The notes below the pieces were generated by a model. It ran no database searches. It worked only from the letters and a program-made list of their open reading frames with translations, and had not been told where the DNA came from. A stretch of 64,000 bases of DNA from Microglena sp. YARC (lineage: Eukaryota; Chlorophyta; Chlorophyceae; Chlamydomonadales; Chlamydomonadaceae). Location: assembly GCA_022414725.1 (NCBI GenBank), contig CM039464.1, positions 25,820,950 through 25,884,949 on the forward strand. The letters are read 5' to 3'. Position 1 is the first letter of the stretch; the number at the start of each line of letters is the position of its first letter. The position numbers and the translations under genes were made by a program. Below are positions 1-64,000 of this stretch, one piece after another.

Positions 1-2
1 AC

Positions 3-896
3 TTCTACCTTGCCACAAAAAAATCCCACCTTGGCTACATAACCGGCCACCAAAACTCCCAAACATACATTCCACATTACACCCCAGCAACCACAGAGAC
101 TTCAGAAAATTACTCTGCAGGCATACTGCTTGGCAGCTCACGAGAGCAAGTCCTGCAACGTATCCCCCCTCATTGCTCCCGCTTCATGCTCCACTACAAT
201 GCTGGATATGGACATGCAAAGACTCTCAAGTTGCACAATGGTGAGTGGTGGGACTTAGACTCTGAGAACATGCGGGGCCCCAAGCGCCTACACTCCTCTG
301 ACTGGCAACACCTTCAGGGCCACATCTATGTGCTAACACACACAACACTCTCCTTTCAAGCGCACCCCTTCCAGCCTGAACTCTATTACAAGCCTAACAA
401 TCACACCACCACTACTGACCCCGAACCTGAACCTGAGCCTGAGCCTGAACCCGAGCCTACACATGAACTTGCACGGGCAGCCTCTATAGCTCTGGTATCT
501 ACAGACGAGGAACCCTCACCCAAACGGAAAAAAACCCGCACTTCCAGACGCCAGGCCCTCACCTCTCGCAATAAATCCCCCACAACTAAATCTCACTCAC
601 CAACACAACCTCAAACTGACAACACTCAATCACATGCAACAACCTTACCCACTCCTAGCAGACCTGTCATTCCTGATGGCCGCAGGATGCGACAGAGTAG
701 GATTTTTGGAGCAGGCTCACCCACCAAGAAACCTACACTGCCCAGACCTACCAACCCCCCCCCCCCCACTAAACGAACCAAGACAGATCATACCACCTTA
801 CACCCTGTCTTTCAGCAACAAACTATACTTCACACTACTAACACCACCACTGTCAACTTGCCGAGGCATAGGATCCTCCTGGGAAATGATCTATGA
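3..896 (+). pseudogene. LINE N-terminal region, possible cysteine-protease-like end plus low-complexity linker
   Basis: An open frame runs from the left edge to a stop at 894-896. At about 186-340 it reads HYNAGYGHAKTL, then GEWWDLDSE, then a Trp-containing block ending in GHIYVL. The His followed by a Trp-Asp-containing strand resembles the catalytic His/Asp half of papain-fold deubiquitinase-like domains (OTU or Josephin). This is inference: the Cys half would lie outside the window. A (PE)n repeat at about 418-462 and a Lys/Arg/Ser/Thr-rich linker follow. The frame then shifts into the endonuclease. Confidence 0.5.
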
Positions 897-1500
897 TCAC
901 ATTCGGACCAACAAAAATGACATTGTTGTTTTAAATGAAACTAAACTCACTTCCAATAGGAAAAGTATCATGAACATGCCAGACTACCACTTTCACCACA
1001 GCAGCAAAACCATCCAACAAGCTACTAACGCTAACAACACTATTACCCACTCAGCTGGTGTCATCACCCTTATTAAGAAAACACTAACTACTCATCCCAC
1101 TAATCATGAGATTCCTACCGAAATAGCTGGCCACCTCACACACCAAACTATTAACAACACCACACATATCTTGGTGTCTATATGCCATGCAATGACCCCA
1201 TCAAACGTGCTGCAATTTACAATCACATCCATTATATTATCTCTAAAAACCCCACTCACCAATACATAGCAGGGGGCGACTGGAACGCTGCCTACTATCC
1301 CACAGACAGGAGCAGCACAACCAATCACCCAGAAGACTACACCCACCAGCAACACTTAAGTAAGTACTTAATTAAACTCCAACCATCTCCACGTCCTCAC
1401 ACTTACTACACTTACACAGACAACCATCCCTATAGCAGCAGGATTGACGATATCATCCCTTATCAACTCCCCTCCAGGAACTACAGTGACAGAAGTCGTC
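858..1500 (+). pseudogene. LINE endonuclease domain (EEP/APE-like)
   Basis: Split over two frames, the segment shows the standard endonuclease landmarks. They are IVVLNETKL near 922-948 (the conserved catalytic Glu block), AGVITLIKK near 1054-1083, GGDWNAAY near 1272-1295 (the GDxN block) and SRIDDII near 1435-1458 (the SxxDY-like end). The domain nicks target DNA to prime reverse transcription. A frameshift between about 1180 and 1270 breaks the frame, so no active enzyme is encoded. Confidence 0.8.
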
Positions 1501-1711
1501 CACCAGATGGGAGACACTTTGGACCACATGCCTTGGAACACCACATCACTTCTGCCCTCTTCCCCCCCCCCAATCTTGACATTCCCCCTACTGACCCAAC
1601 TCCCCAACTACAGCTTCCACTTATGCAACAAGACATGGCTAAGGCCAGAGAAGCAATCTCCCACCAATTCCTTCACCAATTTCAGCACAGCCATACCAAC
1701 ATAGAAGCAGC

Positions 1712-3570
1712 ATGGACTCTCGCACAAGCCCTCCTGGGAAGGACAAAACACCCTCACACATCCAATCCATCAGGCAGGAACTCAAGACCTCCATCCCAGA
1801 AGACCTCAACAGCATGACTGAACATCTTATGATAACCTTACACCAAGCTCTCACCATTATGACTGACACATGCCCCACCAAACCTACCATTCCAGGTATC
1901 TTCCTCCCCCGGCAAATTGCTAAATCATTTAGGAAAATTAACTACCACATGAAACATATTAAATCATTGCGCACAGCCTCCAACTATCTTAACCAGCAAG
2001 GCTATGATGAACTTCGAATCAAACCTTTCACAACTCAAACTTACACCTCCTACACCAAAACTCAAATCCAACACCACCTTCAGAACCTGCTTCTATCTGA
2101 CTACCGTTTATCTTTAACTGAGGACATCCACAACAGCACTGCAGAACAACGTACCATGCAGGCAGCACTCAAGGAGGAACGGGTAACCTCATCTATCAAG
2201 AAGTTTCGGCGTCGTCTCAGCACCCAGGCAAGGCAAAACACACAGATACATTTTCTCCCCTGAAGACCACAAACACACTCCCACTGCCTTGCTGGACACG
2301 AAAACCCACACACTTAGCACTAGCACCCAAGGCCTCCTGGACATCATGACCAGACACATGGAAACACTCATGTCACCACAAACCCCCCCCATCTCAGCCA
2401 ACTACACTGAGCACACTACCACCCCCCCATGGGTCCACCAAATTGACAAATACCACCTGGAAACCCCAGCTAACTCCATCCAACACACAGCTTCTCCCTA
2501 CACTTACCTTTCCTCCTCTACCACTTTTACTGACTGCATCCGCAAGCTTGCCACCAATAAAGCAACTGGACCAGGTGGCATCCCCAACGAGCTCATCCTC
2601 TGCCTCCCAACTGAAATGCATCAAATCATCCACAAACTCATGCAACTTGCATGGATTCTAGGGGAAACCCCGGACTGCTGGAAAATTTCTCACACAGTTG
2701 TGCTCTATAAGAAATCAGACCCGTGTCTCCCACAAAATTACAGACCGATAGGACTCAACAACGCAGTGCCAAGCTATGGACCTCCTTGGTCACAAACACT
2801 CTCACAACTTACTCTGAAACTAAACCATATTCTCAGTGCCTGCCAGGAAGGCTTTCGAAAGGACAAGAGCACTTCCCGACAACTTCTCAACCTTCTCCAC
2901 AATATAGAGGACGCTGCCCTCTTTCATCAAGATCTTTTTTGCTGCCTACTTTGACTTTAGCTCAGCCTTCAACATGATTGATCACCAGAAATTACTGAGC
3001 ATCATGCACAATCTTGGTTACACGCATGACACAATAGACACAATTAAGGGCATTTACACTAACTCAACCACCCATATCCTTTCTCAACAACACGCCTGGC
3101 CCTCTCCTATCTCCATCACCAGAGGCACCATACAGGGAGACACCCTGTCCCCTCTCCTCTTCATTATCTTTCTAGAACCCCTCCACAGATGGCTCCGCTC
3201 TGGAGGGCGGGGTTACAGAGCAGCGTCCCTACCTGCCGCAACAGCTGATGAGCATCACACTAGTAGCTTGGGCTACGCTGACGACACTGCCGTCCTCACT
3301 AGTACCGCGGAGGATCTTCGAATCCAGTGTGGTAAGGTTCAACAATTTAGTGTCTGGTCTGGCATCCCACTCAGTGCCACTAAATGTGTGGTCAGTGGCA
3401 TTCTCCACAAATCCCACCCCTCCCATCCTACCCACAACAACACCCTTAAACAACGCCTAAACAAAATACCTCTGGGTGACTCTTATGCAACATACCAACC
3501 TCCTACAAATACCTTGGGGTCCACATCTCTCTCACTCTTAATTGGAAAACTCAACTACACGCCACCATAG
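1712..3570 (+). pseudogene. LINE reverse transcriptase domain
   Basis: In consecutive open pieces I read KATGPGGIPNE (about 2559-2591), a TVVLYKK...NYRPIGL block (about 2696-2757), QEGFRKDKSTSRQ (about 2847-2885), DFSSAFNMID (about 2951-2982), TIQGDTLSPLLF (about 3127-3163) and GYADDTAVL (3271-3297). The two catalytic Asp residues of YADD are intact, but frameshifts near 2265, 2770 and 2950 interrupt the reading frame. These are RT blocks 2 to 5 of a non-LTR element. Confidence 0.88.
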
Positions 3571-5460
3571 CAACCATTCATTATAAAGGACTGCGTATTC
3601 TAACCAAAGCCAAACCCAGAGCAACTCCAGATCAATGTGTCCGCATTATCGCACAATGTATACGTGCAGCTATTAAATATCCCATGATAGTAGCCCCCTT
3701 CTCACTCACTAACATCCACGTCATTGATAGAGCAGTTCTCAAAACGGTCAAACTCTGCTGCACACTTCCCAGATCCTTTCCCACTAGAGCCCTTCAACTT
3801 CCTAAAACAGAAGCAGGTCTCGGAGTTCCCTCCCTACTTACAGAGTACACTCAAATCACGGCTTCAGCCCTTACACAAGCCATGAACGATCAGGGCCATC
3901 TTGGCATTCTCACCTGAGCCCTTCTTAATAAAACTACTTCCACTATGACTACACTCAACCCTCTCTCTCTTTCCTCTAAACAGTTAACACACATGTCTCT
4001 AGCCCGTCAACTTGATATCCTTAGCCAATCCAGCATCAAACTCACTTGGAATGACACAGAACTTCTGGACAAACTTAACATCCACCCCTACTTCTCCTCC
4101 TCATGCCATACCTATCAAACTCATGACCCCTTCCACGACTTGAATATTTATACCTACCATGACCTGGTCACACCTACGGGAACCCACCTCATCAGCACTA
4201 CTGATCTCCCCTTATTATTCCTCCCAAATTACCAAACATCACAGACGCTCTCTTAACCTTCTCATAGCCCACCTAACTCTGGCTAAATTCGACTACCCCC
4301 TCACCCACACCGAACCCCTCCCGCTCATGCACCGCCAGCTCGCAGCCGAATACGCAGTCACTCCTAACACTACTGACATTATCAAACTCCCACCCACCAC
4401 TGACTTTATTGCCACCCTACCCAACGCTACTACTCCTCCACCCCTCTAACTGACGCAGACTACGGGGCGGATTCCCTTGGGACATCGAAGGGAACCAATG
4501 GTGGGCATGGCCTACGACAACTGCTGACAGCTTACGCGCAGCGTGCGTGGGGCTGCAACAGTAAAGACGAAACCTGGGCGGCCCGCCACTACCTGTGTAA
4601 ATCCTGGATTCACCATAGCACCACAACGCGATTTTTCCGCCACTACGCCATAACTAAAACTTCCCACCCTGACAGGCTCCGCGAGGCTATGCTCTACCCA
4701 ACGGCCAACGCTCCTGCAACGCCAACTCGCTTACTCCATCTCACCTATGGCTCCCAATACAAAAGCTCTCTTGTATATTACTAGCTGGCGCAGCAAACGC
4801 TCCCTAGACACCTGGCAACTCTACCAGTACTACTGTTGCCCACGTTCAGTGGGCTCCCACAACCCATGCACAATGACCACATCCATTCCTACACTCAAGC
4901 TGGATATAGCATCCACTACAGCAAACCAGTCACTTCCACCATTTCTATCATCCACTGGAAAACCGCAATCTCACCTCATCTCTCACCTCTGCGAAATGCT
5001 GGGGCAACAAGCCTACGACCACTCGTCCACCCCTTTAAGTCAGCCTTTCACCACCACTTGTCAAAATCTGAGGAAAGACTCCACCTTACCAACCCTCAGC
5101 AGCAAGGCCAATGGACCACCACCCCAGGCTTCCAAGCTGACAACCACGCCCTTGTCCACAAATTGCTGCATGTGGATACACAAGACAGACACCCAGACTG
5201 GGACATCCAACCACCCCTCTCCTACATTATCCAAACAGGCATCCTCACCAACAATGGATGGCCAGAACACCCACACACACAAACATCTCTCTTATCTCTA
5301 CACCCCCACTGGAAATGTATTGGGCACACCCCAACAACAGACTTACCTCCCTCCAGCAGAATTATGAGCGCTTCAAAACTACCCACCCTACCAAATGGCA
5401 ACAACTAACCCAGGGAGGAAACCTACCATACAGACCTAGCTGCTCTCTTCACTAGGTACA
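3571..5460 (+). pseudogene. LINE region between RT and RNase H
   Basis: The RT thumb-like part continues (KYLGVHISLTLNW near 3511-3550, in a shifted frame). Long, mostly open stretches of unknown function follow, with stops near 4255, 4447 and 5406. A segment reading YTPTGKCIGH-like around 5299-5330 is recognisable again at 20.45 kb. No catalytic motif is visible. I treat it as the connecting region of the same dead element. Confidence 0.6.
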
Positions 5461-6760
5461 GAGCTACCCCTGCTTCTACCAATATTCTCTCTCCTGTCCT
5501 CCGCACCAAGCCATAGCAAAAGCTAGGTATCACCCCACCACCGAACTTCTACTCCTCTGCAGCTATGATCAGAGCCTTCTCAGCTACTCCTCTCCTCACC
5601 TAGCTGACCAGCTCTTTGGGTCCAACGAGGACCCCTTCCACACTGTCTGGACTGGGGGCTCCCTAGTGGACATCCCTAGCTCAGTCACCCTGGCACACCA
5701 AGCACTCAGGTGGCTAGCCAGTGCAGATTATGCTGAGATTCCATCAGTCAGCCCCCACATGCACTGTCATGCTCATCCCTGACACTTGCTATGCTCCCTA
5801 CAACAAACTTCTCCACCACCCCTGGTCCACTACATTGACTCCAGGCCCACTCTGAACTTATATGGATACCTCTGACACCTGGTTGGGCAGTAAACTCCAC
5901 ACTTCCTCCATCACCAAAAGTTACACCTCATCCTTATCTGCAGTCCCCAAAGTCAACTTACTACTTTCCCAACCTTCAAGCCTTTATCCAGCTTTGGCAC
6001 GACCACATTGCACAGCTCTCCCCCACTGGAGCCCACCACTATTACCCACCTGACAACCCTCACCTCCTCTGACATCAGATACTTACCCTAGAAAACTCAG
6101 ATCACTCACCTCAAAACCTTGGCACACTCCACACCGCGAGCACCCTCACCTCTCTACTCCTGCCCACTACTCCCATGCACATACCGCAGGCTATCCTCTC
6201 TGCAGGCCTCCAGGTCTACACAGATGGCAGCCTGATCAAAGGTAACTCAGCTCCCTAGTAAAATAGGGCTGCAGTTTTATGTCCCATTGCAGGGATGAGC
6301 TACACATCAACCCAGGTGGGCTGGGGGCCACCAGGACTAACAACAGAGCAGAACTATGGCAATTCACCAAGCCATTATTAACATTCCATACGATACTAAG
6401 CCTCACCCTCCACAACTGACAGTCTCTGTTTCACTTCAACTCATCAAAAAATGATCCATGATCCCACCACACAAGCCACGCGCTCCTACATGCTGAGCTG
6501 CTACATTCAATCCAATCTCACCTTTATTCAACGAATTGGGTACATGGCTTCACACAACCACCCTTTTGCAAAGTACGCTTGCCCACACAGGCATTCTTGG
6601 AAATGACGGGCTGACAGCCTAGCGCGTAAGGCGCAGATGACCCTGCCTCCATCACCAGATATACTGATAACACTGGAAATCCCAGACACAATGTTTACTG
6701 GCCCACTGTCCAACCTCTCGCACGCCATGGGAGATATCCCGCCCACGCATTCTAGCACCT
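5461..6760 (+). pseudogene. LINE RNase H domain, decayed
   Basis: The RNase H signature VYTDGSLIKG is at about 6214-6243, RAEL at about 6345-6356, and a GNDGADSLARKA-like end at about 6597-6632 with an in-frame stop. The first Asp and the Glu are kept. An upstream part (about 5611-5800) reads DQLFGSNEDPFHTVW and ALRWLASADYAE. It is homologous to the fragment amplified at 20.8-26 kb. Confidence 0.72.
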
Positions 6761-6959
6761 AACCTCATCACAAGGCATCAGCTCCAACCTAACCCATAGC
6801 TGCACCTGGCCAACACCCGCTTAAAGGATTTAAATCCCCACCTGGGCCGATAACCACTCCTCACCAACTTCCTCATGCAAGTAATAAATTTTCGGTCCTC
6901 TACCCTTGATCGCCAGCAATAAAACAATCCACATCCTAAAGCCCGCTGGGTCGACGTGG

Positions 6960-7166
6960 CATCGTAAACTTGCATATCGGTTGGAAACTTCCTTTATTAA
7001 CCACACCACCCGCCCCAAACCCTCTATGCCCCATATGCCGCATATGTGAGGACGGAGCGGGCCCAATTCTGCGGGCCTGCTCACACCAGACTTCAGGGCT
7101 CTATATCAAAGTACATGACGCCGCAGTGCGACTCATCACAAGCATCTCACTGGCGACGCTGGCTCA

Positions 7167-7207
<41 letters not shown>

Positions 7208-7380
7208 CGGCAGAATGAATATGGACCTGGCAAGGAGGAAGGACCTCCGAGGGGGTCCTAGGCAAACCCGGCTCCCTGACCTGGCTACGCCCTTCTCTAT
7301 TACAGAAGAGGCCTGGAGGAGAATGAGACCTATCTTGCATCCTACTGACATAGACTCTCGCTACCGTCTTAAGAGATAAG
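6960..7380 (+). pseudogene. LINE C-terminal zinc knuckle and tail
   Basis: At about 7020-7140 a frame reads CPICRICEDGAGPILRAC, then SHQTSGLYIKVHDAAVRLI. This Cys/His arrangement is found at the C-terminus of many LINE polyproteins. After the poly-G tract, another open stretch (about 7210-7378) reads ITEEAWRRMRP, followed by a short tail and a stop. Poly-G disrupts the frame. Confidence 0.65.
7167..7207 (+). repeat. Poly-G tract, 41 nt
   Basis: An uninterrupted run of 41 G lies inside the LINE C-terminal coding region. Its length is probably uncertain in the assembly. Confidence 0.9.
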
Positions 7381-7877
7381 AAATTTGCTCCCTTGAGCCT
7401 TGCTATTTGCTCTGGGATACCAACTCATGCTATCCGAAGTTTTTATCACTACATGCCCGATGCGGCTAGACTAGTGATGCTCGCAATCGGCTGGATTATC
7501 TTGGTTCACACTAGTTATCACAATTGGAACAACGGTTATCCAACCTTCTTTTTGACTTTCTATGGGCTACCTTGACTTAAAGATGTGTGCCCTGCGACTG
7601 GCAGACACAGTCCACTCTCACTCTATTTCTAGCTTCCAAGTATTTACAGTGCAGACGCTTTATGGAGACCCAACAGGGCCTCAATACCAGGGGATTAAGT
7701 AATTTACCTGGTTCTCCACTTGTTAAAGTTTGCCCCACCTAGGGCTTATTCAACTCCTGACAAGGAGACTCTTTTATGGTGACTAACTGCAGCCTCCGCT
7801 TACGCAGTGTGTGCCTTACTCACGTCCTGAGAAGTGGCGCTATATCGATGCTACAATTTCAATTTCAATTTCAATCA
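7381..7877. other. Unassigned sequence before gap
   Basis: About 0.5 kb without a convincing gene. It may be LINE 3' UTR. It ends in a short (CAATTT)n run at the gap edge. Confidence 0.4.
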
Positions 7878-8877
7878 NNNNNNNNNNNNNNNNNNNNNNN
7901 NNNNNNNNNNNNNNNNNNNNNNNNNNNNNNNNNNNNNNNNNNNNNNNNNNNNNNNNNNNNNNNNNNNNNNNNNNNNNNNNNNNNNNNNNNNNNNNNNNNN
8001 NNNNNNNNNNNNNNNNNNNNNNNNNNNNNNNNNNNNNNNNNNNNNNNNNNNNNNNNNNNNNNNNNNNNNNNNNNNNNNNNNNNNNNNNNNNNNNNNNNNN
8101 NNNNNNNNNNNNNNNNNNNNNNNNNNNNNNNNNNNNNNNNNNNNNNNNNNNNNNNNNNNNNNNNNNNNNNNNNNNNNNNNNNNNNNNNNNNNNNNNNNNN
8201 NNNNNNNNNNNNNNNNNNNNNNNNNNNNNNNNNNNNNNNNNNNNNNNNNNNNNNNNNNNNNNNNNNNNNNNNNNNNNNNNNNNNNNNNNNNNNNNNNNNN
8301 NNNNNNNNNNNNNNNNNNNNNNNNNNNNNNNNNNNNNNNNNNNNNNNNNNNNNNNNNNNNNNNNNNNNNNNNNNNNNNNNNNNNNNNNNNNNNNNNNNNN
8401 NNNNNNNNNNNNNNNNNNNNNNNNNNNNNNNNNNNNNNNNNNNNNNNNNNNNNNNNNNNNNNNNNNNNNNNNNNNNNNNNNNNNNNNNNNNNNNNNNNNN
8501 NNNNNNNNNNNNNNNNNNNNNNNNNNNNNNNNNNNNNNNNNNNNNNNNNNNNNNNNNNNNNNNNNNNNNNNNNNNNNNNNNNNNNNNNNNNNNNNNNNNN
8601 NNNNNNNNNNNNNNNNNNNNNNNNNNNNNNNNNNNNNNNNNNNNNNNNNNNNNNNNNNNNNNNNNNNNNNNNNNNNNNNNNNNNNNNNNNNNNNNNNNNN
8701 NNNNNNNNNNNNNNNNNNNNNNNNNNNNNNNNNNNNNNNNNNNNNNNNNNNNNNNNNNNNNNNNNNNNNNNNNNNNNNNNNNNNNNNNNNNNNNNNNNNN
8801 NNNNNNNNNNNNNNNNNNNNNNNNNNNNNNNNNNNNNNNNNNNNNNNNNNNNNNNNNNNNNNNNNNNNNNNNNNNNN
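7878..8877. other. Assembly gap, exactly 1000 N
   Basis: The run of N is exactly 1000 long, the usual placeholder for a gap of unknown size. Open frames across it are meaningless. Confidence 0.99.
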
Positions 8878-8937
8878 AAACCATTAAGCTCACATCTTTG
8901 ACTCACACACACACATGCCTGACACTCACACATACTT

Positions 8938-9035
8938 GCTATGTATGTTACAGTCCCTCAGGGGTAGCCAAATAGAGCTAAACCGGACTTGCCCACCAAA
9001 ACGTAAATGGAAGGGCTTAAAAAGAAACATACCAC
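8938..9035 (+). repeat. Dispersed repeat family 1, copy 1 of 4
   Basis: It shares a core (GGGGTAGCCAAATAG..., then CTTGCCCA..., then AAGGGCTTAAAAAGAAAC) with 18172-18265, 37736-37856 and 43335-43450, all on the plus strand. It is probably a short non-autonomous element. Its type is not recognised. Confidence 0.6.
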
Positions 9036-9690
9036 ACAAGCACTCACATCCCCCCCCCCCCCCCCCCCCCAGTTTTTGTATTATCAAAATCTGAAATGGT
9101 ACTTCTATTCCCTAGCTACAATGATGGTTTCAGGCGCTCCCACACTACAGCCTAATCGCCACACTGTCGTACTGCTCCCGCGCGCCGCACGGCCCTGCCC
9201 GCAACAGCCCGAAGCTCTGAAGCCGCACCTCCAGGGAGCCGCTTTAAGAGCTTTCTATAGCTATAAGCATTTGGGGCATGTTGGGGGGACAAAAGCGAAT
9301 TTACTAATTTCGCTCACCGCTTTAAACGGTGGCCGTCCAAACTAGCCGAGATCGCTATGGTATAATAGCCTAATCGCGTGGAAATAAAAAATAGAAATAC
9401 TCCAGTGGGCCGACTCCCCGCGCCCCCCCCCACCACCCACTACACCCCCAGCCTCTCCTCTCTTTGCTCCCATGTTTGTAGTTACCCTTCACAACCAGCC
9501 AACACCAACACTCATATAACGCTCGCCAGACGCAGATTTTTAAGTATGTTGCATTCTCAAACATCTCGGCGGGCGTGCAACCGGTCTTCGCAGACGCTTG
9601 ATTTTGAAACCGGTTTGCGAAATCAAGCCATTTTTGAAAGTTATTTTGTATGAGTTGAAATCGGGAAACGGGCGGTTGCATCCGGAAAGC
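9036..9690. other. Unassigned region with short open frame
   Basis: It contains a poly-C run (about 9051-9070) and an open stretch of 112 codons (9007-9345, plus strand) without recognisable motifs. I do not call a gene here. It could hold an upstream exon of the plus-strand gene or an old transposon. Confidence 0.3.
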
Positions 9691-12648
9691 CAGCCATCGG
9701 GCACACACACACCCTTCCCCACCCCCCCACACAAACATCCTCACATCCCCTCCCTCTCTCCTCCCTTTTTGCAGTGCAAAACCCCTTCACCAACACCAAA
9801 TCACACACACACTCAACACAACTCCCCCCCCCCTTCCCACCCCCGTACACACAGCAGACTCACATCCCCTCCCTCCTACCTCCAATGTTTTCATGACCCC
9901 CTTCACAACGACCAAATCCACACAACACACACTCATACACACACTCCACCCCCCCCCCACCCTCCTCCCCCCCCACACCCGCCCCCTCCCTTTCCACCCC
10001 GCACACACACACACACTCACAGTCCCCCTCCCTCCTACTCCATTTTCCAATCAAGTGAACCCCCAAAACAACACCATATCTCACACCACTTACGCTCACA
10101 GACTTCACATCCCCTCCCTCCCCCCTCCTCCCTTTTGCTGTGAACCCCTTCACAACACACAATCTCACACACTCACATTCAGCAGCATCGCTCACATCTA
10201 AACCCCCCCCTGACTCCTCCATCATCCCTCTTTGCAGTGAGCCCTTTCAAGAGCACCATCCACACACAGCAACCACACACACAAAACACAACCCCCCCCA
10301 CACTACGCTCATACACACACTACATACCACAACCCCGCACACACACACTCATACACACACACATACACAACCCCGCCACACACACACTCATACACACCAC
10401 ATACACAACCCCGCACCACACACACACGTCATAGGCACACACACATACACAACCCCGCGACACACACACTCATACACACACGACACATTTTACACAACCC
10501 GCACACACACACTCATACACACACACTCATACCACACATACACAACCCCAACCGCACACACACACTCATACACACACACACCATACAACAAACACCGCAC
10601 ACACACACTCATACACACACATACACAACCCTGCACACACACACGCATACACACACACATACACAACCCCGCACACACACACTCCATACACACACCACAA
10701 CCCCGCACACACACACTCATACACACACACATACACAACCCCGCACACACACACACTCATACACACACATTAACACAATCCCCGCACACACACACATACC
10801 ACATACCACACACATTACACAACCCGCCGCACGCACACACTCATACACCACACACATACACAACCCCACAACACACACAACACAACCAACACACACACTC
10901 ATACACACACACACTATACACAACCCGCACACACACAATCATACACCCACAGACTCCCACCCCACCCCTCCTCCTCTTCCTCCTCCTCCTTTAGCAGTGA
11001 GCCCCTTTGCACTCACACAACCACACACATACAAACCCCACACAGCACACCATACACAACCCCGCCACACTACCACAGCTCACACAACCCATGTCAACCC
11101 CGACACACACAATCATACACACACACAGACTCCCCACCCACCCCCTCTCCTCTTCTCACTCCTCCCTCTTACAGTGAGCCCCTTTGCCACCACCACCACC
11201 ACCACACATAACAAAACCCCGCACACACACACAACACAAATACACAACCTGAAATACAAACCCTGCACACACTTCACCCACCCCACCCACCCCCTCCTCC
11301 TCTTACCTCCTCCTCCCTCTTAGCAGTGAGCCCCTTTGCAACACCAACTACACACACAACCCACAACCCCGTACACACACACTCATACACACACATACAC
11401 AACCCCGCACACACACACTCATACACACACACAGACTCCCCACCCCACCCCCTCCTCCTCTTCCTCCTCCTCACCCTTCCCTCTTCAGCAGTGAGCCCCT
11501 TTGCCAACACCAACCACACACACACACATACACAACCCCACACACACACACTCATACACACACACACAGACTCCCCATCCCATCCACCCCACCCCCTCCT
11601 CCTTCTCCTCCTTTCCTCCCTCTAGCAGTGAGCCCCTTTGCAACACCAACCACACATAGACACATACACAACCCCGCACACACACACTCATACAAAACCC
11701 GCACACACACACTCATACACACACACATACACAACCCTGCACACACAACGCATACACATCACACACACACATACACAATCCCCGCACACACACACTCATA
11801 CACACACACACACAACCCGCACACACTCACACAGCACGCACTACACTCAACACACACACATACGCAACCCCGCACACACATCACACACACACCCCCGCAC
11901 ACACACACTTCATACACACACACATACGCATACCACACACATACACAACCACACACACACACACACACACATCATACACCGCCTCACACACGACACAGAC
12001 TCCCCACCCCACCCCCTCCTCCTCTTCCTCCTCCTCCCTCTTAGCAGTGAGCCCCTTTGCAACACCAACCACACACACACACATACACAACCCCGCACAC
12101 ACACACACACTCATACACACACACAGATTCCCCACCCCACCCCCTCTCCTCCTTTCCTCCTCCTCCTCCTCCCTCTTAGCAGTGAGCCCCTTTGCAACAC
12201 CAACTACACACACACACATACACAACCCCGCACACACACACTCATACACACACATACACAACCCCGCACACACACACTCATACACACACACTAGACTCCC
12301 CACCCCACCCCCTCCTCCTCTTCCTCCTCCTCCTCTTTAGCAGTGAGCCCCTTTGCAACACCAACTACACACACACACATACACAACCCCGCACACACAC
12401 ACTCATACACACACACACAGACTCCCCATCCCATCCCACCCCACCCCCTCCTCCTTCTCCTCCTTTTCCTCCCTCTTAGCAGTGAGCCCCTTTGCAACAC
12501 CAACCACACATAGACACATACACAACCCCGCACACACACACTCATACACACACAGACTCCCCCCAACCCCACCCCACCTCCTCCTCCTCCTCCCTGATAG
12601 CAGTGAGCCCCCTTAGCAACACCCACACACATACATACACGCACAGAC

Positions 12649-12684
<36 letters not shown>

Positions 12685-13313
12685 TCCTCATCCTCATCCA
12701 CATCATCCCTGTGAACCCCTTCGCAATACCAACCACGAAGCAACAACATCGGCATACTCTTACACACATACACACACTGGTGCATACACTCGTACACACA
12801 TACGCACACATACACACATGCGTACACACACAGACTCACATCCCCCTCTTCCTCCCTATCTGCAGCGAGCCCCTTCGCAACACCAACCACGCAGCAACAA
12901 CATTGGCATACTCATACACACATACTCATACACACACATACACACACTCATACACACATACGCACACATACACACATGCATACACACACAGACTCACATC
13001 CCCCTCCTCCTCCTGATCTGCAGTGAGCCTCTTCGCAACACCAACCACGCAGGCAACCACACACATACATACACACACAGACTCACACCTCCCTCCTCCT
13101 CCTCCTCCTCTCCTCCTCCTCCTCCTCCTCCTCCTCCTCTCTCCTCCTCCTCCCTGTTTGCAGTGAGCCCCTTCGCAAAACCAACGACACAGCAACAACA
13201 TTGGCATACCCATGCACACCCACACATACACACACAACCACGCACACACTCATACACACAAACACATGCATACACACACAGACTCCCATCCCCCTCTTCC
13301 TCCCTGTCTGCAG
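9690..13313 (+). repeat. CA-rich array with about 20 copies of a splice-acceptor/exon-start motif
   Basis: Units of about 130-170 bp each end in a C/T-rich tract, then GCAG, then TGAGCCCCTTTGCAACACC, then (CA)n with CATACACAACCCCGC sub-repeats. The same tract-AG-TGAGCCCCTTCGCAACACC occurs once more at 13290-13335, where it runs into an open coding-like exon (13314-13522). The array therefore looks like repeated duplication of that exon's 5' edge into the upstream intron. Clear copies sit near 10985, 11170, 11325, 11490, 11627, 12046, 12181, 12342, 12480, 12600, 12865, 13021 and 13161. Confidence 0.8.
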
Positions 13314-13522
13314 TGAGCCCCTTCGCAACACCAACCACGCAGCAACAACTTTGGCACACGCGATGCGATCCGATGCATCCCCCTACATCACCGACCGCTC
13401 CAGGACCCCCTTGGGCAATACTCCTACTCTTCCCCAGGCCCCCCTAATATCCAGTGCCCCCACCACCCCTACACATGCCACCACCACCACACGCTGGGGG
13501 GGCGTGGTGCCTAAGACAGCAG
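13314..13522 (+). CDS. Exon of the unrecognised plus-strand gene
   Basis: A pyrimidine-rich tract and CAG precede 13314, and a GT donor follows 13522. The 209-nt frame is open (SEPLRNTNHAATTLAHAM, then a Thr/Pro-rich stretch, ending VVPKTAG). It ends in phase 1, matching the mini-exons. Its acceptor edge is copied about 20 times upstream. Confidence 0.6.
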
Positions 13523-13925
13523 GTCAACTGGGGGGTGAGGTTTCTCCCATCGGCCCTGTTAACCACCCACAGAGTGCGCGCACCCTAGTAGGTAAGGAGC
13601 AGTGCAATGGGGGGGGAAGGGGGGGGGGGGGGGGGGGTCCACATCACACAAACACTACACACACACACCCACCAATGCATGCACGCACCCTAGTGGGTAA
13701 GGAGCAGTGCAATAATGAGTTTGATGATGATAGTTAAATTTTCGTAGTTCCAGGTATAACAGGTCTACCCTGGGGTGGGCTTTCTCCCATTAGCCCGGTG
13801 AACCACACACATAGTGAATGCACCCTAGTAGGTGAGGAGCAGTGCAACAGGGGGGAGGGGGGGAATTCCACAACACACACTCACCAATGCATGCACGCAC
13901 CCTAGTAGGTAAGGAGCAGTGCAAT

Positions 13926-13959
<34 letters not shown>

Positions 13960-14953
13960 CCTCAACACACAAAATATTCCCCCACACACACGAAACCAAT
14001 GCATGCACGCTCCCTAGTAGGTAAGGAGCAGTGCAATGGGGGGGGGGGATTCCACAACACGCAAACACTTCACACACACACACACCAATGCATGCACGCA
14101 GCCTAGTAGGTAAGGAGCAGTGCAATAATGATGATGATGATGATGATAGTAGCATTTTGTGTGGATCCAAATGTAGCAGGTCCACCCTGGGGTGAGTTTT
14201 CTCCCATTGGCCACCCACACAGTGCAATGATGGGATTCTACAACACACAGATACTACCACACACACACAAATGCATGCACCCTAGTAGGTAAGGAGCAGT
14301 GCAATACTGATGATGATGATGATAGTTACATTTTTCGTGGTTCCAAATGAAGCAGATCCACCATGGGGCTTTCTCCCATTGGCTCTGTGAACCACACACA
14401 GAGTGCACGCAACACACAAACACTACATACACATACACATACACATACACACCAATGCATGCACGCAGCCTAGTAGGTAAGGAGCAGTGCAATGATGATG
14501 ATGATGATAGTTACATTTTTTGTGGTTTTAAATGTAGCAGGTCTACCCTGGGGTGAGCTTTCTCCCATTGGCCACCCACACAGTGCAATGATGGGATTCT
14601 ACAACACACAGATACTACCACACACACACCAATGCATGCATGCAGCCTAGTAGGTAAGGAGCAGTGCAATAATGATGATGATGATAGTCACATTTTTCGT
14701 GGTTCCTAATGTAGCAGGTCAACTGGGTAGTGAGCTCTCTCCCATTGGCCCTGTGAACCACCCACAGAGTGCACGCACCCTAGTAGGTAAGGAGCAGTGC
14801 CATGGGGGGGGGGGGGGGGGGGGGGATTCCTCAACACACAAAATATTCCCACACCCACCCACACGAAACCAATGCATGCGCACACCCTAGTAGGTAAGGA
14901 GCAGTGCCAATGGGGGGGGGGGGGGGGGGAGGAGATTCCTCAACACACAAACA

Positions 14954-14988
<35 letters not shown>

Positions 14989-17882
14989 AATGCATGCACG
15001 CAGCCTAGTAGGTAAGGAGCAGTACAATGGGGGGGGGATTCCACAACACACAAAAAATATCCCCCCACACACACATGAAACCAATGCATGCGCACACCCT
15101 AGTAGGTAAGGAGCAATGCAATGGGGAGGGGGATAGATTCCCTAACACACAAAATATTATACACACACGCACACACACACACACAAAAAACCAATGCACG
15201 CACCCTAGTAGGTAAGGAGCAGTGCAATGGGAGGGGGGGGGGGGGATTCCTCAACACACACACATACCAATGCATGCACTCACCCTAGAAGTTTAGGACC
15301 AGTGCAATGGGGGGAAGGTTAACTATGATCTTTAACCTCTCGCACACCTTCCAACATCCCACAGGACGTGACCTCACTCGCCTGGGACGCTCTTGGGCCA
15401 CCACAACAACAACAGCAGGTCTACCACACCCCTTGTTTGATGATAACTGCGATCTTCACCCACACCCAAACCTGCCCACATCCCAAAGGACGTGACCTCA
15501 CACGCCTAGGACGCTCTTGGGCCACCACAACCACCACCACCACATCAGGTATACCACAACCCGTCTTTGAAGATAACTATAATCGTCACCCACACCCACA
15601 CCTTCCCACACCCCATAGGACGTGACCTCACACGCCTAGGACGCTCTTGGGCCACCACAACCACCACCACACCAGGTCAACCACAACCCGCCTTTGAAGA
15701 TAACTATAATCGTCACCCACACCCAAACCTTCCCACACCCCATAGGACGTGACCTCACACGCCTAGGACGCTCTTGGGCCACCACAACCACCACCACACC
15801 AGGTCAACCACAACCCGCCTTTGAAGATAACTATAATCTGCACCCACACCCACTCCTGCCCACACCCCATAGGACGTGACCTCACACGCCTAGGACGCTC
15901 TTGGGCCACCCCAACCACCACCACCACATCAGGTCTACCACACCCCGTCTTTGAAGATATCTATAATCGTCACCCACACCCACACCTGCCCACACCCCAT
16001 AGGACGTGACCTCACACGCCTAGGACGCTCTTGGGCCACCCCAACCACCACCACCACATCAGGTCTACCACACCCCGTCTTTGAAGATATCTATAATCGT
16101 CACCCACACCCACACCTGCCCACACCCCATAGGACGTGACCTCACACGCCTAGGACGCTCTTGGGCCACCCCAACCACCACCACCACATCAGGTATACCA
16201 CAACCCGTCTTTGAAGATAACTATAATCTGCACCCACACCCACTCCTGCCCACACCCCATAGGACGTGACCTCACACGCCTAGGACGCTCTTGGGCCACC
16301 ACAACCACAACAGCAGGTCTGCCACACCCCGTGTTTGAAGATAACTATGATCTTCACATGTGCAGGTCAGTGGGTTGGTATGGTATTAGTCATACTGTTA
16401 TGGTATTAGTCATATTAGTCTTCACATGCACAGGTCAGTGGGTTGGTATGGTATTAGTCATATTAGTCTTCACACGCGCAGGTCAGTGGTTTGGTATGGT
16501 ATTAGTATATGGTATAATATTAGTATATGGTATATAATATTAGGGTTATGGTATATGGTATATGGCATGGCATGGGTTATGGTATATGGTATATGGTTAG
16601 GCATTATTAGGGTTATGGTAAGGTAATATTAGGGTTATGGTATATGGTATATGGTATGGCATTATTAGGGTTATGGTATATAATATTAGTATATGGTATA
16701 TGGTATGGTATTAGTATATGGTATATGGTATAATATTAGTCTTCACATGCGCAGGTCAGTGGGTTGGTATGGTATTAGTCATATTAGTCTTCACGCGCGC
16801 AGGTCAGTGGGTTGGTATGGTTCATATGGTATAAGTGAAAGGGTTGGTATTGTTGGGGAAAAAGTAGTTTTGCTGGTGCGCTGGGGGGCAAGGGGATAGG
16901 GCATGTAAATTAAGGCTTGGGGGTGGGGATAGGGCATGTGCTTTAGAACTTGGGGGTGGGGCAAGTGCCTTAGGGGTTGGGGGTAGGGTAAGGGGATATA
17001 GCACATGCATAATAATTTGGGGGTGATGCATTTGCCTTAGGGGTTGGGGATAGGGCAAGAGGATAGGGCATGTGCATTAGAATTTAGGGTTAATGCATTT
17101 GCCTTAGGGGTTAAGGATAGGGCAAGGGGATAGGGCATGTGCATTAGAACTTGGGGGTAGTGCATGTGTCTTAAGGGTTGGGGTTGGTTAGTTTGGTTGT
17201 GAGAACCCCCGGAAGCAGGAAAGAGTCCCTATAATATGGGCCGGAAGTGCTTTTATTTTTGGCAGAGCCCCCCTTTCTAGGGGGCAAGAGCCCCAAGATT
17301 CACCCCATTGTCCGTCTGTGTGTCCGTCCGACTGACGACGACTGAGACGAAGGCTGACACGTCAGCCAACTGTCTCACAACTAACTGGCTTCTCGGTCAG
17401 CTCCATCGTTGCCACCTGTCGTTCCATTGCCAACACTCTCCGCCAATTTTCCGCGTCGCTTGCAACACTGCATAGGACTTTTTTTAGCTACGTCTAGCAG
17501 CTTCCATCCAGCCCCTGTGGTCCACGAGGAAAACGTGGTGTCCGATTGGTGAATGTATTGGGTCATGTGCGTCATACACCACAGCCCTATTAGCCAGCCA
17601 TTGGGACAGGCCCAAAGCATTCAGCTGCATTTGGATGCCTACGATGAAGTTTTTGGGTGCTCTAGCTGGCTTCAATTCTGGCTCAAGGATGATAAAAGGG
17701 AGCTACTTGGAAGCTGTTACATGTAGCCAGAAAACAAAAAAGGGGCCGGCAGGCAAGTGGGAACACAGAATAGATGACAGATACACAGAAAACGACATAC
17801 GGACAGGCAAACAGACAAGCAGAAAGGCAGACAGACAGACAGAAAGGGAGACAGATAGATAGACAGACGAGTAGACAAACAA

Positions 17883-17927
<45 letters not shown>

Positions 17928-19483
17928 AAGGTAGAAAGACAGGGGGCATAACATCATCTGTGCCTGATTCCTGCCCCCTATCCATCCACCCATCCAAATG
18001 CTATCCATCTATCCATCCATCCGAATCACCTGCCATCCATCCATCCATCCATCCGAATGCTTGGATGCCTATCAGGATCTCGTGGAGGAGGAGAGCCAGG
18101 GGGTTGGGGGGGGGGGTATGTTTGTATGTCCAGGGGTCGGGGGGGGGGGGGGGGGGGGGGGGGGGGGATATGTTTCTATATCCAGGGGTTGGCCAAATAG
18201 GCTTAAGGGGCTTGCCCAACCATGTAAGGAAGGGCTAAAAAGAACAAACATTGATGAAGTGAACCCCTGGGGTGGAAGGGGGGGGGGGGGGGGGGGGTAT
18301 TTTCCATCCATAAAAAAAAAGTGATGATGAGGCGTGGTGCTAAGGGAGCCCGTCGTATGCGGGTGGGGAGCGGTCTCCTACCTCAACTGGACAAGCTACC
18401 ATCGCGGTTGACGACGACCTGCAACGCCAAGAGCGACCAAAAGGGGAGTCGAACCCCCGACTCTTCGTCCTACAGCAATCTGGTCTACCTTTAGACCATT
18501 GTATACCACTGAGAGGGGCTGTGCCATCCATATTGAGTGCACTAGTTGTGTTTGTGTCTGAAGTCCCCTGCAAAAGAATGGTGGTGATGAGAAAAGCAGT
18601 AATGAGCAGTAGCAGTAATAATATGTACTGATGACTATCCACCCATCAAAACAGTTAGGTACATGTCATTCAAACATTCAAGCATTTAGGTACCGGTCAT
18701 TCAAACATTCAAACGTTTAAGCACCTGTCATTCAAACATTCAGGTTACCGGTCACTCAAACATTCAAACATGTAGGTACCTGTCATTCAAACATCCAAAC
18801 ATTCAAACATTTAGGTACCTGTCATTCAAACTTTCAGACATTCAAACATGTAGGTACCTGTCATTCAAACTTTCAGACATTCAAACATGTAGGTACCTGT
18901 CATTCAAACTTTCATACATTCAAACATGTGCAGGTACCTATCAGGATCTCGTGGAGGAGGGCGAGCCAGAGGGGCCTTAAGCTACACTGGCTTTGACGGA
19001 TTTACAACCTCTCTTATGGTGCCACCTCATGCTCCCTCCGCTGGAGCCACTGCTCGGCGCTCTCGGTCTCAGTCTGCAGCTGCTGCGGGTGGGGAGAGGG
19101 CCTCTTCCTCTCATCCCACCGTGGCTGGTGTGGGTGTTTCCTCAACTCACCACACCACTGGAGGCCGTGTGAGCATGTCGTCTGCAGCTGCAGCTGCCTC
19201 TGCTGTGGCAGCTGCAGCACAGGGCCAAGCCACTTTTGCCTCCCCCACCAGGGACGCTGCTGGTCAGGAGCCCTACATGAGCTCAGACCATTCTGGCAAT
19301 GTTTTCCTCTCCTCCATTCTGTCGCCAGCCAAGCCAGGCAAAGGGACTTCCCCGCGCAGGTCTCCAGGGAGGGCTAGCCTGACTGGTATCCCCTCCGGGG
19401 CAGAACGCAGAAGCGGCACTTCCTCTGGCCATCGTACCATCTCGTACTACTCACCCTCTAGAGAGAGCCTGTTCTCCAATTAA
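13314..19483 (+). CDS. Unrecognised Ser/Thr/Ala-rich protein, 3' part of gene (multi-exon)
   Basis: I infer a plus-strand gene from three elements with matching splice phase: exon 13314-13522, eight tandem mini-exons between 15365 and 16316, and a terminal exon 18945-19483 ending in TAA. All internal junctions are phase 1, so any number of mini-exons keeps the frame. The product is low in complexity and basic: Thr/Pro-rich in the first exon, an RDLTRLGRSWATT repeat in the middle, and Ser/Ala/Gly/Arg-rich at the end with several SP motifs such as SPAKPGKG and SPRRSPGR. No domain is recognised. A phosphorylated, disordered tail is plausible but is inference. Upstream exons are not identified. 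Confidence 0.55.
13523..15300 (+). repeat. Intronic repeat array with exon 3'-edge-like copies and poly-G
   Basis: A repeated cassette contains TAGCAG, then GTC(A/T)ACC..., TTTCTCCCATTGGCC and GTGAACCACACAGAGTGCACG, followed by CACCCTAGTAGGTAAGGAGCAGTGCAAT. The last ends in (GAT)n or poly-G. The TAGCAG|GTCAACTGGG part resembles the donor edge of the exon ending at 13522. The AATGCATGCACGCACCCTAGTAGG block occurs about 14 times here, and again in reverse orientation at 54.34-54.66 kb. Confidence 0.75.
15365..16316 (+). CDS. Tandem array of eight in-frame mini-exons
   Basis: The eight copies are at 15365-15418, 15489-15548, 15619-15675, 15746-15802, 15873-15932, 16003-16062, 16133-16192 and 16263-16316. 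Their lengths are 54, 60, 57, 57, 60, 60, 60 and 54 nt, all multiples of three. Each is preceded by AG and followed by GT, and each reads GRDLTRLGRSWATT plus a variable Thr run in phase 1-1. The parts between are about 70 nt (GTCTACC... to CCCCATAG), a plausible minimal intron. None has an in-frame stop. Alternatively only one is used and the rest are non-coding satellite. Transcript data would decide. Confidence 0.6.
16350..16860 (+). repeat. TATGG/TTAGGG-rich degenerate minisatellite
   Basis: Repeats of GGTATATGGTAT and ATTAGGGTTATGG are mixed with four copies of a CTTCAC...GCGCAGGTCAGTGGGTTGGTATGG block. The region lies in the presumed long intron before 18945. Confidence 0.8.
16880..17200 (+). 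repeat. Minisatellite, unit about 60 bp
   Basis: Five or so units of GGGGATAGGGCATGTGCATT, followed by an AGAA(C/T)TTGGGGGT part and a GCCTTAGGGGTTGGGG part. No coding potential is seen. Confidence 0.8.
17240..17480 (+). repeat. Dispersed repeat family 2 (GGCAGAGCCCCCC end)
   Basis: It begins TTTATTTTTGGCAGAGCCCC and includes GACTGAGACGAAGG and CGTCGCTTGCAACACTGCATAG. A close relative is at 51660-51865. Shorter reverse-strand relatives are at 33595-33695 and 40015-40065. It is probably a transposon-derived family of unknown class. Confidence 0.6.
17485..17760 (+). repeat. Dispersed repeat family 3
   Basis: It shares several blocks with 37390-37620, including AGCAGCTTC, AGCTGGCTTCAATTCTGGCTCA-like sequence and a GGAGCTACTTGGAAGCTG-like block. 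It probably represents an old mobile element. Confidence 0.45.
17770..18065 (+). repeat. ACAG and ATCC microsatellites
   Basis: (ACAG)n with interruptions runs from about 17815 to 17945, and (ATCC)n from about 17975 to 18060. Confidence 0.9.
18040..18100 (+). repeat. Partial copy of the terminal exon's 5' edge
   Basis: GCCTATCAGGATCTCGTGG, then AGGAGGAGAGCCAG, matches the acceptor and first bases of the terminal exon at 18935-18970. It lies 0.9 kb upstream in the same orientation. Confidence 0.8.
18172..18265 (+). repeat. Dispersed repeat family 1, copy 2 of 4
   Basis: It matches the core of 8938-9035 (GGCCAAATAGGCTTAAGGGG, GGAAGGGCTAAAAAGAAC). Long poly-G runs flank it on both sides (about 18139-18167 and 18278-18297). 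Confidence 0.6.
18318..18535 (-). mobile_element. tRNA-derived SINE, family A
   Basis: Read on the minus strand it starts with a tRNA-like part: TGGTCTAAAGGTAGACC resembling an A box, then GGGGGTTCGACTCCCC resembling a T-arm/B box. A body follows (CTTGTCCAGTTGAGGTAGGA), then the tail GGGCTCCCTTAGCACCACGC. Related copies are at 42578-42780 (minus) and 60795-61012 (plus). Confidence 0.72.
18640..18935 (+). repeat. Minisatellite GGTACCTGTCATTCAAAC
   Basis: About eight units of roughly 33-40 bp built from GTAGGTACCTGTCATTCAAA and ATTCAAACAT. The last unit runs directly into the acceptor of the terminal exon (CAGGTACCTATCAG). Confidence 0.85.
18945..19483 (+). CDS. Terminal exon of the unrecognised plus-strand gene
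   Basis: The exon follows ATCAG and ends at TAA (19481-19483). It encodes about 179 residues with balanced, non-repetitive codon use, unlike its surroundings. It starts GSRGGGRARGALSYTGFDG. It then has basic and Ser-rich stretches (ARRSRSQS, SPTRDAAG, SPRRSPGRASLTG) and an Ala-rich run, and ends SYYSPSRESLFSN. Phase 1 fits the mini-exons. No family is recognised. Confidence 0.65.
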
Positions 19484-19523
19484 GTTTAATTCAATATGAC
19501 AAACTGGTTATGATTGTGTACAT

Positions 19524-19707
19524 CAGGGTAATTCAAAGCGCGCGCTTTTGAGCGCTGATTTGTTGACTCCCTCTGCGCTTTAAGCGCAGTTTTTTGCAAC
19601 CCCCTGTGGGCGCAGCAAGCAATTTTTGCGATTTTGTACTACAAAGCGCAAATTTTTGTTTTCGAGTGCGCTAAAGCGCTGGCCAATTTGGCCATTTGAA
19701 GTACCCT
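19524..19707. mobile_element. hAT-like MITE, copy 1
   Basis: About 184 bp similar to 55728-55914: both carry AAGCGCGCGCTTTT, GGGCGCAGCAAGCAATTTTT and GTGCGCTAAAGCGCTGGCC. The ends (CAGGGTAATTC and GAAGTACCCTC) are imperfect terminal inverted repeats. A duplicated segment of about 70 bp covering the gene's stop region (19452-19523 and 19704-19776) flanks it. Confidence 0.65.
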
Positions 19708-20154
19708 CTAGATAGAACCTGTTCTCCAATTGAGTTTCTTTCAACATGACAAACTGGTTATGATTGTGTACATCGCAGTACATTGTATTGTCATTGACAG
19801 GCGATAGTTGGCCCAGTTCAAGCCCGCAGGGTTTATGATTTAGGTTATACATTGTAGTCCGGAATTGGATTGGATTGATTGTTGTACCAGCCTCCAGGCT
19901 GCTCACTGCCTTGTATTGCCTTGTACTGCCTTGGTTGTTGCGGTAACATGGTCTACCAGCCTCCAGGCTGCTCACCACCTGCAGGCGGAGTAAACATGGT
20001 CAGTACAAACACTACTGCATCACTCTCCTAAGCACGGGATGTATTAATTGGCAGTATCTACGTTTGCAATGTAACAGAGTAACAGACCCTCCAAAAACTG
20101 CTTTTGAGACGTGGAATGACAAGTTTTATTTACAAATCCGGTGCACGCACTTAC

Positions 20155-20365
20155 ACGTGCACTAATCCCATTTTGACGGATGGTTCAATGGTTGAGCTCG
20201 TTGAACCGATGAAGGTGCCGGGTTCCAATCCCTACGGCTTTACTGCTCGCGATCGCTGTCAACTGCCAAGGTAGCACTGCCCAGGTAAAGTAGAAGCCCG
20301 TTCTCTACCACCGTAAAACAGGGCTCCCTTCATACCACGCCCCACCAGGCGTTATCATTTATTTT
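20155..20365 (+). mobile_element. tRNA-derived SINE, family B
   Basis: The head GATGGTTCAATGGTTGAGC and GCCGGGTTCCAATCCC resemble tRNA A and B boxes. The body TTACCT/AGGTAAAGTAG leads to the tail AGGGCTCCCTT...CACCAGGCGTTATCATT. Relatives on the minus strand are at 50262-50462 and 54838-55015. The tail is shared with family A although the heads differ. Confidence 0.7.
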
Positions 20366-20396
20366 TCCATTACCTATCATACCTTCCTTTCATTCA

Positions 20397-21063
20397 ATGT
20401 GGTGGTGTTTGTTTACCACTACCTCCCCCCACCCTCAGCTCAACAACGGGAGCACCGCCTATGTCTACTCACCTACAGGTCAGTGTGTCGGTCACATACC
20501 CGTCCCCCAACTCCACCTCCTCCACCACAGATACCATACCACCAGGGCATACTCCCCCCGCCTCTGGACCTTCCACAGCACAGGAACGTTTGTTGGAGAC
20601 GTAGCCGCTCCCTCATCACAGCACAAGTACACCGTACACCGTTGTTGGAGGCGTAGCCGCTCCCTCATCACAGCACGAGTATGTATCCAATCTCTCCGTG
20701 CCATACATCAAGCTATGGCCACCCTAGGGATGACAACTGACCTGGACATATCACCCCTCCTAATAATGAGTCAGTCCCCACCTCCCCATGGGAAACACCC
20801 CTACCTCCCTTGGCCAGCTGTTTGGCCTAGGACCCTCCACTGCTACACCCAACCTTGGTATGGGGGGAACACACACCTCACCATCCAGACATCTGAAGAG
20901 GCCCACAAGGCTGTTAGATGGGCACTAGGCAGTGACATACATGCTCACCCCTTGAAATCCCCACGTGCACCATCCTCTTGGCACCACACAAATCCACCTA
21001 TGCCCATAACACCCTCCTAAATCACCATTCAAGGGTTATGGAACTAGTTACTCTACCCACTTA
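20397..21063 (+). mobile_element. Fragment of a LINE related to the one at 1-7.4 kb
   Basis: One frame reads YVYSPTGQCVGH near 20460 (compare LYTPTGKCIGH-like sequence near 5299). Another reads LGQLFGLGPSTATP and EEAHKAVRWALGSDIHAHP near 20815-20950 (compare DQLFGSNEDPFHT and ALRWLASADYAE near 5611-5740). The fragment then ends in an MELVTLPT stop and a poly-C tract. Confidence 0.65.
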
Positions 21064-24000
21064 GGCCAAACCCTACCCCCCCCCCCCCCCCCCCCCCCCC
21101 CCTAATCAGGACGGGGAGCAAACTCGCCCTTGCCAAAAGACTTAGGGGAACCTACCAACTCATTGCCATCTCAAATCCAGCTGCCCATGCCAAATACCTC
21201 CACAACCCACCCACCACCTGTGCCCTAACCATGAGGGACATGGGGGCCTCATATATTCCCCGACCCCCACCCACCCCATTGGGCCTTCCTACCACCCACC
21301 TGCCCAAGGCACATAGCTCTCTTCTAGCCCTGGGCAAAGCAACCCACCCACATGCAGACCATGTAGACCCACTGTCAATGTATCCAGACTCTTCAACTCT
21401 TTCTTGCACATCTTCTGATTCCATGCTTTGGATGTGATTACATGATTAGATAATAAATAATATGAAAAATAAAAAGACTGCAAACAAACGAGCCAAAGGC
21501 TTCAGACAAAGAGACAAAAAACGGACAACGGGGTGAATACTTGGCCTGCCACCCCCAGGGGGGGGGGGGGGGGGGGGGGGGGCTATATCAAAAATGGCCT
21601 GGGGTGTAAAGGCTCTGACACACATGTCTATCAAGACGAACATGTGTGTGGAAGCATACACATATATACACATAAACATCCAACACCAACATATGTACAC
21701 ACACACATAGCCGTTTGCACCGCCTAGATGGGTTGCTATACCAAAACACCCGAACGCGGCGTACTATCACTAGAGACATTGTACTGCCTGCACCTCCTCA
21801 TGGCGGCTCATGGATAGGGATCGGCAACACATGTCGCATATGCTAAGCATAGCATATGCCATCATATGCTAAGCATAGCATATGCCATCATATGCTAAGC
21901 ATAGCATATGCCATCACATGCTAAGCATAGCATATGCCATCACATGCTAAGCATAGCATATGCCATCATATGCTAAGCATAGCATATGCCATCACATGCT
22001 AAGCATAGCATATGCCATCATATGCTTGTTCATCGATTTTCTTTGTTTTTTGTTTTTTGCCTCTGGACCTTCCACAGCACAGGAACGTTTGTTGGAGACG
22101 TAGCCGCTCCCTCATCACAGCACAAGTACACCGTACACCGTTGTTGGAGGCGTAGCCGCTCCCTCATCACAGCACGAGTATGTATCCAATCTCTCCGTGC
22201 CATACATCAAGCTATGGCCACCCTAGGGATGACAACTGACCTGGACATATCACCCCTCCTAATAATGAGTCAGTCCCCACCTCCCCATGGGAAACACCCC
22301 TACCTCCCTTGGCCAGCTGTTTGGCCTAGGACCCTCCACTGCTACACCCAACCTTGGTATGGGGGGAACACACACCTCACCATCCAGACATCTGAAGAGG
22401 CCCACAAGGCTGTTAGATGGGCACTAGGCAGTGACATACATGCTCACCCCTTGAAATCCCCACGTGCACCATCCTCTTGGCACCACACAAATCCACCTAT
22501 GCCCATAACACCCTCCTAAATCACCATTCAAGGGTTATGGAACTAGTTACTCTACCCACTTAGGCCAAACCCTACCCCCCCCCCCCCCCCCCCCCCCCCC
22601 CTAATCAGGACGGGGAGCAAACTCGCCCTTGCCAAAAGACTTAGGGGAACCTACCAACTCATTGCCATCTCAAATCCAGCTGCCCATGCCAAATACCTCC
22701 ACAACCCACCCACCACCTGTGCCCTAACCATGAGGGACATGGGGGCCTCATATATTCCCCGACCCCCCACCCACCCCATTGGGCCTTCCTACCACCCACC
22801 TGCCCAAGGCACATAGCTCTCTTCTAGCCCTGGGCAAAGCAACCCACCCACATGCAGACCATGTAGACCCCACTGTCAATGTATCCAGACTCTTCAACTC
22901 TTTCTTGCACATCTTCTGATTCCATGCTTTGGATGTGATTACATGATTAGATAATAAATAATATGAAAAATAAAAAGACTGCAAACAAACGAGCCAAAGG
23001 CTTCAGACAAAGAGACAAAAAAACGGACAACGGGGTGAATACTTGGCCTGCCACCCCCAGGGGGGGGGGGTGGGGGTGGGGGGGGCTATATCAAAAATGG
23101 CCTGGGGTGTAAAGGCTCTGACACACATGTCTATCAAGACGAACATGTGTGTGGAAGCATACACATATATACACATAAACATCCAACACCAACATATGTA
23201 CACACACACATAGCCGTTTGCACCGCCTAGATGGGTTGCTATACCAAAACACCCGAACGCGGCGTACTATCACTAGAGACATTGTACTGCCTGCACCTCC
23301 TCATGGCGGCTCATGGATAGGGATCGGCAACACATGTCGCATATGCTAAGCATAGCATATGCCATCATATGCTAAGCATAGCATATGCCATCATATGCTA
23401 AGCATAGCATATGCCATCACATGCTAAGCATAGCATATGCCATCACATGCTAAGCATAGCATATGCCATCATATGCTAAGCATAGCATATGCCATCACAT
23501 GCTAAGCATAGCATATGCCATCATATGCTTGTTTCATCGATTTTCTTTGTTTTTGTTTTTTGCCTCTGGACCTTCCACAGCACAGGAACGTTTGTTGGAG
23601 ACGTAGCCGCTCCCTCATCACAGCACAAGTACACCGTACACCGTTGTTGGAGGCGTAGCCGCTCCCTCATCACAGCACGAGTATGTATCCAATCTCTCCG
23701 TGCCATACATCAAGCTATGGCCACCCTAGGGATGACAACTGACCTGGACATATCACCCCTCCTAATAATGAGTCAGTCCCCACCTCCCCATGGGAAACAC
23801 CCCTACCTCCCTTGGCCAGCTGTTTGGCCTAGGACCCTCCACTGCTACACCCAACCTTGGTATGGGGGGAACACACACCTCACCATCCAGACATCTGAAG
23901 AGGCCCACAAGGCTGTTAGATGGGCACTAGGCAGTGACATACATGCTCACCCCCTTGAAATCCCCACGTGCACCATCCTCTTGGCACCACACAAATCCAC

Positions 24001-24077
24001 CTATGCCCATAACACCCTCCTAAATCACCATTCAAGGGTTATGGAACTAGTTACTCTACCCACTTAGGCCAAACCCT

Positions 24078-24112
<35 letters not shown>

Positions 24113-25582
24113 TCAGGACGGGGAGCAAACTCGCCCTTGCCAAAAGACTTAGGGGAACCTACCAACTCATTGCCATCTCAAATCCAGCTGCCCATGCCAA
24201 ATACCTCCACAACCCACCCACCACCTGTGCCCTAACCATGAGGGACATGGGGCCTCATATATTCCCCGACCCCACCCACCCCATTGGGCCTTCCTACCAC
24301 CCACCTGCCCAAGGCACATAGCTCTCTTCTAGCCCTGGGCAAAGCAACCCACCCACATGCAGACCATGTAGACCCCACTGTCAATGTATCCAGACTCTTC
24401 AACTCTTTCTTGCACATCTTCTGATTCCATGCTTTGGATGTGATTACATGATTAGATAATAAATAATATGAAAAATAAAAAGACTGCAAACAAACGAGCC
24501 AAAGGCTTCAGACAAAGAGACAAAAAACGGACAACGGGGTGAATACTTGGCCTGCCACCCCCAGGGGGGGGGGGGTGGGGGGTGGGGGGGGGCTATATCA
24601 AAAATGGCCTGGGGTGTAAAGGCTCTGACACACATGTCTATCAAGACGAACATGTGTGTGGAAGCATACACATATATACACATAAACATCCAACACCAAC
24701 ATATGTACACACACACATAGCCGTTTGCACCGCCTAGATGGGTTGCTATACCAAAACACCCGAACGCGGCGTACTATCACTAGAGACATTGTACTGCCTG
24801 CACCTCCTCATGGCGGCTCCATGGATAGGGATCGGCAACACATGTCGCATATGCTAAGCATAGCATATGCCATCATATGCTAAGCATAGCATATGCCATC
24901 ATATGCTAAGCATAGCATATGCCATCACATGCTAAGCATAGCATATGCCATCACATGCTAAGCATAGCATATGCCATCATATGCTAAGCATAGCATATGC
25001 CATCACATGCTAAGCATAGCATATGCCATCATATGCTTGTTCATCGATTTTCTTTGTTTTTGTTTTTTGCCTCTGGACCTTCCACAGCACAGGAACGTTT
25101 GTTGGAGACGTAGCCGCTCCCTCATCACAGCACAAGTACACCGTACACCGTTGTTGGAGGCGTAGCCGCTCCCTCATCACAGCACGAGTATGTATCCAAT
25201 CTCTCCGTGCCATACATCAAGCTATGGCCACCCTAGGGATGACAACTGACCTGGACATATCACCCCTCCTAATAATGAGTCAGTCCCCACCTCCCCATGG
25301 GAAACACCCCTACCTCCCTTGGCCAGCTGTTTGGCCTAGGACCCTCCACTGCTACACCCAACCTTGGTATGGGGGAAACACACCTCACCATCCAGACATC
25401 TGAAGAGGCCCACAAGGCTGTTAGATGGGCACTAGGCAGTGACATACATGCTCACCCCCTTGAAATCCCCACGTGCACCATCCTCTTGGCACCACACAAA
25501 TCCACCTATGCCCATAACACCCTCCTAAATCACCATTCAAGGGTTATGGAACTAGTTACTCTACCCACTTAGGCCAAACCCT

Positions 25583-25620
<38 letters not shown>

Positions 25621-26540
25621 TCAGGACGGGGAGCAAACTCGCCCTTGCCAAAAGACTTAGGGGAACCTACCAACTCATTGCCATCTCAAATCCAGCTGCC
25701 CATGCCAAATACCTCCACAACCCACCCACCACCTGTGCCCTAACCATGAGGGACATGGGGGCCTCATATATTCCCCGACCCCCACCCACCCCATTGGGCC
25801 TTCCTACCACCCACCTGCCAAGGCACATAGCTCTCTTCTAGCCCTGGGCAAAGCAACCCACCCACATGCAGACCATGTAGACCCACTGTCAATGTATCCA
25901 GACTCTTCAACTCTTTCTTGCACATCTTCTGATTCCATGCTTTGGATGTGATTACATGATTAGATAATAAATAATATGAAAAATAAAAAGACTGCAAACA
26001 AACGAGCCAAAGGCTTCAGACAAAGAGACAAAAAACGGACAACGGGGTGAATACTTGGCCTGCCACCCCCAGGGGGGGGGGGGGGGGGGGGGCTATATCA
26101 AAAATGGCCTGGGATGTAAAGGCTCTGACACACATGTCTATCAAGACGAACATGTGTGTGGAAGCATACACATATATACACATAAACATCCAACACCAAC
26201 ATATGTACACACACACATAGCCGTTTGCACCGCCTAGATGGGTTGCTATACCAAAACACCCGAACGCGGCGTACTATCACTAGAGACATTGTACTGCCTG
26301 CACCTCCTCATGGCGGCTCATGGATAGGGATCGGCAACACATGTCGCATATGCTAAGCATAGCATATGCCATCATATGCTAAGCATAGCATATGCCATCA
26401 TATGCTAAGCATAGCATATGCCATCACATGCTAAGCATAGCATATGCCATCATATGCTAAGCATAGCATATGCCATCACATGCTAAGCATAGCATATGCC
26501 ATCATATGCTTGTTCATCGATTTTCTTTGTTTTTGTTTTT
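20561..26540 (+). repeat. Macrosatellite, four tandem units of about 1.5 kb
   Basis: Units start at CCTCTGGACCTTCCACAGCA at 20561, 22060, 23563 and 25070 (periods 1499, 1503 and 1507). Each has the LINE fragment, a poly-C tract, an AT-rich stretch, a poly-G tract, a CATATATACACATAAACATC block and an array of a 28-bp near-palindrome. The units are almost identical except for homopolymer length. The last unit lacks the next start and runs into the HCP 3' flank. No complete gene is present. Confidence 0.95.
21836..22025 (+). repeat. 28-bp near-palindrome array (also in the other three units)
   Basis: Seven units of CATATGCTAAGCATAGCATATG plus CCATCA in the first three units of the macrosatellite and six in the last. 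The other arrays are at about 23338-23530, 24845-25040 and 26342-26515. Each unit can fold on itself (CATATGCTA against TAGCATATG). Confidence 0.9.
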
Positions 26541-26661
26541 GTTTTGTTGTTTTTTTGCTGTTGTTTTGGTCGGCAACGCTCGTGCTTTTATATGCTTAGC
26601 ATATGCTCGGCAAATGTTTTCCCCGTATCAAATGCTACGCCGATCCCTCTACTCATGCCTG

Positions 26662-26904
26662 CTAGTGCTTTGCAATCATTGCCTTGACCTCCTCCTCGGG
26701 GTGTGCCTGGTCCGCGGGTATCAGACCAAACTTGTCAACCATCACAGCCACAGCGTCGGCCGTCAAGAAGGCAGGCAGACGGGGGCCTAGACGGATATTG
26801 CGCACGCCCAGGTGCAGCAGCGTCAGCAGCACTGCCACCGCCTTTTGCTCAAACCAGGACAGGTCTAGGCTCAGCGGGAGGCTGTTGATGTCGGTCTTGA
26901 ATGC
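26662..26904 (-). CDS. HCP: HCP exon 12 (C-terminus)
   Basis: It follows CACACAG and encodes 80 residues plus TAG. It contains [20 protein letters not shown] (the Glu is a hybrid-cluster ligand), then [17 protein letters not shown], and ends [11 protein letters not shown]. It joins exon 11 in phase 0. Confidence 0.92.
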
Positions 26905-29303
26905 CTGTGTGGTGTGAAGGTGTGGTGGTGAGTAGGTGTGGCGAGGTTTGTGGTGTGAGGTGGTGTGCAGGTGTGGCAAGGAGATTTGTGGTGAGCAGGA
27001 TTGTGGTGAGCAGGATTGTGGTGAGCAGGATTGTGGTGAGCAGGATTGTGGTGTGTGGTGTGTGGTGAGCAGGATTGTGGTGTGTGGTGTGTGGTGAGCA
27101 GGATTGTGGTGTGGTGTGTGGTGTGTGGTGTGTGGTGTGTGGTGAGCAGGATTGTGGTGTGTGGTGTGTGGTGAGCAGGATTGTGGTGTGTGGTGAGCAG
27201 GATTGTGGTGAGCAGGATTGTGGTGTGTGGTGTGTGGTGAGCAGGATTGTGGTGTGTGGTGAGCAGGATTGTGGTGAGCAGGATTGTGGTGTGTGGTGAG
27301 CAGGATTGTGGTGTGTGGTGTGTGGTGAGCAGGATTGTGGTGTGTGGTGTGTGGTGTGTGGTGTGTGGTGTGTGGTGAGCAGGATTGTGGTGTGTGGTGT
27401 GTGGTGAGCAGGATTGTGGTGTGTGGTGTGTGGTGAGCAGGATTGTGGTGTGAGGTGTGCAGGTGTGGCAAGGAGATTTGTGGTGTGTGGTGAGCAGGAT
27501 TGTGGTGTGTGGTGTGCAGGTGTGTCAGTTTACTATGCCTACCATCCCCCTTCTCTTCCTTCACCCCCGCACCCCAAGCTCCATAGCAACCACCAAACAC
27601 ACTCAAACACAGACAAACATGCACACATATACAGGACATACATGCATACACATATACGCATATACATGCACACATACACATATATGCATGTACATGCACA
27701 CATACATACATACACATATACGCATGTACATGCACACATACATACACATATACGCATGTACATGCACACATAAATGCATACACATATACGCATGTACATG
27801 CACACATACATACATCCACATATACGCATGTACATGCATACATACATACATACACATATACACATGTAGATGCACACATACATACATACACATATATACA
27901 CATATTTTACACCTTTGCTGGGTCTCCCTACAGCCAACCTTCGCCTGAGTGGGACCTAACTTGAATCTTATCAATACTGGGGCCAGCAATGGGGGACCTG
28001 GCCACTAGGAACAGAAGTTACTGTTACTGAATACTGTTGCTGAATCACGCTAAGCAAAGAGTGGCATCTTCTCCCTACCTTAGCCAGCTCCATGGCCCTC
28101 TCTCTCCGACACACACTCCCCCGCCACCCCCATCAACAATAGTGGCCTCTTCTCCACAGCATAATCAGCTTCATGCCCCCCCCCCCCCCCCCCCCCCCAA
28201 CCCCACCCCACCCCAATACACCCCCACACCCACACCCACAACCCCCACCCCCTCACCTTGGCCAGCTCCATGGCACCCACCACGGCACCCACACACATTA
28301 GCCAGCTTCATGCCTCCCCCCCTCCCCTCCCCCCCCCCCCACACACACATACCTTGGCCAGCTCCATGGCAACCACAACAGCGGAGTAGGCGTCATTGCA
28401 CTGTCCCATGTCCATCAGACGGGGTAGCTCAGTGCCTAGGGTGGTGCAGTACAAAGTGGGGGTGGCGTGTGTGGGTGGTGTACGTGTGTGTGGGTGGTGG
28501 TGTGTGTATTGGGGTGGTGCAGCAAAACATGGGTGTTGTGGTAGGGGCTTGAATGTGTGTGTATGTTTGGTGTGGTGCTGTACAGAGTGAGGATGGGGTG
28601 CATGTGAGTGAGTATGTGTTGACGGGGGGGGGGGAGGAGTCGTATTAATGCTACGCCGATCCCTCTGCTCATGCCTGATAGTGCATTGCAATCATGGCTT
28701 TAACCTCATCCTTGGGGTGTTCCTCGTCCGCAAAAACAGGGAATGAATGGGCAAGAGGATGTGAGTGCAGTATAACATGATTATACTGGGTATTTTACAA
28801 GCGCAGAGGGGCCCAAAAGCAGGTGCATATTACCAGGGCAGTACCATATTACCAGGGCAGTACCATATTACCAGGGCAGTACCATATTACCAGGGCAGTA
28901 CCATATTACCAGGGCAGTACCATATTACCAGGGCAGTACCATATTACCAGAGCAGTACCATATTACCAGGGCAGTACCATATTACCAGGGCAGTACCATA
29001 TTACCAGGGCAGTACCAAATTACCAGGGCAGTACCATATTACCAGAGCAGTACCATATTACCAGTGCAGTACCATATTACCAGGGCAGTACCATATTGTT
29101 TGTGTGTATGTATGTGTGTGTGTATGTATGTGTGTGTATGTATGTGTTTGTGTGTATGTATGTGTGTGTATGTGTGTATGTGTTTGTGTGTATGTATGTG
29201 TTTGTGTGTATGTATGTGTGTGTATGTGTATGTGTTGTGTGTGTGTGGGGGGGGGGGGGTCCTCATACCTGGAATGTTTTCTGAAGTCTTGTGTATGTAT
29301 GTA

Positions 29304-29363
<60 letters not shown>

Positions 29364-29652
29364 GGGGGGAGGGGGGGGGTTTCCTCATACCTGGAATGTT
29401 TCCGAAGTCTTGGTCAAAGAGTCGAAACTTGCCACAGCCAAGTGTTAAGATGAGCGTCTCTTGCGGCATGTAATGAAAGAGCTGGCTGTAATACTTTCGC
29501 TGCGGCTCATTGCCGTCACAACCGCCAATCAGAAAGATGTGCTCCAGCCGCCCCTCCTACAAAGAAATGATAACAAATTGGTGTGGACAAGAAAGAAAAT
29601 GGAGAGAGGGAGAGGGAGTGTGTGTGTGAGCTTGTGTTTTGGTGAGTGTGAG

Positions 29653-29715
<63 letters not shown>

Positions 29716-32700
29716 CCACAAACACACCTCAATGGCCTTGATGACATCACCAGCGGCACCCAGGACTGTGTTGTGACCAAATCCAACTGTCAAGGTCTTA
29801 GCTGGCAGGTTGGCCACATCGGATTGGACAAAGCCAGGAAGGTCTTGGGCCCGTTGAATGACTTCGGAAAAGTCCTTCTCGGCAATGTGGCGGACACCAG
29901 AGACGCCCGTCTCGTTTGTGGTGAAGATGTTATTCCTGGTGGTGGTGAGTTTATGTGTGTGTCAATTGTTTGTGTGTGTGGAGAGGGGGGGGGGGGGGGG
30001 GGGGGCGGGGGGGGGGGGGGGGGGGGGTATGTGTGTGCGTGTGTGTGGGGTAAAAACTAAGATTTGTTTTATAAACAAGGGCGTGTTCGTACACACAGAC
30101 ACAGGTGATGCGTGCATTGCTTGTAATGTAGCGGACACCAGAGACGCCTGTCTCGTTCGTAGTGACGAAGGCAGAGAAGTGTGTACGTATGTGTGGGTGG
30201 GGGGGTGGTGGGGGGGGGTATGAGCATGCAAACCAAAAGCGATTAGTGCATTGCTTGAAATCACACACACACCAATGCAGCTGAATCACGCTAACAAACA
30301 CTGCTTACCTGTATGACGACATGGGCTCCAGGGCGCAGTTGGTTGTGATGAGGACAGCACGCACACACGCACTCGGACACAAACACGCACACACAAACAC
30401 ACACACACAAACATGCACGCACACACACACACTCACACACGAATGCAGCTGAATCACGCTAGCAAACACTGCTTACCTGTATGACGACATGGGCTCCAGG
30501 ACGCAGTTGGTTGTGACGAGGATAGCACCTGGGAAGTTGGAAAAGTTTGCATTTTAGTGGTGGTTGTTGGTGTTGGTGTTGGTGGTGGCGGTGATGGTGG
30601 TTGTGTGGGGTCATGGTGGTGTGTGGTGGTGTGTGGTGGTGGAGTTTATGGTGTTTGTGGTGGTGAGTGGATTAGTTGTGATGCATGTACGTTTATGGTA
30701 TGTGGTGGTGGTGTGAGACAGTGTTGATGTGGTGGTGGTGGTGGTGGAGTTGATGGTGTTTGTGTGGTGGTGAGTGGGATTAGTTGTGATGCATGTACGT
30801 TTATGGTATGTGATGGTGGTGTGAGACAGTGTTGATGTGGTGGTGGTGGTGTGTGGCAGTGGTGGTGATGGTGTTTGTTTGGTGGTGAGTGGGAATATTT
30901 GTGATGCATGTACGTATGTGGTGATGGTGGTGTGTGGTGGTGGCGGTGTGTGGTGGTGGTGGTGTTTGTGTAGTGATGAGTGGGGATAGTGGGGATACAT
31001 GTGTATGTGTATGTGTATGTGTGTGTGTATGTGTGGTGATGGTGGTATGTGGTGGTTGTAGTGGGAAAAGTGTGATGGTCGTGGGGTTGGGTGGTGGTGG
31101 TGGTGTGGTGGTGTGTGACGTGTGTGAGTCCATCTTGTGTGGTGTGTGTATGTGTATGTGCATGTGTGTGTGTGGTGTGTGAGTCTGTTTTGTGTGGTGT
31201 GTGTATGTGCATGTGCATGTGTGTGTGTGGTGTGTGAGTCTGTTTTGTGTGGTATGTGTATGTGCATGTGTGTGTGTGGTGTGTGAGTCTGTTTTGTGTG
31301 GTGCGTGTATGTGCATGTGTGCGTGTGGTAGTAGTGTGGTGGTGTAGCAGTGTACCTGGAAGGTGGCGAATTCACTCTTTTGGCGGTACCAAGCGCCGCC
31401 GAAGTGCCCCACCAGGTGTGGGTACTTGAGGAGACCGGGGTAGGAGTGCCCAGGGAGCATCTCTCCATGGGTGTAGACGTTGATGCCCGTGCCCTCAGTC
31501 TGCTTGAGGAGCAGCTCCAGGTCATGCATGTCGTGGCCCTGCATGGTTGGTTGGTTGGTTGGTTGCGTGGGTGCTTGAGGCGCAGCTCCAGATCGCGCAT
31601 GTCATGGCCCTGCTTGGTTGGTTGGTTAGTTGGTTGGTTGGTTGGCTGGGTGGATGCTTGAGGAGCAGCTCCAGGTCATGCATGTCATGGCCCTGCATGG
31701 TTGATTGGTTGGGTGGACGTTGGGCGGTGGGTGGGTGCTTTAGGAGCAGCTCCAGGTTGTGCATGTCATGGCCCTGTGTGGTTAGGTGGTTGATTGGTTG
31801 CTAGATAGGTTGGTTGGTTGGTTGGTTGGTTGAGGAGCAGCTCCAGGTAGTGTATGCTATGGCCTTGTCAGGTTGGTTGGTTGGTTGATTGGTCACTTTG
31901 TTGGTTGGTTGGTTGGTCACTTTGTTGGTTGGTTGGTTGGTTGATTGGTCACGTAGGTCACCGTCACAGTTAACCCTTATCCATAAAACTTTGCCAACTC
32001 GCCGTGATCAGGACAGCCTTGCCAGCCACCCTAAACCCTTGCTAGCTCACCGCAACCAGGACAGCCTTGCCAGTCACCCACCCACCAGTCACCCTAAACC
32101 CTTGCTAGCTCACTGCAACCAGGACAGCCTTGCCAGTCACCCACCCACCAGTCACCCTAAACCCTTGCTAGCTCACCGTGATCAGGATGGCCTTGCCAAC
32201 CACCGGCTTCAATGACACCTGCCCCGGGGTGGGGTGCCCAAAGCTTGTAGTGTGCGCCCTGTCCAGCAGAGCCAGCACCTTCAGGTTAGTTTCTCCCACA
32301 CCCATGCATCCGGCCAGCACGGCGTCCACCTCCAAGCATTCGGGGCTACAGAGGAAGGCAAGCAGGCGCTGCGTGTCTGCATACACACTCTCGTCGGTAA
32401 AACCCAGTGCCTCTGCGGGTGGGTGGGGGGTGAGTGAGTGGGTGGGTGGGTGAGTGAATGAGCGAGTGAGCGAGTGAGTGGGTGGGTGAGGAAGGGAGGG
32501 AGGGAGGGAGACACACAAATAGGGTGAGCAAACACTGTAGGAGGGAGGTAGGGAGGCAGGGAAGGCCACTGCGTGTTTGCTCACTCTATCTGTGAGTCCC
32601 CCTCCTCCTCTCCCCTCTCCCTCCCCTCTCTGGTAAACGGTGTTACACAATTTAATTACGGTCCAGCCACACAGGAATCAAAAACACCAAAAATAGCATT

Positions 32701-33143
32701 AGGAATAAGTCATCTAGTCAACCCTATTATTAAGAAAGTACAGTAAGCCATCTAACTAAGATCTAGTGAAGATTCAACCGAGGCAAGGAGGAAAGACCAT
32801 CATTCTCACACTTAGGGATGATCTTCAAGCCACAAACAAATTGGTACCTACAGGCCCAAGACAGCACAAGCTGGAGGGCGGACATCAAAGACGCCCGAGA
32901 CATAGACACATAGAATGACAATTATAGAAACTATCACCTTCTGGCTTAATTTGCCTACATTGTTTTTTTTATGACAATTATAGAAACTCACCTTCTGGCT
33001 TAGTTTGCCTGCATTGGTTTTTGTGTGCTTAGATATTTGGATTCTTTTCTGGGCTAGAACTGTGCCTTTGAAATTTGTTTCAATATTTTGAGATGGAATT
33101 GATATTTTGAGTTTTTGTGTTACGTAGGGACCCCCCCCCCCCC

Positions 33144-33176
<33 letters not shown>

Positions 33177-34920
33177 AAACCACATCTCTTTCCCGCCTGC
33201 AGCACGCACCTGCATGGTGTGCATATGCGCACAGTCCCTTCATGCCATAGCACAGAAGCTCCTGAAGGCCGCACAGGGTGTCACCCAGGGACTTGATGCG
33301 CACAGTGATGGTCGCCTTGTGGCTGAATTCCATCATATCGACCACAGTTGGCGTGTCCTTGCCGGTAGCTTCACGGACTGACCAGTTCAGTGGATGGGCA
33401 GCTCGCCCCAGAGCTTAGAGCAGGTGGGCCAGGGCAGGGCTGGCATTGGCTTCCCAGCAGCTACTAGCGCGGCCTTCAGCTTGTCCTACGTGAAAAATAC
33501 ATTGCAGAAGGTTTGGCAAAATGGACTGCAGGACACAACATATTACAGAACGCTTGCGGACATACTACAAAACGTGCCAGAAAAAGTCAGGCTTCGTCAA
33601 AAAGTCAGGCGGTCGGACATACGGACAACGGGGTAACCCTGCCCTAGAGTAGGGGCTCCCGCCCACTTGAAGAGGGGGGCTCCGCCAAAAATAAAATGTG
33701 CTCTGAGACCATCACAGCTGTTTAGGCATAGGCCTAGCGATTGCTTTTTTTATATGCTTAGCATATGGCAAACACATAATCACATATGCTAAAAGCTCAT
33801 GAACTTGAACTTGGTTACTCATGAACTTGTGTCTCATGAGCTTTTAGCATATGACCAAGTTCAAGTTCAACAATTTAGGCTAAAATCCAATGAAGAAACA
33901 TATGATAGGATACATGTATATGATATATGATAGGATAGGATACCTTGAGTCCATCACAGCTGCGAATGAAGTCGGCCATTCTCTCGTCATCGAAGTTGAC
34001 ATCTGGGTGGGTGGGTTGGTGGGGTTGGGTTGGGTTGGGTGGGGTGGAGTCGGTGGGAGAATCGTTTTACTCTCAAAGTGCGTATCACCACATGATATCA
34101 GAGCCATAAGGTACCATTAAGGGTGAATGAACACTATAAGACAAAGACAAGGCCAAGCTAGACAGTCCACCCCACCCCACGACACCCCACCCACCACCAC
34201 TCCCCAATCCCACCCCACCCACCCAGCCACCGCCACTCCCTGAACACACAGCCTGTTAAGCTGGAGCCTTCCCTGGCGAACATTGCACCATTGTGTGTGT
34301 GTGTGTGTGTGTGTGCTAGAGCCTTCCCTGGTGAACATTGCACCGTTGTGTGTGTGTGTGTGTGTGCTAGAGCCTTCCCTGGCCAACATTGCACCGTTGT
34401 GTGTGTGTGTGTGTGTGTGTGCTAGAGCCTTCCCTGGCGAACATTGCACCGTTGTGTGTGTGTGTGTGTGTGCTAGAGCCTTCCCTGGCGAACATTGCAC
34501 CGTTGTGTGTGTGTGTGTGTGTGTGTGCTAGAGCCTTCCCTGGCGAACATTGCACCGTTGTGTGTGTGTGTGTGTGTGCTAGAGCCTTCCCTGGCGAACA
34601 TTGCACCGTTGTGTGTGTGTGTGTGTGCTAGAGCCTTCCCTGGCGAACTTTGCACCGTTGTGTGTGTGTGTGTGTGTGCTAGAGCCTTCCCTGGCGAACA
34701 TTGCACCGTTGTGTGTGTGTGTGTGTGTGTGTGTGCTAGAGCCTTCCCTGGCGAACATTGCACCATTGTTTGTGTGTGCGTGCTAGAGCCTTCCCTGGCG
34801 AACATTGCACCGTTGTGTGTGTGTGTGTGTGTGTGCTAGAGCCTTCCCTGGCGAACATTGCACCGTTGTGTGTGTGTGTGTGTGTGTGTGCTAGAGCCTT
34901 CCCTGGCGAACATTGCACCG

Positions 34921-34961
<41 letters not shown>

Positions 34962-37900
34962 AGAGCCTTCCCTGGCGAACATTGCACCGTTGTGTGTGTG
35001 TGTGTGATGTGCTAGAGCCTTCCCTGGCGAACATTGCACCGTTGTGTGTGTGTGTGTGTGTGTGTGCTAGAGCCTTCCCTGGCGAACATTGCACCGTTGT
35101 GTGTGTGTGTGTGTGTGTGTGTGCTAGAGCCTTCCCTGGCGAACATTGCACCGTTGTGTGTGTGTGTGTGTGCTAGAGCCTTCCCTGGCGAACATTGCAC
35201 CGTTGTGTGTGTGTGTGTGTGTGCTAGAGCCTTCCCTGGCGAACATTGCATTGCACCGTTGTGTGTGTGTGTGTGTGTGTGTGTGTGCTAGAGCCTTCCC
35301 TGGCGAACATTGCACCGTTGTGCGTGTGTGTGTGTGTGTGTGTGTGCTAGAGCCTTCCCTGCGAACATTGCACCGTTGTGTGTGTGTGTGTGTGTGTGCT
35401 AGAGCCTTCCCTGGCGAACATTGCACCGTTGTGTGTGTGTGTGTGTGTGTGTGCTAGAGCCTTCCCTGGCGAACATTGCACCGTTGTGTGTGTGTGTGTG
35501 TGTGTGTGTGCTAGAGCCTTCCCTGGCGATCATTGCACCGTTGTGTGCGTGTGTGTGTGTGTGCTAGAGCCTTCCCTGGCTATCGCGGATCAGTCTATGG
35601 AAGACTAAGACAAGGCCAAGCTAGACAGTCCAGGGGGGGAGTTCAGTGGACGGGGTAGGGGGGATTGGGGGATTGGCTCATCATCAAAGTTGACACCTGG
35701 ATGGGTGGGGGAGAAGTGTGTGTGTGTGTGTGTGTGGGGGGGGGGGGGGGATTGGCTCATCATCAAAGTTGACATCTGGATGGGTGGGGGAGAAGTGTGT
35801 GTGTGTGTGTGGGGGGGGGGGGATTGGCTCATCATCAAAGTTGACATCTGGATGGGTGGGGGAGAAGTGTGTGTGTGTGGGGGGGGGATTGGCTCATTAT
35901 TAAAGTTGACATCTGGATGGGTGGGGGAGAAGTGTGTGTGTGTGTGTGTGGGTGTGGGGTGGGGGATTGGCTCATCATCAAAGTTGACATCTGGATGGGT
36001 GGGGGGAGAAGTGTGTGTGTGTGGGGGGGGGGAGGATTGGCTCATTATTAAAGCTGACATCTGGATGGGTGGGGAGAAGTGTGTGTGTGTGGGGGGGGGG
36101 ATTGGCTCATTATTGAAGTTGACATCTGGATGGGCGAGGGAGAAGTGTGTGTGTGGGGTGTGGGGTGGGGATTGGCTCATCATCAAAGTTGACATCTGGA
36201 TGGTGTGAGGGAGAAGTGTGTGTGTGGGGTGGGGGATTGGCTCATTATTAAAGTTGACATCTGGATGGTGGGGGAGAAGTGTGTGTGTGTGTGCATGCGT
36301 GGGGGGGGGGGGGGGGGGGGGGGATTGGCTCATTATTAAAGTTGACATCTGGATGGGTGGGGGAGAAGTGTGTGTGTGTGTGTGGTGGTGGTGGTGGTGG
36401 GGGGATTGGCTCATTATTAAGTTGACATCTGGATGGGTAAGTTGGAGGTGAGGGGGACTGTCTGTGTGAAAACATTGCACCGTTGAAGACGCAGACTCAA
36501 TCATAACTAAATTAAATGATACACATATATAATTAAACATTATATTGAATTAAAAATGTTTTACTGGTCAAGGTGGAGAACATTGCACCGTTGTGTGTGT
36601 GTGTGTATGTTTTATGTGTGTGTTTGTGTGAGAGTGTGTGTGTGTATGCCTGCGTGTATGGGTGTGTATGGCTGTGTGGGTAATTCAAAATCAGAATACA
36701 GAAGCGTGACTCACTGGTTAAGGTGGAGAACATTTCACCGGTGTGTGTGTGTGTGTGTGGGTGTGTGTGTATGGGTGTGTATGGGTGTGTGTCTGTGGGG
36801 GGGGGTAATTCAAAATCAGAATACAGAAGCGTGACTCACTGGTTAAGGTGGAGAATATTGCACCGGTGTGTGTGTGTGCGTGTGCCTGTGTGTGGGTGTG
36901 TATGGGTGGGTGGGAGGGTGGGTGATTCAAAATCAGAATACAGAAGCGTGACTCACTGGTTAAGGTGGAGAACATTGCACTGTTGACGAAGGTGTTGACC
37001 TCTTGCAGGTTGACCCCTTGCTGACGCGCATGGTGGGACAGGCAGCACAAGCCTTCGCCTCGTACACAAGCAGATCCTGAAGTCCAGCTACCTGTGAGGG
37101 GGGGGGGGGGGGAGGATGGCTTGTGTGTCTATACACGCACACACACACATACATACATTACATAACATTGCATTACATGCATACATGCATACATATATTA
37201 CATACATACATACACACGCATACATTACATACATTACATGCATACAGGCACACAAGCATACATGCATGCATGCATGCATACATACATACATACATACATA
37301 CATACATACATACATACATACATACATGCATACATATCAAACAAATCCAACCAGATGGTCATCACCTCAGGGCATTGGGCCCGTTGTTCTTAAAGAGTTG
37401 GCCATCCTATTTATTTTCAGCTACGAGCAGCAGCTTCTAGGCAGCTCCCTGAGTCAGCCAATAGGTCAAGCCCCAATATTTCGACAGTTCTCGACATTGG
37501 ATTCTGTCAGCTTCTAGACACACTAGCTTGCGCCAGCTTTGGCTCAATAGCCAGTCAGGAGAGCTTCCTAGAAGCTGCTGTTTATAGCTGAAAAGAAAAA
37601 CACTGGAGTTGGCAGGTCCTTTTAACCCTCAGCAATGGCTCACTTATGGCTGGCCTCCTTTTGGATTGCCACATACCCCTAATCTGAATAAAACCATCAT
37701 CTCCCCAGGATTTGTGACACACGCCCACACTAACACATGTATGTATGTTACAGTCCAGGGGTAGGCCGAATAGGCTTAAGGGACTTGCCCAACCATAAAG
37801 AAGCTTAAAGAGAAAAGGCACTGATGAACTGAACCCCAAACAATCGTATTTCAACGGAGGCTAAGAGTTTGTGCTACAGTGATCATTTAATTCTACAATA

Positions 37901-40356
37901 TACACTGACACATGCCAAAATCACCTCAGGGCTCTTGCCACATACTCCCACACTGGTACAGCCGGTGGTGTTGAGTGTCTGCTCGCATTGGTAGCACCAC
38001 TGCAAATGGGATGGGTAGGGTTGGGTTGGGGGGCGGGTTGGGGTTGTGTGTGTCGGGGGCATGGGAGGGTTGGGTTGGGGTTGGGGCGTGGAATGGCATG
38101 GGGGAGGGGGGGGATCGGATTGGATTGGTTTTTTTTTTGGTGGGGTGGGTGGGGTGGGGCTAGGTTGGGGTTGTGTGCTGGGGGTGGGGCATGGGGTGGG
38201 GGGGGGGAGGGGATGATGTCAGTAGGGGTTGTTTTAACGGTTTTGAGAATTGGCAGTTTCACCATTAGCACCATCAGGAGGTTTAACACCATAAGCACAA
38301 CACCATACACAGTTTAACCCCCACTAGCACAAGCAGTAGTTCCAGCACCATTAGCACAAAACCATTTGCAGGTTCAGCACCATTTTGTGTCCATCGACGG
38401 TGGCTTGATGCTCCTCAGATCTGGATTTATGGGCAGTGTATTTGTATAGTGACTACGTAGAGCATATATGGGCAGTGTATTTGTATAGTGACTACGTAGA
38501 GCATATATGGGCAGTGTATTTGTATAGTGACTACGTAGAGCATATATGGGCAGTGTATTTGTATAGTGACTACGTAGAGCATATATGGGCAGTGTATTTG
38601 TATAGTGACTACGTAGAGCATATATGGGCAGTGTATTTGTATAGTGACTACGTAGAGCATATATGGGCAGTGTATTTGTATGGTGACTACGTAGAGCATA
38701 TATGGGCAGTGTATTTGTATAGTGACTACGTAGAGCATATATGGGCAGTGTAATTGTTTAGTGACTACGTAGAGCATATATGGGCAGTGTAATTGTATAG
38801 TGACTACGTATAGCCCTGCCCAGCCCCGCTGGAAATATTGCTGCGTGTGACCAGAAGTCCAGGATGTCGTGGTATGGCATGGGGTGGGGTGGGGTGGGCT
38901 GGAGGGGGGGATTGAATTGGGTTGGGTTGGGGTTAGGTTTGGGGTTGTGTGTGTGTGGGGGGGGGCATGGGTGGGTGGGTTGCGTTGGGTTGAAGGGAGG
39001 GGGTAGGGGGGGCAGTGCGTGTGGGTGGGTGGTGGGTGAGTGGGGGGCTTGTGTGGGTGGGGGGGTGGGGGGGCGGGGGGGCAATGGGTGTGTTAGTGTG
39101 CGTGTCTCCTTGGGCCTCTGGCGAGGGGGACAGTTTCTGCTAAATCAAGCTAGTGCCAGCCGAGATCTGGGTAGTGGCCAGCAAGAAAAATCCAGAAAAT
39201 AGTATTTATGGGATTTATTGGACGTCTGTGATATAAGGCATGTATCAGGTATTCAGGGTTCTATGCCAGCTGTGGCGGATCAGAATGGTTACACCATTGC
39301 GACATTCGCCAAAGGAGTTAATATGATGTCCGAGTACTCATTCTCTAGTACATATACCGAGCCATACAGTTACACTCTTCCCTCCTCTAGGAGTCCGTCC
39401 TCGGACTCATCGCGTGGTAGTAATCGGTAGGTGTATCATGTCAGTGAGGGATCAGTGAGTCAGCAGGGATTGACGGCAAGGTTTTTAAGTGTCTTATCTC
39501 CATTATTTATTCTGTGAGGGGGGGAGGGTATGCGGTTTCAAACCACTGTTTTTTTAGTGGATACTGGCATCCCTTTCTGGGCCTCCCAGCAGCCCAGCAT
39601 TTGGAAAGGTGGAAATATTAACAATCATGGTGCGCGACGCCCAGGTGAAGCAATTGGGAAGGTTGAGACATTACTCACACCTGGGGGCGCGATGGACCAA
39701 AACGGGTGAAAACAGTAAAATTCCAGCGTGCGCGATATATCGCGGTTAGAAGAGACTCTCTGGTGGTCAGGAATATCGCTGCCCTGCAGCCACCATTTGC
39801 CTGATTGGGACGGAATCTGAACCGGCCTCCCGCGGAAGGGCATTTCAACATTGGGGCCGAAAACGGGGGGCTTGGCCACAAGGGAGGTAGTGTAGCTGAA
39901 TCAAACTAACAAGTCTAGTCGCTTCGACACGAGACAATGGCGGAGGGTACCGGGCTGCAAAGGTTTCTCGTTGACTTAGGCTTGACCCATAAGGCTTTAC
40001 CAGACAAACAAACAGACAGACGGGTGAAACGCCGGGTGAAACGGGGGGCTCCACCAAAAACAACAGTCTGAATCAGATCTAGAAGAGGGGATGGGATGCA
40101 AGTTTATCAAGCTAAGCACAGAAGGCTTGACGTCATGTCACCATCATGGTGCCGCCCAGATCTGCATTTATTGTGGATTGTTGTAAAAAAAACTGACCAT
40201 TTTGTTGCCATCGTCGACATCACTGTGCTCCTCAGACTTGGTCATTGCATCCTTCAGAGTCTTCAACCCAGAGGTCGACTGGGCCTCGCCGGCGCTGACG
40301 GCGAAAATGGGACGCGCTACCGCTACTCGTGCATTTCCGTTGGGCTTCGTGGGCAT
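26662..40356 (-). CDS. HCP: Hybrid cluster protein (hydroxylamine reductase-like), 12 exons
   Basis: Exons in transcript order: 40198-40356 (start uncertain), 37925-37999, 36957-37091, 33944-34002, 33210-33485, 32177-32412, 31356-31538, 30477-30528, 29728-29935, 29391-29556, 28353-28435, 26662-26904; stop TAG. The product is about 620 residues. The N-terminal [4Fe-4S] cysteines are spaced C-X2-C-X8-C-X5-C. All hybrid-cluster ligands are visible: His in TGHDM, Glu in YTHGEM, Cys in TTNC, GGCDG, LGCGK and GQCND, and Glu in WFEQKA. HCPs reduce hydroxylamine in vitro and act on nitric oxide in bacteria; algal ones are thought to be plastidic. Exon 1 could hold a transit peptide (Arg/Ala/Val-rich). 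Exons 3 and 5 are one base short for the frame, and the exon 7/8 junction lacks one base. I think these are sequence errors, but a decayed gene is not excluded. Confidence 0.9.
26905..28352 (-). repeat. HCP intron 11 with two satellites and exon-11 edge copies
   Basis: About 26.9-27.53 kb is built of GTGGTGTGTGGTGAGCAGGATT units. About 27.6-27.91 kb is a CATACATA/ATGCACACAT repeat. Copies of exon 11's donor edge (ACCTTGGCCAGCTCCATGG on the plus strand) are near 28077, 28162, 28256 and 28297. They lie downstream of exon 11 in gene direction. Confidence 0.8.
28353..28435 (-). CDS. HCP: HCP exon 11
   Basis: It encodes [19 protein letters not shown], then VVAMELAK. The Cys of GQCND is a hybrid-cluster ligand. 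Acceptor CCCTAG, donor GTATGT; phases agree with exons 10 and 12. Confidence 0.93.
28436..29390 (-). repeat. HCP intron 10: exon-12 copy, TTACCAGGGCAGTACCATA repeat and GT repeats
   Basis: 28640-28725 is a partial copy of exon 12's end. 28820-29098 holds about 15 units of a 19-mer (ATTACCAGGGCAGTACCAT). GT/TATG microsatellites follow, with poly-G near 29347. A copy of exon 10's donor edge is at 29258-29293 (TCCTCATACCTGGAATGTTT on the plus strand). Confidence 0.85.
29391..29556 (-). CDS. HCP: HCP exon 10
   Basis: It encodes [20 protein letters not shown], later [20 protein letters not shown]. It carries two hybrid-cluster cysteines, GGCDG (the persulfide position in bacterial HCP) and LGCGK. 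Acceptor TTTGTAG, donor GTATGA. Confidence 0.94.
29728..29935 (-). CDS. HCP: HCP exon 9
   Basis: 69 codons plus one base: [20 protein letters not shown], later [20 protein letters not shown]. Acceptor CACCAG, donor GTGTGT. Intron 9 (29557-29727) is mostly GA/GT microsatellite. Confidence 0.93.
29936..30476 (-). repeat. HCP intron 8 with copies of exon 9 (5' edge) and exon 8 (3' edge)
   Basis: 30105-30180 repeats the start of exon 9 (ACGAACGAGACAGGCGTCTC on the minus strand) on the upstream side. 30304-30358 repeats exon 8 through its GTAAGC donor ([12 protein letters not shown]) on the downstream side, without an acceptor. Poly-G and CA repeats fill the rest. Confidence 0.85.
30477..30528 (-). 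CDS. HCP: HCP exon 8
   Basis: A 52-nt exon encoding [16 protein letters not shown]. The Cys is a hybrid-cluster ligand. Donor GTAAGC, acceptor CTTCCCAG. One base is missing at the join to exon 7 for the family sequence (F)PGAI. Confidence 0.88.
30529..31355 (-). repeat. HCP intron 7, GTGGTG/GTATGTGCATG satellites
   Basis: About 0.8 kb of GT-rich repeats. It includes two to three units of about 120 bp with TTAGTTGTGATGCATGTACG and several units of TGTGAGTCTGTTTTGTGTGG. No coding signal. Confidence 0.85.
31356..31538 (-). CDS. HCP: HCP exon 7
   Basis: 61 codons: [20 protein letters not shown], then [20 protein letters not shown], ending KSEFATFQ. It holds the His (GHD) and Glu (HGEM) ligands of the hybrid cluster. 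Acceptor ATGCAG, donor GTACAC. Confidence 0.93.
31539..32176 (-). repeat. HCP intron 6: edge copies of exons 7 and 6
   Basis: Four copies of exon 7's 5' edge (GGGCCATGACATGCATGACC on the minus strand or close to it) lie near 31575-31620, 31660-31700, 31740-31775 and 31835-31866, separated by (GGTT)n. Three copies of exon 6's donor edge lie at about 32000-32155 (GCTAGCTCACCGCAACCAGG on the plus strand). Confidence 0.85.
32177..32412 (-). CDS. HCP: HCP exon 6
   Basis: 78 codons plus two bases: [20 protein letters not shown], later [20 protein letters not shown], then [20 protein letters not shown]. GHPTPxQV is a strong HCP signature. Acceptor CCCGCAG, donor GTGAGC. Confidence 0.93.
32413..33209 (-). 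other. HCP intron 5
   Basis: A GTGAGTGGGTGG repeat adjoins exon 6. Further up is a direct duplication of about 45 bp (ACAATTATAGAAACT...CACCTTCTGGCTTA at about 32919-32963 and 32974-33018), then a C run and a CT microsatellite near 33131-33176. No gene is seen. Confidence 0.7.
33210..33485 (-). CDS. HCP: HCP exon 5, one base short
   Basis: The first part reads [20 protein letters not shown]. After a one-base shift near 33385 it reads [20 protein letters not shown], then [20 protein letters not shown], ending CAYAHHA. The exon is 276 nt, but flanking phases need 277 (modulo 3). This points to a missing base. Confidence 0.85.
33486..33943 (-). other. HCP intron 4 with repeat family 2 copy
   Basis: 33595-33695 is a reverse-strand relative of family 2. 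At 33760-33860 there is an inverted pair (CATATGCTAAAAGCTCATGA and TCATGAGCTTTTAGCATATG, with AACTTGAACTTGG against CCAAGTTCAAGTT), so the segment can form a long hairpin. Confidence 0.7.
33944..34002 (-). CDS. HCP: HCP exon 4
   Basis: 59 nt encoding (N)[19 protein letters not shown]. The TNVNFD signature of HCPs spans the junction with exon 3 (A|AT). Acceptor CACCCAG, donor GTATCC. Confidence 0.92.
34262..35590 (-). repeat. Minisatellite of about 25 units with an exon-3-like core (HCP intron 3)
   Basis: On the plus strand the unit is CTAGAGCCTTCCCTGGCGAA, then CATTGCACCGTTG, then (TG)n, about 45-65 bp depending on the GT length. The GAACATTGCACCGTTG part equals the end region of HCP exon 3 (VNSAMF) and its other copies at 36.47-36.98 kb. 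Confidence 0.9.
35670..36445 (-). repeat. Eleven copies of HCP exon 4's acceptor edge
   Basis: The minus-strand unit is CACCCATCCAG|ATGTCAACT, then TTGATGATGAGCCAAT, then a CCCC/ACAC spacer of 65-90 bp in all. It reproduces the true acceptor and the codons of VNFDDE. All copies are direct and lie upstream of the real exon 4. Confidence 0.9.
36465..36956 (-). repeat. Copies of HCP exon 3's donor edge
   Basis: Repeats of GACTCACTGGTTAAGGTGGA then GAACATT(G/T)CACCG (plus strand) are found near 36565, 36710 and 36833, with a shorter one near 36470. The GTGAGT donor is kept in most. A TTCAAAATCAGAATACAGAA block accompanies three of them. Confidence 0.88.
36957..37091 (-). CDS. HCP: HCP exon 3, one base short
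   Basis: It starts [15 protein letters not shown], shifts frame by one base near 37040, then reads [20 protein letters not shown] and MFSTLT. Acceptor CTCACAG, donor GTGAGT. The length is 135 nt, but the neighbouring phases need 136 (modulo 3). Confidence 0.88.
37092..37924 (-). repeat. HCP intron 2: CATA microsatellite, dispersed repeats 3 and 1
   Basis: (CATA)n at about 37130-37330, a relative of family 3 at 37390-37620 and family 1 copy 3 at 37736-37856. No coding signal. Confidence 0.7.
37925..37999 (-). CDS. HCP: HCP exon 2, [4Fe-4S] cluster motif
   Basis: 25 codons: [20 protein letters not shown], then GKSPE. The four Cys give the C-X2-C-X8-C-X5-C spacing of the class I type N-terminal cubane. 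It joins exon 1 (NKM) and exon 3 (VAGLQ) in phase 0. Confidence 0.95.
38430..38815 (+). repeat. 39-bp satellite, ten units
   Basis: The unit is TATGGGCAGTGTATTTGTAT plus AGTGACTACGTAGAGCATA. The copies are nearly identical. Because 39 is divisible by three, both strands show long repetitive open frames that I consider non-coding. Confidence 0.95.
39218..39430 (+). CDS. Small hypothetical open frame inside HCP intron 1
   Basis: 70 codons from ATG to TAG. It reads [20 protein letters not shown], then a Ser/Tyr-rich end ([19 protein letters not shown]). Codon use is less biased than the surroundings. An acceptor-like TATTCAG at about 39252-39258 would allow an exon. No family is recognised; it may be a transposon relic. 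Confidence 0.25.
   Translation: MDVCDIRHVSGIQGSMPAVADQNGYTIATFAKGVNMMSEYSFSSTYTEPYSYTLPSSRSPSSDSSRGSNR
40198..40356 (-). CDS. HCP: HCP exon 1, possible transit peptide
   Basis: The exon ends NKM at the donor GTCAGT and joins exon 2 (WCYQC) in phase 0. The frame runs back through [20 protein letters not shown] and then [15 protein letters not shown] placed the start at the ATG at 40356. The frame stays open to an ATG at 40467, and an acceptor-like CTGCAG at about 40368-40373 would allow another upstream exon. A short basic, Ala/Val-rich N-terminus fits an organelle transit peptide, most likely plastid. Confidence 0.65.
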
Positions 40357-40467
40357 AAGGGTGCAGGCTCTGCAGGGTGGACCAGAGGGTGCGTAAGTAA
40401 AGATGTCGCCAGCTGCGACACACGAGGCCGGTTCAGGTTTCGCCAAATGGAAAGACCAAGCCCACAT

Positions 40468-41150
40468 CCATTGACCTGGCCTGGCCCAGTGCTATTCCCG
40501 GGGACATGGGCCAAAGGGAAAGGTGGCAGGGGGTGTCCGGGATAGTGCCGGACAGTCAAAAATTCCTGCTGCACGACCGCACGGCGCACGGCCTGCCCCA
40601 CAAGGACAACAGCTGTCACTATCTACGAGCCAAGTGGTGCAAGATTTCGACTCACCGGTGCTTTCCTGAAGCCCCTACCACGCAGCGCTTGCCGAAAGAC
40701 GTCAACATGTTCCCAGATTGGCGTCGGAGATTGAAGGGATTGAAATGCTTGATTGTGAGGAAAGTAAAGGAGAGAAATCTTGAAGAGGGCAGCGAAGATG
40801 TCCTCTTATGCGTCGGAATGAAACTCCGACACGACACGTCAGTTGGAATCTCCGACACCATCACATGGCCTCCGAGACCGTCCGAGACCATCACATGGCC
40901 TCCGCCTCCGGGACCATCAGCACGGGCCAGGTCAGAAATTTCCACTATGGTTACTCTACTTGGTAGATTTCTACTCCTGAAGGCCCTCTTTCGCCGAAGT
41001 AGCTGCATCAGCGCGCTCGTATGCGCGATTTTGGACAACGTGTAAGGTTCCACTTCCTCACAGTCCTTCGATTGCGAGCCAGGTTCTGCTGAGAACTCTT
41101 CAGCGCGCTCATGAGCGTGCACTCTTCTTCGACTTGGTCATGTTTTAATA
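40468..41150. other. Presumed HCP upstream region
   Basis: It contains overlapping open frames on both strands (179 codons plus, 156 codons minus) without motifs. It also has a short direct repeat of CCGAGACCATCACATGGCCTCC type at about 40855-40915. I cannot say whether this is promoter, 5' UTR or another gene. Confidence 0.35.
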
Positions 41151-41229
41151 TTGGTGCCTAGCTGTCATGGTTTCGGGGCTGAATTAAAATGGACGATTTC
41201 AGCAGATCTTTCCCCGCTTTTATTTGGTC

Positions 41230-41486
41230 TCTTGATTGACCAATTGGAATCGTGGAGAAGTTTTTTACCGATAAATGTGGTGAAGAGGAAGATATTAGAA
41301 TTGCTGATAACATTTGCAGAGTAATCTTGTGTGCCAATGATCTAGCTATCATGAGCGAGTCACAGTCAGGCTTGCAGATTATACTAAATGGTCTGGGAGA
41401 CTTCTGTCAAGCTTATAGGCTGGAAGTAAACATATGTACCGGTAAATCTGAGGTTGTAGTATTTAATAGTGTCCTTATACGGTAAA
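41230..41486 (+). pseudogene. LINE reverse-transcriptase fragment (catalytic block onward)
   Basis: It reads RVILCANDLAIMSESQSGLQ, then FCQAYRLEVN and EVVVFN. The block aligns with the RT active site, but YADD has become CAND, so it is inactive. Confidence 0.72.
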
Positions 41487-41520
41487 TGGAAGAATTACCT
41501 ATAAATGGCAGCTAACGTTA

Positions 41521-41591
41521 TGTTATTGGCGGCTGTGTACCAGACCGATATCTGATTCAGATATCGGTCTGGTACACTGCCGCCAATAACA
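41521..41591. repeat. Near-perfect 35-bp inverted repeat (hairpin)
   Basis: The left arm TGTTATTGGCGGCTGTGTAC continues to GATATCTGA. The right arm is its reverse complement with one mismatch, leaving essentially no loop. It lies between two convergent RT fragments. Confidence 0.9.
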
Positions 41592-41823
41592 AAATATGGT
41601 AAAATACGACATCTTTTCACTTAAAATACGGTGTACGGTGTATGGTCGGCGAAAGACAAAATACGCTGTTTTCGCACAACACTGTTCATACCGGTACAAT
41701 TTCGCATGGTCGTGCGCTCACGCAAACGTGTAACTCTTATGTTCGTGTTGCGTTGTTCCTTGTCCTCTTATTGACAGCTGGCTGACTGCTCCACAGGCCT
41801 GGATTTTTACAACATACTCCAAC

Positions 41824-42260
41824 TCAGTTTGTCACGGGTAAAAACTTTAACTGGGGGAGTTTCTTCAACAAAGAAATAATAAGTTCGCTGGGAAAGATCA
41901 TCTCTTGTTTAACGCCTGCCCCAGCTAAGAAGGCAGAGCTAATACGATTGCTTTCACGTACTCTCATACGGACTTGTTTATACATGTTTCTCCGGGTATT
42001 CAGGTTATTGCCGTGAATACCCATCTGTTCAAGGCAGCTCCAAAGGATGCTTCTGTTGACGTGATGTAAGCCCGTCCATCGCATACTTACGAGGCGGTTC
42101 CCTTAATACCCATTGGGCACGTCCTTAGAGGTCATTCTGTGGCAATTCTTGGATGTTCAAATTTCCATTTTTTCTTCTTCTTCTGTTGACACTGTCATAA
42201 GCCTCCCTAAAGTCAATGAAAACACAAAATACCGTTTTTATTGGTAAAGCTCCACCGTGT
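41824..42260 (-). pseudogene. LINE reverse-transcriptase fragment (upstream blocks)
   Basis: Minus-strand frames read FCVFIDFREAYDSVN (about 42190-42240), then NRSILWSCLEQMGIHG, NMYKQVRMRVRESNRISSAF and LAGAGVKQE. These are RT blocks that normally precede the piece at 41230-41486, but here they face it. Frameshifts are present. Confidence 0.72.
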
Positions 42261-42299
42261 GGCGCAGTATAAAAGCTGCATCGACAGTGCTCCTATTTG

Positions 42300-42460
42300 G
42301 TCTAAAAACAAATCGGCCGACAACACGTCTGCCCACAACACCCTCCTAAATCACCCATGGGTTATGGATCTAGCCACTTAGCCCCCCAAGGCCAACCCCT
42401 TCACCCCTAATCTAATCTAATCTGGACGGGGGGCAAACTCATCCCTGCCAAGAGATGAAT
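42300..42460 (+). mobile_element. LINE 3'-part fragment
   Basis: CACAACACCCTCCTAAATCA, GGGTTATGG and GGACGGGG(G)GCAAACTC match the stretch that follows the LINE fragment in the 1.5-kb units (about 21003-21130). Confidence 0.6.
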
Positions 42461-42577
42461 TGATCCAGCATCTTCATACTTTCATGGATAAACAGGGGAA
42501 GCTTCGCTCCGTCCAATAAACAGGGGAAGCTTCGCTCCGTCCGATCGCTTCGTACATTTAGATAATAAAAGGTAATG

Positions 42578-42780
42578 ATAACGCCTGGTGGGGCGTGGTG
42601 TTAAGGGAGCCCGTCGTACGCGGGTTGGGAGCGGTCTCCTACCTCAACTGGACAAGCTACCATCGCGGTTGACAACGACCTGCAACGCCAAGAGCGACCG
42701 AAGGGAGTCGATCCCCAGACTCTTCGTCCTCAAAGCGATCTGTCTACCACTAGACCATTGTGTATCACTGAGAGGGGCTA
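42578..42780 (-). mobile_element. tRNA-derived SINE, family A
   Basis: Closely similar to 18318-18535 over its whole length. On the minus strand the tail AACACCACGCCCCACCAGGC ends in GTTATCATTACC. Confidence 0.72.
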
Positions 42781-42879
42781 CATTTAGATATAAAGGATAA
42801 ACAGAGGAAGCTTCGCTTGACCTTCCACTTACCAGTCTCGGCATTGATTTTTGCTGAGTATGTAACTATATCCTCTCTC

Positions 42880-43010
42880 TCTCTCCACTTACCGGTCATT
42901 AAGGCTTCGGTGACCGGAGTTCGAGCCCCGCTGCCGGAAGACGGCGGGTGGTTTCTCGAGTCCGACTTTAGGGCGGTGTTGTTTCACTGCTAGGACATGA
43001 GCCCCTTGTA
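42880..43010 (+). other. tRNA-like remnant
   Basis: It contains GTCATTAAGGCTTCGGTGAC and GGAGTTCGAGCCCCG, resembling tRNA D- and T-arm sequence, followed by GGCGGGTGGTTTCTCGAGTC. It may be a third SINE type. No intact cloverleaf is evident. Confidence 0.35.
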
Positions 43011-43334
43011 ATCTTTCTTTCCACTTACGGATTGAACATCAGATAATGCAGAGGAATCATTCTGCTCTTCGAATGGGAAATCAGGTTGCGATATTTTCTT
43101 CTCCAATTCAGTGAGGCTTCGTCAGTCTATTAAAAAAGCACACGATGTTTTGCAAAATGTTTTCAAAAAAGTAAAGAAGCACGCGACGTTTATCTTGAAC
43201 GGCTTCAGAATCACGAATCAGAAGTTACGAATAGCAAAAAAGCTATTCCTTGGTGTTACGGGGTTTCATACCCACGGAAGTTTGCCTCAAGAGACAAACC
43301 AGCAACATGAAGGATATAGCGAAGAGGTAATTGT

Positions 43335-43450
43335 GTATGTTGTTACAGGCCAAGGGGAGCCAAATAGGCTAAATAATATTGCACGACCATGATGGCAGGA
43401 GGGGCTAAAATGAAACAAGCACTGACGAACTGAACCCCAAACAATCGTTT
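43335..43450 (+). repeat. Dispersed repeat family 1, copy 4 of 4
   Basis: AAGGGGAGCCAAATAGGCTA, later AAACAAGCACTGACGAACTG and AACCCCAAACAATCG. The latter part is shared exactly with 37825-37850. Confidence 0.6.
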
Positions 43451-43599
43451 AAACGACAAGGGCCCTACTGAGTTCGTGATGTAGGCAATATGATTATACT
43501 CTTTTAATTTAATCATGAACCACAATGCGACAATAATTTAATTTTGCGATTATAATCAATTTCATAATACATGTTTAACATATTTCCATCCTTCAAAGG

Positions 43600-43900
43600 A
43601 TTCAGGATTCACGACCAGGGTTGTTCAAGAGAATCCCTAGCTCTTCTTCCTGAGACGGAACCAACTTTATAGCCTCCTTCCTGAGACGCAACCAATTTCA
43701 TAGCCTGCGTCCAGAGATGGAACCGATCAGCATAGCCTGCGTCCTGACCCGCAACCAACCCACAACCGACCCATAGGAGACGCAACCGACCCGCAACCGA
43801 CCCGTCTGCGACGCGACCAACCCACTCAAGCTGTGTCTGCGACGGAACGGACACTCCCCACTTTGCGTCTAAGGCCGCAACGGACCCTCAGACATTCTGT
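43600..43900 (-). repeat. Degenerate short tandem repeat around GACGCAACC
   Basis: GAGACGCAACC and GACCCGCAACCGACCC units recur about ten times. The origin is unknown. No gene is seen from 43450 to 44530. Confidence 0.6.
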
Positions 43901-44427
43901 CTGCAATTGTTCACGACCAGCCTCATGCTAGAGTCTTCATCGAACAACATAAGTTCAATTCTCAGTTTCTCAAAAAGCAATTTCCTATCCCAAGAGGGCA
44001 TTCTAACATGAAATGCATTTCATCTTCTACCTTGCTTCTACCACCACCAACCATATCACAGCACCTGCAAGCTTTACTAGAACGAGAGGTACTCCTATCA
44101 GATCCAACAGTCAAATTGTGAGCTAACAGACATTCAGTCTTGCCACCGTATGCATTTAATAGCATCCTTATTATTCAATAAGGTAGTGTAGCCGTGTAGG
44201 TTCAACTATACCTACCTGCTGTTATCTGACATCATCCAAGTCGCATACGTAATATATATTTAATACCGTCCCCTTGGTTACCACCAAGTTGACTGGGATT
44301 CACTATACTAAGAGATTGCAAGTAGGCTACGCGTTGGCCAAAACTAAAACATGGTAGTGTGCCTGACAGCTGACTTCTATATCTATATCTCTATATCTAT
44401 ATATCAGTATCTCGCTAAACTGCATAT

Positions 44428-44459
44428 TTACACTATATATGTGTGTGTATTAGCTTACA
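44428..44459 (-). terminator. Candidate polyadenylation motifs of SEC24
   Basis: TGTAA occurs on the minus strand at 44455-44459 and 44428-44432, about 80 and 105 nt after the SEC24 stop. TGTAA is the usual poly(A) signal in volvocalean green algae. Confidence 0.45.
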
Positions 44460-44536
44460 TCATTATATTTGTTGTAAGACAGATATCTATACAGAGAAGC
44501 ACACATTTATATGTATATATATGCTGTGGGGGCCCT

Positions 44537-44719
44537 TTACTTCATGGCCCCCTGGTGCATGGTCATCATGTAATCTGAGTATGAGGCGGTGGCTTGGCTT
44601 CTGTCCTCCACAAAGTAGGGCAGCACGTGGACCTCCAGTGGAGAGCCCTGACGGATGATGAAGCATTGTTGGTGCACTCGGCGCTTGGATCTCAGCGTGC
44701 GCAACACAGCACACACTCG
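44537..44719 (-). CDS. SEC24: SEC24 exon J (C-terminus)
   Basis: 60 codons plus TAA: RVCAVLRTLRSKRRVHQQCF, then IIRQGSPLEVHVLPYFVEDR, ending MMTMHQGAMK. Acceptor TTCCCAG. It joins exon H (SPMSK) in phase 0. Confidence 0.93.
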   Translation of the reverse strand, partial: RVCAVLRTLRSKRRVHQQCFIIRQGSPLEVHVLPYFVEDRSQATASYSDYMMTMHQGAMK

Positions 44720-47700
44720 CTGGGAAGAACGTGGGGTTGGGTTGGGATTGGGTGGGGTTGGGTGAGGGAGGGTTGGGTTGGGTTGTGTGTGTTGTGTTTT
44801 GTGTTATTGTGTTGGTTGCAGAGTGTTGTAGTGTTTTGTAGTTCATTGTGGTGGTGTAATGAGTTGTTAGTGTTTTGTAGTGTGTCGTTTGTGTGTTGTA
44901 GTGTTGCCGTAGTGTGTTGTCGTGTGTTGTAGTGTGTGTCGTAGTGTGGTCGCATTGTCGTTGTATGTGTGGTGTCGGTGTCGTAGTGTTGTGTTGCTCG
45001 TGTGTCGTTGTGTGTGTTCGTAGTGTGTCGTGTGTTGTCTTCGCAGTTGGTTGTGCCCCTGTTTTAGCGTAATTTGTAGTTATGAGTCCGTTCGTTATAT
45101 TCGTGAGTGTTGTGTGTTTCGCAGTGTTATGTGTTTGTCGGTTGTAGTGTGTCGTTAGTGTGTTTGTGCGTTGTTTGTCGTTTCGTGTTTGTGTGTTGTA
45201 GTGTGTTGTAGTGTGTGCAGTGTGTTGTGTGTGTATGTGTGTGTGGTTGTAGAGTGTGTAGTAGTAAGTGTTATGGTAGTGTGTCGTAGGTGTGATGTGC
45301 ATTGTTGTGTGTCGTGTAGTTTGTGGTAGTGTGTCGCAGTGTGTGTAGTGTGGTGTTTATATTGTAGTGTTGTTAGGTTCGTAGGTGTTGTATTTAGTGT
45401 GTGTACTGTGTTGTGTTTCGTGTGCGTTCGTAGTAGTTGCTAGGTTGCTACATGTGTCGTAGTGTCGTGTCGTAGTGTTTGTGTTGTAGTGGTAGTGTGT
45501 CGTGATGTAGTGTGTAGTGTAGTGTGTTGGTAGTAGTGTTGTCCGTAGTGTGTTTGTAGTGTGTCGTAGTGTTTGTAGTGTGGTTGTACTGTTGTACGTG
45601 TCGTCGTAGTGTTGTAGTGTGTCGTAAGTGTGTCTGTAGTGTTAGTGTAGTTGTGTGTTGTAGTGTGTGTAGTGTGTGTGTGTTGTAGTGTGTTTTTATG
45701 CTTGTAGTGTGTTGTGTGTTGTAGTTGTCGCAGTGTGGTAGTGTGTCGTAGTGTGTTGTAGTGGCTGTCGTCCACGTGTGTGTGGTGTGCTGTGGCTAGC
45801 TGATCGTCGTAGTGTGGGTAGTGTGTTGTAGGTGTGTGGTAGTGTGTTACAGTGTGTGTCGTAGTGTGTCAAAGTGTCGTAGGTTGTGATTGTAGTGTGT
45901 GCAGTGTTTACAGTGTGGTTTTGTACGTCCGTGTCGTAGTGTGTTCGTAGTGTTGTAGTGTGTTGTCGTGTGTTGTCGTGTGTTGTCGTGATGTTGTCGT
46001 GTGTTGTACGTGTTGTAGTGTGTGGATAGTACGTGTTACAATGTGTTTGTGTAGTGTGTCGCATTGTGTTGTACCTCCCGTGTCTGTAGTGTGTCGTAGT
46101 GTGTTACAATATGTTGTAGTGTGTTGTAGTGTGTTGCAGTGTGTTTGTAGTGTTCGTACCTCGTGTGTGTCGCATTGTGTTGGTACTCGCCGTTGTACAT
46201 CAGTTGTTAACTGTGTTGTAGACGTCTTTACAGAGTGTTGTCCGTGTGTTGTAGTATAGTTCTTTCAGTATTGTGTTGTAGTGTTGTAATTGCCTAGTGT
46301 GTTGTAGTGTGTTGTATCCATGCCAACTAACATATGACCCACAATGTGGTCCAACAGTCCATAACAAATACCCTCAACCAGATCTGACCATTCCCAGCCA
46401 TTATGTTTCCTCCCTCTCCCCCCCCCCGCCCCCTTCTTCTCACACATTCACTTTTGGCGCACATAAACGACACCAGATCTCATATCCCCCCCAACAGATC
46501 TGACCATTCTCACCCATATCCCCCCTTCCCCCCCACACACCACCACCACCACCACACACACACAGCTCCCTTACATATCCCCCCAACCAGATACGACCAT
46601 TCTCAACGCATATCCCCCCCCCTCCCCCCCCTCCCCCCCTCCCCCCCACAAGCTCCCCCCCCCCCCCCCCCCCCCCTCTCCCACAAAAAAAATAAAAAAA
46701 ACAGATACGACCATCTATTCCCACCATGGGCAAATAGGCGACTCCTGTGCTGTCTCTACCCCGTGGCGAGGGGTTCTGCAACCCCCAGACCACAGATACT
46801 CCACAGGTGGACGAATACACCATTCAGCCGACCTTGGCTCGCATAGGGTCGTCCAAAGCACCCTTTGCTGGCTTCTATCTGACACTGCCTTGAGGGGGTC
46901 CGTAGTCGTCTGGCAACCGAATGAGGGACATTTCTCAACCGCTCCACCACCGCCCCCCCCACAACACACTCTCCAACCTGCCCACTGGTGGCCAGCTCCT
47001 TGTGCTGCGCTGCGCTAGAGCAGGAGTAGGGAGCATGGTGCGCGGCCTCTGGTTGGCATTGGTGCAGAGACCGAGTGGTGTTCTGAAACAAGATGGACGT
47101 CCACTGGTACGCTGGGAAAGCGGAGCGTGTGCCCATTCTGGCTAAGCATGGCGGTCGCCCGCCCCCCCCCATGATGCCCCATTTCTTGCCCCCCCCGCCC
47201 CCCCCCTCCTGCCACACTACACTGTACACACCCCAATCCCCCACGTCCCGCAGCGCCATTATCGCCTCCTGATACCACCCTACCAAGCTGCCCTGGCTGG
47301 TGGGTCTAAGCTTGACACGTTGCGAGACACCCCGCATTCCCCGGGCCTAGTTGTTGGACATGGGCGATACTCCCTGTTGCTGCTCTACTGACAACTGCGA
47401 GGGGTCTGCAACGAATGGACGTCCACCACCAAACACCAGATCCGTGGCCCACTCCTTGTGCAGCATGCTGTCGGCCCAGCCAGAGGACCATTTGTTCTCA
47501 CCGCCCATATCATCCCGGGGCCGGCCCCCCCCCTCCCTCACACATACACACCCCAACCCAGCCACGCACACCTCCCATTCCCCTAACCAGATAGACATTC
47601 CTAGACCTTGGACATGGCGACTCCCTTGCTGGCTCTACTGAAACTGCGAGGGGTCTGCAACCGAATGGACGTCCACGCAAACACCTCCGTGGCCCACTCC

Positions 47701-49288
47701 TTGGTGCAAGCATGCGGCCCCAGCCAGAGGACCATTCTCAACCCCATCCCCTCCAGGGAGGAGCCCCCCCCCCCCACCCCCACCACACACACACCCCAAC
47801 CCAGCACGCACCCTCCCATATCCCCCCTAACCAGATATGACCATTCCCACCTTGGACATGGGCGACTCCCTTGCTGGCTCTACTGACAACTGCGAGGGGT
47901 CTGCAACCGAATGGACGTCCACACCAAACACCCTCCGTGGCCCACTCCTTGTGCAGCATGCGGCCCCAGCCAGAGGACCGATTCTCAACCCCCATCCCCC
48001 CCCCCCCCCCCCCCCCCCCACACACACACACCCGCAACCAGCCACGCACGACCTCCCATATCCCCCTTAACCAGATATGACCATTCCCACCTTGGACATG
48101 GGCGACTCCCTTGCTGGCTCTACTGACAATTGCGAGGGGTCTGCAACTGAATGGACGTCCACACCAAACACCTCCGTGGCCCACTCCTTGTGCAGCATGC
48201 GGCCTAGCCAGAGGATGAAGACGCGGCCATTGTCCATAAGGTAAGCTCCCTGGTCACTAAGGTGGGGCAGGGACAGAGGCAGAGTGGTGGGGAGGGGGAC
48301 CTCGCCAGTGGAGAAGACAGGTGCAGCACCGCCAGAGCTTGTGCCTGCGCCGTCCATGCCCCAATTTCCAGAGGGGTCGTGCAGCGGGTATAGGGACGGG
48401 TAGATCAACCTACGTGGGCAGATGGTGAGTGGTGTGTGGTGGGCAGATGGTGAGTGTGTGTGTGGGCAGATGGTGAGTGGTGTGTGTGGGCAGATGGTGA
48501 GTGGTGTGTGTGGGCAGATGGTGAGTGGTGTGTGTGGGCAGATGGTGAGTGGTGTGTGTGGGCAGATGGTGTGTGGTGTCATGGGGTGTGGGTAGATGGT
48601 GTGTGGGCAGATGGTGTGTGGGCGCGTGGGTAGTATGTGGGTACATGGGTAGTGCGTGTGTACGTGGGCAGATGGTGTGTGGTGTGATGGTGTGTAGTGT
48701 GATGGTGCGCGGGTAGACGGTGTGTGGGCAGAAAGGTGTGTGGGCAGATGGTGTGTGGGTGTGAATGGTGTGTGGGCAGATCATGTGCATGGTGAGGCGT
48801 GGTCTGATGGGGTCGGTATGTTATGTTATGGCATGGCGTGGTGAAATGGGGTCAGTGTGGCATGGCGTGAGACAAGCGGCTCACCCGCACAGCTCATCAA
48901 CAGGGCTGCCATGATTCATGAGCAACCGCCCATGCACTCTTTCGCATTCACGTCTTTACTTGGTACAGGACTTTCCCCCCCCCCCCCTCCCCCCCCCCCG
49001 CCCTCAAGTGACAAGCGGCTCACCTGCACAGCTCATCAACAGGTGCCCCATGATTTCATGAGCAACCGCCAATGCGCTCATTCTGCATTCCACGTCTTTA
49101 CTTCCACCCCTGACAAGGGAAGATGAGGGTGGATGGTTAGTAATGTTAGTAATAGCAGTATCAGCGGTAGTATAGTAGCAGTATAGCGGTAGTCATAGCA
49201 GTACTCATGCTAGTAATAGTAATTAGTAGTGGTAGTAATAGCAGTATCAGTGATAGAAATAGTAATTGCAACAGTAGGGACAGCAACT

Positions 49289-49329
<41 letters not shown>

Positions 49330-49541
49330 GCATCATCAAGCACCCAGAAAAAGTAGAAACAACAGCAAGCAAACAGTATCAGCAACAGCAGGCACCGAGC
49401 AACAATAGAAACAGCATTGCATCATCAAGCACCCTGAAGCATTCACATCTTTAACTCAACCCCCGACAAGGGAAATACAAGGGTGGGTGTAAGTATTCAT
49501 AGTAGTATAAGTGGTAGAGATATTAATTGCAACAGTAGGAT

Positions 49542-49574
<33 letters not shown>

Positions 49575-49992
49575 GCATATTCAAGCACCCTGAAGCATTC
49601 ACATCTTTAACTCAACCCCCGACAAGGGAAATACAAGGGTGGGTGTAAGTATTCATAGTAGTATAAGTGGTAGAGATATTAATTGCAACAGTAGGATCAG
49701 CAGCAGCAGCAGCAGCAGCAAGCATATTCAAGCACCCTGAAGCATTCACATCTTTAACTCAACCCCCGACAAGGGAAATACAAGGGTGGGTGTAAGTATT
49801 CATAGTAGTATAAGTGGTAGAGATATTAATTGCAACAGTAGGATCAGCAGCAGCAGCAGCAGCAGCAGCAAGCATGTTTAAGCACCCCTGAGCATTCACT
49901 CTTTAACTCAACCCCGACAAGGGAAATACAAGGGTGGGTGTAAGTATTCATAGTAGTATAAGTGGTAGAGATATTAATTGCAACAGTAGGAT

Positions 49993-50037
<45 letters not shown>

Positions 50038-50616
50038 GCATATTCAAGCACCCTGAAGCATTCACATCTTTAACTCAACCCCCGACAAGGGAAATACAAG
50101 GGTGGGTGTAAGTATTCATAGTAGTATAAGTGGTAGAGATATTAATTGCAACAGTAGGAACAGCAGCAGCAGCAGCAGCTTCAGCAGGAAGCACCATCAA
50201 GCACCCTGACGCATTCACGTGTTTACCTCCACGCCTGACACAATAGGAAGGTGAATCAGGCTTAAAGAAGTAATGATAACGCCTGGTTGGGCGTGGTATT
50301 AAGGGACCCCTGTCCTACGGCGGTAGGGAACGAGCTGCTAATTTACCTGGACAAAGCTACCATGGCAGTTGACAGCTACTGCGAACACTTAAGCTTACCC
50401 GTAGGAATTTGAACCCCGCACCTTCTTTTTTCAACGAGCTCTACCATTGAGCCATTCGTCGAAACGGGATAGAGTGAATATGATTAGATATCATTGAGAA
50501 CCTACCTCAATACAACACATCCCCTAGCCACCAATCTACCTCAACAAAACACAACCTCAGCTACTAACTCTCTCTCTCCAACCAGCTACCAACCAGCTAC
50601 CAACCAGCTACCAACC

Positions 50617-50672
<56 letters not shown>

Positions 50673-50719
50673 CGCATTCACCAACCTACCCGACCAAACA
50701 AAACTACCTCTATACAACC

Positions 50720-50756
<37 letters not shown>

Positions 50757-51337
50757 CCCCCCACACACACACATTCACCTACCTACCTACCTACCCGGAC
50801 CAAACAAACCAACCCACCTCAAAGCCGCGGTCTTGTTGATGCCCAGAGTCCACAACGGGAGGTATTTCATCGTCTCTGGGAAGATGAGCTTGTTGGGTGC
50901 TCGTGCAGCACTGCTTCCGTTCATCAGTCGGAACTCCTTCAGGGCCGCCTGCATACACGTTTGTGTGTGTGTGCTTGTGTGTTTGTGTGGTGTGTGTGTG
51001 CTTGTGTGTGCTTATGTGTGCATGTGTGTTTCTGTGTGTGTTTGCCGTGCTGCTTCCGTTCAACAGTCGGAACTCTTTCAGGGCAGCCTGCATACACGTT
51101 TTTTTTTTTTTGTTTGTTTGTGTGCGTGTGTTTGTGTGTTTTTTGTTTGTGTGCGTGTGTTTCGGTGTGTGTGTGTTTGTATGTGTGTGTTTGTGTGTTT
51201 TGTGTTTGTGTTTGTGTGCGTGTGTTTGTGTGTGTGTTTGTGTGCGTGTGTTTGTGTGGGTGTTTTGTGTGCGTGTGTGTTGTGTGTGTGTGTGTTTGTG
51301 TGTGTGTTTGTGTGTGTGTGTGTTTGTGTGCGTGTGC

Positions 51338-51375
<38 letters not shown>

Positions 51376-54300
51376 TTGTGTTTGTGTGTGTGTTTGTGTG
51401 CGTGTGTTTGTGTGCGTGTGTGTTTGTGTGTTTGTGTTCGTGTTTGTGTGCGTGTGTTTGTGTGTGTCTTTGTGTGTGTGTTTGTGTGTGTTTGTGTGTG
51501 TGTTTATGTGTGTGTTTGTGTGCGTGTTTGTTTGTGTGCGTGTGTTTGTGTGTGTGTGTGTTTGTGTTTGCCGCACTGCTTCTGTTCATCGGTCGGAACT
51601 CCTTCAGGGCCGCCTGCGTACATGTGTGTGTTTGTGAGTGAGCGTGTGTGTTTGTGAGTGTGCATTTTGGCGGAGCCCCCTCGTCAAGGGGGTGGGAGCC
51701 CCTAGGGTTACTCATTTGTCCGTCCGACCCACCCGACCATCCTTCTGACCGAGACAAAGCCTGACACATCAGCTAACAGTCTCATAACAAACTCACTTCT
51801 GTCGCTCCGTCGTGAGCACTCTCTTCCAATTTTAGCGTCGCTTGCGACGCTGCATAGAACTTGTTTGTTTGTGTGTTTGTGTGTTTGTGTGTGTGTGTAT
51901 AGAGGGGGGGACAAATATAAGCTTCGGCCCGGGCAGTGACTACAAGGGATCTCAATTGAAATTTATGACGGCAATGAGGTCATGGTTGCAGGGTCATGCC
52001 AGCTAGGCAATGAGTTCATGGTAGGCAATGAGGTCATGGTTGCAGGGTCATGCCAGCTAGGCAATGAGTTCATGGTAGGCAATGAGGTCATGCCAGCTAG
52101 GCAATGAGGTCATGGTTGCAGGGTCATGCCAGCTAGGCAATGAGGTCATGCCAGCTAGGCAATGAGGCCATGGTTGCAGGGTCATGCCAGCTAGGCAATG
52201 AGGTCATGGTAGGCAATGAGGTCATGCCAGCTAGGCAATGAGGTCATGCCAGCTAGGCAATGAGGTCGTGGTAGCAGGGTCATGCCAGCTAGGGTTAACT
52301 AAGGGGTGCATGCATACTCATACAAATCTGCATACATCAAATGATCTCACTCATACAAACCTGCATATATCAAATGATCTCATTCATAAAATAATTCCAA
52401 TTATTGAGTTAGTATATAAGATGGTGGTTGGCCCCAGTGAAAGCAAACTGGCTGGCCCACCCACCTGCATACACAACTGCAGCATATTGCGTGTTTCGTC
52501 CAGCGGGGAGGTCAAGCTCATCTCAACTGACAGCTTCAGCTTTCCATCCATCCACACCATCTCCACCGAACCCATCCACCCACCTGCAAACGCGACTGCA
52601 GCACATCGGCGAGTTTCCCACCCACCCACGCATCCATCCCCACCCACCCACCCATTCCTTCCACCAACCCACCCACCCACCTGCATACGCGACTCCAGCA
52701 CATTGCAAGTTTTCCACCCACCCACCCACGCATCCATCCCACCCACCCATCCACACCACCAACCCACCTGCATACGTGACTGCAGCACATTGCGAGTTTC
52801 CCACCCACCCACCCACCCACGCATCCATCCACACCCACCAAGCCACACCCACCTGCATACGTGACTGCAGCACATTGCGCGTTTCGTCCAGACGGGAGGT
52901 CAAGCTCTTCTCAACTGACAGCTTGGCCAGCATGCAGGCTGTTGCAGCAGCGTCGCAGCCGCGGTACAGATCTGCCAGGTCATTCACCACTGGTACAGCC
53001 ATAGTGTGCACCCTGGACAGGGAAATATGAGGGCGGGTGTTAGTAGTGACAGTGTAATGATAGCATCAGCAACAGCAGCACCTTTAGCCACATCCATACC
53101 ATCCATACACCCGCACCCACCCACTTCCCCAGCCACCCCCTCTCCCACTCACACCCACAGGTGCAGCAACCGACCCCTCCCCTCCCCCCCCTAGTACCTG
53201 ATCCTGCGCTCACCACAGGAGCTTGTGTAGAGCAGCGCGCACTGCACACATACAACGCCAGCTTGCATTGGGTGGGCATGCGCATATGTATGCATATGTG
53301 CATACATATTAGGTCAAGCACGTGTGTCTCTGCATCTGTACCCCCCCCCCCCCCCCCCCCCCTCGAACCTGATCCTGCGCTCAGCATAGAAGCTTGTGTA
53401 GAGCAGTGCGCACTGCACATATGCCACACCGCCAGCTTGCAATGTGTGGGCATGCGCATGAATACTAGGACGAACACGCGTGTATATGCTTCTGTATCCC
53501 CCCCCCCCCCACCAACCACACACACACACAACACGCGTACCTGATCCTGCGCTCGCCAAAGGAGCTTGTGTAGAGCAGTGCGCACTGCACATAAGCCACG
53601 CCAGCTTGCAATGCGTTTTCCTCCAGGGCAATCTGCACTGCAAAGGCCTTGTCGGGGTCGCAGGTGGGGAGCGCAAGAAGGTCGGTTGAGCGGTTGAAGA
53701 AATGGCCGTGGAAGGAGGACACACGCAAACCCTTGCTGCACCTGGGTGTGGTGGTGGGGGTTGGGTTGGGGGTAGGGTTAGGGAGGGTTGGGTGTGTGGG
53801 GAAGGGAGTTATGGGGTCGGTCCATTTCATTTGAAGAAATGGCCGTGGAAGGAGACACACAGACCCCTTGCTGGCACCTGGGTGTGTGTGTGTGTGTGGT
53901 GTGTGTGTGGTGTGGTGGGGGTTGGGGGTAGGGGCCAAGGGGATGGGGGTTGGGCAGGTTCCGGGGCAATCTGCACTGCCAAGGTCTTGTCGGGGTCGCA
54001 GGTGGGGAGCGCAAGAAGGTCGGGTGAGCGGTTGATGAAATGGCCCTGGAAGGAAGAGACACGCAGACCCTTGCTGCACCTGGGTGTGTGGGTGTGTGGG
54101 TGTGTGGGTGGTGGGGTGGGGGTAGGTGGCATGGTGGCTGAAGGTAGAGGGATGGGGGATGGGGGTTGAGAGGGGTTCATGGCAATCTTGACTGCAAAGG
54201 CCTTGTCGGGGTTGCAGGTGGGTAGTGCAAGAAGGTCGGTTAAGCGGTTGAAGAAATCGCCGTGGAAGGAGGCGTGTGTGTCCAGGGGCAGCCTGTTTGC

Positions 54301-57300
54301 TTGCACTGGGAACACTCAACACGACTGTGATGATAACGCCTGGTGGGGCGAGTGCATGCATTGGTGTGTGTGTGGAGTGGTGGTGATAGGGGTGGGGTGC
54401 AGGGGGGATTGTGTGTGTGTAGGCAGTCTGTGTTGTACAGCCCCCCCCCCCCCCCCCCCCCCCCACAACCCCGTCCCTATTGTGCTGCTCCTTAACTACT
54501 GCGATGAGTGCATGCATTGGTGTGTGGTGTGCGTGGGGTAGTCCCTGTGTTGTGTGTGAATCCCTTAGGTGATTATGGTCATATCTGGTTTAGGGTAGCT
54601 GTATATCATCGTGCTGCTCCTTGACTACTAGGGTGAGTGCATGCATTGGTGTGTGTGTGTGGTGTGTGTGTGGTTTGTGTGTGTGTGGTGTGTGTGTGGT
54701 TTGTGTGTGTGTGGGTAGTGTCTGTGTTGTGGAACCCCCAAGGTGATAATGGTCATAACTGGTCTAGGGTAGTTGTTACAGGCTGTTGGACCACATTGGT
54801 GGTAAAATGTGACTTGGCATGGAGCTAATGGAGTGATCGAAAAAGTTATGATAACGCCTGGAGGGGCGTGGTTTTAAGGGAGCCCTGTCTTACAGCGGTA
54901 GAGAACGGGCTGCTACTTTACCTGGGCAGTGCCACCATGGTGGTTGACAGCAACGGTGAACACTAAAGCGCACCTGTAGGGATTCGAACCCAGCACCTTC
55001 TTGTATCTATGAGCTGTACATGACTTGGTGAGGAGTGTGAAGCCAAGCCAACAATTCATTATGATGCACATGACTTGGTGAGGAGTGTGAAGCCAAGCCA
55101 ACAATTCATTATGATGCGCATGACTTGGTGAAGAGTGTGAAGCCAAGCCAACAATTCATTATGATGATGCGCATGACTTGGTGAAGAGTGTGAAGCCAAG
55201 CCAACAATTCATTATGATGATGCGCATGACTTGGTGAAGAGTGTGAAGCCAAGCCAACAATTCATTTATAAGGCGCACCTGATGCGCATGACGGCCTCCC
55301 ATGCTGTGGGTCGTGTCAGGTTGTGCACAATCTCGTTGTGAAGCTTTTCGCTGTCACGGGCTGCGTTGAATCCTGGGTAGTAGTACAGCTGCGCAGGGCA
55401 AAGTGTTGAGTTAATTGATTTGTGTGTGGATGGGAGGGTGGGGGGCAGAGGGGAGCAGGGGTGGTGGGTGATCTGTCTCAAAGTCGGGGTAGTAATACAG
55501 CTGCGCAGGGCAAAGTGTCGAGTTGATGGATTTGTGGGTGGATGGGTGGGGGGCAGAGGGGTGCAGATGGGTGATCTGTCTCAAAGTCGGGGTAGTAATA
55601 CAGCTGCGCAGGGCAAAGTGTTGCATTGATGGAGTTGTGGGTGGATGGGTGGGGGGCAGAGGGGGGCAGATGGGTGATCTGGCTTAAAGAGTGGGTGGGG
55701 TAAAGTGTCAAGTTGATGGATATAGACCAGGGTACTTCCAAGCGCGCGCTTTTGCGCGCTGCCTTTTTGAGCCCCACTGCGCTTTTCGCGAAGTTTTTTG
55801 CAACACCCCGTGGGCGCAGCAAGCAATTTTTGCGCTTTTTGCACCACAAAGCGCAGTTTTTTTGTTTACTAGTGCGCTAAAGCGCTGGCCAATTTGGTCA
55901 ATGGAAGTACCCTGATATAGAGTAGTATGGCTTTGTATGCGTCCTTGCATTTGTAGCTGTATGGCTGTCTTGTGTGAGGGGCATGGGCAGTAACACACGT
56001 GTGTGGGGCAAAGTGATATGCTGATGGATTTGTGGGTGGATGGGTGGGGGGCAGAGATCTGTCATTAAGACAGGGTAGTGATACAACAGCGCGGGGCAAA
56101 GTGACAGGTTGATGGATTTATACTTTTGGGTGGATGGGTGGGGGGCAGAGATCTGTCTTAAAGACAGGGTAGTGATACAACTGCGCGGGGCAAAGTGACA
56201 AGGTTGATGGATTATACTTTTGGGTGGATGGGTGGGGGGCAGAGATCTGTCTTAAAGACAGGGTAGTGATACAACTGCGCGGGGCAAAGTGACAGGTTGA
56301 TGGATTTGTACTTTTGGGTGGATGGGTGGGGGGCAGAGATCTGTCTTAAAGACAGGGTAGTGATACAACTGCGCGGGGCAAAGTGACAGGTTGATGGATT
56401 TATACTTGTGGGTGGATGGGTGGGGGGCAGAGATCTGTCTTAAAGACAGGGTAGTGATACAACTGCGCGGGGAAAAGTGACAGGTTGATGGATTTATACT
56501 TGTGGGTGGATGGGTGGGGGGCAGAGGGGTGCAGGGTCGGAAGTTGGGGGGACGGGGAAATTGATGCCAGCGACGCCAAGTCCCATGTTCTGGCGGACTT
56601 GTCACAAACACATCGACCAATGACATGCACCCTGCTACACACACCTACATCCACACACGCATCTACACCCACACAGCTACATCCACACACGCATGTTCAC
56701 CCACACACCTTCATCCACACACGCATGTACACCCACACACCTACATCCACACACGCATGTACACCCACACACCTACATCCACACACGCATCTACACCCAC
56801 ACACCTACATCCACCCACCCACCCCAATCACAAACCTATCCACATGTAGAGCAAGGAATGGAAGCCAGCAACGCCAAGTCCATATACTGCTAGCTTGTCA
56901 CTAACACATCGACTGTGATCTGAACCGGGCTGCACTCCAAACCACACACACGCATCTAAACCCACACCAACACACCTACACACACATCCCCACCCACCCA
57001 CCCCCTCACCAACCTCTCCAAATGTGAACCGGGGAATTGATGCCAGTGAGGCCAAGTCCATGTATTGCGAGTTTATCACAAACACATCGACCATGACATG
57101 CACCCTGCTACACACACCTACATCCACACACGCATCTACACCCACACACCAACACCCACCCCCATCACAAACCTCTCCACAAGTGAAGCGGGGAATTGAT
57201 GACAGCGACGCCAAGTCCATATACTGAGAGCTTGTCACAAACACATCCCCCCCCACACACACACATACCCCCCCCCCCCCCCCCCCCCCCCACACACACA

Positions 57301-60300
57301 CACCCACAAATCACTAACCTCTCCACTCGTGAAGCGGGGAATGGAAGCCAGCGACGCCAAGTCCATATACTGCTTGTCACAAACACATCGACCGTGATCA
57401 GATCCCGGCTGCACTCCGACACCCCTACACACATAAGGAGTATCGCATCTAAAATAACCTACACCCACACACCTACACACGCATCTACGCCCACCCCTGC
57501 CCCCATCACTAACCTCTCCACACGTGAAGCGGGGAATTGATGCCAGCGACGCCAAGTCCATATACTGCGAGCTTGTCGCAAACACATCCACCGTGATCTG
57601 AACCCGGCTGCACTCCGAGGCAAAATTCTTGAAGAACATATCCTCGGGGTTTCGCAGAGTGGGCTCCCTCTCAGTTCCGTACCACTGCGCCATCTCGCGG
57701 TTTTTCACCTTACCGGGGCCGGCGCTGGCAGGGCTGCTCTGGGAAAAGAAGCAGCTTGCCAACCGGACGTGGTTCATCACCATGTAGGCGGACCTGGGGG
57801 GGGGTGGAGGGGTGGAGGAGGGGGGCGTGGGTGGAAGTGAGTGTGTGTGTGTTGGGGGGAGGAGGGGGGACGTGGGTGGAAGTGGTTGGAAGGTGGGTGT
57901 GGGTTGGGTTTATGGCGACAGTATTCTGGAAAAGAAGCAGCTTGCCGCCAAACGTGGTTCATCACCATGTAAGCAGACTGGGTAGGGTGAAGGGGTGGGT
58001 GGAAGTGGTTGGAGGTAGATTAGTGGTTGGGTGTGGGTGGTTGGGATGTGGGTGTAGGCAGACTGGGTGGGGTGGAGGGGTGGTGGAGGAGGGGGTGGAC
58101 GTGGAATTGGGTGTTGGGGGGTGGAGGGGGTTGGGTTGGGGTGGGGGTGGGGTGGGGGTGGAAATGGTTGGAGGGGGGTTAGTGGGTTGGATGTGGGTGT
58201 GGTTGGGTTTATTACGACACTATTCTGGAAGAGAAGCAGCTTTGCCACTGACGTGGTTCATCAGACCATGTAGGCGGATTGGGTGGAGGGAGTAAAGGGG
58301 TAGAGGAGGGGGGCGTGGGTGAAAGTGGGTGAGTGGGTGTGTGTGTGGGGTAAGGTGGGGGTGAGGAGGGTGGGGGGGGGGGGGGGGGGGGGGGGCTGGG
58401 TGGAAGTGGTGGAGGGGGGTAGTGGTTGGAGGTGGAGGTGGGTGTGGGTTGGGTTTATGGCGACATATTCCGGAAGAGGAGCAGCTTGCCATCGACGTGG
58501 TTCATCACCAGTAGGCGGACTGGGGTAGGGTGAAGGGGTGGGTGGAAGTGGTTGGAGTAGATTAGTGGTTGGGTGTGGGTGGTTGGATGTGGGTGTAGGC
58601 AGACTGGGTGGGGTGGAGGGTGGAGGAGGGGGTGGACGTGGTGGTGGTTGGGGGGGTGGAGGGGGTGGGTTGGGTGGGGGGTGGGGGTGGAAATGGTTGG
58701 AGGGGGGTTAGTGGTTGGATGTGGGGTGTGGGTTGGGTTTATTACAAACACTATTCTAGAAAGAGAAGCAGCTTGCCACTGACGTGGTTCATTCACCATG
58801 TAGGCGGATTGGGTGGAGGGGTAAAGGTAAAGGGGTGGAGGAGGGGGGCGTGGGTGAAAGTGGGTGAGTGGGTGTGTGTGTGGGGTGGGGTGGGGGTGGA
58901 GGAGGGTGGAGGGGGGGGGGGCGTGGGTGGAAGTGGGTGGAGGGGGGGTAGTAGGTTGGAGGTGGAGGGTGGTGTGGGTGGGTTTATGGCGACACTATTC
59001 CGGAAGAGGAGCAGCTTGCCATCGACGTGGTTTCATCACCATGTAGGCCGGACTGGGTGGGGTGGAGGGGTGGAGGATGGTGTGGGTGGGTGGTGTGCGT
59101 GAGAGAGAGGTGTGGTGTGTGTGTGTTGTGTGTGTGTGTTGTGTGTTGTGTGTGCTGTGTGGGGGGGGTAGTGGTTGGAGGTGGGTGGTTGGGTTGGGCT
59201 TATTAACAGCACTATTCCTGGAAGAGAAGCAGCTTGCCAACGTGGTTCATCACCATGTAGACGGACCTGGGTGGGGTGGAGAGGGGGGGGCCCCGTGGGT
59301 GAAGTGTGGTGAGTGTGTGTGGTGGTTGGTGGTGGAGGGGAGGGCGTGGGTGGAAGTGGGTGGGAAGTGGGTGGTGGAGGGGTAGAGGGGTGGAGGAGGG
59401 GGGGCGTGGTGGATGTGGGGTGGGTGGAGGGGTGGGTGGGGGTGGAGGGGTGGAGGAGGAGGGGTGGGTGGAGTGTGTGTGTGTGTTTGTGTATGTGGTG
59501 GGGGGTGGGGGTGGTGGTGCGAGGGGGGGGGATGTGGACTGGTAGGTTGGGTAGATGTGGGAGGCGGGGGGGTGGGGGGTGCGGTGGGGGTGGAGGGGGG
59601 GTGGACGTGGGTGTAGGTGGGTAGATGTGGGTGGCCGGGTGGGAATGGGGGTAGGGGGATGGGGCACGTGGGAGGGGGTGGGGGACATGGGTGTAGGTGG
59701 GTAGATGTGGTGGCGGGTGGGGATGGGGGTGGGGCGTGGGAGGGGGTGAGGACATGGGTGTAGGTGGGTAGATGTGGGTGGCGAGGGTGTGTGTGGGGGG
59801 AAGGGGTGTAGGTGGTAGAAATGAGGGTGGCGGGGTGGGGGGTGGGGGGGGTGGGGTGAGGGGGTGGGGTCGTGGGTGTAGGTGGGTAGATGTGGGTGGC
59901 GGGTGGGGGGGTGGGGGTGGGGGTGGGTGGAGGGGGTAGGATTGTGGATGTAGGTGGTAGCATTGGGTGGCGGGTGGGGTGGTGGGGGTGGGTGGAGGGG
60001 GTGGACGTGGTGTAGGTGGGTATGTGGGTGGCGGGGGTAGGGGGTGGAGGGGTGGGGGATGTGGATGAGGTGGGTAGATGTGGGTGGGGGGTGGGGACGT
60101 GGTTGGAGGGGGGGTGGGGGGACGTGGGTGTGGTGGGTAGATGTGGGTGGCGGTGTGTGTGTGGGGGGGGTGGGGACGTGGGTGTAAGTGGTTGGATGTG
60201 GTAGGCGGGACGTTAAGTTGTAGACTCCTTATTTTTTTAAATTCCAACATCGCGGTATATGAAGTAAACATTCCTGGACCTCCGCCACCGGCCTCCACGA

Positions 60301-63300
60301 CCCCACCCCCACACCCCACGTCCCATGCAGCTGTCCACCTGCGCGTATCAAAATTTGTTTTAAATCCAAAAGTATATTAAACAACTGCTCCCTGGAGCCC
60401 CTGCCAGGTTTCACCACCACTCAGCGACATGCTAACAGTGTTTTTAAAATAATTTTTATACTACCCTAACCTTAAGAGCAGGTCCCATGCAGCTGTCCAC
60501 CACTTGCGAGCTTGGCTGCTTTACCACTACACAAGTAGATGCCATACCATTTTTGAAGTTCTTACTTCCCCCTACCTCACTACCTTACCTACCTACAACT
60601 AGCCCCCACAAACCTTTGGCCCTACCTATCTACCACCTAACCCCATAAAACCTTACAACCCACGTCCCACCCCCTGCACCTCACCGCACCCCATCCAACT
60701 AACGAGCCACCTCCACCCACCTTCACCCAAACTGAAAAAGTAAATAAACCACAAACAGTTTCCCTGGACCATACTAGCCCTAAAGGCCCTTTTCAGTGAT
60801 ATTACAATGGGTCTAGTGTAGACCCAGAATTCGCTCGACGATGAAGAGTCGGGGGTTCAAATCCCCCTTCGTCGCTCCTTGGCGTTGCATGGTCCGTTGC
60901 GACCGGCGAAAAGTAGAGAATAGCCTGTCCAGTTGAGGTAGGAGACCGTCCCACCCGCGTACAACGGGCTCCCTTAACACCCAAAAAAGCCCCCCACCAG
61001 GCGTTTATGATTCCTCCCTACTTAGCGCCCCTACCCTTTTTAAAAAAAAAGCCGCAGGTTCCCCATGCCAATAAAAACCTGTTCCCCACCACTTTGTTGG
61101 GGGGGGAAAAAGCTTTTTTTGCAATACCATTGTGAGGGAAAGGGAGTCCCAAAGCCAGCCCAATATTCAAAGACTCCCCCTTTTTTTTAAAATCCCCCCA
61201 AAAATATAATAAAAAAACAAAAACAGTTCCCCTAAAAACAAACAGCCCCCTAAACAAACAACAACCGCAACCCATTTAAAAACAAACAACAAACCGCAAC
61301 CCATTAAAAAACAAAACTTGCTCTCTGGACTCCACCAGCTTTTCCAACCACCAACCAAAAAGGACAATGCTATACAAAGTGGGCAGTAAAAAAGCAATTA
61401 AAAAGTGTGGGAAGTGAGGTGTTTGTGTTTTAATTTTTTTCTACTTGCGCTACCTTAAGAAGGCAGGTCCCATGCAGCTGTCTCCCACTTGCGAGCTTGG
61501 CTTGTTTTTTTATTTACCACTAACAGCAAGTTACTTAGTTTTTTTTACCACTAAGTAAAGTTTACTTTTAGTTTTTTTACCACTACAGGTAAGGTTACTT
61601 AGTTTTACCACTAAGTAAGTACTTTAGTTTTACACTACAGCAAAGTACTTAGTTTTTTTACCACTACAGTAGTAACTTTAGTTTTAAAGCCACTACAGTA
61701 AGTAACTTAGTTTTACCACTACAAGTAAGTAACTTAGTTTTTACCAACTACAGTAAGTAACTTAGTTTTTAAACGCACTACAGTAAGTACTTTTTTACCA
61801 CTAAGTAAGATGCATACCAATTTTTAAGTTCTACTAGCCCTACCTTTTAAACTACCTCACGCTACCTACACTAGCGCCACAAACTTGCTGCCTACCTACA
61901 CGAGCCCACAAGCTCATACATACCCATACCCAGCCCTACTACCTACCTACCTACTACCATGACTAGCCCATACACTAGCCCTACTTCAGACAGGTCCAAT
62001 CAGCTGTCCACCATTTGGGAGCTTTGCATACATGGTAGGAAAGGGAGTAACTATAATATAAAACTAACAGTCAGGTAAATATATATAAAACTAACAGTCA
62101 AGTAATTATATAAAACTAAACAGTCCAGTAAATATATATAAAAACTAACAGTCAGTAAATATATATAAAACTAACAGTCCAGTAATATATATAAAACTAA
62201 CAGTTCAGTAAATATATATAAAACTAACAGTCAGTAAATATATATAAAACAAACAGTCAGTATATATATATAAAACAGACCAGTAGCAAAAATAAACAAC
62301 AACAGCAACCCTGGACTCCATCCAGCTTTCTACCAGCCCGTACCTTTAGAGGGCAGGTCCCATGCAACTGGTGCACATCACTTGTGAGATTGCATACATG
62401 GAGGGGAAGGCTTCCAGCAGATATCAAAGACTCTTTTTTAAAATCCCCCAATATAATAAAAACAAACAGTAATAAAAAAGCAGTATTAAAAAACACAGTA
62501 TAAAACAACAGTATAAAAAACAACAGTATGAAAACAATCAGTCCCGAAAACAATGTAATAAAACATCAGTATAAACAAAGCAGTATAAAAACAAACAGTA
62601 TAAAAACAAACAGTATAAAACAAACGGTAATAACACAAAACAGTAATGAAACAAACAGTATAAAACAAACGGTATACAAACAAACAGTACGAAAACAAAC
62701 AGTATAAAAACAAACAACAAACACAACGCCTGGACTCGCAGCTTTCTACTAGCTGTACCTTTAGAGCAGGTCCATGCAAGCTTGTCCACCACTTGTGAGC
62801 TACATACATGGAGGGGAGGGAGCCAGCAGCGTGTCAAAATTCAATTTTTGAATTCCCAAATCCTACAAATATATAAATAACAATTCCTGGACTTTGCCAG
62901 CTTCACCACGCACCAGGACATGCTATAACCAATTTTAGGCTTCCTACTAGCTGTAACCTTTTAGAGCAGGTCCCATGCAGCTGTCCACCACTTGCGATTT
63001 TGCATACATGGAGGGGAGGGAATCCAGCAGCGTGTCAAACAACTCCCTGGACTCTGCAGTATACCACAGGTCCTCCGGTAGGAGAGGGATGAAAGGGGTC
63101 GCTACAAGCTCTGTCCACCACCATCCATTTTGGGGCGCCGTCAGCCAGACTTTAGGTGTAGAGTGGAATGGCGCTGCGGGAATTCGGGTTGGTGGGTGAG
63201 GTGGCGGGTTGGTGGTAGGGGGATGTGGGGTTGGGCGGGTTGGGTGGTAAGGGGTTGGGTGGGGTTGGGCGGGTTGGTGTGGAGTCCTGTGTGTGGGGGG

Positions 63301-64000
63301 GGGGGGGCTGAGGTAGAAAGGGATTGAGGGGTCCTCCAAGCTCTGTCCACCAACCATCCATTTGGGGCGCCGTCAAGCCAGACTTTAGGTTGTAGAAGTG
63401 GATGGCGCTGCGGGGAATGGGGTATGGGTGGTAGTGGGCGGGGTTGGTGGGTAGGGGGGTTGGGTGGGGTTTGGGCGGGGTTTGGGTGGGTAGGGGGTGG
63501 GTGGGGTTGGCGGGGTGGTGGTAAGGGGGTTGGTGGGGTTGGGACGGGTGGTGTGGAGTCTGTGTGTGGGGAGGGGGGGGGCGGAGGTAGAAGAGGGTTG
63601 AGGGGTCCTCACAGCTCTTGTCACCACCTCAATTTGGGGCGCGTCAAGCCAGACTTTAGGTTGTAGAAAATGGATGGCGCTGCGGGAATGGGGTTGGTGG
63701 GTGAGGTTTGGGCGGGGTTGGTGGGTAGGGGGTTGGGTGGGGTGGGGCCGGGGTTGGGGTGGGTAGGGGGTTGGGTGGGTTGGGCGGGGTGGGTGGTAAG
63801 GGGTTTGGGTGGGGTTGGGCGGGGTTTGGTGTGAGTCTTGTGTGTGGGGAGGGGGGGGGCCGGAGGGTAGAAGAGGGATTGAGGGTCGCTCAGCTAGCTC
63901 TTGTCACCCACATCAGTTGGGGGGCCTTCAAAGCCAGACTTAAGGTTGTAAGAAGTGGAATGCGCTGTGGTATGGGGTTGGTGGGTGAGGTGGGCGGGTT
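44537..64000 (-). CDS. SEC24: SEC24 COPII coat subunit, C-terminal nine exons (5' end beyond window)
   Basis: Exons in transcript order: A 62958-63173, B 57514-57793, C 55279-55388, D 53541-53741, E 52853-53012, F 50818-50948, G 49024-49109, H 48091-48409, J 44537-44719 (TAA). They give about 560 residues. A-C cover the trunk domain (AIHFYNLKSGLTAPQ, SAYMVMNH, SSQYMDLASL, LYYYPGFNAARD, TAWEAVMRIR). D and early E cover the beta-sandwich (RSTDLLALPTCDPDKAFA). E-G cover the helical domain. H-J cover the gelsolin-like domain (SDQGAYLMDNGRVFILWLGR) and the typical end VLPYFVEDRSQATASY. SEC24 selects cargo for vesicles leaving the endoplasmic reticulum together with SEC23 and SAR1. Splice phases agree from B to F and from H to J. 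Exons A, B and G carry small indels. Confidence 0.93.
44730..46320 (-). repeat. TGTAGTGTGTCG minisatellite in SEC24's last intron
   Basis: About 1.6 kb of degenerate GTGTCGTAGTGTGTTGTAGT repeats on the plus strand. Confidence 0.9.
46720..48090 (-). repeat. Four direct copies of SEC24 exon H's 3' half
   Basis: Copies lie at about 47845-47985, 47608-47735, 47352-47490 and, more diverged, 46725-46870. Each repeats CTTGGACATGGGCGACTCCC (plus strand) through GGCCCACTCCTTGTGCAGC, that is WLGRMLHKEWATE to ARESPMSK with the GT donor. Spacers of about 100 bp are C/CA-rich. All lie downstream of exon H. Confidence 0.92.
48091..48409 (-). CDS. SEC24: SEC24 exon H (gelsolin-like domain)
   Basis: 106 codons plus one base: LIYPSLYPLHDPSGNWGM, a Gly/Ser insert, then LSDQGAYLMDNGRVFILWLG, then DPSQLSVEPARESPMSK. 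Acceptor CACGTAG, donor GTGGGA. Confidence 0.95.
48410..48860 (-). repeat. GGGCAGATGGTGAGTGGTGT satellite
   Basis: About 15 units of 20-26 bp directly upstream of exon H, in SEC24 intron G-H. Confidence 0.88.
48882..48972 (-). repeat. Decoy copy of SEC24 exon G
   Basis: It repeats nearly all of exon G with the GTGAGCC donor (GACAAGCGGCTCACC on the plus strand), but the acceptor region differs. It lies downstream of the true exon. Confidence 0.85.
49024..49109 (-). CDS. SEC24: SEC24 exon G, with small indels
   Basis: GGSKDV is followed by a shifted stretch, then AVAHEIM and a further shift. Family expectation and the neighbouring copies imply an 81-nt exon; this one is 86 nt. Acceptor TTGTCAG, donor GTGAGCC, and phases fit F and H. 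Confidence 0.78.
49130..50235 (-). repeat. 150-bp units: amplified exon G acceptor edge plus CAG microsatellite
   Basis: Five units of about 150-175 bp contain CATTCACATCTTTAACTCAA then CCCCGACAAGGG on the plus strand. This is a mutated copy of exon G's acceptor and first codons (KDVNA). (CAG)n runs of 7-15 units and GTAGTATAAGTGGTAGAGAT accompany it. A sixth copy at about 50205-50250 keeps the CAG acceptor. Confidence 0.88.
50262..50462 (-). mobile_element. tRNA-derived SINE, family B
   Basis: On the minus strand it starts near GAATGGCTCAATGGTAGAGC, then GGGGTTCAAATTCC, and ends ACGCCCAACCAGGCGTTATC. It is related to 20155-20365 and sits in intron F-G. Confidence 0.7.
50600..50775 (+). repeat. 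CT microsatellites
   Basis: Two (CT)n runs (about 50620-50664 and 50722-50754) follow four copies of AACCAGCTACC. Confidence 0.9.
50818..50948 (-). CDS. SEC24: SEC24 exon F
   Basis: 43 codons plus two bases: AALKEFRLMNGSSAARAPNK, then LIFPETMKYLPLWTLGINKT. Acceptor ATGCAG, donor GTGGGT. It belongs to the helical domain. Confidence 0.94.
50949..51640 (-). repeat. SEC24 intron E-F: GTGTTT satellite with two exon-F acceptor copies
   Basis: Copies of exon F's start (TCGGAACTC(C/T)TTCAGGGC on the plus strand, then GCCTGCATACACG) lie at about 51046-51098 and 51571-51625, separated by 0.45 kb of (GTGTGTTT)n. Confidence 0.9.
51660..51865 (+). repeat. Dispersed repeat family 2
   Basis: It matches 17260-17480 (GGCGGAGCCCCC, TTGTCCGTCCGAC, GCGTCGCTTGCGACGCTGCA). 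Confidence 0.6.
51955..52290 (+). repeat. GGCAATGAGGTCATG minisatellite
   Basis: Units of GGTCATGCCAGCTAGGCAAT and GAGGTCATGGTTGCAG are repeated about 12 times. Confidence 0.92.
52460..52852 (-). repeat. Four copies of SEC24 exon E's donor edge
   Basis: CACCTGCATACGYGACTGCA then GCACATTGCGAGTTT (plus strand) occurs near 52465, 52580, 52678 and 52766. It encodes RNVLQSRMQ with the GTGGGT donor and is separated by (CCCA)n. The copy at 52465 extends about 80 nt into the exon. Confidence 0.92.
52853..53012 (-). CDS. SEC24: SEC24 exon E
   Basis: 53 codons plus one base: VHTMAVPVVNDLADLYRGCD, then MLAKLSVEKSLTSRLDETRN. It completes the beta-sandwich and opens the helical domain. Acceptor GTCCAG, donor GTGGGT. 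Confidence 0.95.
53170..53460 (-). repeat. Two copies of SEC24 exon D's donor edge
   Basis: Copies at about 53198-53275 and 53368-53455 repeat CAGCTTGCA...GTGCGCACTGCAC and CCTGATCCTGCGCTC (plus strand), that is VQCALLYT...ERRIR with the GT donor. They lie downstream of exon D. Confidence 0.9.
53541..53741 (-). CDS. SEC24: SEC24 exon D
   Basis: 66 codons plus three split bases: CSKGLRVSSFHGHFFNRSTD, then LLALPTCDPDKAFAVQIALE, ending YTSSFGERRI. Acceptor CACCCAG, donor GTACGC. Confidence 0.95.
53825..54280 (-). repeat. Three copies of SEC24 exon D's acceptor edge
   Basis: Copies at about 53833-53885, 53960-54085 and 54180-54275 (plus strand AAGAAATGGCCGTGGAAGGA, CTTGTCGGGGTCGCAGGTGG). They lie upstream of exon D; the first two keep an ACCTGGGTG acceptor. 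Confidence 0.92.
54335..54720 (-). repeat. Reverse-orientation relatives of the 13.5-15.3 kb repeat
   Basis: GAGTGCATGCATTGGTGTGT occurs three times, twice after a TGCTGCTCCTTNACTACT block. This is the reverse complement of the AATGCATGCACGCACCCTAG unit. It lies in the sense direction of SEC24, as the other array does for its own gene. Confidence 0.75.
54838..55015 (-). mobile_element. tRNA-derived SINE, family B (5' truncated)
   Basis: On the minus strand it has GGGTTCGAATCCC (T-arm/B box), then AGGTAAAGTAGCAGCCCG and ACGCCCCTCCAGGCGTTATC. Confidence 0.68.
55018..55278 (-). repeat. Satellite of about 52 bp, five units, with SEC24 exon C end in its core
   Basis: The unit is CATGACTTGGTGAGGAGTGT then GAAGCCAAGCCAACAATTC. 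ATGATGCGCATGAC is shared with the donor edge of exon C (AVMRI), which follows immediately. Confidence 0.8.
55279..55388 (-). CDS. SEC24: SEC24 exon C
   Basis: 36 codons plus two bases: LYYYPGFNAARDSEKLHNEI, then VHNLTRPTAWEAVMRI. Acceptor GCGCAG, donor GTGCGC. Confidence 0.95.
55400..56550 (-). repeat. Array of about nine copies of SEC24 exon C's acceptor edge
   Basis: The unit of about 95-110 bp on the minus strand has CACTTTGCCC(C/T)GCGCAG then TTGTATCACTACCCTG, reading LYHYPVFKTD in diverged copies and LYYYPDF in the two nearest. Spacers are CCACCCATCC-rich. A hAT-like MITE interrupts the array. Confidence 0.92.
55728..55914. mobile_element. hAT-like MITE, copy 2
   Basis: 187 bp with 13-bp terminal inverted repeats CAGGGTACTTCCA / TGGAAGTACCCTG and 8-bp flanking repeats ATATAGAC / ATATAGAG. 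No coding capacity. The TIR start and 8-bp duplication fit the hAT superfamily. Confidence 0.8.
56530..57420 (-). repeat. Five copies of SEC24 exon B's 3' part
   Basis: Copies at about 56555-56635, 56826-56945, 57012-57105, 57168-57250 and 57316-57420 repeat GCGACGCCAAGTCCATATAC and TTGTCACAAACACATCGACC on the plus strand, that is DVFVTSSQYMDLASLASIPR with a GTTAGTGAT-like donor. All lie downstream of exon B. Confidence 0.93.
57514..57793 (-). CDS. SEC24: SEC24 exon B (trunk domain)
   Basis: 93 codons: SAYMVMNHV, then PGKVKNREMAQWYGTEREPT, FFKNFASECSRVQITVDVFA and SSQYMDLASLASIPRFTCGE. Three single-base insertions between about 57740 and 57775 turn an expected GGKLLLFQ into another reading and then restore the frame. 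One extra G sits at the acceptor. Confidence 0.9.
57900..59265 (-). repeat. Copies of SEC24 exon B's acceptor edge (about seven)
   Basis: Units near 57930-57985, 58060 (short), 58215-58285, 58465-58520, 58760-58812, 58995-59055 and 59210-59268 repeat AGAAGCAGCTTGCC...ACGTGGTTCATCACCATGTA (plus strand), that is SAYMVMNHVGGKLLLFQ. They are separated by GGGTGGAAGTGG-rich spacers and lie upstream of exon B. Confidence 0.92.
59270..60230 (-). repeat. GGGTGTAGGTGGGTAGATGTGGGTGG-type satellite
   Basis: About 1 kb of G/T-rich tandem repeat, intronic. It produces very long proline-rich open frames on the minus strand that I regard as non-coding. Confidence 0.88.
60300..62957 (-). repeat. Diverged copies of SEC24 exon A's 3' part in AT-rich, error-like sequence
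   Basis: GGTCCCATGCAGCTGTCCAC then CACTTGCGAG (plus strand; SQVVDSCMGPALK) recurs near 60315, 60475, 61460, 61990, 62350 and 62765. Several copies have CCTGGACTC...CAGC and GTACCTTTAGAGCAGG (donor CTAAAG|GTAC). Between them lie TTACCACTACAGTAAGTAAC (61500-61810) and ATATATAAAACTAACAGTCA (62050-62280) repeats and AAAAACAAACAGTAT repeats (62450-62720). A SINE sits at 60795-61012. Confidence 0.85.
60795..61012 (+). mobile_element. tRNA-derived SINE, family A (plus strand)
   Basis: GGTCTAGTGTAGACCCAGAA and GGGGGTTCAAATCCCCC form the tRNA-like head. The body has CCTGTCCAGTTGAGGTAGGA and the tail CACCAGGCGTTTATGA. Confidence 0.72.
62958..63173 (-). CDS. SEC24: SEC24 exon A (trunk domain), with small indels
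   Basis: Frames read APQNGWWWTELVATPFIPLL, then PEDLWYTAESRELFDTLLDS and LPSMYAKSQVVDSCMGPALK. The first part (expected AIHFYNLKSGLTAPQ) is scrambled by indels, but a neighbouring copy at 63335-63412 carries it intact. One extra A precedes the donor compared with its own copies. Acceptor CCGCAG. Confidence 0.88.
63174..64000 (-). repeat. Three copies of SEC24 exon A's acceptor edge
   Basis: Copies at about 63335-63412, 63610-63692 and 63893-63975 repeat the CCGCAG or CCACAG acceptor and AIHFYNLKSGLTAP. Units of about 280 bp are separated by GGGTTGGGCGGG-rich spacer. They continue to the right edge. Confidence 0.9.

Follow-up and report, generated by a model that had tools for sequence, protein, structure and literature searches.

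Direct partial copies of exon edges in the introns of a chlorophyte alga and their resemblance to amphioxus mirages

Described systems and the algal locus

Minisatellite-like direct tandem repeats that span intron-exon boundaries, at either end of the exon, have been described in amphioxus as 'mirages' (PMC3087553). They are documented in the Adh3 gene and in the globin genes BflGb6 and BflGb9, with units of 10-72 bp in Adh3 and of 150-160 bp in the globins; the units of BflGb6 are 81-100% identical to each other, AG and GT are kept in many, not all, of the copies, and the repeats are unstable in length while splicing is undisturbed (PMC3087553). In a potato gene, a tandem duplication crossing the boundary became a new intron, and the duplicate is spliced there as a new intron plus exon, as backed by RNA (PMC4974935). 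In Chlamydomonas and Volvox, the density of tandem repeats is highest in introns, where the repeats crowd toward the intron ends; exon bases within them are not mentioned in the part of that survey cited here (PMC3887541).

The first-pass annotation of the DNA analysed in this study held that no described system matches its exon-edge copies, but the amphioxus mirages (PMC3087553) and, in its crossing of the boundary, the potato duplication (PMC4974935) were already on record. By their repeat and splice-site features, taken from the DNA of one assembly, the copies in the alga appear to belong with the mirages: 58 of them are direct tandem units spanning a junction with at least 12 bases on both sides, both ends of exons are affected (9/19 acceptors and 12/18 donors), and AG or GT is present in many, not all, copies (28/44 acceptor and 18/24 donor copies). 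They differ from the mirages in that the host is a green alga and that about two fifths of the sampled exon edges, in several gene families, are copied, against a handful of genes in amphioxus. Unlike the potato duplicate, the copies here appear to remain inside the old intron. The host, a chlorophyte with a 568-Mb assembly, and the scale look new; no green-algal report of exon-edge copies was found among the matches listed, subscription journals lying largely outside the scope of the search.

The window, by which we mean the whole 64-kb stretch analysed (C3:25820950-25884949 of the assembly), includes the genes for hybrid cluster protein (HCP) and SEC24 (Table 1). Their exons were located by tblastn with green-algal homologues, and the splice sites were then taken from the sequence. 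Green-algal homologues were listed for the exon translations of both genes, and the named nuclear matches at the top of the homology lists are largely green algae. HCP and SEC24 terminate at stops (TAG and TAA) about where the homologues terminate, which speaks for the standard genetic code. The model of a further gene, on the plus strand, was drawn by eye without homologues. No RNA gene was detected in the window by Rfam at gathering scores or by the ARAGORN tRNA scan.

The window also carries other repeats. Four arrays of a 26-bp satellite (CATATGCTAAGCATAGCATATGCCAT), with 6-7 copies each and about 1.5 kb apart, lie at 21000-26510; together with other repeats at the same spacing, they probably form a tandem of about four 1.5-kb units, which ends a short way beyond the stop codon of HCP, on its downstream side. 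The 3' end of HCP includes CATATGCTAAGCATA. A run of long frames on the plus strand (490-7600) includes one with a stretch resembling, by eye, an RNase H motif, which we take to be possibly part of a non-LTR retrotransposon. The tRNA-like stretches at 18344-18490 and 20165-20250, in which A- and B-box-like motifs were recognized by eye, are possibly SINEs.

Single-base indels were seen by eye in strongly conserved coding sequence of SEC24 (57700-57790 and 63100-63175); three of them lie near 57750, where the three extra bases fall in the stretch that the homologues have as VGGKLLLFQ. At least one more was seen by eye in the coding sequence of HCP exon H2. The SEC24 indels are probably assembly base errors. 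Matches to rbcL occur on contigs C996, C1833, C2356, C2018, C2110 and C764; four of them score equally and have no stops, and several have many in-frame stops, which suggests that the assembly includes plastid contigs that are redundant or were left unpolished, or else plastid-derived nuclear copies. In a homology search with rbcL that gave at least 120 matches, none of those listed was above 91% identity, the nearest named alga among them being Batophora at 89%. In view of the indels in conserved coding sequence and the stop-rich rbcL-like matches, the base quality may be uneven. This could distort the copy numbers and identities given below, but would not produce diverged, one-sided copies in several genes.

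Exon-edge copies in HCP, SEC24 and the plus-strand gene

We aligned each junction of HCP and SEC24 locally with the introns, using a 120-base query and counting an edge as copied when at least one copy included at least 12 exon bases. By this measure, 21 of 37 exon-intron edges have a direct partial copy in the adjoining intron, on the predicted side in all 9 of the 19 acceptors (H3, H6, H8, SA, SB, SC, SD, SF and SG) and all 12 of the 18 donors (H2, H5, H7, H9, H10, SA, SB, SC, SD, SE, SG and SH) concerned. Copied 5' edges sit upstream and copied 3' edges downstream, in direct orientation, and none of the 71 junction tests in the two genes gave an inverted copy. The arrangement is that reported in the first-pass annotation, and its list of edges for the two genes is recovered as well, provided that its HCP exon numbers run one higher than ours. 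Matches in the opposite-side intron were obtained for 6 of 34 edges (H7, H10, SD, SE, SF and SG; exons of 52-201 nt), because the 120-base query extended into sequence that had been copied from the other edge of the same exon; all six are correct-side copies of that other edge, those of H7 and SG being near-whole-exon copies downstream. With probes of the terminal 60 exon bases (score of at least 32), 17/38 edges had a direct copy on their own side (6/20 acceptors and 11/18 donors; scores 34-110) and 2/38 on the opposite side (H7 and SG, short exons whose probes coincide or overlap). No inverted match reached this score in 76 probe searches, the top score never exceeding 30.

Table 1. Genes and copied exon edges in the window (positions of the 64-kb stretch; copies refer to the named exon)
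Feature	Position	Strand	Basis
HCP (hybrid cluster protein) gene, exons H1-H11	26662..37999	-	prismane matches, tblastn, splice sites
H2 donor-edge copies, 3, with 24-29 exon bases each	36563..36863	-	junction alignment
Period-55 array, 22 more copies of a 19-base stretch taken from near the 3' end of H2	34260..35580	-	array and 19-mer matches
H3 acceptor-edge copies, 10, with 10-20 exon bases	35677..36448	-	junction alignment
H5 donor-edge copy	31981..32030	-	junction alignment; 63-bp array
H6 acceptor-edge copies, 2, with 38 exon bases	31655..31891	-	junction alignment
H7 near-complete copy, donor present, no acceptor AG	30262..30360	-	junction alignment
H8 copy, exon bases 9-52 only, no AG	30125..30168	-	junction alignment
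H9 donor-edge copy	29193..29291	-	junction alignment
H10 donor-edge copies, 2	28076..28272	-	junction alignment
SEC24 gene, exons SA-SI, 5' part outside the window	44537..63173	-	tblastn with algal SEC24, splice sites
SA acceptor-edge copies, 3, with 97 exon bases each	63312..63999	-	junction alignment
SA donor-edge copies, 6	60317..62838	-	junction alignment
SB acceptor-edge copies, 8	57925..59347	-	junction alignment
SB donor-edge copies, 5, with 79-105 exon bases	56553..57419	-	junction alignment
SC acceptor-edge copies, 8, with 14-15 exon bases	55487..56536	-	junction alignment
SC donor-edge copy	55096..55177	-	junction alignment
SD acceptor-edge copies, 3, with up to 120 exon bases	53831..54272	-	junction alignment
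SD donor-edge copies, 2	53194..53447	-	junction alignment
SE donor-edge copies, 2; one more starting near 52803	52455..52716	-	junction alignment
SF acceptor-edge copies, 2	51050..51662	-	junction alignment
SG acceptor-edge copies, 6, with 25 exon bases	49439..50240	-	junction alignment
SG donor-edge copy	48871..48943	-	junction alignment
SH donor-edge copies, 4, with 57-125 exon bases, 84-98% identical	46699..47977	-	junction alignment
Plus-strand acceptor edge, 14 occurrences, the last (13310) presumed real	10234..13360	+	pattern matching
Plus-strand donor edge, 14 occurrences, the first (13591) presumed real	13591..15232	+	pattern matching
Complete 54-60 nt exon, 8 copies, each with AG and GT, periods 124-130	15365..16316	+	pattern matching

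The number of copies per edge, put at 1 to about 25 in the annotation, proved correct, the end of exon H2 having 25 matches within one intron (up to 3 mismatches in 19 bases). For the same 19-mer there was no inverted match in that intron and no match elsewhere in the window, and 100 mononucleotide shuffles gave 0.0 matches on average. The exonic limit tends to be common to the copies of one edge, as in arrays (the three copies of the SA acceptor each have 97 bases, and the eight of the SC acceptor 14-15), and is more varied at other edges, such as the SA donor, with 23-82 bases. Recognizable junction-derived copies account for 6,216 of the 26,573 intron bases of HCP and SEC24, and 2,949 of these 6,216 bases are exon-derived. 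Many intronic minisatellites contain exon bases, with junction-spanning units at both exon ends, and they lengthen the introns, as the annotation proposed.

In the plus-strand gene, the repetition of one acceptor edge and one donor edge was confirmed within the limits of the by-eye model. Its third array (Table 1) is of another kind: all eight copies of the short exon have a length that is a multiple of three as well as both splice dinucleotides, the third listed reading frame is open in all eight, and the first contains a stop in seven. Tandem exon duplication repeats a complete exon with both splice sites and keeps the frame. The eight-copy array looks like such a whole-exon duplication and, under this gene model, is alone in doing so, whereas most copies at the locus are incomplete exons with a single splice site and even the near-complete copy of H7 has no acceptor. 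Selection could tolerate the array because the frame is kept, although triplet slippage in the CAC tract accounts equally well for the length differences among its exons.

Copy rates of exon edges and introns, in the window and in other genes

The exons studied outside the window were picked by domain searches blind to the finding. The sample comprises 63 loci, namely 30 chaperonin loci (the best 30 of 64 matches), 29 class I tRNA synthetase loci and 4 loci of an HCP paralogue; they are bounded by the ends of the domain matches, not by true exon ends, and some are close together or overlap. The window's own HCP loci (L001, L003, L004 and L007) were excluded from the genome-wide counts, and two loci with long open frames, possibly intronless (L009 and L014), were retained. 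Copies on the predicted side were found for 52 of the 126 edges (5' edges, 25/63; 3' edges, 27/63), against 4 positives out of 378 in six control categories, all four in the synthetase set. Other genes, on C1-C5, show the pattern too, which thus characterizes the genome as far as the sampled gene sets go. The mode of intron growth put forward in the annotation for the locus holds in that intron length is added, and the pattern extends beyond the locus.

We compared the edges with tiles of intron from which low-complexity tiles had been removed beforehand. In the window, 16/34 edges and 241/522 complex intron tiles were copied (P = 1.0; one intron shorter than 300 bp omitted); the corresponding figures were 17/60 and 225/886 for the chaperonins (P = 0.65), and 30/58 and 414/737 for the tRNA synthetases (P = 0.58). 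In these two large outside sets, more duplicated introns go with more duplicated edges. In the small HCP-paralogue set, the edges were above the background without reaching significance (5/8 versus 36/122; P = 0.11). Own-side copies of 30-base probes became rarer with depth in the exon, from 17/37 at the junction to 10/33 at 30 nt, 5/28 at 60 nt, 1/24 at 105 nt and 0/22 at 120 nt; just inside the intron, 13/27 probes had such a copy. The introns themselves are widely duplicated: of 333 complex intron tiles in the window, 67% are repeated directly within 1.5 kb, against about 3% per side that are repeated in inverted form. A sample of 14 stretches of 4 kb at regular spacing gave 1207 complex tiles, of which 491 had a direct repeat no more than 1.4 kb away and 65 an inverted local one. 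Given this wider local duplication, the junction copies represent the smaller part of the duplications, which by chance extended over the end of an exon.

We therefore consider it highly probable that a pervasive short tandem duplication of non-coding DNA spills over the exon ends, with selection keeping one complete exon. On this view, short tandem duplications would keep arising in the DNA and would mould the introns, the repeat period being mostly below about 200 bp. Where one breakpoint falls in the exon and the other in the intron, two junctions in direct order would result. When an acceptor is straddled, the result would be intron-edge-edge-exon, with the second edge alone joined to the exon and the copy accordingly upstream; when a donor is straddled, the copy would lie downstream. 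The gene can use a copy only if the remainder of the exon is attached to it, and the other copy would therefore become intron. Tandem duplication and the loss of exon-breaking alleles would suffice for the strict side and orientation, so that a mechanism aimed at the junctions would not be needed. Later slippage or unequal exchange may turn some copies into arrays, the stranded exon pieces would decay, and selection would mostly eliminate duplications that extend far into an exon or right through it, with the exception perhaps of a whole exon that keeps the frame. Splicing would still choose the authentic sites, probably via exon definition, a guess made on the ground that the splice site of the other exon end is missing from most stranded edges. 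The ratio of direct to inverted repeats in the introns and the pattern of divergence described below fit this geometry.

A junction-directed process, for example a copying coupled to transcription or splicing that preferentially amplifies exon-intron boundaries, would account for the many affected edges, for the exons copied at both ends and for the higher rate in the HCP-paralogue loci. The concentration of tandem repeats near intron-exon junctions reported for Chlamydomonas and Volvox in the cited part of the survey (PMC3887541) likewise counts against a spill-over. Repeats in the window introns, unlike those of the survey, do not crowd toward the junctions (69, 62, 60, 84 and 55% by distance bin). 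Moreover, the edges show no excess over the intron tiles in the window, the chaperonins or the synthetases, the density of copies declines into the exon without a peak at the junction, and the exon parts span about 10 to 125 bases, which makes a junction-directed process very improbable. The annotation's view of exon edges as a special target of propagation is not sustained, since they are copied at the rate of the adjoining intron in these three sets and ever less often deeper in the exon; the annotation named an absence of enrichment at junctions as a refutation, and in our sample of gene sets no enrichment was seen in the three sizeable ones. Junction-specific amplification is thus unsupported in those sets, with the small HCP-paralogue set higher but not significantly so. 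Seeding by simple repeats at the exonic breakpoints is also weak as a candidate, the sequence next to the exonic end of the copies being of low complexity at 6 of 21 junctions, versus 20% of intron 30-mers.

The sizes of the repeats were counted in loci L009-L083 and in positions 9691-64000 of the window (L001-L008 and the rbcL loci L053 and L054 excluded). The period is below 200 bp in 269 of 422 local arrays; periods below 80 bp are commoner, between 80 and 200 bp the frequency is about constant, and above 200 bp it is lower by a factor of two to three. A peak at 160-200 bp in the counts per tile mostly disappeared once each array was counted once, whereas the drop beyond 200 bp remained. 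DNA of nucleosome or Okazaki-fragment size is comparable to this limit, and the drop hints at duplications arising from DNA of such sizes.

Decay of the copies, their splice sites and implications

The 58 copies that align over at least 12 bases on each side of the junction are contiguous across it, which indicates that unspliced DNA was copied. Their exon parts have a mean identity of 0.90 and their intron parts one of 0.87, the exon part being the better preserved in 37 copies and the intron part in 17 (P = 0.009, which is optimistic because the copies of one array are not independent). A higher identity of the exon parts is expected if the source exon is under constraint and, in the intron, original and copy alike are free to diverge, but the ratio of the two divergences (0.100 to 0.134) is well below the factor of two of the simplest model.

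The splice dinucleotide is present in 46 of 68 copies, as the annotation had anticipated in describing the copies as a supply of decoy sites; 74% would be expected from the identity (P = 0.21). The acceptor copies lie slightly lower (28/44 versus 74% expected; P = 0.12), and the donor copies stand at 18/24. From their sequence, the copied sites may be regarded as many potential decoys, with no sign of retention or purging, and selection for or against them is indistinguishable from neutral decay. It is accordingly hardly probable that the copies are functional, as decoy splice sites or alternative exon ends under selection. The retained dinucleotides would suit such a role, as would the eight complete exon copies with their frame-keeping lengths and open third frame, but the survival of the dinucleotides is about that expected under neutrality, the copy number varies from 1 to about 25, and CAC triplet slippage can yield lengths that are multiples of three.

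False repeats may also arise when noisy long reads are mis-assembled. The by-eye single-base indels in conserved coding sequence (SEC24 near 57750, and H2) and the several stop-rich rbcL-like matches are in keeping with such an artefact, and array copy numbers may be wrong. We regard an artefactual origin of the copies as very improbable, however, because the copies of any one edge have in most cases diverged from the exon by 5-20% and because a recurrence with strict sidedness in other genes on C1-C5 is unexpected from mis-assembly. The spread of exon edges by a mobile element or introner, for which one could cite the abundance of repeats in the genome, can be set aside as extremely improbable: none of 356 junction searches between HCP and SEC24 was positive in the other gene's introns, so that the introner hallmark of the same sequence dispersed in the introns of unrelated genes was not seen there, and a genome-wide search with an 82-base copy of SE, whose sensitivity was limited in that it missed the nearby SE copies, listed nothing beyond the copy and its exon of origin.

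Beyond the spill-over over exon ends, we tentatively suggest, as a possibility that we ourselves find rather doubtful, that introns throughout this genome grow mainly by short tandem duplication, with about two fifths of exon ends carrying one or more stranded duplicates. For annotation, there is a warning in that searches by protein homology call stranded edges exons; the locus L079, beside L075, is probably a stranded edge rather than an exon. Duplications that cross an exon boundary have been proposed as one way in which introns and exons originate, and the prior reports that we found concern few genes per species. A genome with many edge duplicates of varied age would permit tests of how far splicing tolerates them, of how fast stranded edges decay and of how often they are converted to exon or intron. 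If the suggestion is true, the spliceosome of this alga would meet splice sites in duplicate in a large part of the introns, and the genome would keep in store the duplicates from which new introns and repeated exons could be made.
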